Shown here: positions 1 to 64,000 of the stretch, in pieces
Position numbering within the stretch: position 1 is the stretch's first letter
How the letters are laid out: every line of letters starts with the position of its first letter
Origin: Sipunculus nudus
Taxonomy: Eukaryota > Annelida > Sipuncula > Golfingiida > Sipunculidae
Length of the DNA stretch: 64,000 bases
Direction: 5' to 3'
Assembly: GCA_026874595.1 (NCBI GenBank)
Contig: CM049306.1
Span: forward strand, 758,019 to 822,018
Made by a program: the position numbers and the translations under genes
The notes under the pieces: model-generated
What the model was told of the DNA's origin: nothing
What the model saw: the letters and a program-made list of their open reading frames with translations, nothing else
Databases searched by the model: none

Positions 1-185
1 AACAGACAACTGTTAACAACTATAAGATAATATTACACTGCATATATATATAACTGCAATATCATATTATATTGCAAATATTTTTTCCACAGTTCTTGAT
101 ATAACTTTAAGATAACATTATACAGCATTTATACATATACAACTGTAATATATCATTATTTTGCAAATCCACAGTTGTTGACACA
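1..185. repeat. AT-rich imperfect tandem duplication, period about 85 bp
   Basis: Two related copies start near 18 and 103: each has AACT(A/T)TAAGATAA, then a TA-rich stretch with AACTG(C/T)AATAT, then TTGCAAAT and CCACAGTT(C/G)TTGA. The copies differ by many substitutions, so this is old. No coding potential is seen. It may extend left of the window. Confidence 0.6.
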
Positions 186-238
186 GACATCACGTGGTGG
201 TTACACACTCTCATTATCACTCAGCTCCCAGACCTGAA

Positions 239-558
239 AAGATAAAGAATACAAGTATACTAAATGCTGATAAAGCTGGAGCAAAGATAAAAAATACAAG
301 TGTACTAAATGCTGATAAAGCTAGAGCAAAGATAAAAAATACAAGTGTACTGAAGGCCGATAAAGCCGGAGCAAAGATAAAGAATACAAGTGTACTAAAT
401 GCTGATAAAGCTACAGCAAAGATAAAGAACACAAGTGTATTAAATGCTGATAAAGCTGGAGCAAAGATAAAGAATACAAGTGAACTAAATGTTGACAAAC
501 TTGACCAAAGATAAAGAATACAAGTGTACTAAATACTGACAAAACTGGAGCAAAGATA
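239..558. repeat. 45-bp minisatellite, left part (about 7 copies)
   Basis: Seven units in tandem of the type AAGATAAAGAATACAAGTG..GATAAAGCTGGAGC, 45 bp each. Because 45 is a multiple of 3, a frame that is open in one unit stays open: read on the plus strand the units give a 15-residue repeat beginning KIKNTSVLNADK, and the minus strand is open as well. That both strands are open argues for a by-product of the repeat rather than a gene. The array stops at the head of the mobile element at 559 and resumes at 3032, so it was split by insertion. Confidence 0.85.
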
Positions 559-734
559 AACAAGGCCTACAGGCCTAATGCGAACCTGTGCATTGGGAAA
601 GACACCAGGTATAATGCTTCAATGCTGGACCATTACTTCTCATGTATATGAACAATGCAAGCACTAAACATTTTGAATAAGAAACAATTACACAAACATC
701 ACTGTTGAAATTCTGGCATGGGTGCACACAAAAC

Positions 735-1020
735 AAAAATGATTGTAGCTGGCACCACCAGTCTTGTATACAACGAAGCTATCAGAGATATATACACATG
801 TCCAATTTCAGACTGATATATCAAATCTCTCCTGAGAAATAAGCAGGGACACACTGTGCAAAAATTACTGTAGGTGGCACCACCAGTCTTGTAGAAGACA
901 AAGCTATTCGATATGTATAAATATGCCCAATTTCAGGCTGATATATCAAATTCCTCTGTAGAAATAAGCAGGCACATACACTGTGCAAAAGTAACTGTAG
1001 GTGGCGACACCTGTCTTGTA
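735..1020. repeat. Degenerate ~120-bp subrepeats carrying GGTGGCRCCACC (copy 1)
   Basis: Three diverged units, each with a core like GTAGGTGGCACCACCAGTC, then CTTGTA, a GTATA(A/C)A(C/T)ATG motif, AATTTCAG(A/G)CTGATATATCA and AAATAAGCAGG. The cores start near 748, 870 and 999. The same subrepeat recurs in every other copy of the family, so it is an internal building block of the element. Confidence 0.65.
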
Positions 1021-2159
1021 AACGAGAAAGCCATCAAAGACAAATAGACAGGTCAAAATATCAGGCCCATACATCAAACTTACCTGAAGTCTGATGCATG
1101 GGGCTGACCAGGCTTAGGTGAGAAAGGCAGTTGCCCCGAGTGACCTGTGACAAATTGCTGCCTCAAGCTACTGCACTTAGTGAACTCTTGACCTGCACCT
1201 GGCTAGACTGAGTGAACTTTTGACCTGTACCTGGCTGCACTTAGTGAACTCTTGACCTGTTGCATAATCTGACACAGTGGGCAGTCTGCCAAAGCTATAA
1301 ATAGATTCAGGCTGAACTTTGGTGCCAAATATGATGCAGTGAGCAGTCTGCCAAAGCTAAAAATAGAATGCAGCTATTGCACTGAGTGAACTCTTGACCT
1401 ATACCTGGCTGCACATCTTCCAATCATGGCACTGTGCCAAAACTATTTATAGAGCTGATCATCTTGGCTAATGGTCAACATCAAGGCACTGACAATCTTC
1501 CAATGGTAAACCAAGTGCTGCCATCTGAACACAAAAGTGGTCCCTACTTGAAATAACTTTCAAATTTATTTTCCCAATACAAAATGCTCTTCAGCTGACT
1601 TTTTATAAAAAAGAAATCAGGAATATATGTAAAATTATTACAGATGCATACTGAATGCAATATTAAAATACAGATATATCTCATTGATGGCAAATTCTTG
1701 AATTAAGTTGAGTAGATATACCAATAATTTATAATCCATATACAGTTGTCTTTATATAGCCACAGAGAGCTGAATATCCATGATTATAACATTGCCTGGT
1801 ATGATGAATAACTTAAATCATAATTCTTAAATCATAAATCTAATTTTTTTAAAAGCTTTTAAAAAATCTTTCTTGTCAATATTAACCAAAGATAACCTGA
1901 AATCTAAAAGTCTAGTGGCATGATGTAAAAGATGCTGATAAACTGGTGCCAGGCTAGATGTAATACCATCACACAGCTAACATATATGGTAAAATGACTC
2001 AATTTAATCTCCATAATTCAGCCAAAAATCATTCATGTGAAACCATTAATGACAATTATTATAAGAATTATTGTTGGGATTATTCTTGTAAAATATTTAA
2101 CAAACTGGCTTCAGTGTCATCAGTCGAAAAATGTTTCGCAGGTTTATAACTCATATAGG

Positions 2160-2950
2160 ACGATACAGCAAACTGGCTAAGTTCAGCTTCCCGTAACTCA
2201 GCCAAAAAGCACTGAACAAAAACCATTTGAACAAACTTGAATTATCAACATCTAAGGATAATTAATGTGTGAGATTTAAGAATTTGGCCCAGTGGTTTTT
2301 GAGAAGATCTTTGTAGCCACTGAGCTAAAATGGGCTGTTATGGCATATGACTAAATTCAGCTTCCCATAACTTAGCCAAAAGTCACTGAAAAGAGACCAT
2401 TTGAACAAACTTCAGAAAGCACTACCCTAGGATCATTTCTGTGCAATATTAAACATTTTGGCCATATGGTTTCAGAGAAGAAGTTTCTTGTAGCCCTCAG
2501 TGTGATACAGGCACTGATGACCCTGTACAAAAAAGGCCGATGCAGGTGGCGCCACCAATACCTCAATTTCAGATATGACCAATGTGACCTACATTGGCAT
2601 AAAATTTGGTGATGATAGCTACAGCCGTTTTTGAGATTTAAATTTTAATATGCTTTTTTGCACAGTTTACAAAGTTCAATCTCCTGTAATTCGGCCAAAA
2701 ATCTCCGAACTGAAACCATTCTAACAAACTTGAGAAAGATTGTTCCAGGGAACATTTCTGTGAAATATTGGACAAATTGGCTGGACAGTTTCGGAGAAGA
2801 AGATTTTTATAGCTTTTTTAGCTTTTTCCAAATAAAATCTAAGAAAATGCAGTTAGAAAAAAAATTAAACAAAATCCGATATAGTTTTTTGGATGACTGA
2901 TTATTTGCAAAAAATTTGGTGATGGTAGCTCCTGCCATTTGTGAGATAGG
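2160..2950. repeat. Degenerate 170-300-bp subrepeats in the right half of copy 1
   Basis: Three diverged units start with a (C/T)TCAGCCAAAA- or CGGCCAAAAA-like motif followed by CACTGAA, ACCATTTGAACAAACTT, ATCATTTCTGTG and TTTCAGAGAAGAAG (near 2205, 2375 and 2690). Between the second and third lies the perfect 12-bp palindrome GGTGGCGCCACC at 2545-2556. Equivalent units occur at 7980-8100 and 15,280-15,900. Open frames of 60-80 codons here look like chance. Confidence 0.6.
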
Positions 2951-3031
2951 TATGGTTAACGTACACATGACGCACGACAGACGACGCACGACGGACGCCG
3001 CCGCACCATCGCATAAGCTCACAGGTTCGCT

Positions 3032-3080
3032 AAAAATACAAGTGTACTATATGCTGACAAAGCTGGAGCAAAACAAAAAA
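3032..3080. repeat. 45-bp minisatellite, right-hand remnant
   Basis: One unit (AAAAATACAAGTGTACTATA, then TGCTGACAAAGCTGGAGCAA) of the minisatellite at 239-558 lies directly after the right end of the mobile element, with decay after about 3072. It shows that both pieces were one array before the insertion. Confidence 0.85.
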
Positions 3081-4087
3081 GGACAAGATTTTATTCTGTT
3101 CTTTTGAGGGAGCCTCAACCAATTCTAACTGTGACAGTGTCAGTCAGTGGTGTGGATTGAAGCTTGGTGGTACTGACATAATAAGAATTGCCTGAACTTG
3201 GTTATATACCAATGATGGAGATTAGGTCCCAGAGGAAAAGGCAATATAGGCCATAGGTGGTTGATACGCTAGGTTTGTATTGATAAGTAAGGAATAGTTT
3301 TAACTAAATGTACCCGATGCACAGGTGCATGCATATGATGGGAGTTATACGATGGTGGGAGATGGGGAGGTCCCCACCTGTATCACATACATTTACTGAT
3401 GCATGTGGCTGACAATGTTCCAAAATCAGGTTGATGATTTAAGTCTTTATTCAACAGCAAAAGGTCTGGGCCATACAGTCTCTCTCTGAGAGAACCATCG
3501 TGTCTCTCTCTAAAAGCGCACACTGCAGACATGACCTCATTGATGCATAATCATTTACCTTGGTTACATCACTGATACAAGCTGCTATTGGATTAGATGG
3601 TTATGGTGACCTGACATTTGACATATTTATGCATGTCGTCATTTTATTTAAGATTATATTGACCTGACATACATACAGTTATAGACTGAATCCAATCTTA
3701 TTTCAGGACACACAAAAACATGAATTGATGATCTCATCATAGAGACCAATTGGGAGCTAATTTGTAAGGCTGTATAAACATACTCAATTAATCCTCAGTA
3801 AAAACAGTTATAAATTCAAGAATCAATTAATATTGTTGGCTCTTTCTGAATATCAGAACTCTGAAGTGAACTGGCTGAAACCAAAGATCTTCATTTGCTC
3901 CTAAAGTAAATTTAGATTTAAAATAATGAAATATTGAAACATTCCTTAAATATTTCTAAATAAACAAATATGCCATCTCCTACTCCATGACAGGAGTACC
4001 AACATCTCTGCATATACATACAAGATATGAAATTTAATACAAACGTGCTTACAGGAAAAAAAGTAGATTCACAACTGCTGAATATCT
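3081..4087. other. Non-coding flank shared with 8340-8813 and 10892-10922
   Basis: No gene is seen. The stretch from about 3215 (GGCAATATAGGCCATAGG, then TTTGTATTGATAAG) recurs in diverged form from about 8375 (GGTAATATAGGCCATGG, then TTTGTATTGATGAG). The end, GTGCTTACAGGA..TTCACAACTGCTGAATAT, recurs around the pearl-type element at 8797-8813 and 10897-10922. This is an old duplication of non-coding DNA. A short CTCTCTCTGAGAG inverted motif near 3482 is the only other local feature. Confidence 0.55.
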
Positions 4088-4189
4088 AACAAGGCCTACA
4101 GGCCTAATGCAAACCTGTGCATATAATAATGCTTCCATGATAACGCACTTGACCATTATTTGAAAAGTACTAAATTACATTTCAAGTAC

Positions 4190-4411
4190 ATGTGTGACAT
4201 GAACATGTATAAAAATAATTATAATAATATTTTATTTTTATATAGGGTAAAATCCACCAAAGTGCTCTAAAACACTTTAAAACACACAAACTGAAAAGGA
4301 TTAAAAATTGCATTAAAGCACTTTGTATACACATATCATTCAAAGCAGCTGTTAAAACACAACGGCGAAATATCGTAGTAAATGTGCTGAATGATTTTAG
4401 TGAAAGTATAA
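4190..4411 (-). other. LINE 3' untranslated region and AT-rich tail
   Basis: This lies downstream of the ORF2 stop (4412-4414) on the minus strand. It ends in an AATATTATTATAATTATTTT-like AT-rich tail near 4208-4240, beyond which the Helentron-like copy 2 sequence is recognisable. The exact 3' end is uncertain by tens of bases. Confidence 0.5.
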
Positions 4412-5128
4412 TTAGCTACCAAAATATTGCAAAAACAAATAGGTTTTAAGCTTCTTTTTAAATATGTCAAGATTAGAAGTTTGACATAGGTCTTGTGGGA
4501 GAGAGTTCCACAAAGTGGGTCCTGCAACACAAAAAGCTCTATTAGCCACAATTGTGGACCTTGTATATGGAACACACAGTAATTCTTGGTTTAATGATCT
4601 CAGACGTCTCGTAGGTATGTAAGGCTGGATTAAATCCTGGAGGTATTTTTGAGCAATACCATGTTTTGCCTTGAACACCAACATAGCAACTTTAAACTTT
4701 ATCTGTTGACACAGAGGGAGCCAATGTAGGGCTTGCAAGACATGCGTCATATGCTCATATCCTTTGCCAAACAGGATTCGAGCTGCACAGTTTTGAACTC
4801 CCTGGAGCCTCTGTATGAGGGAAACAGGATATCCTAAGAGGAGAGCATTACCATAATAAAGTTTACTGGTCACAAATGCATGGATTAGATGCTCTAGTGA
4901 TGGCTTATCTAAGTAGGTTTTGATTTTGTTAATATTGTATAGGTGCAGGTAAACATTCTTGCAAACTGTATTAACATGAAGCTCCATACTGGAGTATGAA
5001 TCAAAATACACACCAAGGCTTCTAACATACTGAGATGGCTGGACTACTTGCCCACCGACAGACAGATTTGGGCACACAATTTCAGTGTTGCAAGGTTTTA
5101 TCAGAATCACTTCTGTTTTTATCATCAT
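4412..5128 (-). pseudogene. LINE ORF2 C-terminal region (pseudogene fragment)
   Basis: The 238-codon open stretch matches the region after the reverse transcriptase in CR1/L2-type LINEs. Visible family motifs are LGVYFDS (about residues 39-45), a HAFVTSKLYYGNALLLGYP-like segment, LQGVQNCAARIL, LQALHWLPL, QIKFKVAMLVFKA and, near the end, GPTLWNSLP and FKKKLKTYLF. These normally follow the catalytic fingers/palm and end the protein, so the natural C-terminus is present. It is in a different frame from the reverse transcriptase piece at 5217-5981, so a frameshift separates them. The apparent start codon is internal and is not a real start. No function is expected. Confidence 0.85.
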
Positions 5129-5216
5129 TCATTTTGAGTTGGTTGTTTGCAATCCACTTCCGAACCAGCTCAGTTGTATATTCCATATATGAGATATTTG
5201 CACAGATTTCTGAAGG

Positions 5217-5981
5217 TCAAAAAGTGAGATAAAGCATTGAATCATCAGCGTACATATGATAATGGCCACAATGGCTGAGTAATGTTCCTAATGGTGATGT
5301 GTAAAGAGTGAATAAGATGGGCCCGAGAACTGACCCCTGAGGTACACCACAATCAAGCTGCTGAGACATAGATCTACAGCGATCAATGGTTATGACCTGA
5401 TTTTGATTAGTGAGGTATGACTGAAACCACCTCAAGGCACTACCAGAAACACCAAGTGTCTCCAGAGTCCGCAACAGGCGCTGGTGACTGACAGTGTCAA
5501 AAGCTGCTGATAAGTCAAGCATAACTATCAGCACACACTTCTTCTCACCTAACGCACACTGGATGTCATTATGAACGCAAAGTGTAGCAGTCTCTGTACT
5601 ATGGCCCCTACCGTAGGCTGACTGGTAGGGTTCTGTTAGGTTATTGTCTTCGAGATGCTTGTTAAGCCTAGCTGCAACAACCTTCCATAAGAGCTTGGAC
5701 ACGTATGCTAAATTAGATACTGGTCTGAAATTCTTCAGGATGTTAGGATCTAATGAAGCAGTCTTGTATTCAGAAGGAAATTCACCAGTAGACAGTGATG
5801 TGTTTATGATCTGTTTGATGACTGGTACAAGCACAGCAGCACAAACCTTTAGTAATTGTATAGGAACAGGGTCAAGCTCACACTGCTTATTTGCAGAAGA
5901 TGATATCATACGTAATACCTCCTCATCCGTCGCAGGGAGCAGCGATGACATGGGGTATTGCAGTAACGTGTAAGGTAACAC
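5217..5981 (-). pseudogene. LINE ORF2 reverse transcriptase domain (pseudogene fragment)
   Basis: A 254-codon open stretch with the core motifs of a non-LTR reverse transcriptase: FRPVSN (residues 85-90), SAYGRGHSTET (121-131), motif A DLSAAFDTV (156-164), GVPQGSVLGPILF (212-224) and the catalytic YADD box (244-247). The catalytic aspartates are kept. About ten residues that usually precede LDPN (the PLLKK segment) seem to be missing between EYKTAS and LDPN, an apparent small in-frame loss. The annotated start is only an alternative codon (GTG) after an in-frame stop at 5991-5993. The stretch stops at TGA 5217-5219 soon after YADD, before the thumb and C-terminal part. It would have copied the element's RNA at the nicked target; it is now inactive. 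Confidence 0.9.
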
Positions 5982-6098
5982 AGGTTTGTCTCACGTCAGG
6001 ATCATAGAAGACTCAGATGTTGGTATGGATGCATTAATATCTTTTATTTTCTGTATAAAAAACTCTTCTACAAGCTCAGTTTTTGGTTTTTCTGGCAA

Positions 6099-6440
6099 TT
6101 AGACTTTCTTCTCCTTACCTAGCAAACTGTTCACAATTTTAAAAAGCTTCCTAGAGTCATTCTGACATTCAATTATCTTATTCTGGTAGAAATAAATTTT
6201 TGACTGTTGTAAAATAGTGTTCACATTTGCCCTTTTAGAGAGGTATAATTCACGATGGACAGTTAACCCAGTCTTTCTCCAGAGTCTCTCAGTCTGTCTG
6301 CGTTCTTGTTTAGCCACTCTGACCTCACTTGTATACCACTCAGAATCTGTCTGGATGGTGTGAACACAAGTCTTCAGTGGTGTGTGTTTGTTCACTATCC
6401 TTGAAAGCAAACTTGTACTTACTATCTTGGACCAGAGTAC
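6099..6440 (-). pseudogene. LINE ORF2 linker before the reverse transcriptase (pseudogene fragment)
   Basis: Just over 110 codons resemble the segment between endonuclease and reverse transcriptase in CR1/L2-type ORF2: LLSRIVNKHTPLKT, then EWYTSEVRVAKQERRQTERL, WRKTGLTVHRELY and KLFKIVNSLLGK near the end. It is in the same frame as the reverse transcriptase piece but is closed by TAA at 6099-6101. The piece begins at the LINE truncation point; any start codon a few bases further right is the TTG at 6447-6449 in flanking DNA and is not real. Confidence 0.8.
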
Positions 6441-6499
6441 AAGCACCAATTACACAATGTCACTCCTGAAATACTGACATGGATGGACACAACATAATA

Positions 6500-6930
6500 A
6501 TGATTGTAGGTGGCACCACCAGTCTTGTGTATGAGAAAGCCCTCAAAGATGTATGCACATGCAAAATTTCAGGCAGATACTTCAAACCACTCATGAGCTA
6601 TGTGCACAGATGCATGAAACAATTGTAGGTGGCACCACAAATCTTGTATACATAAAATTTTTTGAGATGTATGGACATGTACAATTTCAGGTTGACATGT
6701 CAAATCACTCTTGATAAATAAGCAGGGACTTACACTGAGCAAAAAAAATACAGTAGGTGGAGCCATCATTCTTGTATAGAGGAAGCAAACCAAGATGTAT
6801 AGATGTGCATAATTTCAGGCTGATTATAGATGTGCACAATTTCAGGCCAATTTATCAAATCCCCCCTGAGAAATAAGCAGGGACATACACTGTGCAAAAA
6901 TATTTGTAAGTGGCAACACCAGTCTTGTGT
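6500..6930. repeat. Degenerate ~120-145-bp subrepeats carrying GGTGGCRCCACC (copy 2)
   Basis: Four units with cores near 6509 (GTAGGTGGCACCACCAGTC), 6627 (GGTGGCACCACAAATC), 6755 (GTAGGTGGAGCCATCATTC) and 6907 (AAGTGGCAACACCAGTC), each followed by CTTGT, a (A/G)TGTA(C/T)(A/G) motif, AATTTCAGG and a TCAAA(T/C)C motif. Same internal block as in copy 1. Confidence 0.65.
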
Positions 6931-8290
6931 ACATGAAAGCTATCAAAGATGCATGGGCAGGCCAAAATTTCAGGGTGATACATCAAACTTTTCAGTCAGG
7001 TGCACTTGGATGATCAAGTTCAATTGAGGAAGGCAGTTTACACCCAAGTGACAGAGAAAACATTTGCAGGTGCAGCTACTGCACTGAGTGAACTCTTGGC
7101 CTGTACCTGGCTTCAATGACTGGACTCTTAACCTGTTGCCTAATCTGATACAGTGGTTAGTCTGCCAAAGCTTTAAATAGATACAGACAAAATCTTGGCC
7201 TGTTGCAAAATCACACATACTGAAAGACTTTGGCTACAAAGCTTTTTTCATGCTGACATATTTATAAGATTTTTTTTATAAAAAAATGGTTAGAATAATA
7301 CAATATGCATATTAAAAGCAAAATCAGAATACAGATATATTTTATTCATGGATTTAGCTTACAAATAAGTTGGATATGGACACCAATCATTTATGTTGCC
7401 TGTACAGCTCTGTTTATATACCCACATAGCTTAGTCTGCTACCACAATAAATGTACTAGCACTCTTTACCATAGTATCACACAGTCCTTTGACTGTCAAA
7501 TAATTCAGCCAAAAATCATTTATGTAAGTGTGAACAAAGGCCACCTACGAATAATTTTGTGCAATGTCACAGAATTTGAAACAGTTTTGCAGAAGGGACT
7601 ATTGCAGCCCACAATCTGATATAAGCTTACTTGGCCAGAAGACCAACTTAAAGCTTTCAATGACTCTCCCAAAAATCAATGAACTTGATCTATTCTTATA
7701 CAACTGAGATAACCCTACCCTAGGATAATGCTTGTGAAAAATTAAACTATTTAGCTTGGCAGTTTCATCATGAAACATTTTTAACGTAGAAGCTGAAAGG
7801 AGCTAAAATTACAAGGTTTTCTTCAGTAAAAAACAGGTCAATATAGGTGGGGCAACAAACACCTCAATTTCAAATGTGAGTCATGTGACCAACATTTGCA
7901 CAAAACTTGGTGATGCCAGCTCCTGTCATTTCTGAGATTGTTTAATTAGTATGATTACTCGGCTAGATGACTAAGTTCAAATTCCTGTAACTGGGCCAAA
8001 ATTCATTGAACCAAAACCTACTGAACAAACTTAGGAAAGCTCATCTCTGGGATCATTTCTGTGAAATATTGAACAATTAAGCTCAATGACTTCAGAGAAG
8101 ATGATTTACAAATGTTTTTTAGCTTTTCCCCGTAAAATGTAAGTTGATGCAGGTGGCGCCACAAAAAGCTCAATCCCACAATATTTGAAATGTGACTGAT
8201 TTTTGCATAAAATTTGGGGATGCTAGCTACTGCTGTTCCTGAGAAATTACGGTTTAATGCACTGATGACCGATGACCCCTGTACAAACAA

Positions 8291-8813
8291 GGGACCCATG
8301 GGTCACTGTGCTCGGCTGATGTTGACCTTGAAGGTAAAAATCTAAAATAATATCAAATGAAGATTTAGTCTGTGAGGAAGAGGTAATATAGGCCATGGTT
8401 GGTTTATATGATTGGTTTGTATTGATGAGCAAGAAATTGTTGCAAATCATATTCTGTGACCTGATCATGTGTTTCCTAATTTTGAAACTGAAGCATGTGA
8501 GCAGTTTTTGAACAAATGATCTGTACAATTACCATGATCATTAGCTGGCTTTTTGATTAACTGTTGACATTTCAGTAGTTTACACATCTGTTCAATTGAA
8601 TCTATTTTTTATAATATATGTTATTAAATATATGTATTTTTTTATTTTATGAAATGTATACAGTTGAAAAATAACTAATGTCCCCAGTCTACAGATAAAA
8701 GGACTTGGTGGGGGGGGGGGGATGTGGAATGGTGGGAGTTACAACATATGTGTATCATTATAGTGTATATACATAGGATTATCACTTAATTCAACAATGC
8801 TTACAGGATAAAA
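8291..8813. other. Non-coding flank, duplicate of 3215-4060
   Basis: No gene. From about 8375 it matches 3225 onward in diverged form. It ends with AATGCTTACAGGATAAAA, the left flank of the pearl-type element. A G12 run lies inside (8710-8721). Confidence 0.5.
8710..8721. repeat. Homopolymer of 12 G
   Basis: Uninterrupted G run in AT-rich DNA. It could form a G-quadruplex and is a likely spot for sequencing error. Confidence 0.9.
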
Positions 8814-8818
8814 CTAGA

Positions 8819-8835
8819 TGTGTCGGAACGACACA
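8819..8835 (-). other. 3'-terminal hairpin of the pearl-type element
   Basis: TGTGTCG-GAA-CGACACA forms a perfect 7-bp stem with a 3-nt loop, one base inside the terminal CTAG (8814-8817). A hairpin beside CTRR marks the 3' end of Helitron-like elements. Confidence 0.7.
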
Positions 8836-8861
8836 AATTCCCCCGCCTTGGGCAAATTAGA

Positions 8862-10807
8862 AACATTTGTAAAATTTGGAAAATTTTAAAGTTAAGGAGG
8901 TGTCGTATGGTCAAAAGTAGGTCAACAAGGGCAAAATGCAAACTCGATTTGTAACAGGTCATTATCAAGCAACACACCAAAAATCATGCCAGGATATGCA
9001 GGCATTGTGAAAAAAAGTCCATACATGTGCATTTTCCATAAAAATTTCTGTCTTTCATGAAATTTTCTATGTTTAGGAGCCATAAAACAATCAAAAGTAG
9101 GTCAACCGGGATGAAACGCAAACTCGATCTGTAACTGTCATTATCTGCCAACACAAAAAAAAACAGGGTGGTATCTGCAGGCATTGAGGAAAAAAAGTCA
9201 GTACATATGCATTTGTTATGAAAATTTATATTTTTCATGAAACTTTCTATGTTCAGGAGCAGTCAAATGGTCAAAAGTAGGTCAACTGAGACAAAACAAG
9301 AACTCGATCTGTAACTGGTCATTATCTGCCTACACACCAAAAATCAGGCCCGTATCTGCAGGCACTGCGAAAAAAAGTTCATACATGTGCACCTTTTTAT
9401 GAAATTTTCTATGTTAGAGCACTGTCAAACAGTCAAAAATAGGCCACTGGGACAAAACGTGAACTTGATCTGTAACTGGTCTATATCTGCCCACACACCA
9501 AAAATCAGGCCAATATCTGCAGGTATTGTGAAGAAAAGTCTGTACAAGTGTATTTGTCATGAAAATATATATTTTACATGAAATTTCCTATGTTCAGGAG
9601 CCGTAAAACAGTCAAAAGTAGGTCAACCTGGACGAAATGCGAACTCCATCTGTAACTGGTCAATATCTGCCGACACACCAAAAAATGAGGCCAATATCTG
9701 CAGGCATTGCAAAAAAAAGTCTGTACATGTGGATTTGTCATGAAATTTCATATTTTTCATGAAATTTTTTAAGTTCAGGAGCCGTCAAACAGTCAAAAGT
9801 GGGTCAACTGGAACAAAACGCGAACTCTATCTGTAACTGGTCTATATCTGCCCACACAACAAAAATCAGGCCAATATCTGCAGGTATTGTGAAGAAAAGT
9901 CTGTACAAGTGTATTTGTCATGAAAATATATATTTTACATGAAATTTTCTATGTTCAGGAGCCGTAAAACAGTCATAAGTAGGTCAACCAGGACGAAACG
10001 CGAACTCGATCTGTAACTGGTCTATATCTGCCCACACACAAAAAATCAGGCCAATATCTGCAGGCACTGTGAAAAAAAGTCCGTACATGTGTATTTTTCA
10101 TGAAATTTCATATTTTTCATGAAATTTTCTATGTTCAGGAGCCGTAAAACGGTCAAAAGTAGGTCAACCAGGACGAAACGCGAACTCGATCTGTAACTGG
10201 TCTATATCTGCCCACACACCAAAAATCAGGCCAATATCTGAAGGCATTGCGAAAAAAAGTCCGTACATGTGTATCTGTCATGAATATTTCTATTTTTCAT
10301 GAAAATTTCTAAGTTTAGGAGCTGTAAAACGGTCAAAAGTAGGTCAACCGGGACGAAACGCAAACTCGATCTGTAACTGGTCTATATCTGCCCACACACC
10401 AAAAATCAGGCCAATATCTGCAGGCACTGCGAAAAAAAGTCCGTACATGTGTATTTGTCATGAAATTTCATATTTTTCATGAAATTTTCTATGTTCAGGA
10501 GCTGTAAAACGGTCAAAAGTAGGTCAACCAGGACGAAACGCGAACTTGATCTGTAACTGGTCTATATCTGCTCACACACCAAAAATCAGGTCAATATCTG
10601 CAGGCATTGCGAAAAAAAGTCTGTACATGTGTATCTGTCATGAATATTTCTATTTTTCATGAAATTTTCTAAGTTTAGGAGCCGTAAAAAGGTCAAAAAT
10701 AGGTCAACCGGGACGAAACGCGAACTCGATCTGTAACTGGTCTATATCTGCCCACACACCAAAAATCAGGCCAATATCTGCAGGCATTGCGAAAAAAAGC
10801 CCGTACA
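8862..10807. repeat. 180-bp tandem core repeats, 11 copies
   Basis: The landmark (G)TCAAAAGTAGGTCAAC occurs near 8911, 9091, 9271, 9433, 9612, 9793, 9973, 10153, 10333, 10513 and 10693: spacing 180 bp almost throughout, with a short unit of about 162 bp before the copy near 9433. Other fixed parts are CTGTAACTGGTCTATATCTG, CCAAAAATCAGGCCAATATC and TTTTTCATGAAATTTTCTA. The copies on the right are more alike than those on the left, as expected when the array grows from one side. Confidence 0.92.
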
Positions 10808-10818
10808 ACTGTTTGATT

Positions 10819-10850
10819 TCGGAAGGACGGAAGGACGGAATGACGGACAT
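10819..10850. repeat. GGAC/ACGG-type tetranucleotide microsatellite
   Basis: GGAAGGACGGAAGGACGGAA then TGACGGACAT, next to the right end of the pearl-type element. GTCY microsatellites in this position are a hallmark of the DINE-1/pearl group. Confidence 0.8.
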
Positions 10851-10862
10851 GGGTAATACTAT

Positions 10863-10891
10863 ATGCCCCGGCCACTCTGTGGCAGGGGCAT
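10863..10891 (-). other. 5'-terminal hairpin of the pearl-type element
   Basis: ATGCCCCGGCCAC-TCT-GTGGCAGGGGCAT: a 13-bp stem with one mismatch and a 3-nt loop. It forms the right boundary; the next bases (TAAAAAGTTC) already match the empty-site flank. Confidence 0.7.
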
Positions 10892-10922
10892 AAAAAGTTC
10901 ATTCACAATTACTTAATATTTA

Positions 10923-12235
10923 AACAAGACCTACAGGCCTAATGCGAACCTGTGCATATGGATATACACCAGGTACACCTTCAATGCTGAACCACTACTT
11001 TTCATATATATATGAACAATGCAAGTACTAAATATTTTGAACAAGAATCAATACACAAACATCACTGCTGAAATTCTGGCATGGGTACACACAACACAAA
11101 AATTACTGAAGGTGGCACCATCAGTCTTGTATACGACAAAGCTATTTGACATGTATAAATATGCCCAATTTCAGGCTGATATATCAAATTCCTCCGTAGA
11201 ATTAAGCAGGCACATACAAAAAGTCATTGTAGATGGTGACACCTGTCTTGTGAACAAGAAAGCCATTAAAGACACATAGACAGGTCAGAATATCAAGCCA
11301 ATACATCAAACTTACCTTGAGTCTGATGCACGGGGCTGACTAGGCTTAGGTGAGAAAGGCTGTTGCCCCGAGTGTACTGTGACAAATTACTTGCTCAAGC
11401 TACTGCACTGAGTGAACTCTTGACCTGTTGCATAATCTGACACAGTTGGCAGTCTGCCAAAGCTATAAATAAATCCAGGCTGACCTTTTGCCTATTGCCA
11501 AATCTGAAATAGTAGCCACACAAATATATAAGCTCATAGATTGGCTCCATATGCAGCCCCGAGGGGCATGACACCCATGATGTGATCACATGATACTCAT
11601 GAGGTGATCACATGCTACCCATGAGATGATTACATGCTGCCCATGAGGTGATCACATGCCTTGTGCTTGGCTGCACTGATTGAACTGTTGACCTATATTT
11701 GGCTGCACTGAATGAACTCTTGATCTGTTGCCAAATCTGAAACAGTTGGCAGTTTCTCAAGAAACCTACACAATCTTTGCCTGTTATGTAACTCTGCTAA
11801 AATTTATCCAACACAAACCATTTGAATGAACTTGACAGGGCTCACCTCTGAGATCATTTCTGTAAAATATTGAAGAATTTGGCTGGACTTTTTACAAGAA
11901 GAAGACTTTTAAAGTTTCTTTCAGCTTTTTCCCTGTAAAATCTAAGTAAATGCAGATAGCAAAAATATGCTGAATCCATCATCATTTGATATGTGACAGA
12001 TAATTGCATAAAATTTGGGGATGGTAGCTCCTGCTATTCCTGAGAAATTATGAGTTAGTGTACAGATGATATGTAATATCATAAATCTACATTTTTTAAA
12101 AGCTTTTAAAAAACATTCTTGTCAATATTTTCCATAGATAACCTGAAATCTTAATGTCTAGAGGCATGATGTAATGGATGCTGATAAACTGGTGCTAGGC
12201 TAGATGTATCTGCTTCACACAGCTAACATATATGG
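10923..12235 (-). mobile_element. Helentron-like element, copy 3 (truncated)
   Basis: The head AACAAGACCTACAGGCCTAA then TGCGAACCTGTGCAT (10923-10957) is followed by the familiar body: GGTGG subrepeats near 11112 and 11229, TGAACTCTTGACCTGTTGC, and TTTTTTAAAAGCTTTTAAAA near 12092. At 12235 it stops after AACATATATGG, where copy 1 continues with TAAAATGACTC (1990), and the head of copy 4 follows at once. The remaining right half was not found elsewhere. The left flank is shared with copy 2. Confidence 0.6.
11576..11660. repeat. 22-bp minisatellite around GTGATCAC, about 4 copies
   Basis: Units of the form CATGAGGTGATCACATGCTA+CC repeat four times with a few changes. Each unit is close to its own reverse complement around TGATCA. 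A matching array of about five copies is at 16951-17057 in copy 5, so it belongs to the element family. Confidence 0.8.
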
Positions 12236-12549
12236 AACAAGGCCTACAGGCCTAATGCAAACCTATGCAAAGTTTAGGGGTATGAATGGAGGTTTTAATT
12301 TTTAAAATTTAATATTGATCCTCTTAAGTCCTGCATATCTACCTTAGTCATTATGATTCCAGCAAAATGGACGTTTCAGACCTGCAAGTTTCAGACTTGG
12401 ACATTTTAAAACTAGAATATGGGTAGTCAACAAGCGACTATGTGTATCCGCAGAAATCAGAGTGGCACGGGTGAAGTGAGGCATGGATTAAGTGGCAAGG
12501 GGAATAGAGTGAGGTGTGTTGAATATTAGCAAGGATGTCTGCAGCGTAA

Positions 12550-12990
12550 ACGTGAATGCAGGTGGTGCCACCTGTCATAAAATCGAGAAAATTGTCCAGG
12601 ATGTATACACATGCAAAATTTCAGATGAATAAGTCAAACCACTGCTGAGATATGAGTGATTTTATCCCAAGGCAGATGAACAGATGGACGCTGTGCAAAA
12701 ATGGTTGCAGGTGGCACCACCATTTTTAGTGTATGTTATAAAGCTTTCCAAGGGCTACATTTGTGCAAAATCTTTAGCCTTATCAGTCAAACCGTTGCTG
12801 AGATATGTGGGTTTATGCATGGAAACAGACGCACAAATGGACGCTGGCAGAGAAGAAAGGTCAGAGGTCAACCAAAAATGAGGGCTACCCGATCTGTATA
12901 AACATGCCCAATTTTAGGCTGACGTATCAAATTCCTTTGTAGAAATAAGCAGGCGCACACACTGCAAAAGTCAATGTAGGTGGCACCACC
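12550..12990. repeat. GGTGGYRCCACC subrepeats (copy 4)
   Basis: Cores near 12553 (GCAGGTGGTGCCACCTGTC), 12706 (GCAGGTGGCACCACCATTT) and 12977 (GTAGGTGGCACCACCTATC), spaced about 153 and 270 bp. The first two units are followed by GTCAAACC(A/G)(C/T)TGCTGAGATATG and a GGACGCTG motif. Confidence 0.6.
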
Positions 12991-13799
12991 TATCTTGTAA
13001 ATGAGAATACCATCAAAGATGCATAGGCAGGTCAAAATATCAGTCCAATATATCAAACTTCCCCAGAGTTTGATGCACTGGGCTAACAAGGCTCAGGTGA
13101 GAAAGGCAGTTGCCCCCGGGTGACCTGTGACAAATTGCTGCCTCAAGCTACTGCACTGAGTGAACTCTTGACCTCCACCTGGCTAAACTGAGTGAACTTT
13201 TGACCTGTACCTGGCTGCACTGAGTGAAATCTTGACCTGTTGCATAATCTGACACAGCTGGCAGTCTGCCAAAGCTATAAATAGATTCAGGCGGAACTTT
13301 GGTGCCAAATATGATGCAGTGATCAGTCTGCCAAAGCTATAAATAGAATGCAGCTACTGCACTGATTGAACTCTTGACCTATACCTTGCTGCACTTCTTC
13401 CAATCCTGGCACTGTGCCAAAACTATTTATAGAGCTGACATCATCTTGGCTAACGGCCAACATCAAGGCACTGGCAATCTGCCAATGGTAAACCAAGTGC
13501 TGCCATCTGTACATTAATGTGGTCCCTACTTGAAATAACTTTGAAATTTTTTTTCCCAATACAAAATGCTTTTCAGCAGACTTTTTATAAAAAAAGAAAT
13601 CAGGAATATATGTAAAATTATTACGGATGCATACTGAATGCAAAATTAAAATACAGATATATCTAATTGATGGCAAATTCTTGAATTAAGTTGAGTAGGG
13701 ATACCTAAAATTTATAATCCACATACAGTTGTCTTTATATAGCCACAGAGAGCTGAATATCCATGCTTGTAACATTGTCTGGTATGATAAATAAATTTA

Positions 13800-13824
13800 C
13801 CGTAAAATCTCCACTTAAAACCGC
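13800..13824 (+). repeat. Left terminal inverted repeat of the MITE
   Basis: 25 bp, perfect match (inverted) to 14884-14908, directly inside the TA duplication. Confidence 0.95.
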
Positions 13825-14883
13825 GGTTTAATCAAGAAATTCAAAATCTTGAAATCAGGTTGATTTCCTGAAAGCACTGTGCGGTTTATACTAGAAGGGT
13901 TTCCTGAATATCTTCCTGACAGACATCGTTTTTGGGCCGGCGCGTGGGCGATAATATTGCAACTTTCGAAGGCTGTTCTTAGCATGCATGGGAGCCGTGT
14001 GTAAATGTATTATTTACGATTATTTGTTATTTATTAATTAAATATTGCTGATTAGTTTTCGTGTGATATATAACTTGTTATAAAATCTTGGTAATTTTCA
14101 TCAAATAATACGTTTACAACAACCCTGCTGTTACACACAGCAGTCCACTTCGTTGGGCATGGTCAAGCAAAATTGAAATAAAAGCCTACTTTAAACCCAT
14201 TTGCGGCATTATTTAGCAATGATTATACTCGTTTTCAAGCGTCAATGTTCCTATACGTGCGTATCTCGAAAAGGTAACTTCAGTTACTTTGATATTTAGT
14301 TAAGTTGACCAGCGATGTTTTCAAACGCACTAGCAAATTGTGACATGGAGCGATGTCAACGTACGATGTGACGAAGATAATACCGAAGTAACCGATATGA
14401 AAATTATTTGAATCTTCCGAGTAATTCCAGAAAATGAAATTTTCATTTAAAAAATAAGATTTCAAAATATTTCTTTTAGAATTAAAATATACAGTGACTT
14501 GAAACGGATCAGCAGAATATTTTTTCCAAAATATAATGACAAATCAGTAGCAAAAAAGAATACGGCACGGAATATAAAATCTGTATAAACAGGCAGAGGT
14601 TCACCGGCCCTTACGTCTTCCCAAACTTCATGCTTGAGTGACCCTGCAAAAAAGTGTTATGATGTGTTTAAATAAAATGCCCAAGGAATTTTTAAAGTGG
14701 ACAGGAATGGCCGAGGCGCAACCTACGCGTGTTCATTTCTAGATGATTGCTTGATTGTGTCTTGTCAAATCATTCCGTAGCGAAAGTTGGTGCGGTTTTA
14801 AAGGGGGGTTCTTAGTATTTGAGCCCCTCGCGGTGTCTCGCCTGGAATTTCGGCGAAGTCTGGGTGCGGTTTTAATCGGAAGT

Positions 14884-14908
14884 GCGGTTTTAAGTGGAGA
14901 TTTTACGG
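14884..14908 (-). repeat. Right terminal inverted repeat of the MITE
   Basis: 25 bp, perfect inverted match to 13800-13824. Further copies of TGCGGTTTTA lie just inside it (14865-14874 and 14791-14800). Confidence 0.95.
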
Positions 14909-15279
14909 TAATCATAAATCTAAATTTTTTAAAAGCTTTTAAAAAATCTTTCTTGTCAATATTAACCAAAGATAACCTGAAATCTAAATGTCTAGTGGCA
15001 TGATGTAATAGATGCTGATAAACTGGTGCCAGGCTTGATGTAACAGCATCACACAGCTAACATGTATGGTATAATGACTCAATTCAATCTCCATAATTCA
15101 GCCAAAACTCATTCATGTGGAACCATTTATGACAATTATTATAAGAATTATTGTAGGGATTATTCTTGTAAAATATTTAACAAACTGGCTTCAGTGGCAT
15201 CAGTTAAAAAACGTTTCGCAGGTTTATAACTCGTATAGGAAGATACAGCAAACTGGCTAAGTTCAGCTTCCCATAACTC

Positions 15280-15960
15280 AGCCAAAAAGCCCTGAACCAA
15301 AACCATTTGAACAAACTTGAATTATCAACATCTGAGGATAATTAATGTGTGAAATTTAAGAATTTGGCCAAGTGGTTTTTGAGAAGAAGATCTTTGTATC
15401 CACTGAGCTAAAATGGGCTGTTATGGCATATGACTAAATTCAGCTTCCCATAACTTAGCCAAAAGTCACTGAACTGAAACCATTTGAACAAACTTCAGAA
15501 AGCACTACCCTAGGATCATTTCTGTGCTATATTAAACAATTTGGCCATTTTGTTTCAGAGAAGAAGTTATTTGTAGCTGTCAGTATGATACTGGCACTGA
15601 TGACCCCATACAAAAAAGGCTGATGCAGGTGGCGCCACCAATACCTCAATTTCAGATATGACTCATGTGACCAACATTTGCATAAAATTTTGTGATGATA
15701 GCTCAAGCCATTTCTGAGATTGTAATTTTAGTATACTTTTTTGGACAGATGACTAAGTTCCACTTCCTGTAACTTGACCAAAAATCACCGAACTTAAACC
15801 ATTCAAACAAACTTGAGAGAGATTGTTCCTGGAATCATTTCTGTAAAATATTGGACAATTTGGATGAACAGCGTCAGAGAAGAAGATTTTTTTAAGCTTT
15901 TTTAGCCTTTTCCTTATAAAATCTAAGAAAATGCAGTTAGCCAAAAAATAAGCTAAATCC
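15280..15960. repeat. Right-half subrepeats of copy 4
   Basis: Diverged units near 15285, 15460 and 15770 share AGCCAAAA or GACCAAAAATCACC, CCATT(T/C)(G/A)AACAAACTT, ATCATTTCTGT and GAGAAGAAG. The palindrome GGTGGCGCCACC lies at about 15629-15640. They parallel 2160-2950 base for base in many places. Confidence 0.6.
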
Positions 15961-16107
15961 GATAGAGTTTTTTAGATGACTAATTTTATGCATAAAATTT
16001 CATGATGCTAATTCTTGCCGTTTTCAAGATAGTATGGGTTAACGTACAGACGACTGACGACAGACAACGGACGACGCCACACCATCGCATAAGCTCACAG
16101 GTTTGCT

Positions 16108-17400
16108 AACAAGGCCTACAACCCTAATGCGAACCTGTACATTGGGAAATACACCAGGTATAATGCTTCAATGCTGGACCATTACTTTTCATGTATATGA
16201 ACAAAGCAAGTACTTAACATTTTGAATAAGAAACAATTACAAAAACATCATTGCTGAAATTCTGGCATGGGTGCACACAACACAAAAATGATTGTAGCTG
16301 GCACCATAAGTCTAGTATACAACGAAGCTATCAGAGATATATACATATGCCCAATTTCAGACTGATATATCTAACCCCTCCTGAGAAATAAGCAGGGACA
16401 CACACTGTGCAAAAATTATTGTAGGTGGCACCACCAGTCTTGTATACGACAAAGCTATTCAATATGTATAAATATGCCTAATTTCAGGCTGATATATCAA
16501 ATTCCTCTGTAGAAATATGCAGGCACATATAAAAGTTATTGTAGGTGGCAACACCTGTCTTGTGGACGAAAAAGCCATCAAAGACACATAGACAGGCCAA
16601 AATATCAGGCCAATACATCAGACTTACCTTGAGTCTGATGCATGGGGCTGACCATGCTTAGGTGAGAAAGGCAGTTGCCCCGAGTGAACTGTGGCAAATT
16701 GCTGACTCAGATTACTGCACTGAGTGAACTCATGACCTGCACCTGGCTAGACTGAGTGAACTTTTGACCTGACCTGGCTGCACTGAGTGAACTCTTGACC
16801 TGTTGCCTAATCTGATACAATTGGCAGTCTGTCAAAGCTATAAATAGATCCAGACTGACCTTTGGCCTGTTGCCAAATCTGTAATAGTACCCACACCATT
16901 GCATAAGCTCACAGATTGGCTCCACATGCAGCCCTGAGGGGCATGACACACATGAGGTGATCATAAGATACTCATGAGGTGATCACATGCTACCTATGAG
17001 GTGATCACATGGTGCCCATGAGGTGTTCACATGTCACCCTTGAGGAGATCACATGCCTTGATCTTGGCTGCACTGATTGAACTCTTGACCTATATCTGGC
17101 TGCACTGAATAAACTCTTGATCTGTTGCCAAATCTAAAACAGTTGGCAGTTTCTCAACCTATTTAAAGATACAGACACAATCTTGGCCTGTTGGTAAACC
17201 TGTTTACACATACTGAAAGACTTTGGCTAAAATGTTTTTTTTCTCAAGCTGACATATTCATAAACTTCTTATCAAAATATCTAGAATAAAAAAAGATGCA
17301 GTCCTTTCATTGTTAAAGGTCCAATTATTCTGCCAAAAATCATTCAAGTAAACTTGGACAAAGGCCACCTAAGACTAATTTTTGTACAATGTTACAAGTT
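16108..17400 (-). mobile_element. Helentron-like element, copy 5 (incomplete), abutting copy 4
   Basis: The head AACAAGGCCTACAACCCTAA then TGCGAACCTGTACATTGGG starts at the base after the copy 4 tail. The subrepeats near 16300, 16424 and 16543, a CACCATTGCATAAGCTCACAG motif (about 16892-16912), the 22-bp minisatellite and the stretch after 17,205 (ACTGAAAGACTTTGGCTA) match copies 2 and 3. Homology to copy 2 (7217-7590) fades near 17,400, so the right end is an estimate. Confidence 0.6.
16951..17057. repeat. 22-bp GTGATCAC minisatellite, about 5 copies
   Basis: Same unit as at 11576-11660 (CATGAGGTGATCACATG+spacer), here five times with substitutions such as GTGTTCAC and GAGATCAC. Confidence 0.8.
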
Positions 17401-19100
17401 TGAAATTTTTGCAAATGCAAAATATTCTATTTAATGTTTTTGTTTATATAAGCATATGAGAAGCTAAGAGGAAAGAGGAACTCCTACTTGGTTATAGTAA
17501 AGTTCTAAATATATGATTGCAAACTAATACTCTGACAAGACTGTCATGAAAAAAAAAACAGTAAAAGTTTTGAGATACTGTGATGCAAATGAAAAATTTA
17601 CAGATTGACAGGCTAGTGGACAGAATGGACTAATACCTTTTTTTCACTTTCAAGGGAATAATGCATTTAAGTTTATATATAAGCCTATCATTTAAGCATA
17701 TCCACTTTTTCCATTAAAATAGTTTTTGTCTGATACTTTTTTTTACAAGTTTTATAAATTTGTATTAAAAAACACTGAAAATATAAGTTAAAATATTAGA
17801 ATTCTAAGTTGCAATCATTATATATCTAGAGTGTAGCTCATATTGGGTCATATTATTCATACACATATATTTTTATATCTTTAAATCACCAATGTTTAAA
17901 CTGAATTTAAAAGAAAATAATGCCACAACATGGCATCTACAAGATTATTCCTTGAATCACTATTAAACAGTTTTGCACATTGGAGTTTTCAGTACATGCT
18001 TAATCTTATTCACCGAAATAAAATAAAAGATTCAGTAAATTTGGTAAAATAAAAACATCTTTTCAAATAAAGTATACACACTGTTGGTTGAATGAGGGAC
18101 AAACAATATCATTATGCCAATTACAATCTAAGCTATAATTTATTACTGGAATTAATAGTCAATTTCACACCTGGTGAAGTTTTTACTCTTATCAAGTAAG
18201 GAATTACTTATCTGATGAACATCCACATTTTCATAGCAATACACCACTTTGTGGACACAATTAAATGTGCACTTTAATCATTGTAACCCTGGTGGTAAAT
18301 ACAAATTCTAAAATGTAGCATTGCATAGCCAAGAATAAAATGAAATACGGAAAATTATAACATTCATCTAGTTAATGCACCATCTAGTGGGGGGGGGGGG
18401 GGGGGGGGGGTGTGCAGGGCAGAGGGGAAGCCTGCTAGTAGTGGCCAAGCTGAGCCAAGGCAAGCTGCCTGGGGTGGGTTACATAATGCAAGTGAAGGCT
18501 GTACTACTAGGTGGGCTAGATGTAAACAACACTTGACATGGTGTATGAAAACTTGAATAAAGGCTACTCTTTTCAATCAATTCCTTTGAAATTTCAGATT
18601 TTACAAGATTATATCCTTATGTATATATGCTGTGAAAATTAAATCGACAGTGCTCATAGGGAAAAAACGTGCCATTGCCAAAGTTGGACAAAATTTAAGG
18701 TATTGATTTTTTATTTATGCTAATAACTTGAAAAATTTGCAAAATTCAGAACTAATTCCTAATATAGGAAAGTTATATTCCTAAAAAAAAGTCTCCAGCT
18801 TCAGCAATTCTCATCTTAGGTGAGTTAATATATTTCGTGATTTTTTAAAAAGTGCATTATGTTTGAACTTAAAAAAAATATGCAATACTGACATCATTTC
18901 TGGCATGTGCATAGCGAATGTTTAGAAAAATATGTATACTATACTTTATATGATCAAAGTAAGATCAGTGGTTTCAATATTAGGCAGTCTTAAAGTGTAA
19001 CAATGGGTTTTTAATGGAAAAATGAAGTTTTTCATTAATATCTCGAAGGAATTAAATCCAAGTGACCAAATGCTTGGCATGATGGGGGATTTTGGAGACA
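17401..19100. other. AT-rich DNA with no recognised feature
   Basis: No open frame with recognisable content and no repeat of the families described elsewhere in the window. It is strongly AT-rich, apart from a G22 run and a GC-richer patch (18,389-18,500). It separates the mobile-element nest from the satellite array. Confidence 0.5.
18389..18410. repeat. Homopolymer of 22 G
   Basis: Uninterrupted run of 22 G followed by TGTGCAGGGC. It is a candidate G-quadruplex or slippage site; the exact length is likely to be unreliable in any assembly. Confidence 0.85.
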
Positions 19101-19349
19101 TCTAACTGTAAGGTGACTGTTTATGGCCTGTCTGTGGTGTATCTCTGTTACTTAGTGTCAGACCCTGGTATCTGAGGTGCCTGTTTATGGCCTGTCTGTG
19201 GTGTACCTCTGTTATTGAGTGTGAGACCCTGTCATCTAAGGTGCATGTTTATGGCTTGTCTGTGGTGTAACTCTGTTACTAAGTGTCAGACCCTGGTATC
19301 TGAGGTGCCTGTTTATGGCTTGTCTGTGGTGTACCTCTGTTACTGAGTG

Positions 19350-20630
19350 TCAGACCCTGGTATCTGAGGTGCCTGTTTATGGCCTATCTGTGGTGTACCT
19401 ATGTTACTGAGTGTGAGACCCTGGTATCTGAGGTGCCTGTTTATGGCCTGTCTGTGGTGTACCTCTGTTATTGAGTGTGAGACCCTGTCATCTAAGGTGC
19501 ATGTTTATGGCTTGTCTGTGGTGTAACTCTGTTACTAAGTGTCAGACCCTGGTATCTGTGGTGCCTGTTTATGGCCTGTCTGTGGTGTACCTCTGTTACT
19601 GAGTGTCAGACCCTGGTATCTGAGGTGCCTGTTTATGGCCTATCTGTGGTGTACCTATGTTACTGAGTGTGAGACCCTGGTATCTGAGGTGCCTGTTTAT
19701 GGCCTGTCTGTGGTGTACCTCTGTTATTGAGTGTGAGACCCTGTCATCTAAGGTGCATGTTTATGGCTTGTCTGTGGTGTAACTCTGTTACTAAGTGTCA
19801 GACCCTGGTATCTGAGGTGCCTGTTTATGGCTTGTCTGTGGTGTACCTCTGTTACTGAGTGTCAGACCCTGGTATCTGAGGTGGCTGTTTATGGACTGTC
19901 TGTAGTGTAACTCTGTTACTTAGTGTCAGACCCTGGTATCTGAGGTGCCTGTTTATGGCTTGTCTGTGGTGTACCTCTGTTACTGAGTGTCAGACCCTGG
20001 TATCTCAGGTGCCTGTTTATGGCCTATCTGTGGTGTACCTATGTTACTGAGTGTGAGACCCTGGTATCTGAGGTGCCTGTTTATGGCCTGTCTGTGGTGT
20101 ACCTCTGTTATTGAGTGTGAGACCCTGTCATCTAAGGTGCATGTTTATGGCTTGTCTGTGGTGTAACTCTGTTACTAAGTGTCAGACCCTGGTATCTGTG
20201 GTGCCTGTTTATGGCCTGTCTGTGGTGTACCACTGTTACTGAGTGTCAGACCCTGGTATCTGAGGTGCCTGTTTATGGCCTATCTGTGGTGTACCTATGT
20301 TACTGAGTGTGAGACCCTGGTATCTGAGGTGCCTGTTTATGGCCTGTCTGTGGTGTACCTCTGTTATTGAGTGTGAGACCCTGTCATCTAAGGTGCATGT
20401 TTATGGCTTGTCTGTGGTGTAACTCTGTTACTAAGTGTCAGACCCTGGTATCTGAGGTGCCTGTTTATGGCTTGTCTGTGGTGTACCTCTGTTACTGAGT
20501 GTCAGACCCTGGTATCTGAGGTGGCTGTTTATGGACTGTCTGTAGTGTAACTCTGTTACTTAGTGTCAGACCCTGGTATCTGAGGTGGCTGTTTATGGAC
20601 TGTCTGTAGTGTAACTCTGTTACTTAGTGT
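19350..20630. repeat. 640-bp higher-order unit (10 monomers), two copies
   Basis: The run of monomers that includes GGTATCTGTGGTGCCTG recurs at exactly 640 bp (19539 and 20179), and its neighbours (GTACCTATGTTACTGAG, GGTGGCTGTTTATGGACTG) repeat with it. The same monomer string reappears near 37286, 41744 and 58775. Confidence 0.75.
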
Positions 20631-21391
20631 CAGACCCTGGTATCCAAGGTGCATGTTTATGGCCTGTCTGTGGTGTAACTCTGTTACTAAGTGTCAGACC
20701 CTGGCATCTGAGGTGCCTGTTTATGGCCTGTCTGTGGTGTATCTCTGTTACTTAGTGTTAGACCCTGGTATCTGAGGTGCCTGTCTATGGCCTGTCAGTG
20801 GTGTACCTCCGTATTGAGTGTGAGACCCTGTCATCTAAGGTGCATGTTTATGGCCTGTCTGTGGTGTAACTCTGTTACTAAGTGTCAGACCCTGATATCT
20901 GAGGTGCCTGTTTATGGCCTGTCTGTGGTGTACCTCTGTTATTGAGTGTGAGACCCTGTCATCTAAGGTGCATGTTTATGGCCTGTCTGTGGTGTAACTC
21001 TATTATTAAGTGTCAGACCCTGGAATCTGAGGTGCCTGTTTATGGCCTATCTGTGGTGTACCTCTGTTACTTTATGTCAGTACCTGGTATCTAAGGTGGC
21101 TGTTTATGACCTGTCAGTGGTGTACCTCCGTATTGAGTGTGAGACCCTGTCATCTAAGGTGCATGTTTATTGCCTGTCTGTGGTGTAACTATGTTACTAA
21201 ATGTCAGACCCTGGTATCTAAGGTGCATGTTTATGGCCTGTCTGTGGTGTAACTCTGTTACTAAGTGTCAGACCCTGGCATCTGAGGTGCCTGTTTATGG
21301 CCTGTCTGTGGTGTATCTCTGTTACTTAGTGTCAGACCCTGGTATCTGAGGTGCCTGTCTATGGCCTGTCAGTGGTGTACCTCCGTATTGA

Positions 21392-22030
21392 GTGTGAGAC
21401 CCTGTCATCTAAGGTGCATGTTTATGGCCTGTCTGTGGTGTAATTCTGATACTAAGTGTCAGACCCTAGCATCTGAGGTGCCTGTTTATGGCCTGTCTGT
21501 GGTGTTTCTCTGTTACTTAGTGTCAGACCCTGGTATCTGAGGTGCCTGTCTATGGCCTGTCAGTGGTGTACCTCCATATTGAGTGTGAGACCCTGTCATC
21601 TAAGGTGCATGTTTATGGCCTGTCTGTGGTGTAATTCTGTTACTAAGGGTCAGACCCTGGTATCTGAGGTGCCTGTTTATGGCCTGTCTGTGGTGTATCT
21701 CTGTTACTTAGTGTCAGACCCTGGCATCTGAGGTGCCTGTCTATGGCCTGTCAGTGGTGTACCTCCGTATTGAGTGTGAGACCCTGTCATCTAAGGTGCA
21801 TGTTTATGGCCTGTCTGTGGTGTAATTCTGTTACTAAGGGTCAGACCCTGGTATCTGAGGTGCCTGTTTATGGCCTGTCTGTGGTGTATCTCTGTTACTT
21901 AGTGTCAGACCCTGGCATTTGAGGTGCCTGTCTATGGCCTGTCAGTGGTGTACCTCCGTATTGAGTGTGAGACCCTGTCATCTAAGGTGCATGTTTATGG
22001 CCTGTCTGTGGTGTAATTCTGTTACTCAGG
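21392..22030. repeat. 191-bp trimer tract (representative)
   Basis: GTGTGAGACCCTGTCATCTA starts at 21392, 21583, 21774 and 21965, exactly 191 bp apart. Each trimer is a 64-bp unit with AAGGTGCATG and AATTCTG, a 64-bp unit with TTATGGCC and ATCTCTGTTACTTA, and a 63-bp unit with TCTATGGCCTGTCAGTGG and ACCTCCGTATTGA. This trimer dominates the T blocks and much of the S blocks. Confidence 0.85.
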
Positions 22031-25000
22031 GTCAGACCCTGGTATCTGAGGTGCCTGTTTATGGCCTATCTGTGGTGTACCTATGTTACTGAGTGTGAGA
22101 CCCTGGTATCTGAGGTGCCTGTTTATGGCCTGTCTGTGGTGTACCTCTGTTATTGAGTGTGAGACCCTGTCATCTAAGGTGCATGTTTATGGCTTGTCTG
22201 TGGTGTAACTCTGTTACTAAGTGTCAGACCCTGGTATCTGAGGTGCCTGTTTATGGCTTGTCTGTGGTGTACCTCTGTTACTGAGTGTCAGACCCTGGTA
22301 TCTGAGGTGCCTGTTTATGGCCTATCTGTGGTGTACCTCTGTTATTGAGTGTGAGACCCTGTCATCTAAAGTGCATGTTTATGGACTGTCTGTGGTGTAA
22401 CTCTGTTACTAAGTGTCAGACCCTGGTATCTGAGGTGCCTGTTTATGGCCTGTCTGTAGTGTAACTCTGTTACTTAGTGTCAGACCCTGGTATCTGAGGT
22501 GGCTGTTTATGGACTGTCTGTAGTGTAACTCTGTTACTTAGTGTCAGACCCTGGTATCTGAGGTGGCTGTTTATGGACTGTCTGTAGTGTAACTCTGTTA
22601 CTTAGTGTCAGACCCTGGTATCCAAGGTGCATGTTTATGGCCTGTCTGTGGTGTAACTCTGTTACTAAGTGTCAGACCCTGGCATCTGAGGTGCCTGTTT
22701 ATGGCCTGTCTGTGGTGTATCTCTGTTACTTAGTGTCAGACCCTGGTATCTGAGGTGCATGTTTATGGCCTGTCTGTGGTGTACCTCTGTTACTTAGTGT
22801 CAGACCCTAGTATCCAAGGTGCATGTTTATGGCCTGTCTGTGGGGTAACTCTGTTACTAAGTGTCAGACCCTGGCATCTGAGGTGCCTGTTTATGGCCTG
22901 TCTGTGGTGTATCTCTGTTACTTAGTGTTAGACCCTGGTATCTGAGGTGCCTGTCTATGGCCTGTCAGTGGTGTACCTCCGTATTGAGTGTGAGACCCTG
23001 TCATCTAAGGTGCATGTTTATGGCCTGTCTGTGGTGTAACTCTGTTACTAAGTGTCAGACCCTGATATCTGAGGTGCCTGTTTATGGCCTGTCTGTGGTG
23101 TACCTCTGTTATTGAGTGTGAGACCCTGTCATCTAAGGTGCATGTTTATGGCCTGTCTGTGGTGTAACTCTATTATTAAGTGACAGCCTGGAATCTGAGG
23201 TGCCTGTTTATGGCCTATCTGTGGTGTACCTCTGTTACTTAGTGTCAGTACCTGGTATCTAAGGTGGCTGTTTATGACCTGTCAGTGGTGTACCTCCGTA
23301 TTGAGTGTGAGACCCTGTCATCTAAGGTGCATGTTTATTGCCTGTCTGTGGTGTAACTATGTTACTAAATGTCAGACCCTGGTATCTAAGGTGCATGTTT
23401 ATGGCCTGTCTGTGGTGTAACTCTGTTACTAAGTGTCAGACCCTGGCATCTGAGGTGCCTGTTTATGGCCTGTCTGTGGTGTATCTCTGTTACTTAGTGT
23501 CAGACCCTGGTATCTGAGGTGCCTGTCTATGGCCTGTCAGTGGTGTACCTCCGTATTGAGTGTGAGACCCTGTCATCTAAGGTGCATGTTTATGGCCTGT
23601 CTGTGGTGTAATTCTGATACTAAGTGTCAGACCCTAGCATCTGAGGTGCCTGTTTATGGCCTGTCTGTGGTGTTTCTCTGTTACTTAGTGTCAGACCCTG
23701 GTATCTGAGGTGCCTGTCTATGGCCTGTCAGTGGTGTACCTCCATATTGAGTGTGAGACCCTGTCATCTAAGGTGCATGTTTATGGCCTGTCTGTGGTGT
23801 AATTCTGTTACTAAGGGTCAGACCCTGGTATCTGAGGTGCCTGTTTATGGCCTGTCTGTGGTGTATCTCTGTTACTTAGTGTCAGACCCTGGCATCTGAG
23901 GTGCCTGTCTATGGCCTGTCAGTGGTGTACCTCCGTATTGAGTGTGAGACCCTGTCATCTAAGGTGCATGTTTATGGCCTGTCTGTGGTGTAATTCTGTT
24001 ACTAAGGGTCAGACCCTGGTATCTGAGGTGCCTGTTTATGGCCTGTCTGTGGTGTATCTCTGTTACTTAGTGTCAGACCCTGGCATCTGAGGTGCCTGTC
24101 TATGGCCTGTCAGTGGTGTACCTCCGTATTGAGTGTGAGACCCTGTCATCTAAGGTGCATGTTTATGGCCTGTCTGTGGTGTAATTCTGTTACTCAGGGT
24201 CAGACCCTGGTATCTGAGGTGCCTGTTTATTGGCTGTGTGTGGTGTATCCCTGTTACTTAGTGTCAGACCCTGGCATCTGAGGTGCCTGTCTATGGCCTG
24301 TCAGTGGTGTACCTCCGTATTGAGTGTGAGACCCTGTCATCTAAGGTGCATGTTTATGGCCTGTCTGTGGAGTAACTCTGTAACTAAGTGTCAGACCTTA
24401 GTATCTAAGGTGCCTGTCTATGGCCTGTCAGTGGTGTACCTCAATATTGAGTGTGAGACCCTGTCATCTAAGGTGCATGTTTATGGCCTGTCTGTGGTGT
24501 ATTTCTGTTACTTAGTGTCAGACCCTGGCATCTGAGGTGCATGTTTATGGCCTGTCTGTGGTGTACCTCTGTTATTGAGTGTGAGACCCTGTCATCTAAG
24601 GTGCATGTTTATGGCTTGTCTGTGGTGTACCTCTGTTACTGAGTGTGAGACCCTGGTATCTGAGGTGACTGTTTATGGCCTGTCTGTGGTGTAACTCTGG
24701 TGTAACTCTGTTACTTAGTGTCAGACCCTGGTATCTATGGTGCCTGTTTATGGCCTGTCTGTGGTGTATCTCTGTTACTTAGTGTCAGACCCTGGTATCT
24801 GAGGTGCCTGTCTATGGCCTGTCAGTGGTGTACCTCCGTATTGAGTGTGAGACCCTGTCATCTAAGGTGCATGTTTATGCCCTGTCTGTGGTGTAATTCT
24901 GTTACTAAGGGTCAGACCCTGGTATCTGAGGTGCCTGTTTATGGGCTGTCTGTGGTGTATCTCTGTTTCTTAGTGTCAGACCCTGGCATCTGAGGTGCCT

Positions 25001-28000
25001 GTCTATGGCCTGTCAGTGGTGTACCTCCGTATTGAGTGTGAGACCCTGTCGTCTAAGGTGCATGTTTATGGCCTGTCTGTGGTGTATCTCTGTTACTTAG
25101 TGTGAGACCCTGGCATCTGAGGTGCCTGTCTATGGCCTGTCAGTGGTGTACCTCCGTATTGAGTGTGAGACCCTGTCATCTAAGGTGCATGTTTATGGCC
25201 TGTCTGTGGTGTACCTCTGTTACTTAGTGTCAGACCCTGGTATCTGAGGTGCCTGTTTATGGCCTGTCTGTGGTGTACCTCTGTTATTGAGTGTGAGACC
25301 CTGTCATCTAAGGTGCATGTTTATGGCCTGTGTGTGGTGTAATTCTGTTACTAAGGGTCAGACCCTGGTATCTGAGGTGCCTGTTTATGGCCTGTCTGTG
25401 GTGTATCTCTGTTACTTAGTGTCAGACCCTGGCATCTGAGGTGCCTGTCTATGGCCTGTCAGTGGTGTACCTCCGTATTGAGTGTGAGACCCTGTCATCT
25501 AAGGTGCATGTTTATGGCCTGTCTGTGGTGTAATTCTGTTACTAAGGGTCAGACCCTGGTATCTGAGGTGCCTGTTTATGGCCTGTCTGTGGTGTATCTC
25601 TGTTACTTAGTGTCAGACCCTGGCATCTGAGGTGCCTGTTTATGGCCTGTCTGTGGTGTTTCTCTGTTACTTAGTGTCAGACCCTGGTATCTGAGGTGCC
25701 TGTCTATGGCCTGTCAGTGGTGTACCTCCATATTGAGTGTGAGACCCTGTCATCTAAGGTGCATGTTGATGGCCTGTCTGTGGTGTAATTCTCTTACTAA
25801 GGGTCAGACCCTGGTATCTGAGGTGCCTGTTTATGGCCTGTCTGTGGTGTATCTCTGTTACTTAGTGTCAGACCCTGGCATCTGAGGTGCCTGTCTATGG
25901 CCTGTCAGTGGTGTACCTCCGTATTGAGTGTGAGACCCTGTCATCTAAGGTGCATGTTTATGGCCTGTCTGTGGTTTAATTCTGTTACTAAGGGTCAGAC
26001 CCTGGTATCTGAGGTGCCTGTTTATGGCCTGTCTGTGGTGTATCTCTGTTACTTAGTGTCAGACCCTGGCATCTGAGGTGCCTGTCTATGGCCTGTCAGT
26101 GGTGTACCTCCGTATTGAGTGTGAGACCCTGTCATCTAAGGTGCATGTTTATGGCCTGTCTGTGGAGTAACTCTGTTACTAAGTGTCAGACCTTGGTATC
26201 TAAGGTGCCTGTCTATGGCCTGTCAGTGGTGTACCTCAATAGTGAGTGTGAGACCCTGTCATCTAAGGCGCATTTTTATGGCCTTTCTGTGGTGTATCTC
26301 TGTTACTTAGTGTCAGACCCTGGCATCTGAGGTGCCTGTCTATGGCCTGTCAGTGGTGTACCTCCGTATTGAGTGTGAGACCCTGTCATCTAAGGTGCAT
26401 GTTTATGGCCTGTCTGTGGTGTACCTCTGTTACTTAGTGTCAGACCCTGGTATCTGAGGTGCCTGTTTATGGCCTGCCTGTGGTGTACCTCTGTTATTGA
26501 GTGTGAGACCCTGTCATCTAAGGTGCATGTTTATGGCCTGTCTGTGGTGTACCTCTGTTAATGAGTGTGAGACCCTGGTATCTGAGGTGACTGTTTATGG
26601 CCTGTCTGTGGTGTAACTCTGGTGTAACTCTGTTACTTAGTGTCAGACCCTGGTATCTATGGTGCCTGTTTATGCCCAGTCTGTGGTGTAATTCTGTTAC
26701 TAAGGGTCAGACCCTGGTATCTGAGGTGCCTGTTTATGGGCTGTCTGTGGTGTATCTCTGTTTCTTAGTGTCAGACCCTGGCATCTGAGGTGCCTGTCTA
26801 TGGCCTGTCTGTGGTGTATCTCTGTTACTTAGTGTCAGACCCTGGCATCTGAGGTGCCTGTCTATGGCCTGTCAGTGGTGTACTTCCGTATTGAGTGTGA
26901 GACCCTGTCATCTAAGGTGCATGTTTATGGCCTGTCTGTGGTGTAATTCTGTTATTAAGGGTCAGACCCTGGTATCTGAGGTGCCTGTTTATGGCCTGTC
27001 TGTGGCGTATCTCTGGTGTAACTCTGTTACTTAGTGTCAGACCCTGGTATCTATGGTGCCTGTTTATGGCCTGTCTGTGGTGTATCTCTGTTACTTAGTG
27101 TCAGACCCTGGTATCTGAGGTGCCTGTCTATGGCCTGTCAGTGGTGTACCTCCGTATTGAGTGTGAGACCCTGTCATCTAAGGTGCATGTTTATGGCCTG
27201 TCTGTGGTTTTATTCTGTTACTAAGGGTCAGACCCTGGTATCTGAGGTGCCTGTTTATGGCCTGTCTGTGGTGTATCTCTGTTACTTAGTGTCAGACCCT
27301 GGCATCTGAGGTGCCTGTCTATGGCCTGTCAGTGGTGTACCTCCGTACTGAGTGTGAGACCCTGTCATCTAAGGTGCATGTTTATGGCCTGTCTGTGGAG
27401 TAACTCTGTTACTAAGTGTCAGACCTTGGTATCTAAGGTGCCTGTCTATGGCCTGTCAGTGGTGTACCTCAATATTGAGTGTGAGACCCTGTCATCTAAG
27501 GTGCATGTTTATGGCCTGTCTGTGGTGTATCTCTGTTACTTAGTGTCAGACCCTGGCATCTGAGGTGCCTGTCTATGGCCTGTCAGTGGTGTACCTCCTT
27601 ATTGAGTGTGAGACCCTGTCATCTAAGGTGCATGTTTATGGCCTGTCTGTGGTGTACCTCTGTTACTTAGTGTCAGACCCTGGTATCTGAGGTGCCTGTT
27701 TATGGCCTGCCTGTGGTGTACCTCTGTTATTGAGTGTGAGACCCTGTCATCTAAGGTGCATGTTTATGGCTTGTCTGTGGTGTACCTCTGTTACTGAGTG
27801 TGAGACCCTGGTATCTGAGGTGACTGTTTATGGCCTGTCTGTGGTGTAACTCTGGTGTAACTCTGTTACTTAGTGTCAGACCCTGGTATCTATGGTGCCT
27901 GTTTATGGCCTGTCTGTGGTGTATCTCTGTTACTTAGTGTCAGACCCTGGTATCTGAGGTGCCTGTCTATGGCCTGTCAGTGGTGTACCTCCGTATTGAG

Positions 28001-29216
28001 TGTGAGACCCTGTCATCTAAGGTGCATGTTTATGCCCTGTCTGTGGTGTAATTCTGTTACTAAGGGTCAGACCCTGGTATCTGAGGTGCCTGTTTATGGG
28101 CTGTCTGTGGTGTATCTCTGTTTCTTAGTGTCAGACCCTGGCATCTGAGGTGCCTGTCTATGGCCTGTCAGTGGTGTACCTCCGTATTGAGTGTGAGACC
28201 CTGTCGTCTAAGGTGCATGTTTATGGCCTGTCTGTGGTGTATCTCTGTTACTTAGTGTGAGACCCTGGCATCTGAGGTGCCTGTCTATGGCCTGTCAGTG
28301 GTGTACCTCCGTATTGAGTGTGAGACCCTGTCATCTAAGGTGCATGTTTATGGCCTGTCTGTGGTGTACCTCTGTTACTTAGTGTCAGACCCTGGTATCT
28401 GAGGTGCCTGTTTATGGCCTGTCTGTGGTGTAACTCTGTTATTGAGTGTGAGACCCTGTCATCTAAGGTGCATGTTTATGGCCTGTCTGTGGTGTACCTC
28501 TGTTACTGAGTGTGAGACCCTGGTATCTGAGGTGACTGTTTATGGCCTGTCTGTGGTGTAACTCTGGTGTAACTCTGTTACTTAGTGTCAGACCCTGGTA
28601 TCTGAGGTGCCTGTTTATGGCCTGTCTGTGGTGTATCTCTGTTACTTAGTGTCAGACCCTGGTATCTGAGGTGCCTGTCTATGGCCTGTCAGTGGTGTAC
28701 CTCCGTATTGAGTGTGAGACCCTGTCATCTAAGGTGCATGTTTATGGCCTGTCTGTGGTGTAATTCTGTTACTAAGGGTCAGACCCTGGTATCTGAGGTG
28801 CCTGTTTATGGCCTGTCTGTGGTGTATCTCTGTTACTTAGTGTCAGACCCTGGCATCTGAGGTGCCTGTTTATGGCCTGTCTGTGGTGTATCTCTGTTAC
28901 TTAGTGTCAGACCCTGGCATCTGAGGTGCCTGTCTATGGCCTGTCAGTGGTGTACCTCCGTATTGAGTGTGAGACCCTGTCATCTAAGGTGCATGTTTAT
29001 GGCCTGTCTGTGGTGTAATTCTGTTACTAAGGGTCAGACCCTGGTATCTGAGGTGCCTGTTTATGGCCTGTCTGTGGCGTATCTCTGTTTCTTAGTGTCA
29101 GACCCTGGTATCTGAGGTGCCTGTCTATGGCCTGTCAGTGGTGTACCTCTGTTATTGAGTGTGAGACCCTGTCATCTAAGGTGCATGTTTATGGCCTGTC
29201 TGTGGTGTAATTCTGT

Positions 29217-32200
29217 TAATAAATGTCAGACCCTGGCATCTGAGGTGCCTGTTTATGGCCTGTCTGTGGTGTATCTCTGTTACTTAGTGTCAGACCCTGG
29301 TATCTGAGGTGCCTGTCTATGGCCTGTCAGTGGTGTACCTCCGTATTGAGTGTGAGACCCTGTCATCTAAGATGCATGTTTATGGCCTGTCTGTGGTGTA
29401 ATTTTGTTACTAAGGGTCAGACCCTGGTATTTGAGGTGGCTGTTTATGGCCTGTCTGTGGTATACCTCTGTTACTTAGTGTCAGACCCTGGTATCTGAGG
29501 TGCCTGTTTATGGCCTGTCTGTGGTGTATCTCTGTTACTTAGTGTCAGACCCTGGCATCTGAGGTGCCTGTCTATGGCCTGTCAGTGGTGTACCTCCGTA
29601 TTGAGTGTGAGACCCTGTCATCTAAGGTGCATGTTTATGGCCTGTCTGTGGAGTAACTCTGTTACTAAGTGTCAGACCTTGGTATCTAAGGTGCCTGTCT
29701 ATGGCCTGTCAGTGGTGTACCTCAATATTGAGTGTGAGACCCTGTCATCTAAGGTGTATGTTTCTGGCCTGTCTGTGGTGTATCTCTGTTACTTAGTGTC
29801 AGACCCTGGTATCTAAGGTGCCTGTCTATGGCCTGTCAGTGGTGTACCTCAATATTGAGTGTGAGACCCTGTCATCTAAGGTGCATGTTTCTGGCCTGTC
29901 TGTGGTGTATCTCTGTTACTTAGTGTCAGACCCTGGCATCTGAGGTGCCTGTCTATGGCCTGTCAGTGGTGTACCTCCATATTGAGTGTGAGACCCTGTC
30001 ATCTAAGGTGCATGTTTATGGCCTGTCTGTGGTGTACCTCTGTTACTTAGTGTCAGACCCTGGTATTTGAGGTGCCTGTTTATGGCCTGTCTGTGGTGTA
30101 CCTCTGTTATTGAGTGTGAGACCCTGTCATCTAAGGTGCATGTTTATGGCCTGTCTGTGGTGTAATTCTGTTAATAAATGTCAGACCCTGGCATCTGAGG
30201 TGCCTGTTTATGGCCTGTCTGTGGTGTATCTCTGTTACTTAGTGTCAGACCCTGGTATCTGAGGTGCCTGTCTATGGCCTGTCAGTGGTGTACCTCCGTA
30301 TTGAGTGTGAGACCCTGTCATCTAAGATGCATGTTTATGGCCTGTCTGTGGTGTAATTTTGTTACTAAGGGTCAGACCCTGGTATTTGAGGTGGCTGTTT
30401 ATGGCCTGTCTGTGGTATACCTCTGTTACTTAGTGTCAGACCCTGGTATCTGAGGTGCCTGTTTATGGCCTGTCTGTGGTGTATCTCTGTTACTTAGTGT
30501 CAGACCCTGGCATCTGAGGTGCCTGTCTATGGCCTGTCAGTGGTGTACCTCCGTATTGAGTGTGAGACCCTGTCATCTAAGGTGCATGTTTATGGCCTGT
30601 CTGTGGAGTAACTCTGTTACTAAGTGTCAGACCTTGGTATCTAAGGTGCCTGTCTATGGCCTGTCAGTGGTGTACCTCAATATTGAGTGTGAGACCCTGT
30701 CATCTAAGGTGTATGTTTCTGGCCTGTCTGTGGTGTATCTCTGTTACTTAGTGTCAGACCCTGGTATCTAAGGTGCCTGTCTATGGCCTGTCAGTGGTGT
30801 ACCTCAATATTGAGTGTGAGACCCTGTCATCTAAGGTGCATGTTTCTGGCCTGTCTGTGGTGTATCTCTGTTACTTAGTGTCAGACCCTGGCATCTGAGG
30901 TGCCTGTCTATGGCCTGTCAGTGGTGTACCTCCATATTGAGTGTGAGACCCTGTCATCTAAGGTGCATGTTTATGGCCTGTCTGTGGTGTACCTCTGTTA
31001 CTTAGTGTCAGACCCTGGTATCTGAGGTGCCTGTTTATGGCCTGTCTGTGGTGTACCTCTGTTATTGAGTGTGAGACCCTGTCATCTAAGGTGCATGTTT
31101 ATGGCCTGTCTGTGGTGTACCTCTGTTACTGAGTGTGAGACCCTGGTATCTGAGGTGACTGTTTATGGCCTGTGTGTGGTGTAACTCTGGTGTAACTCTG
31201 TTACTTAGTGTCAGACCCTGGTATCTGAGGTGCCTGTTTATGGCCTGTCTGTGGTGTATCTCTGTTACTTAGTGTCAGACCCTGTCATCTGAGGTGCCTG
31301 TCTATGGCCTGTCAGTGGTGTACCTCCGTATTGAGTGTGAGACCCTGTCATCTAAGGTGCATGTTTATGCCCTGTCTGTGGTGTAATTCTGTTACTAAGG
31401 GTCAGACCCTGGTATCTGAGGTGCCTGTTTATGGGCTGTCTGTGGTGTACCTCTGTTACTTAGTGTCAGACCCTGGCATCTGAGGTGCCTGTCTATGGTC
31501 TGTCAGTGGTGTACCTCCGTATTGAGTGTGAGACCCTGTCATCTAAGGTGCATGTTTATGGCCTGTCTGTGGTGTAATTCTGTTACTAAGGGTCAGACCC
31601 TGGTATCTGAGGTGCCTGTTTATGGCCTGTCTGTGGTGTATCTCTGTTACTTAGTGTCAGACCCTGGCATCTGAGGTGCCTGTTTATGGCCTGTCTGTGG
31701 TGTATCTCTGTTACTTAGTGTCAGACCCTGGCATCTGAGGTGCCTGTCTATGGCCTGTCAGTGGTGTACCTCCGTATTGAGTGTGAGACCCTGTCATCTA
31801 AGGTGCATGTTTATGGCCTGTCTGTGGTGTAATTCTGTTACTAAGGGTCAGACCCTGGTATCTGAGGTGCCTGTTTATGGCCTGTCTGTGGCGTATCTCT
31901 GTTTCTTAGTGTCAGACCCTGGTATCTGAGGTGCCTGTCTATGGCCTGTCAGTGGTGTACCTCTGTATTGAGTGTGAGACCCTGTCATCTTAGGTGCATG
32001 TTTATGGCCTGTCTGTGGTGTAATTCTGTTAATAAATGTCAGACCCTGGCATCTGAGGTGCCTGTTTATGGCCTGTCTGTGGTGTATCTCTGTTACTTAG
32101 TGTCAGACCCTGGTATCTGAGGTGCCTGTCTATGGCCTGTCAGTGGTGTACCTCCGCATTGAGTGTGAGACCCTGTCATCTAAGATGCATGTTTATGGCC

Positions 32201-34890
32201 TGTCTGTGGTGTAATTTTGTTACTAAGGGTCAGACCCTGGTATTTGAGGTGGCTGTTTATGGCCTGTCTGTGGTATACCTCTGATACTTAGTGTCAGACC
32301 CTGGTATCTGAGGTGCCTGTTTATGGCCTGTCTGTGGTGTATCTCTGTTACTTAGTGTCAGACCCTGGCATCTGAGGTGCCTGTCTATGGCCTGTCAGTG
32401 GTGTACCTCCGTATTGAGTGTGAGACCCTGTCATCTAAGGTGCATGTTTATGGCCTGTCTGTGGAGTAACTCTGTTACTAAGTGTCAGACCTTGGTATCT
32501 AAGGTGCCTGTCTATGGCCTGTCAGTGGTGTACCTCAATATTGAGTGTCAGACCCTGTCATCTAAGGTGCATGTTTCTGGCCTGTCTGTGGTGTATCTCT
32601 GTTACTTAGTGTCAGACCCTGGTATCTAAGGTGCCTGTCTATGGCCTGTCAGTGGTGTACCTCAATATTGAGTGTGAGACCCTGTCATCTAAGGTGCATG
32701 TTTCTGGCCTGTCTGTGGTGTATCTCTGTTACTTAGTGTCAGACCCTGGCATCTGAGGTGCCTGTCTATGGCCTGTCAGTGGTGTACCTCCATATTGAGT
32801 GTGAGACCCTGTCATCTAAGGTGCATGTTTATGGCCTGTCTGTGGTGTACCTCTGTTACTTAGTGTCAGACCCTGGTATTTGAGGTGCCTGTTTATGGCC
32901 TGTCTGTGGTGTACCTCTGTTATTGAGTGTGAGACCCTGTCATCTAAGGTGCATGTTTATGGCCTGTCTGTGGTGTAATTCTGTTAATAAATGTCAGACC
33001 CTGGCATCTGAGGTGCCTGTTTATGGCCTGTCTGTGGTGTATCTCTGTTACTTAGTGTCAGACCCTGGTATCTGAGGTGCCTGTCTATGGCCTGTCAGTG
33101 GTGTACCTCCGTATTGAGTGTGAGACCCTGTCATCTAAGATGCATGTTTATGGCCTGTCTGTGGTGTAATTTTGTTACTAAGGGTCAGACCCTGGTATTT
33201 GAGGTGGCTGTTTATGGCCTGTCTGTGGTATACCTCTGTTACTTAGTGTCAGACCCTGGTATCTGAGGTGCCTGTTTATGGCCTGTCTGTGGTGTATCTC
33301 TGTTACTTAGTGTCAGACCCTGGCATCTGAGGTGCCTGTCTATGGCCTGTCAGTGGTGTACCTCCGTATTGAGTGTGAGACCCTGTCATCTAAGGTGCAT
33401 GTTTATGGCCTGTCTGTGGAGTAACTCTGTTACTAAGTGTCAGACCTTGGTATCTAAGGTGCCTGTCTATGGCCTGTCAGTGGTGTACCTCAATATTGAG
33501 TGTGAGACCCTGTCATCTAAGGTGTATGTTTCTGGCCTGTCTGTGGTGTATCTCTGTTACTTAGTGTCAGACCCTGGTATCTAAGGTGCCTGTCTATGGC
33601 CTGTCAGTGGTGTACCTCAATATTGAGTGTGAGACCCTGTCATCTAAGGTGCATGTTTCTGGCCTGTCTGTGGTGTATCTCTGTTACTTAGTGTCAGACC
33701 CTGGCATCTGAGGTGCCTGTCTATGGCCTGTCAGTGGTGTACCTCCATATTGAGTGTGAGACCCTGTCATCTAAGGTGCATGTTTATGGCCTGTCTGTGG
33801 TGTACCTCTGTTACTTAGTGTCAGACCCTGGTATTTGAGGTGCCTGTTTATGGCCTGTCTGTGGTGTACCTCTGTTATTGAGTGTGAGACCCTGTCATCT
33901 AAGGTGCATGTTTATGGCCTGTCTGTGGTGTAATTCTGTTAATAAATGTCAGACCCTGGCATCTGAGGTGCCTGTTTATGGCCTGTCTGTGGTGTATCTC
34001 TGTTACTTAGTGTCAGACCCTGGTATCTGAGGTGCCTGTCTATGGCCTGTCAGTGGTGTACCTCCGTATTGAGTGTGAGACCCTGTCATCTAAGATGCAT
34101 GTTTATGGCCTGTCTGTGGTGTAATTTTGTTACTAAGGGTCAGACCCTGGTATTTGAGGTGGCTGTTTATGGCCTGTCTGTGGTATACCTCTGTTACTTA
34201 GTGTCAGACCCTGGTATCTGAGGTGCCTGTTTATGGCCTGTCTGTGGTGTATCTCTGTTACTTAGTGTCAGACCCTGGCATCTGAGGTGCCTGTCTATGG
34301 CCTGTCAGTGGTGTACCTCCGTATTGAGTGTGAGACCCTGTCATCTAAGGTGCATGTTTATGGCCTGTCTGTGGAGTAACTATGTTACTAAGTGTCAGAC
34401 CTTGGTATCTAAGGTGCCTGTCTATGGCCTGTCAGTGGTGTACCTCAATATTGAGTGTGAGACCCTGTCATCTAAGGTGTATGTTTCTGGCCTGTCTGTG
34501 GTGTATCTCTGTTACTTAGTGTCAGACCCTGGTATCTAAGGTGCCTGTCTATGGCCTGTCAGTGGTGTACCTCAATATTGAGTGTGAGACCCTGTCATCT
34601 AAGGTGCATGTTTCTGGCCTGTCTGTGGTGTATCTCTGTTACTTAGTGTCAGACCCTGGCATCTGAGGTGCCTGTCTATGGCCTGTCAGTGGTGTACCTC
34701 CATATTGAGTGTGAGACCCTGTCATCTAAGGTGCATGTTTATGGCCTGTCTGTGGTGTACCTCTGTTACTTAGTGTCAGACCCTGGTATCTGAGGTGCCT
34801 GTTTATGGCCTGTCTGTGGTGTACCTCTGTTATTGAGTGTGAGACCCTGTCATCTAAGGTGCATGTTTATGGCCTGTCTGTGGTGTACCT
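29217..34890. repeat. 955-bp higher-order repeats (15-mers) in T1
   Basis: The marker TTAATAAATGTCAGACCC occurs near 29217, 30172, 32030, 32985 and 33940. Neighbouring copies are 955 bp apart (5 x 191), with one interval of 1,858 bp where the register breaks. Other parts (TCTAAGATGCATG, GGTATTTGAGGTGGCTG, GGTATACCTCTG, ATGTTTCTGGCC) keep the same order in each copy. Copies differ by isolated bases, for example GATACTTAG for GTTACTTAG near 32284. Confidence 0.85.
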
Positions 34891-36339
34891 CTGTTACTGA
34901 GTGTGAGACCCTGGTATCTGAGGTGACTGTTTATGGCCTGTGTGTGGTGTAACTCTGGTGTAACTCTGTTACTTAGTGTCAGACCCTGGTATCTGAGGTG
35001 CCTGTTTATGGCCTGTCTGTGGTGTATCTCTGTTACTTAGTGTCAGACCCTGTCATCTGAGGTGCCTGTCTATGGCCTGTCAGTGGTGTACCTCCGTATT
35101 GAGTGTGAGACCCTGTCATCTAAGGTGCATGTTTATGCCCTGTCTGTGGTGTAATTCTGTTACTAAGGGTCAGACCCTGGTATCTGAGGTGCCTGTTTAT
35201 GGGCTGTCTGTGGTGTACCTCTGTTACTTAGTGTCAGACCCTGGCATCTGAGCTGCCTGTCTATGGTCTGTCAGTGGTGTACCTCCGTATTGAGTGTGAG
35301 ACCCTGTCATCTAAGGTGCATGTTTATGGCCTGTCTGTGGTGTATCTCTGTTACTTAGTGTCAGACCCTGGCATCTGAGGTGCCTGTCTATGGCCTGTCA
35401 GTGGTGTACCTCCGTATTGAGTGTGAGACCCTGTCATCTAAGGTGCATGTTTATGGCCTGTCTGTGGTGTACCTCTGTTATTGAGTGTGAGACCCTGTCA
35501 TCTAAGGTGTATGTTTATGGCCTGTCTGTGGTATACCTCTGTTACTGAGTGTGAGACCCTGTCATCTAAGGTGCATGTTTATGGCGTGTCTGTGGTGTAC
35601 CTCTGTTACTGAGTGTGAGACCCTGGTATCTGAGGTGACTGTTTATGGCCTGTCTGTGGTGTAACTCTGGTGTAACTCTGTTACTTAGTGTCAGACCCTG
35701 GTATCTGAGGTGCCTGTTTATGGCCTGTCTGTGGTGTATCTCTGTTACTTAGTGTCAGACCCTGGTATCTGAGGTGCCTGTCTATGGCCTGTCAGTGGTG
35801 TACCTCCGTTTTGAGTGTGAGACCCTGTCATCTAAGGTGCATGTTTATGGCCTGTCTGTGGTGTAATTCTGTTACTAAGGGTCAGACCCTGGTATCTGAG
35901 GTGCCTGTTTATGACCTGTCAGTGGTGTACCTCCGTATTGAGTGTGAGACCCTGTCATCTAAGGTGCATGTTTATTGCCTGTCTGTGGTGTAACTCTATT
36001 ACTAAATGTCAGACCCTGGTATCTAAGGTGCATGTTTATGGCCTGTCTGTGGTGTAACACTGTTACTAAATGTCAGACCCTGGTATCTGAGGTGCCTGTT
36101 TATGGCCTGTCTGTGGTGTACCTCTGTTACTAAGTGTCAGACCCTGGTATCTGAGGTGCATGTTTATGGCCTGTCTGTGGTATACCTCTGTTACTGAGTG
36201 TGAGACCCTGTCATCTAAGGTGCATGTTTATGGCCTGTCTGTGGTATACCTCTGTTACTGAGTGTGAGACCCTGGTATCTAAGTTGCCTGTTTATGGCCT
36301 GTCTGTGGTGTACCTCTGTTATTGAGTGTGAGACCCTGT

Positions 36340-37060
36340 CATCTAAGGTGCATGTTCATGGCATGTCTGTGGTGTAACTCTGTTACTAAGTGTGAGACCC
36401 TGTCATCTAAGGTGCATGTTCATGGCATGTCTGTGGTGTAACTCTGTTACTTAGTGTCAGACCCTGGTATCTAAGTTGCCTGTTTATGGCCTGTCTGTGG
36501 TGTAACTCTGTTACTGAGTGTGAGACCCTGGTATCTAAGTTGCCTGTTTATGGCCTGTCTGTGGTGTACCTCTGTTATTGAGTGTGAGACCCTGTCATCT
36601 AAGGTGCATGTTCATGGCATGTCTGTGGTGTAACTCTGTTACTAAGTGTGAGACCCTGTCATCTAAGGTGCATGTTCATGGCATGTCTGTGGTGTAACTC
36701 TGTTACTTAGTGTCAGACCCTGGTATCTAAGTTGCCTGTTTATGGCCTGTCTGTGGTGTAACTCTGTTACTGAGTGTCAGACCCTGGTATCTGAGGTGAC
36801 TGTTTATGGCCTGTCTGTGGTGTACCTCTGTTACTGAGTGTGAGACCCTGGTATCTAAGTTGCCTGTTTATGGCCTGTCTGTGGTGTACCTCTGTTATTG
36901 AGTGTGAGACCCTGTCATCTAAGGTGCATGTTCATGGCATGTCTGTGGTGTAACTCTGTTACTAAGTGTGAGACCCTGTCATCTAAGGTGCATGTTCATG
37001 GCATGTCTGTGGTGTAACTCTGTTACTTAGTGTCAGACCCTGGTATCTAAGTTGCCTGTT
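36340..37060. repeat. GTTCATGGCATGTCTG monomer cluster, right end of T1
   Basis: Pairs of monomers with GTTCATGGCATGTCTG recur at 256 bp (4 monomers) and 320 bp (5 monomers). The cluster exists only here and, 21,489 bp further on, at 57,830-58,550; a single adjoining piece (GGTATCTAAGTTGCCTG) is left at about 41,500. It is a useful anchor for the large duplications. Confidence 0.8.
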
Positions 37061-37089
37061 TATGGCCTGTCTGTGGTGTAACTCTGTTA

Positions 37090-40000
37090 CTGAGTGTCAG
37101 ACCCTGGTATCTGAGGTGCCTGTTTATGGCCTATCTGTGGTGTACCTATGTTACTGAGTGTGAGACCCTGGTATCTGAGGTGCCTGTTTATGGCCTGTCT
37201 GTGGTGTACCTCTGTTATTGAGTGTGAGACCCTGTCATCTAAGGTGCAGGTTTATGGCCTGTCTGTGGTGTAACTCTGTTACTAAGTGTCAGACCCTGGT
37301 ATCTGTGGTGCCTGTTTATGGCCTGTCTGTGGTGTACCTCTGTTACTGAGTGTCAGACCCTGGTATCTGAGGTGCCTGTTTATGGCCTATCTGTGGTGTA
37401 CCTATGTTACTGAGTGTGAGACCCTGGTATCTGAGGTGCCTGTTTATGGCCTGTCTGTGGTGTACCTCTGTTATTGAGTGTGAGACCCTGTCATCTAAGG
37501 TGCATGTTTATGGCTTGTCTGTGGTGTAACTCTGTTACTAAGTGTCAGACCCTGGTATCTGAGGTGCCTGTTTATGGCTTGTCTGTAGTGTACCTCTGTT
37601 ACTGAGTGTCAGACCCTGGTATCTGAGGTGGCTGTTTATGGACTGTCTGTAGTGTAACTCTGTTACTAAGTGTCAGACCCTGGTATCTGAGGTGGCTGTT
37701 TATGGACTGTCTGTAGTGTAACTCTGTTACTTAGTGTCAGACCCTGGTATCCAAGGTGCATGTTTATGGCCTGTCTGTGGTGTAACTCTGTTACTAAGTG
37801 TCAGACCCTGGCATCTGAGGTGCCTGTTTATGGCCTGTCTGTGGTGTATCTCTGTTACTTAGTGTCAGACCCTGGTATCTGAGGTGCATGTTTATGGCCT
37901 GTCTGTGGTGTACCTCTGTTACTTAGTGTCAGACCCTGGTATCCAAGGTGCATGTTTATGGCCTGTCTGTGGTGTAACTCTGTTACTAAGTGTCAGACCC
38001 TGGCATCTGAGGTGCCTGTTTATGGCCTGTCTGTGGTGAATCTCTGTTACTTAGTGTTAGACCCTGGTATCTGAGGTGCCTGTCTATGGCCTGTCAGTGG
38101 TGTACCTCCGTATTGAGTGTGAGACCCTGTCATCTAAGGTGCATGTTTATGGCCTGTCTGTGGTGTAACTCTGTTACTAAGTGTCAGACCCTGATATCTG
38201 AGGTGCCTGTTTATGGACTGTCTGTGGTGTACCTCTGTTATTGAGTGTGAGACCCTGTCATCTAAGGTGCATGTTTATGGCCTGTCTGTGGTGTAACTCT
38301 ATTATTAAGTGTCAGACCCTGGAATCTGAGGTGCCTGTTTATGGCCTATCTGTGGTGTACCTCTGTTACTTAGTGTCAGTACCTGGTATCTAAGGTGGCT
38401 GTTTATGACCTGTCAGTGGTGTACCTCCGTATTGAGTGTGAGACCCTGTCATCTAAGGTGCATGTTTATTGCCTGTCTGTGGTGTAACTATGTTACTAAA
38501 TGTCAGACCCTGGTATCTAAGGTGCATGTTTATGGCCTGTCTGTGGTGTAACTCTGTTACTAAGTGTCAGTCCCTGGCATCTGAGGTGCCTGTTTATGGC
38601 CTGTCTGTGGTGTATCTCCGTTACTTAGTGTCAGACCCTGGTATCTGAGGTGCCTGTCTATGGCCTGTCAGTGGTGTACCTCCGTATTGAGTGTGAGACC
38701 CTGTCATCTAAGGTGCATGTTTATGGCCTGTCTGTGGTGTAATTCTGATACTAAGTGTCAGACCCTAGCATCTGAGGTGCCTGTTTATGGCCTGTCTGTG
38801 GTGTTTCTCTGTTACTTAGTGTCAGACCCTGGTATCTGAGGTGCCTGTCTATGGCCTGTTAGTGGTGTACCTCCATATTGAGTGTGAGACCCTGTCATCT
38901 AAGGTGCATGTTTATGGCCTGTCTGTGGTGTAATTCTGTTACTAAGGGTCAGACCCTGGTATCTGAGGTGCCTGTTTATGGCCTGTCTGTGGTGTATCTC
39001 TGTTACTTAGTGTCAGACCCTGGCATCTGAGGTGCCTGTCTATGGCCTGTCAGTGGTGTACCTCCGTATTGAGTGTGAGACCCTGTCATCTAAGGTGCAT
39101 GTTTATGGCCTGTCTGTGGTGTAATTCTGTTACTAAGGGTCAGACCCTGGTATCTGAGGTGCCTGTTTATGGCCTGTCTGTGGTGTATCTCTGTTACTTA
39201 GTGTCAGACCCTGGCATCTTAGGTGCCTGTTTATGGCCTGTCTGTGGTGTACCTCTGTTATTGAGTGTGAGACCCTGTCATCTAAGGTGCATGTTTATGG
39301 CTTGTCTGTGGTGTAACTCTGTTACTAAGTGTCAGACCCTGGTATCTGAGGTGCCTGTTTATGGCTTGTCTGTGGTGTACCTCTGTTACTGAGTGTCAGA
39401 CCCTGGTATCTGAGGTGCCTGTTTATGGCCTATCTGTGGTGTACCTCTGTTATTGAGTGTGAGACCCTGTCATCTAAAGTGCATGTTTATGGACTGTCTG
39501 TGGTGTAACTCTGTTACTAAGTGTCAGACCCTGGTATCTGAGGTGCCTGTTTATGGCCTGTCTGTAGTGTAACTCTGTTACTTAGTGTCAGACCCTGGTA
39601 TCTGAGGTGGCTGTTTATGGACTGTCTGTAGTGTAACTCTGTTACTTAGTGTCAGACCCTGGTTTCTGAGGTGGCTGTTTATGGACTGTCTGTAGTGTAA
39701 CTCTGTTACTTAGTGTCAGACCCTGGTATCCAAGGTGCATGTTTATGGCCTGTCTGTGGTGTAACTCTGTTACTAAGTGTCAGACCCTGGCATCTGAGGT
39801 GCCTGTTTATGGCCTGTCTGTGGTGTAACTCTGTTACTAAGTGTCAGACCCTGGCATCTGAGGTGCCTGTTTATGGCCTGTCTGTGGTGTATCTCTGTTA
39901 CTTAGTGTCAGACCCTGGTATCTGAGGTGCATGTTTATGGCCTGTCTGTGGTGTACCTCTGTTACTTAGTGTCAGACCCTGGTATCCAAGGTGCATGTTT

Positions 40001-41480
40001 ATGGCCTGTCTGTCGGGTAACTCTGTTACTAAGTGTCAGACCCTGGCATCTGAGGTGCCTGTTTATGGCCTGTCTGTGGTGTATCTCTGTTACTTAGTGT
40101 TAGACCCTGGTATCTGAGGTGCCTGTCTGTGGCCTGTCAGTGGTGCACCTCCGTATTGAGTGTGAGACCCTGTCATCTAAGGTGCATGTTTATGGCCTGT
40201 CTGTGGTGTAACTCTGTTACTAAGTGTCAGACCCTGATATCTGAGGTGCCTGTTTATGGCCTGTCTGTGGTGTACCTCTGTTATTGAGTGTGAGACCCTG
40301 TCATCTAAGGTGCATGTTTATGGCCTGTCTGTGGTGTAACTCTATTATTAAGTGACAGCCTGGAATCTGAGGTGCCTGTTTATGGCCTATCTGTGGTGTA
40401 CCTCTGTTACTTAGTGTCAGTACCTGGTATCTAAGGTGGCTGTTTATGACCTGTCAGTGGTGTACCTCCGTATTGAGTGTGAGACCCTGTCATCTAAGGT
40501 GCATGTTTATTGCCTGTCTGTGGTGTAACTATGTTACTAAATGTCAGACCCTGGTATCTAAGGTGCATGTTTATGGCCTGTCTGTGGTGTAACTCTGTTA
40601 CTAAGTGTCAGACCCTGGCATCTGAGGTGCCTGTTTATGGCCTGTCTGTGGTGTATCTCTGTTACTTAGTGTCAGACCCTGGTATCTGAGGTGCCTGTCT
40701 ATGGCCTGTCAGTGGTGTACCTCCGTATTGAGTGTGAGACCCTGTCATCTAAGGTGCATGTTTATGGCCTTTCTGTGGTGTAATTGTGGTGTCAGACCCT
40801 AGCATCTGAGGTGCCTGTTTATGGCCTGTCTGTGGTGTAACTCTGTTACTAAGTGTCAGACCCTGATATCTGAGGTGCCTGTCTATGGCCTGTCTGTGGT
40901 GTACCTCCATATTGAGTGTGAGACCCTGTCATCTAAGGTGCATGTTTATGGCCTGTCTGTGGTGTAACTCTATTATTAAGTGACAGCCTGGAATCTGAGG
41001 TGCCTGTTTATGGCCTATCTGTGGTGTACCTCTGTTACTTAGTGTCAGTACCTGGTATCTAAGGTGGCTGTTTATGACCTGTCAGTGGTGTACCTCCGTA
41101 TTGAGTGTGAGACCCTGTCATCTAAGGTGCATGTTTATTGCCTGTCTGTGGTGTAACTATGTTACTAAATGTCAGACCCTGGTATCTAAGGTGCATGTTT
41201 ATGGCCTGTCTGTGGTGTAACTCTGTTACTAAGTGTCAGACCCTGGCATCTGAGGTGCCTGTTTATGGCCTGTCTGTGGTGTATCTCTGTTACTTAGTGT
41301 CAGACCCTGGTATCTGAGGTGCCTGTCTATGGCCTGTCAGTGGTGTACCTCCGTATTGAGTGTGAGACCCTGTCATCTAAGGTGCATGTTTATGGCCTGT
41401 CTGTGGTGTAATTCTGATACTAAGTGTCAGACCCTAGCATCTGAGGTGCCTGTTTATGGCCTGTCTTTGGTGTTTCTCTG
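37090..41480. repeat. Satellite block S1
   Basis: It starts with CTATCTGTGGTGTACCTATG monomers and carries GTCAGTACCTGG near 38374, 40416 and 41044. It is repeated as S2 at 4,458 bp in its left part and about 4,648 bp in its right part, because S2 has one more 191-bp trimer. It breaks off near 41,480 within a monomer, where S2 begins. Confidence 0.75.
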
Positions 41481-44400
41481 TTACTGAGTGTGAGACCCTG
41501 GTATCTAAGTTGCCTGTTTATGGCCTGTCTGTGGTGTAACTCTGTTACTGAGTGTCAGACCCTGGTATCTGAGGTGCCTGTTTATGGCCTATCTGTGGTG
41601 TACCTATGTTACTGAGTGTGAGACCCTGGTATCTGAGGTGCCTGTTTATGGCCTGTCTGTGGTGTACCTCTGTTATTGAGTGTGAGACCCTGTCATCTAA
41701 GGTGCAGGTTTATGGCCTGTCTGTGGTGTAACTCTGTTACTAAGTGTCAGACCCTGGTATCTGTGGTGCCTGTTTATGGCCTGTCTGTGGTGTACCTCTG
41801 TTACTGAGTGTCAGACCCTGGTATCTGAGGTGCCTGTTTATGGCCTATCTGTGGTGTACCTATGTTACTGAGTGTGAGACCCTGGTATCTGAGGTGCCTG
41901 TTTATGGCCTGTCTGTGGTGTACCTCTGTTATTGAGTGTGAGACCCTGTCATCTAAGGTGCATGTTTATGGCTTGTCTGTGGTGTAACTCTGTTACTAAG
42001 TGTCAGACCCTGGTATCTGAGGTGCCTGTTTATGGCTTGTCTGTAGTGTACCTCTGTTACTGAGTGTCAGACCCTGGTATCTGAGGTGGCTGTTTATGGA
42101 CTGTCTGTAGTGTAACTCTGTTACTAAGTGTCAGACCCTGGTATCTGAGGTGGCTGTTTATGGACTGTCTGTAGTGTAACTCTGTTACTTAGTGTCAGAC
42201 CCTGGTATCCAAGGTGCATGTTTATGGCCTGTCTGTGGTGTAACTCTGTTACTAAGTGTCAGACCCTGGCATCTGAGGTGCCTGTTTATGGCCTGTCTGT
42301 GGTGTATCTCTGTTACTTAGTGTCAGACCCTGGTATCTGAGGTGCATGTTTATGGCCTGTCTGTGGTGTACCTCTGTTACTTAGTGTCAGACCCTGGTAT
42401 CCAAGGTGCATGTTTATGGCCTGTCTGTGGTGTAACTCTGTTACTAAGTGTCAGACCCTGGCATCTGAGGTGCCTGTTTATGGCCTGTCTGTGGTGAATC
42501 TCTGTTACTTAGTGTTAGACCCTGGTATCTGAGGTGCCTGTCTATGGCCTGTCAGTGGTGTACCTCCGTATTGAGTGTGAGACCCTGTCATCTAAGGTGC
42601 ATGTTTATGGCCTGTCTGTGGTGTAACTCTGTTACTAAGTGTCAGACCCTGATATCTGAGGTGCCTGTTTATGGCCTGTCTGTGGTGTACCTCTGTTATT
42701 GAGTGTGAGACCCTGTCATCTAAGGTGCATGTTTATGGCCTGTCTGTGGTGTAACTCTATTATTAAGTGTCAGACCCTGGAATCTGAGGTGCCTGTTTAT
42801 GGCCTATCTGTGGTGTACCTCTGTTACTTAGTGTCAGTACCTGGTATCTAAGGTGGCTGTTTATGACCTGTCAGTGGTGTACCTCCGTATTGAGTGTGAG
42901 ACCCTGTCATCTAAGGTGCATGTTTATTGCCTGTCTGTGGTGTAACTATGTTACTAAATGTCAGACCCTGGTATCTAAGGTGCATGTTTATGGCCTGTCT
43001 GTGGTGTAACTCTGTTACTAAGTGTCAGTCCCTGGCATCTGAGGTGCCTGTTTATGGCCTGTCTGTGGTGTATCTCCGTTACTTAGTGTCAGACCCTGGT
43101 ATCTGAGGTGCCTGTCTATGGCCTGTCAGTGGTGTACCTCCGTATTGAGTGTGAGACCCTGTCATCTAAGGTGCATGTTTATGGCCTGTCTGTGGTGTAA
43201 TTCTGATACTAAGTGTCAGACCCTAGCATCTGAGGTGCCTGTTTATGGCCTGTCTGTGGTGTTTCTCTGTTACTTAGTGTCAGACCCTGGTATCTGAGGT
43301 GCCTGTCTATGGCCTGTTAGTGGTGTACCTCCATATTGAGTGTGAGACCCTGTCATCTAAGGTGCATGTTTATGGCCTGTCTGTGGTGTAATTCTGTTAC
43401 TAAGGGTCAGACCCTGGTATCTGAGGTGCCTGTTTATGGCCTGTCTGTGGTGTATCTCTGTTACTTAGTGTCAGACCCTGGCATCTGAGGTGCCTGTCTA
43501 TGGCCTGTCAGTGGTGTACCTCCGTATTGAGTGTGAGACCCTGTCATCTAAGGTGCATGTTTATGGCCTGTCTGTGGTGTAATTCTGTTACTAAGGGTCA
43601 GACCCTGGTATCTGAGGTGCCTGTTTATGGCCTGTCTGTGGTGTATCTCTGTTACTTAGTGTCAGACCCTGGCATCTGAGGTGCCTGTCTATGGCCTGTC
43701 AGTGGTGTACCTCCGTATTGAGTGTGAGACCCTGTCATCTAAGGTGCATCTTTATGGCCTATCTGTGGTGTAATTCTGTTACTCAGGGTCAGACCCTGGT
43801 ATCTGAGGTGCCTGTAATTGGCCTATCTGTGGTGTACCTATGTTACTGAGTGTGAGACCCTGGTATCTGAGGTGCCTGTTTATGGCCTGTCTGTGGTGTA
43901 CCTCTGTTATTGAGTGTGAGACCCTGTCATCTAAGGTGCATGTTTATGGCTTGTCTGTGGTGTAACTCTGTTACTAAGTGTCAGACCCTGGTATCTGAGG
44001 TGCCTGTTTATGGCTTGTCTGTGGTGTACCTCTGTTACTGAGTGTCAGACCCTGGTATCTGAGGTGCCTGTTTATGGCCTATCTGTGGTGTACCTCTGTT
44101 ATTGAGTGTGAGACCCTGTCATCTAAAGTGCATGTTTATGGACTGTCTGTGGTGTAACTCTGTTACTAAGTGTCAGACCCTGGTATCTGAGGTGCCTGTT
44201 TATGGCCTGTCTGTAGTGTAACTCTGTTACTTAGTGTCAGACCCTGGTATCTGAGGTGGCTGTTTATGGACTGTCTGTAGTGTAACTCTGTTACTTAGTG
44301 TCAGACCCTGGTTTCTGAGGTGGCTGTTTATGGACTGTCTGTAGTGTAACTCTGTTACTTAGTGTCAGACCCTGGTATCCAAGGTGCATGTTTATGGCCT

Positions 44401-46730
44401 GTCTGTGGTGTAACTCTGTTACTAAGTGTCAGACCCTGGCATCTGAGGTGCCTGTTTATGGCCTGTCTGTGGTGTAACTCTGTTACTAAGTGTCAGACCC
44501 TGGCATCTGAGGTGCCTGTTTATGGCCTGTCTGTGGTGTATCTCTGTTACTTAGTGTCAGACCCTGGTATCTGAGGTGCATGTTTATGGCCTGTCTGTGG
44601 TGTACCTCTGTTACTTAGTGTCAGACCCTGGTATCCAAGGTGCATGTTTATGGCCTGTCTGTCGGGTAACTCTGTTACTAAGTGTCAGACCCTGGCATCT
44701 GAGGTGCCTGTTTATGGCCTGTCTGTGGTGTATCTCTGTTACTTAGTGTTAGACCCTGGTATCTGAGGTGCCTGTCTGTGGCCTGTCAGTGGTGTACCTC
44801 CGTATTGAGTGTGAGACCCTGTCATCTAAGGTGCATGTTTATGGCCTGTCTGTGGTGTAACTCTGTTACTAAGTGTCAGACCCTGATATCTGAGGTGCCT
44901 GTTTATGGCCTGTCTGTGGTGTACCTCTGTTATTGAGTGTGAGACCCTGTCATCTAAGGTGCATGTTTATGGCCTGTCTGTGGTGTAACTCTATTATTAA
45001 GTGACAGCCTGGAATCTGAGGTGCCTGTTTATGGCCTATCTGTGGTGTACCTCTGTTACTTAGTGTCAGTACCTGGTATCTAAGGTGGCTGTTTATGACC
45101 TGTCAGTGGTGTACCTCCGTATTGAGTGTGAGACCCTGTCATCTAAGGTGCATGTTTATTGCCTGTCTGTGGTGTAACTATGTTACTAAATGTCAGACCC
45201 TGGTATCTAAGGTGCATGTTTATGGCCTGTCTGTGGTGTAACTCTGTTACTAAGTGTCAGACCCTGGCATCTGAGGTGCCTGTTTATGGCCTGTCTGTGG
45301 TGTATCTCTGTTACTTAGTGTCAGACCCTGGTATCTGAGGTGCCTGTCTATGGCCTGTCAGTGGTGTACCTCCGTATTGAGTGTGAGACCCTGTCATCTA
45401 AGGTGCATGTTTATGGCCTGTCTGTGGTGTAATTGTGGTGTCAGACCCTAGCATCTGAGGTGCCTGTTTATGGCCTGTCTGTGGTGTAACTCTGTTACTA
45501 AGTGTCAGACCCTGATATCTGAGGTGCCTGTCTATGGCCTGTCTGTGGTGTACCTCCATATTGAGTGTGAGACCCTGTCATCTAAGGTGCATGTTTATGG
45601 CCTGTCTGTGGTGTAACTCTATTATTAAGTGACAGCCTGGAATCTGAGGTGCCTGTTTATGGCCTATCTGTGGTGTACCTCTGTTACTTAGTGTCAGTAC
45701 CTGGTATCTAAGGTGGCTGTTTATGACCTGTCAGTGGTGTACCTCCGTATTGAGTGTGAGACCCTGTCATCTAAGGTGCATGTTTATTGCCTGTCTGTGG
45801 TGTAACTATGTTACTAAATGTCAGACCCTGGTATCTAAGGTGCATGTTTATGGCCTGTCTGTGGTGTAACTCTGTTACTAAGTGTCAGACCCTGGCATCT
45901 GAGGTGCCTGTTTATGGCCTGTCTGTGGTGTATCTCTGTTACTTAGTGTCAGACCCTGGTATCTGAGGTGCCTGTCTATGGCCTGTCAGTGGTGTACCTC
46001 CGTATTGAGTGTGAGACCCTGTCATCTAAGGTGCATGTTTATGGCCTGTCTGTGGTGTAATTCTGATACTAAGTGTCAGACCCTAGCATCTGAGGTGCCT
46101 GTTTATGGCCTGTCTTTGGTGTTTCTCTGTTACTTAGTGTCAGACCCTGGTATCTGAGGTGCCTGTCTATGGCCTGTCAGTGGTGTACCTCCATATTGAG
46201 TGTGAGACCCTGTCATCTAAGGTGCATGTTTATGGCCTGTCTGTGGTGTAATTCTGTTACTAAGGGTCAGACCCTGGTATCTGAGGTGCCTGTTTATGGC
46301 CTGTCTGTGGTGTATCTCTGTTACTTAGTGTCAGACCCTGGCATCTGAGGTGCCTGTCTATGGCCTGTCAGTGGTGTACCTCCGTATTGAGTGTGAGACC
46401 CTGTCATCTAAGGTGCATGTTTATGGCCTGTTGTGTAATTCTGTTACTAAGGGTCAGACCCTGGTATCTGAGGTGCCTGTTTATGGCCTGTCTGTGGTGT
46501 ATCTCTGTTACTTAGTGTCAGACCCTGGCATCTGAGGTGCCTGTCTATGGCCTGTCAGTGGTGTACCTCCGTATTGAGTGTGAGACCCTGTCATCTAAGG
46601 TGCATGTTTATGGCCTGTCTGTGGTGTAATTCTGTTACTCAGGGTCAGACCCTGGTATCTGAGGTGCCTGCTTATGGGCTGTCTGTGGTGTATCCCTGTT
46701 ACTTAGTGTCAGACCCTGGCATCTGAGGTG
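41481..46730. repeat. Satellite block S2
   Basis: Tandem copy of S1 with GTCAGTACCTGG near 42832, 45064 and 45692. It begins with a leftover of the T-block end (GTGTGAGACCCTGGTATCTA, then AGTTGCC), which marks the duplication junction. It also carries the odd monomer GCCTGTAATTGGCCTATC near 43810, shared with S3 near 60843. Confidence 0.75.
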
Positions 46731-49700
46731 CCTGTCTATGGCCTGTCAGTGGTGTACCTCCGTATTGAGTGTGAGACCCTGTCATCTAAGGTGCATGTTT
46801 ATGGCCTGTCTGTGGAGTAACTCTGTAACTAAGTGTCAGACCTTGGTATCTAAGGTGCCTGTCTATGGCCTGTCAGTGGTGTACCTCAATATTGAGTGTG
46901 AGACCCTGTCATCTAAGGTGCATGTTTATGGCCTGTCTGTGGTGTATTTCTGTTACTTAGTGTCAGACCCTGGCATCTGAGGTGCCTGTCTATGGCCTGT
47001 CAGTGGTGTACCTCCGTATTGAGTGTGAGACCCTGTCATCTAAGGTGCATGTTTATGGCCTGTCTGTGGTGTACCTCTGTTACTTAGTGTCAGACCCTGG
47101 TATCTGAGGTGCCTGTTTATGGCCTGTCTGTGGTGTACCTCTGTTATTGAGTGTGAGACCCTGTCATCTAAGGTGCATGTTTATGGCCTGTCTGTGGTGT
47201 AATTCTGTTACTAAGGGTCAGACCCTGGTATCTGAGGTGCCTGTTTATGGCCTGTCTGTGGTGTATCTCTGTTACTTAGTGTCAGACCCTGGCATCTGAG
47301 GTGCCTGTTTATGGCCTGTCTGTGGTGTTTCTCTGTTACTTAGTGTCAGACCCTGGTATCTGAGGTGCCTGTCTATGGCCTGTCAGTGGTGTACCTCCAT
47401 ATTGAGTGTGAGACCCTGGCATCTAAGGTGCATGTTGATGGCCTGTCTGTGGTGTAATTCTCTTACTAAGGGTCAGACCCTGGTATCTGAGGTGCCTGTT
47501 TATGGCCTGTCTGTGGTGTATCTCTGTTACTTAGTGTCAGACCCTGGCATCTGAGGTGCCTGTCTATGGCCTGTCAGTGGTGTACCTCCGTATTGAGTGT
47601 GAGACCCTGTCATCTAAGGTGCATGTTTATGGCCTGTCTGTGGTTTAATTCTGTTACTAAGGGTCAGACCCTGGTATCTCAGGTGCCTGTTTATGGCCTG
47701 TCTGTGGTGTATCTCTGTTACTTAGTGTCAGACCCTGGCATCTGAGGTGCCTGTCTATGGCCTGTCAGTGGTGTACCTCCGTACTGAGTGTGAGACCCTG
47801 TCATCTAAGGTGCATGTTTATGGCCTGTCTGTGGAGTAACTCTGTTACTAAGTGTCAGACCTTGGTATCTAAGGTGCCTGTCTATGGCCTGTCAGTGGTG
47901 TACCTCAATATTGAGTGTGAGACCCTGTCATCTAAGGTGCATGTTTATGGCCTGTCTGTGGTGTATCTCTGTTACTTAGTGTCAGACCCTGGCATCTGAG
48001 GTGCCTGTCTATGGCCTGTCAGTGGTGTACCTCCGTATTGAGTGTGAGACCCTGTCATCTAAGGTGCATGTTTATGGCCTGTCTGTGGTGTACCTCTGTT
48101 ACTTAGTGTCAGACCCTGGTATCTGAGGTGCCTGTTTATGGCCTGCCTGTGGTGTACCTCTGTTATTGAGTGTGAGACCCTGTCATCTAAGGTGCATGTT
48201 TATGGCTTGTCTGTGGTGTACCTCTGTTACTGAGTGTGAGACCCTGGTATCTGAGGTGACTGTTTATGGCCTGTCTGTGGTGTAACTCTGGTGTAACTCT
48301 GTTACTTAGTGTCAGACCCTGGTATCTATGGTGCCTGTTTATGGCCTGTCTGTGGTGTATCTCTGTTACTTAGTGTCAGACCCTGGTATCTGAGGTGCCT
48401 GTCTATGGCCTGTCAGTGGTGTACCTCCGTATTGAGTGTGAGACCCTGTCATCTAAGGTGCATGTTTATGCCCTGTCTGTGGTGTAATTCTGTTACTAAG
48501 GGTCAGACCCTGGTATCTGAGGTGCCTGTTTATGGGCTGTCTGTGGTGTATCTCTGTTTCTTAGTGTCAGACCCTGGCATCTGAGGTGCCTGTCTATGGC
48601 CTGTCAGTGGTGTACCTCCGTATTGAGTGTGAGACCCTGTCGTCTAAGGTGCATGTTTATGGCCTGTCTGTGGTGTATCTCTGTTACTTAGTGTCAGACC
48701 CTGGCATCTGAGGTGCCTGTCTATGGCCTGTCAGTGGTGTACCTCCGTATTGAGTGTGAGACCCTGTCATCTAAGTTGCATGTTTATGGCCTGTCTGTGG
48801 TGTACCTCTGTTACTTAGTGTCAGACCCTGGTATCTGAGGTGCCTGTTTATGGCCTGTCTGTGGTGTAACTCTGTTATTGAGTGTGAGACCCTGTCATCT
48901 AAGGTGCATGTTTATGGCCTGTCTGTGGTGTACCTCTGTTACTGAGTGTGAGACCCTGGTATCTGAGGTGACTGTTTATGGCCTGTCTGTGGTGTAACTC
49001 TGGTGTAACTCTGTTACTTAGTGTCAGACCCTGGTATCTGAGGTGCCTGTTTATGGCCTGTCTGTGGTGTATCTCTGTTACTTAGTGTCAGACCCTGGTA
49101 TCTGAGGTGCCTGTCTATGGCCTGTCAGTGGTGTACCTCCGTATTGAGTGTGAGACCCTGTCATCTAAGGTGCATGTTTATGGCCTGTCTGTGGTGTAAT
49201 TCTGTTACTAAGGGTCAGACCCTGGTATCTGAGGTGCCTGTTTATGGCCTGTCTGTGGTGTATCTCTGTTACTTAGTGTCAGACCCTGGCATCTGGGGTG
49301 CCTGTTTATGGCCTGTCTGTGGTGTATCTCTGTTACTTAGTGTCAGACCCTGGCATCTGAGGTGCCTGTCTATGGCCTGTCAGTGGTGTACCTCCGTATT
49401 GAGTGTGAGACCCTGTCATCTAAGGTGCATGTTTATGGCCTGTCTGTGGTGTAATTCTGTTACTAAGGGTCAGACCCTGGTATCTGAGGTGCCTGTTTAT
49501 GGCCTGTCTGTGGCGTATCTCTGTTTCTTAGTGTCAGACCCTGGTATCTGAGGTGCCTGTCTATGGCCTGTCAGTGGTGTACCTCTGTATTGAGTGTGAG
49601 ACCCTGTCATCTTAGGTGCATGTTTATGGCCTGTCTGTGGTGTAATTCTGTTAATAAATGTCAGACCCTGGCATCTCAGGTGCCTGTTTATGGCCTGTCT

Positions 49701-52700
49701 GTGGTGTATCTCTGTTACTTAGTGTCAGACCCTGGCATCTGAGGTGCCTGTCTATGGCCTGTCAGTGGTGTACCTCCGTATTGAGTGTGAGACCCTGTCA
49801 TCTAAGATGCATGTTTATGGCCTGTCTGTGGTGTAATTTTGTTACTAAGGGTCAGACCCTGGTATTTGAGGTGGCTGTTTATGGCCTGTCTGTGGTATAC
49901 CTCTGTTACTTAGTGTCAGACCCTGGTATCTGAGGTGCCTGTTTATGGCCTGTCTGTGGTGTATCTCTGTTACTTAGTGTCAGACCCTGGCATCTGAGGT
50001 GCCTTTCTATGGCCTGTCAGTGGTGTACCTCCGTATTGAGTGTGAGACCCTGTCATCTAAGGTGCATGTTTATGGCCTGTCTGTGGAGTAACTCTGTTAC
50101 TAAGTGTCAGACCTTGGTATCTAAGGTGCCTGTCTATGGCCTGTCAGTGGTGTACCTCAATATTGAGTGTGAGACCCTGTCATCTAAGGTGCATGTTTCT
50201 GGCCTGTCTGTGGTGTATCTCTGTTACTTAGTGTCAGACCCTGGTATCTAAGGTGCCTGTCTATGGCCTGTCAGTGGTGTACCTCAATATTGAGTGTGAG
50301 ATCCTGTCATCTAAGGTGCATGTTTCTGGCCTGTCTGTGGTGTATCTCTGTTACTTAGTGTCAGACCCTGGCATCTGAGGTGCCTGTCTATGGCCTGTCA
50401 GTGGTGTACCTCCATATTGAGTGTGAGACCCTGTCATCTAAGGTGCATGTTTATGGCCTGTCTGTGGTGTACCTCTGTTACTTAGTGTCAGACCCTGGTA
50501 TCTGAGGTGCCTGTTTATGGCCTGTCTGTGGTGTACCTCTGTTATTGAGTGTGAGACCCTGTCATCTAAGGTGCATGTTTATGGCCTGTCTGTGGTGTAC
50601 CTCTGTTACTGAGTGTGAGACCCTGGTATCTGAGGTGACTGTTTATGGCCTGTCTGTGGTGTATCTCTGTTACTTAGTGTCAGACCCTGGCATCTGAGGT
50701 GCCTGTCTATGGCCTGTCAGTGGTGTACCTCCGTATTGAGTGTGAGACCCTGTCATCTAAGGTGCATGTTTATGGCCTGTCTGTGGTGTAATTCTGTTAC
50801 TAAGGGTCAGACCCTGGTATCTGAGGTGCCTGTTTATGGCCTGTCTGTGGTGTATCTCTGTTACTTAGTGTCAGACCCTGGCATCTGAGGTGCCTGTTTA
50901 TGGCCTGTCTGTGGTGTTTCTCTGTTACTTAGTGTCAGACCCTGGTATCTGAGGTGCCTGTCTATGGCCTGTCAGTGGTGTACCTCCATATTGAGTGTGA
51001 GACCCTGTCATCTAAGGTGCATGTTGATGGCCTGTCTGTGGTGTAATTCTCTTACTAAGGGTCAGACCCTGGTATCTGAGGTGCCTGTTTATGGCCTGTC
51101 TGTGGTGTATCTCTGTTACTTAGTGTCAGACCCTGGCATCTGAGGTGCCTGTCTATGGCCTGTCAGTGGTGTACCTCCGTATTGAGTGTGAGACCCTGTC
51201 ATCTAAGGTGCATGTTTATGGCCTGTCTGTGGTTTAATTCTGTTACTAAGGGTCAGACCCTGGTATCTGAGGTGCCTGTTTATGGCCTGTCTGTGGTGTA
51301 TCTCTGTTACTTAGTGTCAGACCCTGGCATCTGAGGTGCCTGTCTATGGCCTGTCAGTGGTGTACCTCCGTATTGAGTGTGAGACCCTGTCATCTAAGGT
51401 GCATGTTTATGGCCTGTCTGTGGAGTAACTCTGTTACTAAGTGTCAGACCTTGGTATCTAAGGTGCCTGTCTATGGCCTGTCAGTGGTGTACCTCAATAG
51501 TGAGTGTGAGACCCTGTCATCTAAGGCGCATGTTTATGGCCTTTCTGTGGTGTATCTCTGTTACTTAGTGTCAGACCCTGGCATCTGAGGTGCCTGTCTA
51601 TGGCCTGTCAGTGGTGTACCTCCGTATTGAGTGTGAGACCCTGTCATCTAAGGTGCATGTTTATGGCCTGTCTGTGGTGTACCTCTGTTACTTAGTGTCA
51701 GACCCTGGTATCTGAGGTGCCTGTTTATGGCCTGCCTGTGGTGTACCTCTGTTATTGAGTGTGAGACCCTGTCATCTAAGGTGCATGTTTATGGTCTGTC
51801 TGTGGTGTACCTCTGTTACTGAGTGTGAGACCCTGGTATCTGAGGTGACTGTTTATGGCCTGTCTGTGGTGTAACTCTGGTGTAACTCTGTTACTTAGTG
51901 TCAGACCCTGGTATCTATGGTGCCTGTTTATGCCCAGTCTGTGGTGTAATTCTGTTACTAAGGGTCAGACCCTGGTATCTGAGGTGCCTGTTTATGGGCT
52001 GTCTGTGGTGTATCTCTGTTTCTTAGTGTCAGACCCTGGCATCTGAGGTGCCTGTCTATGGCCTGTCTGTGGTGTATCTCTGTTACTTAGTGTCAGACCC
52101 TGGCATCTGAGGTGCCTGTCTATGGCCTGTCAGTGGTGTACTTCCGTATTGAGTGTGAGACCCTGTCATCTAAGGTGCATGTTTATGGCCTGTCTGTGGT
52201 GTAATTCTGTTACTAAGGGTCAGACCCTGGTATCTGAGGTGCCTGTTTATGGCCTGTCTGTGGCGTATCTCTGGTGTAACTCTGTTACTTAGTGTCAGAC
52301 CCTGGTATCTATGGTGCCTGTTTATGGCCTGTCTGTGGTGTATCTCTGTTACTTAGTGTCAGACCCTGGTATCTGAGGTGCCTGTCTATGGCCTGTCAGT
52401 GGTGTACCTCCGTATTGAGTGTGAGACCCTGTCATCTAAGGTGCATGTTTATGGCCTGTCTGTGGTTTTATTCTGTTACTAAGGGTCAGACCCTGGTATC
52501 TGAGGTGCCTGTTTATGGCCTGTCTGTGGTGTATCTCTGTTACTTAGTGTCAGACCCTGGCATCTGAGGTGCCTGTCTATGGCCTGTCAGTGGTGTACCT
52601 CCGTACTGAGTGTGAGACCCTGTCATCTAAGGTGCATGTTTATGGCCTGTCTGTGGAGTAACTCTGTTACTAAGTGTCAGACCTTGGTATCTAAGGTGCC

Positions 52701-55700
52701 TGTCTATGGACTGTCAGTGGTGTACCTCAATATTGAGTGTGAGACCCTGTCATCTAAGGTGCATGTTTATGGCCTGTCTGTGGTGTATCTCTGTTACTTA
52801 GTGTCAGACCCTGGCATCTGAGGTGCCTGTCTATGGCCTGTCAGTGGTGTACCTCCTTATTGAGTGTGAGACCCTGTCATCTAAGGTGCATGTTTATGGC
52901 CTGTCTGTGGTGTACCTCTGTTACTTAGTGTCAGACCCTGGTATCTGAGGTGCCTGTTTATGGCCTGCCTGTGGTGTACCTCTGTTATTGAGTGTGAGAC
53001 CCTGTCATCTAAGGTGCATGTTTATGGCTTGTCTGTGGTGTACCTCTGTTACTGAGTGTGAGACCCTGGTATCTGAGGTGACTGTTTATGGCCTGTCTGT
53101 GGTGTAACTCTGGTGTAACTCTGTTACTTAGTGTCAGACCCTGGTATCTATGGTGCCTGTTTATGGCCTGTCTGTGGTGTATCTCTGTTACTTAGTGTCA
53201 GACCCTGGTATCTGAGGTGCCTGTCTATGGCCTGTCAGTGGTGTACCTCCGTATTGAGTGTGAGACCCTGTCATCTAAGGTGCATGTTTATGCCCTGTCT
53301 GTGGTGTAATTCTGTTACTAAGGGTCAGACCCTGGTATCTGACGTGCCTGTTTATGGGCTGTCTGTGGTGTATCTCTGTTTCTTAGTGTCAGACCCTGGC
53401 ATCTGAGGTGCCTGTCTATGGCCTGTCAGTGGTGTACCTCCGTATTGAGTGTGAGACCCTGTCGTCTAAGGTGCATGTTTATGGCCTGTCTGTGGTGTAT
53501 CTCTGTTACTTAGTGTGAGACCCTGGCATCTGAGGTGCCTGTCTATGGCCTGTCAGTGGTGTACCTCCGTATTGAGTGTGAGACCCTGTCATCTAAGGTG
53601 CATGTTTATGGCCTGTCTGTGGTGTACCTCTGTTACTTAGTGTCAGACCCTGGTATCTGAGGTGCCTGTTTATGGCCTGTCTGTGGTGTAACTCTGTTAT
53701 TGAGTGTGAGACCCTGTCATCTAAGGTGCATGTTTATGGCCTGTCTGTGGTGTACCTCTGTTACTGAGTGTGAGACCCTGGTATCTGAGGTGACTGTTTA
53801 TGGCCTGTCTGTGGTGTAACTCTGGTGTAACTCTGTTACTTAGTGTCAGACCCTGGTATCTGAGGTGCCTGTTTATGGCCTGTCTGTGGTGTATCTCTGT
53901 TACTTAGTGTCAGACCCTGGTATCTGAGGTGCCTGTCTATGGCCTGTCAGTGGTGTACCTCCGTATTGAGTGTGAGACCCTGTCATCTAAGGTGCATGTT
54001 TATGGCCTGTCTGTGGTGTAATTCTGTTACTAAGGGTCAGACCCTGGTATCTGAGGTGCCTGTTTATGGCCTGTCTGTGGTGTATCTCTGTTACTTAGTG
54101 TCAGACCCTGGCATCTGAGGTGCCTGTTTATGGCCTGTCTGTGGTGTATCTCTGTTACTTAGTGTCAGACCCTGGCATCTGAGGTGCCTGTCTATGGCCT
54201 GTCAGTGGTGTACCTCCGTATTGAGTGTGAGACCCTGTCATCTAAGGTGCATGTTTATGGCCTGTCTGTGGTGTAATTCTGTTACTAAGGGTCAGACCCT
54301 GGTATCTGAGGTGCCTGTTTATGGCCTGTCTGTGGCGTATCTCTGTTTCTTAGTGTCAGACCCTGGTATCTGAGGTGCCTGTCTATGGCCTGTCAGTGGT
54401 GTACCTCTGTATTGAGTGTGAGACCCTGTCATCTTAGGTGCATGTTTATGGCCTGTCTGTGGTGTAATTCTGTTAATAAATGTCAGACCCTGGCATCTGA
54501 GGTGCCTGTTTATGGCCTGTCTGTGGTGTATCTCTGTTACTTAGTGTCAGACCCTGGTATCTGAGGTGCCTGTCTATGGCCTGTCAGTGGTGTACCTCCG
54601 CATTGAGTGTGAGACCCTGTCATCTAAGATGCATGTTTATGGCCTGTCTGTGGTGTAATTTTGTTACTAAGGGTCAGACCCTGGTATTTGAGGTGGCTGT
54701 TTATGGCCTGTCTGTGGTATACCTCTGATACTTAGTGTCAGACCCTGGTATCTGAGGTGCCTGTTTATGGCCTGTCTGTGGTGTATCTCTGTTACTTAGT
54801 GTCAGACCCTGGCATCTGAGGTGCCTGTCTATGGCCTGTCAGTGGTGTACCTCCGTATTGAGTGTGAGACCCTGTCATCTAAGGTGCATGTTTATGGCCT
54901 GTCTGTGGAGTAACTCTGTTACTAAGTGTCAGACCTTGGTATCTAAGGTGCCTGTCTATGGCCTGTCAGTGGTGTACCTCAATATTGAGTGTCAGACCCT
55001 GTCATCTAAGGTGCATGTTTCTGGCCTGTCTGTGGTGTATCTCTGTTACTTAGTGTCAGACCCTGGTATCTAAGGTGCCTGTCTATGGCCTGTCAGTGGT
55101 GTACCTCAATATTGAGTGTGAGACCCTGTCATCTAAGGTGCATGTTTCTGGCCTGTCTGTGGTGTATCTCTGTTACTTAGTGTCAGACCCTGGCATCTGA
55201 GGTGCCTGTCTATGGCCTGTCAGTGGTGTACCTCCATATTGAGTGTGAGACCCTGTCATCTAAGGTGCATGTTTATGGCCTGTCTGTGGTGTACCTCTGT
55301 TACTTAGTGTCAGACCCTGGTATTTGAGGTGCCTGTTTATGGCCTGTCTGTGGTGTACCTCTGTTATTGAGTGTGAGACCCTGTCATCTAAGGTGCATGT
55401 TTATGGCCTGTCTGTGGTGTAATTCTGTTAATAAATGTCAGACCCTGGCATCTGAGGTGCCTGTTTATGGCCTGTCTGTGGTGTATCTCTGTTACTTAGT
55501 GTCAGACCCTGGTATCTGAGGTGCCTGTCTATGGCCTGTCAGTGGTGTACCTCCGTATTGAGTGTGAGACCCTGTCATCTAAGATGCATGTTTATGGCCT
55601 GTCTGTGGTGTAATTTTGTTACTAAGGGTCAGACCCTGGTATTTGAGGTGGCTGTTTATGGCCTGTCTGTGGTATACCTCTGTTACTTAGTGTCAGACCC

Positions 55701-58570
55701 TGGTATCTGAGGTGCCTGTTTATGGCCTGTCTGTGGTGTATCTCTGTTACTTAGTGTCAGACCCTGGCATCTGAGGTGCCTGTCTATGGCCTGTCAGTGG
55801 TGTACCTCCGTATTGAGTGTGAGACCCTGTCATCTAAGGTGCATGTTTATGGCCTGTCTGTGGAGTAACTCTGTTACTAAGTGTCAGACCTTGGTATCTA
55901 AGGTGCCTGTCTATGGCCTGTCAGTGGTGTACCTCAATATTGAGTGTGAGACCCTGTCATCTAAGGTGTATGTTTCTGGCCTGTCTGTGGTGTATCTCTG
56001 TTACTTAGTGTCAGACCCTGGTATCTAAGGTGCCTGTCTATGGCCTGTCAGTGGTGTACCTCAATATTGAGTGTGAGACCCTGTCATCTAAGGTGCATGT
56101 TTCTGGCCTGTCTGTGGTGTATCTCTGTTACTTAGTGTCAGACCCTGGCATCTGAGGTGCCTGTCTATGGCCTGTCAGTGGTGTACCTCCATATTGAGTG
56201 TGAGACCCTGTCATCTAAGGTGCATGTTTATGGCCTGTCTGTGGTGTACCTCTGTTACTTAGTGTCAGACCCTGGTATCTGAGGTGCCTGTTTATGGCCT
56301 GTCTGTGGTGTACCTCTGTTATTGAGTGTGAGACCCTGTCATCTAAGGTGCATGTTTATGGCCTGTCTGTGGTGTACCTCTGTTACTGAGTGTGAGACCC
56401 TGGTATCTGAGGTGACTGTTTATGGCCTGTGTGTGGTGTAACTCTGGTGTAACTCTGTTACTTAGTGTCAGACCCTGGTATCTGAGGTGCCTGTTTATGG
56501 CCTGTCTGTGGTGTATCTCTGTTACTTAGTGTCAGACCCTGTCATCTGAGGTGCCTGTCTATGGCCTGTCAGTGGTGTACCTCCGTATTGAGTGTGAGAC
56601 CCTGTCATCTAAGGTGCATGTTTATGCCCTGTCTGTGGTGTAATTCTGTTACTAAGGGTCAGACCCTGGTATCTGAGGTGCCTGTTTATGGGCTGTCTGT
56701 GGTGTACCTCTGTTACTTAGTGTCAGACCCTGGCATCTGAGGTGCCTGTCTATGGTCTGTCAGTGGTGTACCTCCGTATTGAGTGTGAGACCCTGTCATC
56801 TAAGGTGCATGTTTATGGCCTGTCTGTGGTGTATCTCTGTTACTTAGTGTCAGACCCTGGCATCTGAGGTGCCTGTCTATGGCCTGTCAGTGGTGTACCT
56901 CCGTATTGAGTGTGAGACCCTGTCATCTAAGGTGCATGTTTATGGCCTGTCTGTGGTGTACCTCTGTTATTGAGTGTGAGACCCTGTCATCTAAGGTGTA
57001 TGTTTATGGCCTGTCTGTGGTATACCTCTGTTACTGAGTGTGAGACCCTGTCATCTAAGGTGCATGTTTATGGCGTGTCTGTGGTGTACCTCTGTTACTG
57101 AGTGTGAGACCCTGGTATCTGAGGTGACTGTTTATGGCCTGTCTGTGGTGTAACTCTGGTGTAACTCTGTTACTTAGTGTCAGACCCTGGTATCTGAGGT
57201 GCCTGTTTATGGCCTGTCTGTGGTGTATCTCTGTTACTTAGTGTCAGACCCTGGTATCTGAGGTGCCTGTCTATGGCCTGTCAGTGGTGTACCTCCGTTT
57301 TGAGTGTGAGACCCTGTCATCTAAGGTGCATGTTTATGGCCTGTCTGTGGTGTAATTCTGTTACTAAGGGTCAGACCCTGGTATCTGAGGTGCCTGTTTA
57401 TGACCTGTCAGTGGTGTACCTCCGTATTGAGTGTGAGACCCTGTCATCTAAGGTGCATGTTTATTGCCTGTCTGTGGTGTAACTCTATTACTAAATGTCA
57501 GACCCTGGTATCTAAGGTGCATGTTTATGGCCTGTCTGTGGTGTAACACTGTTACTAAATGTCAGACCCTGGTATCTGAGGTGCCTGTTTATGGCCTGTC
57601 TGTGGTGTACCTCTGTTACTAAGTGTCAGACCCTGGTATCTGAGGTGCATGTTTATGGCCTGTCTGTGGTATACCTCTGTTACTGAGTGTGAGACCCTGT
57701 CATCTAAGGTGCATGTTTATGGCCTGTCTGTGGTATACCTCTGTTACTGAGTGTGAGACCCTGGTATCTAAGTTGCCTGTTTATGGCCTGTCTGTGGTGT
57801 ACCTCTGTTATTGAGTGTGAGACCCTGTCATCTAAGGTGCATGTTCATGGCATGTCTGTGGTGTAACTCTGTTACTAAGTGTGAGACCCTGTCATCTAAG
57901 GTGCATGTTCATGGCATGTCTGTGGTGTAACTCTGTTACTTAGTGTCAGACCCTGGTATCTAAGTTGCCTGTTTATGGCCTGTCTGTGGTGTAACTCTGT
58001 TACTGAGTGTGAGACCCTGGTATCTAAGTTGCCTGTTTATGGCCTGTCTGTGGTGTACCTCTGTTATTGAGTGTGAGACCCTGTCATCTAAGGTGCATGT
58101 TCATGGCATGTCTGTGGTGTAACTCTGTTACTAAGTGTGAGACCCTGTCATCTAAGGTGCATGTTCATGGCATGTCTGTGGTGTAACTCTGTTACTTAGT
58201 GTCAGACCCTGGTATCTAAGTTGCCTGTTTATGGCCTGTCTGTGGTGTAACTCTGTTACTGAGTGTCAGACCCTGGTATCTGAGGTGACTGTTTATGGCC
58301 TGTCTGTGGTGTACCTCTGTTACTGAGTGTGAGACCCTGGTATCTAAGTTGCCTGTTTATGGCCTGTCTGTGGTGTACCTCTGTTATTGAGTGTGAGACC
58401 CTGTCATCTAAGGTGCATGTTCATGGCATGTCTGTGGTGTAACTCTGTTACTAAGTGTGAGACCCTGTCATCTAAGGTGCATGTTCATGGCATGTCTGTG
58501 GTGTAACTCTGTTACTTAGTGTCAGACCCTGGTATCTAAGTTGCCTGTTTATGGCCTGTCTGTGGTGTAA
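46731..58570. repeat. Satellite block T2
   Basis: Second T block, about 11.8 kb. Parts match T1 at offsets of 22,444, 20,436, 25,258 and 21,489 bp. Compared with T1 the interior is permuted: segments equal to 27,321-29,600 come first (47,757-50,010), then those equal to 26,088-28,100 (51,346-53,400). It has three 955-bp units (markers near 49651, 54475 and 55430) instead of five. Fixed differences include CTGGGGTGCC for CTGAGGTGCC at 49,294 and GACGTGCC at 53,341. Confidence 0.75.
57830..58550. repeat. GTTCATGGCATGTCTG monomer cluster, right end of T2
   Basis: Copy of the cluster at 36,340-37,060, offset 21,489 bp, same spacing of the pairs. Confidence 0.8.
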
Positions 58571-61500
58571 CTCTGTTACTGAGTGTCAGACCCTGGTATC
58601 TGAGGTGCCTGTTTATGGCCTATCTGTGGTGTACCTATGTTACTGAGTGTGAGACCCTGGTATCTGAGGTGCCTGTTTATGGCCTGTCTGTGGTGTACCT
58701 CTGTTATTGAGTGTGAGACCCTGTCATCTAAGGTGCAGGTTTATGGCCTGTCTGTGGTGTAACTCTGTTACTAAGTGTCAGACCCTGGTATCTGTGGTGC
58801 CTGTTTATGGCCTGTCTGTGGTGTACCTCTGTTACTGAGTGTCAGACCCTGGTATCTGAGGTGCCTGTTTATGGCCTATCTGTGGTGTACCTATGTTACT
58901 GAGTGTGAGACCCTGGTATCTGAGGTGCCTGTTTATGGCCTGTCTGTGGTGTACCTCTGTTATTGAGTGTGAGACCCTGTCATCTAAGGTGCATGTTTAT
59001 GGCTTGTCTGTGGTGTAACTCTGTTACTAAGTGTCAGACCCTGGTATCTGAGGTGCCTGTTTATGGCTTGTCTGTGGTGTACCTCTGTTACTGAGTGTCA
59101 GACCCTGGTATCTGAGGTGGCTGTTTATGGACTGTCTGTAGTGTAACTCTGTTACTAAGTGTCAGACCCTGGTATCTGAGGTGGCTGTTTATGGACTGTC
59201 TGTAGTGTAACTCTGTTACTTAGTGTCAGACCCTGGTATCCAAGGTGCATGTTTATGGCCTGTCTGTGGTGTAACTCTGTTACTAAGTGTCAGACCCTGG
59301 CATCTGAGGTGCCTGTTTATGGCCTGTCTGTGGTGTATCTCTGTTACTTAGTGTCAGACCCTGGTATCTGAGGTGCATGTTTATGGCCTGTCTGTGGTGT
59401 ACCTCTGTTACTTAGTGTCAGACCCTGGTATCCAAGGTGCATGTTTATGGCCTGTCTGTGGTGTAACTCTGTTACTAAGTGTCAGACCCTGGCATCTGAG
59501 GTGCCTGTTTATGGCCTGTCTGTGGTGAATCTCTGTTACTTAGTGTTAGACCCTGGTATCTGAGGTGCCTGTCTATGGCCTGTCAGTGGTGTACCTCCGT
59601 ATTGAGTGTGAGACCCTGTCATCTAAGGTGCATGTTTATGGCCTGTCTGTGGTGTAACTCTGTTACTAAGTGTCAGACCCTGATATCTGAGGTGCCTGTT
59701 TATGGCCTGTCTGTGGTGTACCTCTGTTATTGAGTGTGAGACCCTGTCATCTAAGGTGCATGTTTATGGCCTGTCTGTGGTGTAACTCTATTATTAAGTG
59801 TCAGACCCTGGAATCTGAGGTGCCTGTTTATGGCCTATCTGTGGTGTACCTCTGTTACTTAGTGTCAGTACCTGGTATCTAAGGTGGCTGTTTATGACCT
59901 GTCAGTGGTGTACCTCCGTATTGAGTGTGAGACCCTGTCATCTAAGGTGCATGTTTATTGCCTGTCTGTGGTGTAACTATGTTACTAAATGTCAGACCCT
60001 GGTATCTAAGGTGCATGTTTATGGCCTGTCTGTGGTGTAACTCTGTTACTAAGTGTCAGACCCTGGCATCTGAGGTGCCTGTTTATGGCCTGTCTGTGGT
60101 GTATCTCCGTTACTTAGTGTCAGACCCTGGTATCTGAGGTTCCTGTCTATGGCCTGTCAGTGGTGTACCTCCGTATTGAGTGTGAGACCCTGTCATCTAA
60201 GGTGCATGTTTATGGCCTGTCTGTGGTGTAATTCTGATACTAAGTGTCAGACCCTAGCATCTGAGGTGCCTGTTTATGGCCTGTCTGTGGTGTTTCTCTG
60301 TTACTTAGTGTCAGACCCTGGTATCTGAGGTGCCTGTCTATGGCCTGTTAGTGGTGTACCTCCATATTGAGTGTGAGACCCTGTCATCTAAGGTGCATGT
60401 TTATGGCCTGTCTGTGGTGTAATTCTGTTACTAAGGGTCAGACCCTGGTATCTGAGGTGCCTGTTTATGGCCTGTCTGTGGTGTATCTCTGTTACTTAGT
60501 GTCAGACCCTGGCATCTGAGGTGCCTGTCTATGGCCTGTCAGTGGTGTACCTCCGTATTGAGTGTGAGACCCTGTCATCTAAGGTGCATGTTTATGGCCT
60601 GTCTGTGGTGTAATTCTGTTACTAAGGGTCAGACCCTGGTATCTGAGGTGCCTGTTTATGGCCTGTCTGTGGTGTATCTCTGTTACTTAGTGTCAGACCC
60701 TGGCATCTGAGGTGCCTGTCTATGGCCTGTCAGTGGTGTACCTCCGTATTGAGTGTGAGACCCTGTCATCTAAGGTGCATCTTTATGGCCTATCTGTGGT
60801 GTAATTCTGTTACTCAGGGTCAGACCCTGGTATCTGAGGTGCCTGTAATTGGCCTATCTGTGGTGTACCTATGTTACTGAGTGTGAGACCCTGGTATCTG
60901 AGGTGCCTGTTTATGGCCTGTCTGTGGTGTACCTCTGTTATTGAGTGTGAGACCCTGTCATCTAAGGTGCATGTTTATGGCTTGTCTGTGGTGTAACTCT
61001 GTTACTAAGTGTCAGACCCTGGTATCTGAGGTGCCTGTTTATGGCTTGTCTGTGGTGTACCTCTGTTACTGAGTGTCAGACCCTGGTATCTGAGGTGCCT
61101 GTTTATGGCCTATCTGTGGTGTACCTCTGTTATTGAGTGTGAGACCCTGTCATCTAAAGTGCATGTTTATGGACTGTCTGTGGTGTAACTCTGTTACTAA
61201 GTGTCAGACCCTGGTATCTGAGGTGCCTGTTTATGGCCTGTCTGTAGTGTAACTCTGTTACTTAGTGTCAGACCCTGGTATCTGAGGTGGCTGTTTATGG
61301 ACTGTCTGTAGTGTAACTCTGTTACTTAGTGTCAGACCCTGGTATCTGAGGTGGCTGTTTATGGACTGTCTGTAGTGTAACTCTGTTACTTAGTGTCAGA
61401 CCCTGGTATCCAAGGTGCATGTTTATGGCCTGTCTGTGGTGTAACTCTGTTACTAAGTGTCAGACCCTGGCATCTGAGGTGCCTGTTTATGGCCTGTCTG

Positions 61501-63700
61501 TGGTGTATCTCTGTTACTTAGTGTCAGACCCTGGTATCTGAGGTGCATGTTTATGGCCTGTCTGTGGTGTACCTCTGTTACTTAGTGTCAGACCCTGGTA
61601 TCCAAGGTGCATGTTTATGGCCTGTCTGTCGGGTAACTCTGTTACTAAGTGTCAGACCCTGGCATCTGAGGTGCCTGTTTATGGCCTGTCTGTGGTGTAT
61701 CTCTGTTACTTAGTGTTAGACCCTGGTATCTGAGGTGCCTGTCTGTGGCCTGTCAGTGGTGTACCTCCGTATTGAGTGTGAGACCCTGTCATCTAAGGTG
61801 CATGTTTATGGCCTGTCTGTGGTGTAACTCTGTTACTAAGTGTCAGACCCTGATATCTGAGGTGCCTGTTTATGGCCTGTCTGTGGTGTACCTCTGTTAT
61901 TGAGTGTGAGACCCTGTCATCTAAGGTGCATGTTTATGGCCTGTCTGTGGTGTAACTCTATTATTAAGTGACAGCCTGGAATCTGAGGTGCCTGTTTATG
62001 GCCTATCTGTGGTGTACCTCTGTTACTTAGTGTCAGTACCTGGTATCTAAGGTGGCTGTTTATGACCTGTCAGTGGTGTACCTCCGTATTGAGTGTGAGA
62101 CCCTGTCATCTAAGGTGCATGTTTATTGCCTGTCTGTGGTGTAACTATGTTACTAAATGTCAGACCCTGGTATCTAAGGTGCATGTTTATGGCCTGTCTG
62201 TGGTGTAACTCTGTTACTAAGTGTCAGACCCTGGCATCTGAGGTGCCTGTTTATGGCCTGTCTGTGGTGTATCTCTGTTACTTAGTGTCAGACCCTGGTA
62301 TCTGAGGTGCCTGTCTATGGCCTGTCAGTGGTGTACCTCCGTATTGAGTGTGAGACCCTGTCATCTAAGGTGCATGTTTATGGCCTGTCTGTGGTGTAAT
62401 TGTGGTGTCAGACCCTAGCATCTGAGGTGCCTGTTTATGGCCTGTCTGTGGTGTAACTCTGTTACTAAGTGTCAGACCCTGATATCTGAGGTGCCTGTCT
62501 ATGGCCTGTCTGTGGTGTACCTCCATATTGAGTGTGAGACCCTGTCATCTAAGGTGCATGTTTATGGCCTGTCTGTGGTGTAACTCTATTATTAAGTGAC
62601 AGCCTGGAATCTGAGGTGCCTGTTTATGGCCTATCTGTGGTGTACCTCTGTTACTTAGTGTCAGTACCTGGTATCTAAGGTGGCTGTTTATGACCTGTCA
62701 GTGGTGTACCTCCGTATTGAGTGTGAGACCCTGTCATCTAAGGTGCATGTTTATTGCCTGTCTGTGGTGTAACTATGTTACTAAATGTCAGACCCTGGTA
62801 TCTAAGGTGCATGTTTATGGCCTGTCTGTGGTGTAACTCTGTTACTAAGTGTCAGACCCTGGCATCTGAGGTGCCTGTTTATGGCCTGTCTGTGGTGTAT
62901 CTCTGTTACTTAGTGTCAGACCCTGGTATCTGAGGTGCCTGTCTATGGCCTGTCAGTGGTGTACCTCCGTATTGAGTGTGAGACCCTGTCATCTAAGGTG
63001 CATGTTTATGGCCTGTCTGTGGTGTAATTCTGATACTAAGTGTCAGACCCTAGCATCTGAGGTGCCTGTTTATGGCCTGTCTTTGGTGTTTCTCTGTTAC
63101 TTAGTGTCAGACCCTGGTATCTGAGGTGCCTGTCTATGGCCTGTCAGTGGTGTACCTCCATATTGAGTGTGAGACCCTGTCATCTAAGGTGCATGTTTAT
63201 GGCCTGTCTGTGGTGTAATTCTGTTACTAAGGGTCAGACCCTGGTATCTGAGGTGCCTGTTTATGGCCTGTCTGTGGTGTATCTCTGTTACTTAGTGTCA
63301 GACCCTGGCATCTGAGGTGCCTGTCTATGGCCTGTCAGTGGTGTACCTCCGTATTGAGTGTGAGACCCTGTCATCTAAGGTGCATGTTTATGGCCTGTCT
63401 GTGGTGTAATTCTGTTACTAAGGGTCAGACCCTGGTATCTGAGGTGCCTGTTTATGGCCTGTCTGTGGTGTATCTCTGTTACTTAGTGTCAGACCCTGGC
63501 ATCTGAGGTGCCTGTCTATGGCCTGTCAGTGGTGTACCTCCGTATTGAGTGTGAGACCCTGTCATCTAAGGTGCATGTTTATGGCCTGTCTGTGGTGTAA
63601 TTCTGTTACTCAGGGTCAGACCCTGGTATCTGAGGTGCCTGCTTATGGGCTGTCTGTGGTGTATCCCTGTTACTTAGTGTCAGACCCTGGCATCTGAGGT
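58571..63700. repeat. Satellite block S3
   Basis: Third full S block, matching S2 at an offset of 17,031 bp on its left and about 16,968-16,971 bp on its right. The change comes from one monomer fewer near 61,440 than at 44,400-44,530. GTCAGTACCTGG lies near 59864, 62032 and 62659. Confidence 0.75.
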
Positions 63701-64000
63701 GCCTGTCTATGGCCTGTCAGTGGTGTACCTCCGTATTGAGTGTGAGACCCTGTCATCTAAGGTGCATGTTTATGGCCTGTCTGTGGAGTAACTCTGTAAC
63801 TAAGTGTCAGACCTTGGTATCTAAGGTGCCTGTCTATGGCCTGTCAGTGGTGTACCTCAATATTGAGTGTGAGACCCTGTCATCTAAGGTGCATGTTTAT
63901 GGCCTGTCTGTGGTGTATTTCTGTTACTTAGTGTCAGACCCTGGCATCTGAGGTGCCTGTCTATGGCCTGTCAGTGGTGTACCTCCGTATTGAGTGTGAG
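63701..64000. repeat. Start of a third T block (T3), cut by the window edge
   Basis: It repeats the opening of T2 (46,738 onward) at an offset of 16,971 bp, including GTGGAGTAACTCTGTAAC and GTGTATTTCTGTTACTTAG, so the S-T super-repeat goes on beyond the window. Confidence 0.75.

Follow-up and report, generated by a model that had tools for sequence, protein, structure and literature searches.

A 64-bp minisatellite array at a single locus of Sipunculus nudus, with irregular nested order of its blocks

The tandem array described here is a minisatellite found at one locus of the genome, with a nested but irregular order of its monomers and with near-identical copies of large pieces of itself. 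We read it as a single-locus, probably intronic, minisatellite of the VNTR type that grew in place and later by duplication of blocks, and give this reading a probability of about 0.8. It is not a new kind of element, it belongs to the single-locus VNTR kind and is unusual in its length and in the depth of its nesting. The window, the whole stretch of 64,000 nucleotides that was analysed, is C1:758,019-822,018 in an assembly of 1.43 Gb and 153 contigs, and positions below are those of the window unless contig C1 is named.

One array at one locus

Tandem Repeats Finder reported one 64-bp tandem array in the window, at 19,111-63,997, with a period of 64 or 191 bp. Together with the monomer decomposition this gives a minisatellite of 64-bp tandem monomers on the + strand from 19,111 to the end of the window at 64,000, in agreement with the initial annotation. 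The sequence past the window shows that the array continues for 5.9 kb more, up to C1:827,951 (window coordinate 69,933). The whole array consists of 794 head-to-tail monomers over 50.8 kb (about 51 kb), all in one orientation and with 148 distinct sequences; 577 of the 794 are 64 bp long and 185 are 63 bp. Wrap-around alignment of the part inside the window gave 701 whole monomers, 139 of them distinct, with lengths of 64 bp (513), 63 bp (161), 75 bp (16), 62 bp (7), 57 bp (3) and 60 bp (1). Average-linkage clustering, cut at 4 edits, sorted the 794 monomers into a mosaic of 34 clusters of variants; the monomer-column table was made without the 24 monomers of 75, 57 and 60 bp. Open stretches in the array reach at most 169 aa on the + strand and 73 aa on the - strand, and the possibility that the array is a protein repeat was rejected on these lengths.

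The confinement to one locus rests on genome-wide counts of array words, and not on a DNA search with the 64-mer. For a 26-mer word, allowing up to 2 mismatches, the 1.43 Gb contain 502 forward matches and no reverse ones, and exactly the same numbers were obtained for the window and the next 10 kb, all 502 being in the array. With a 23-mer and up to 3 mismatches there were 792 forward and 3 reverse matches across the assembly. Inside the array were 790 of the 792, and the other 2, like the 3 reverse matches, are at the level of the reversed control of this word, which gave 1 and 2 matches. The search is not blind to repeats, because thousands of copies of neighbouring repeats were found with the same tool: there are 10,651 + 10,900 matches genome-wide for a 31-mer of a 180-bp tandem repeat nearby, and 5,045 + 5,148 for a 25-mer at the edge of the repeat to the left of the array. 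The array is thus a single-locus minisatellite, of which further copies could be held by stretches of N, by unassembled DNA or as strongly diverged relatives.

The label satellite, used earlier for this array, misleads, as the array stands at one locus only, with two monomer words nowhere else above the control level. Classical satellites are present in many copies, at numerous or large heterochromatic loci, and here there is one 51-kb locus in 1.43 Gb. The basic unit of 64 bp also separates the array from macrosatellites of the DXZ4 or D4Z4 type, in which it is a matter of kilobases. A unit of roughly 10-100 bp, one locus and a mosaic of variants are, next to alleles that vary in length, the marks of a single-locus minisatellite or VNTR, and these three were found.

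Order of monomers and blocks

The order of the clusters along the array has a preference for a distance of three monomers. At this lag 19.2% of the monomers are in the same cluster, as compared to a mean of 10.3% and a maximum of 13.7% in 200 shuffles. Several other lags are about as strong, namely 4 (16.8%), 6 (17.9%), 15 (16.8%) and 19 (16.4%), and among the longer ones 44 (16.9%), 59 (15.0%) and 75 (17.9%) monomers. Lag 9, which is a multiple of three, gives 12.4% and is inside the shuffle range, and the values are low at lags 1 (3.9%), 2 (7.3%) and 5 (6.6%). When only letter-identical pairs are counted the best lag reaches 23.3%, a share that never rose above 6.2% in 100 shuffles, whatever the lag. 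Trimers of 191 bp standing in tandem, whichever trimer and in two to three copies, cover only 5,155 bp. The 191-bp trimers that had been described as the first level above the monomer are therefore present, but as a local feature.

The 955-bp units also exist. A class string of 15 monomers occurs nine times, always inside the T blocks, and stands in tandem over only 6,685 bp: as two units in T1 (29,179-31,088), as three further along in T1 (31,992-34,856) and as two in T2 (54,436-56,345), all on the + strand. They had been taken to be five trimers each, which they are not, because none of the 12 lag-3 comparisons within the string TBAUSBAJAVABAFD agrees (counted by eye).

Written as a string of cluster letters, the array has the block order S0-T1-S1-S2-T2-S3-T3 followed by a short tail, and the order from S0 to S3 is the one first proposed. 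The string LAJAB marks the start of a T block at three places, and PDCIPDCIHHCBFCB the start of the last three S blocks, likewise at three places. On the + strand, the monomer clusters place S0 at 19,111-24,216 (5,106 bp), and the run comparison shows it to be the most diverged S copy. It is followed by T1 at 24,217-37,113 (12,897 bp), which contains five of the nine 955-bp units, by S1 at 37,114-41,571 (4,458 bp), S2 at 41,572-46,661 (5,090 bp), T2 at 46,662-58,602 (11,941 bp) and S3 at 58,603-63,632 (5,030 bp). The start of T3 takes up the rest of the window (63,633-64,000), and the block continues to window coordinate 69,476, in all 5,844 bp, before the short irregular tail. The alternation of T and S blocks is thus right as to the order, but S1 has no T block after it and T3 has only 5.8 kb.

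A fixed super-period is absent: the S or S-T units, four in all, have lengths of 18.0, 4.5, 17.0 and 10.9 kb, and the offsets between copies of blocks include 25.3, 22.4, 21.5, 20.4, 17.0, 4.8, 4.6, 4.5, 3.8, 2.8 and 0.96 kb. The distance from S2 to S3 is 17,031 bp and that from T2 to T3 is 16,971 bp, so that the 17 kb is a single interval that was counted from two starting points. What stands of the proposed super-period of about 17.0 kb is the offsets themselves, 17,031 and 16,967-16,971 bp, but not a period, and to speak of four nested levels is to over-read a set of irregular segmental copies.

Alpha-satellites have regular units and are centromeric on many chromosomes. In primate alpha-satellite, according to passages of PMC8122249, the monomers inside a block are more divergent than successive blocks, and the present array is similar in this respect. 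Its adjacent monomers are 9.77 edits apart on average, more than the 8.31 of random pairs, while its long internal copies differ by 0.08-0.75%. It displays neither the alpha-satellite monomer of 171 bp (given in passages of PMC2588610), nor the regular units, nor the centromeric location on many chromosomes, and instead of one fixed multi-monomer unit throughout the array there are unit sizes and offsets that vary. If the array were a classical satellite whose higher-order repeats are regular, as found at a centromere or in heterochromatin, this would account for neighbours that differ more than random pairs and for long block copies that are more than 99% identical, as in alpha-satellite. Against this, the array is 51 kb at a single locus with nothing elsewhere above the control, it has no fixed unit, and it adjoins dispersed repeats and a probable exon at 0.78 Mb from one end of the 110.9-Mb contig C1, which makes a classical satellite the least probable of the explanations considered. 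A subtelomeric position is not supported either, as neither TTAGGG nor CCCTAA was present in the first 3 kb and the last 2 kb of C1.

The closest precedent for the array is human. Passages of PMC2588610 describe unexpected higher-order structure in human VNTR arrays above 10 kb, several of the large arrays being intronic, and among these VNTRs, which are classed as single-locus, is a 61-bp one at Xp22.33, whose 18-kb array shows irregular higher-order repeats (1.6 and 2.5 kb) that are arranged in a complex way. The likeness to this VNTR, as far as it is portrayed there, lies in the similar length of the monomer, the irregular higher-order repeats and the single-locus class; the present array differs in having 64 bp, 51 kb and a nesting with units of up to 17-18 kb. 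Another comparison is with the repeat of the human gene WDR7, which is intronic, and the alleles of such human-gene minisatellites are shorter than the present array. The large minisatellites of human genes treated in passages of PMC10502081 include these 69-mer repeats of WDR7, which are similar in unit length and in tandem expansion, whereas multi-kb nested blocks, as in the present array, do not appear in those passages.

Among invertebrates, higher-order repeats in the form of dimers and trimers are described for beetles in passages of PMC8122249 and PMC10218199, and in Tribolium castaneum 73-bp monomers are combined with monomers of 63 or 82-83 bp. The beetle satellites described there are, like the present array, short monomers in higher-order units of an invertebrate, but their units are dimers or trimers and not blocks of many kb at a single locus. 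The view that such order is much less described in invertebrates may thus hold for the present depth of nesting, but not for higher-order repeats in general, since those of beetles are published. How higher-order units form in a bivalve is discussed in general terms in a passage of PMC5874043, and passages of PMC12692304 contain nothing that bears on the array. In a full-text literature search, judged by titles and the starts of abstracts, the array was not recognised among the matches listed, which does not prove that it is unpublished.

The edges and a candidate exon

To the left of the array, and adjoining it, a dispersed repeat has a copy at 17,501-19,110, which may extend further left since the query began at 17,501. 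The two are joined at ...CATCTAACTGT. All of the ten other copies of this repeat that were inspected run past the junction point into sequence that is unlike the array, which is ATGCC in five of the ten.

On the right side, 9 bp past the end of the array, there is an open stretch of 120 nt on the minus strand (C1:827,961-828,080). It is bounded by an AG acceptor, preceded by a T-rich tract, and by a GT donor that faces the array, and its translation is VIKQYKEEKFDFLLNVFNNPSYLEDLTGLTEMHCNADDAE. The combined score of this candidate exon, 14.37, is the best on its strand of the flanks, and it is barely above the best of 60 dinucleotide shuffles (mean 10.2, maximum 14.34); on their other strand, these flanks contain a candidate with a higher score, 18.7. 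As the array ends only 9 bp from this probable exon, it is probably located in an intron.

The 40-aa peptide of the candidate exon has a single match in the genome, itself, and no match in Pfam. A comparison with PDB gave nothing significant, with E = 1.5-1.6 to chains of UFD2-type E4 ligases. A host gene of the UFD2 type was rejected, the genome search with the Ufd2P core domain giving 16 matches on C2, C15 and C10 and none on C1 (no control genome gave a match). The mollusc haemocyanin domain PF14830, taken as a marker of the clade, also had no match, which carries no information because no control matched either. Splice-and-frame scans of the flanks revealed no convincing second exon. In minus-strand translations of part of the flanks, with stops as X, the only Pfam domains were the reverse-transcriptase-related RVT_1 and zf-RVT, and none pointed to a host gene.

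Another reading is that the array is an element with a function in the intron or as a boundary, for instance a length-variable splicing switch or a chromatin boundary like DXZ4. Such a role would be in line with the single orientation throughout the array and with the probable splice donor that lies 9 bp from its edge, but one orientation is also expected from tandem growth. Furthermore, nothing in the window matched Rfam at the gathering score, no long open frame is found on the strand of the exon (the longest is 73 aa), and one trimer folds unremarkably, with z = 0.09 as DNA and -0.02 as RNA, nothing beyond shuffles. A functional element is for these reasons very unlikely. We put even less trust in a working intronic element whose orientation and edge near the splice donor would be kept by selection, and whose recent jumps of several kb would set the output or the splicing of the host gene; if this were true, the locus would act as a natural length-variable switch. 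A minisatellite that has grown in place would need no function. Hairpin-driven slippage is also unsupported as a cause of the growth, because the single-strand prediction for the one trimer shows no slippage-prone structure.

Recent copies and growth of the array

The copies inside the array were taken from a comparison of monomer runs; megablast of the units under-reported them, and we suspect that this was because the extensions met diverged monomers. The longest copy comprises 101 monomers and has 22 edits in 6,490 bp at an offset of 25,258 bp (25.3 kb). The next two have 98 monomers, with 11 edits in 6,274 bp at 21,489 bp (21.5 kb), and 97 monomers, with 10 edits in 6,187 bp at 16,967 bp. 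S1 and S2 are 0.09% apart over two 2.2-kb runs. Runs of at least 20 monomers that are duplicated at a divergence of 1% or less include 733 of the 794 monomers, and the four uncovered stretches include both edges. A letter-identical twin exists for 756 of the 794 monomers, leaving 38 without, and the longest letter-identical run at one lag is 35 monomers, as compared to 3-4 in five shuffles of the order. A recent amplification of large pieces of the array is well supported, and the initial annotation was right to conclude this from near-identical copies tens of kb apart, which the copies at 21.5 and 25.3 kb exemplify.

Copies that are 99.7-99.9% identical over 2-6 kb are difficult to assemble, and it is conceivable that the layered order is an artefact of copies that were collapsed, expanded or duplicated from haplotypes. 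There is, however, no N in the window or in the next 10 kb, each of the listed long copy pairs is at least 2 edits apart, the offsets vary and are not repeated, and S0 differs by 0.36-0.75% from stretches of S1-S3. We regard an assembly artefact as unlikely.

The growth of the minisatellite most likely started with multiplication of the 64-bp unit in place. In later rounds, sister chromatids or alleles would have exchanged or copied sequence out of register and so have duplicated blocks, probably of about 1 kb, of 2-5 kb and of at least 6.5 kb continuous, and perhaps of 17-25 kb in single steps. Early blocks would then be copied within later and larger ones, which would create the nested but irregular order, and the outcome would be a near-identical interior with older monomers towards the edges. 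The length of such an array would be expected to vary strongly among individuals. Growth of this type is ordinary for such repeats, if striking. The array provides a gap-free example of a minisatellite whose layered order is built as it copies pieces of itself of increasing size, with both edges readable. Its single locus also implies that a comparison of alleles could give the step sizes directly, which is hard in satellites with many loci.

It is established theory that repeated unequal exchange concentrates monomers without a twin at the edges of an array. Such monomers make up 9 of the 55 outermost (3 of 25 on the left and 6 of 30 on the right, widths that were picked after the uncovered stretches of the run comparison had been seen) but only 29 of the 739 others (Fisher p = 0.0006).

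CpG content and substitutions in the array

The array (window 19,111–64,000) is strongly depleted in CpG, with an observed/expected ratio of 0.05, the ratios of the flanks being 0.45 and 0.36. The commonest monomer class has a single CpG site, which reads CCTCCG in 119 cases, CCTCCA in 23, CCTCAA in 21 and CCTCTG in 4, and the last three variants may have arisen from CCTCCG by decay of a methylated CpG. Among the 50 substitutions that separate the block copies, the long near-identical duplications inside the array, only 2 fall at CpG positions, the number of CpG-context sites being 168.

The differences between the recent block copies (window 25,056–64,000, continuing to position 825,622 of contig CM049306.1) are transversion-rich, 36 transversions versus 14 transitions; these are small numbers, taken from seven block-copy pairs that overlap in part. 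Five flanking repeat pairs, also overlapping in part, gave 150 transitions and 198 transversions when summed, again small numbers.

Repeats and a retroelement beside the array

At its left edge the 64-bp array meets a dispersed repeat (window 17,501–19,110) part-way along the repeat. Another copy is located at CM049306.1:726,616–728,217, and a word from the edge of the repeat has 10,193 matches genome-wide. The 180-bp tandem repeat at window 8,910–10,807 (10.6 copies) is, in contrast to the 64-bp array, abundant and dispersed, since a 31-mer from it was counted 21,551 times in the genome, on both strands.

A reverse transcriptase domain (RVT_1, E = 3e-29) was found on the minus strand at window 5,118–5,738, as placed from protein positions, and belongs to a retroelement with open stretches at 5,217–5,990 and 4,412–5,128. 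Seven copies of a 45-bp repeat, with one open frame per strand, occupy window 238–560.

The end of the contig

The final 150 bases of CM049306.1 resemble the beginning of a histone H2B gene, and the contig may therefore end inside a histone gene cluster, not at a telomere.
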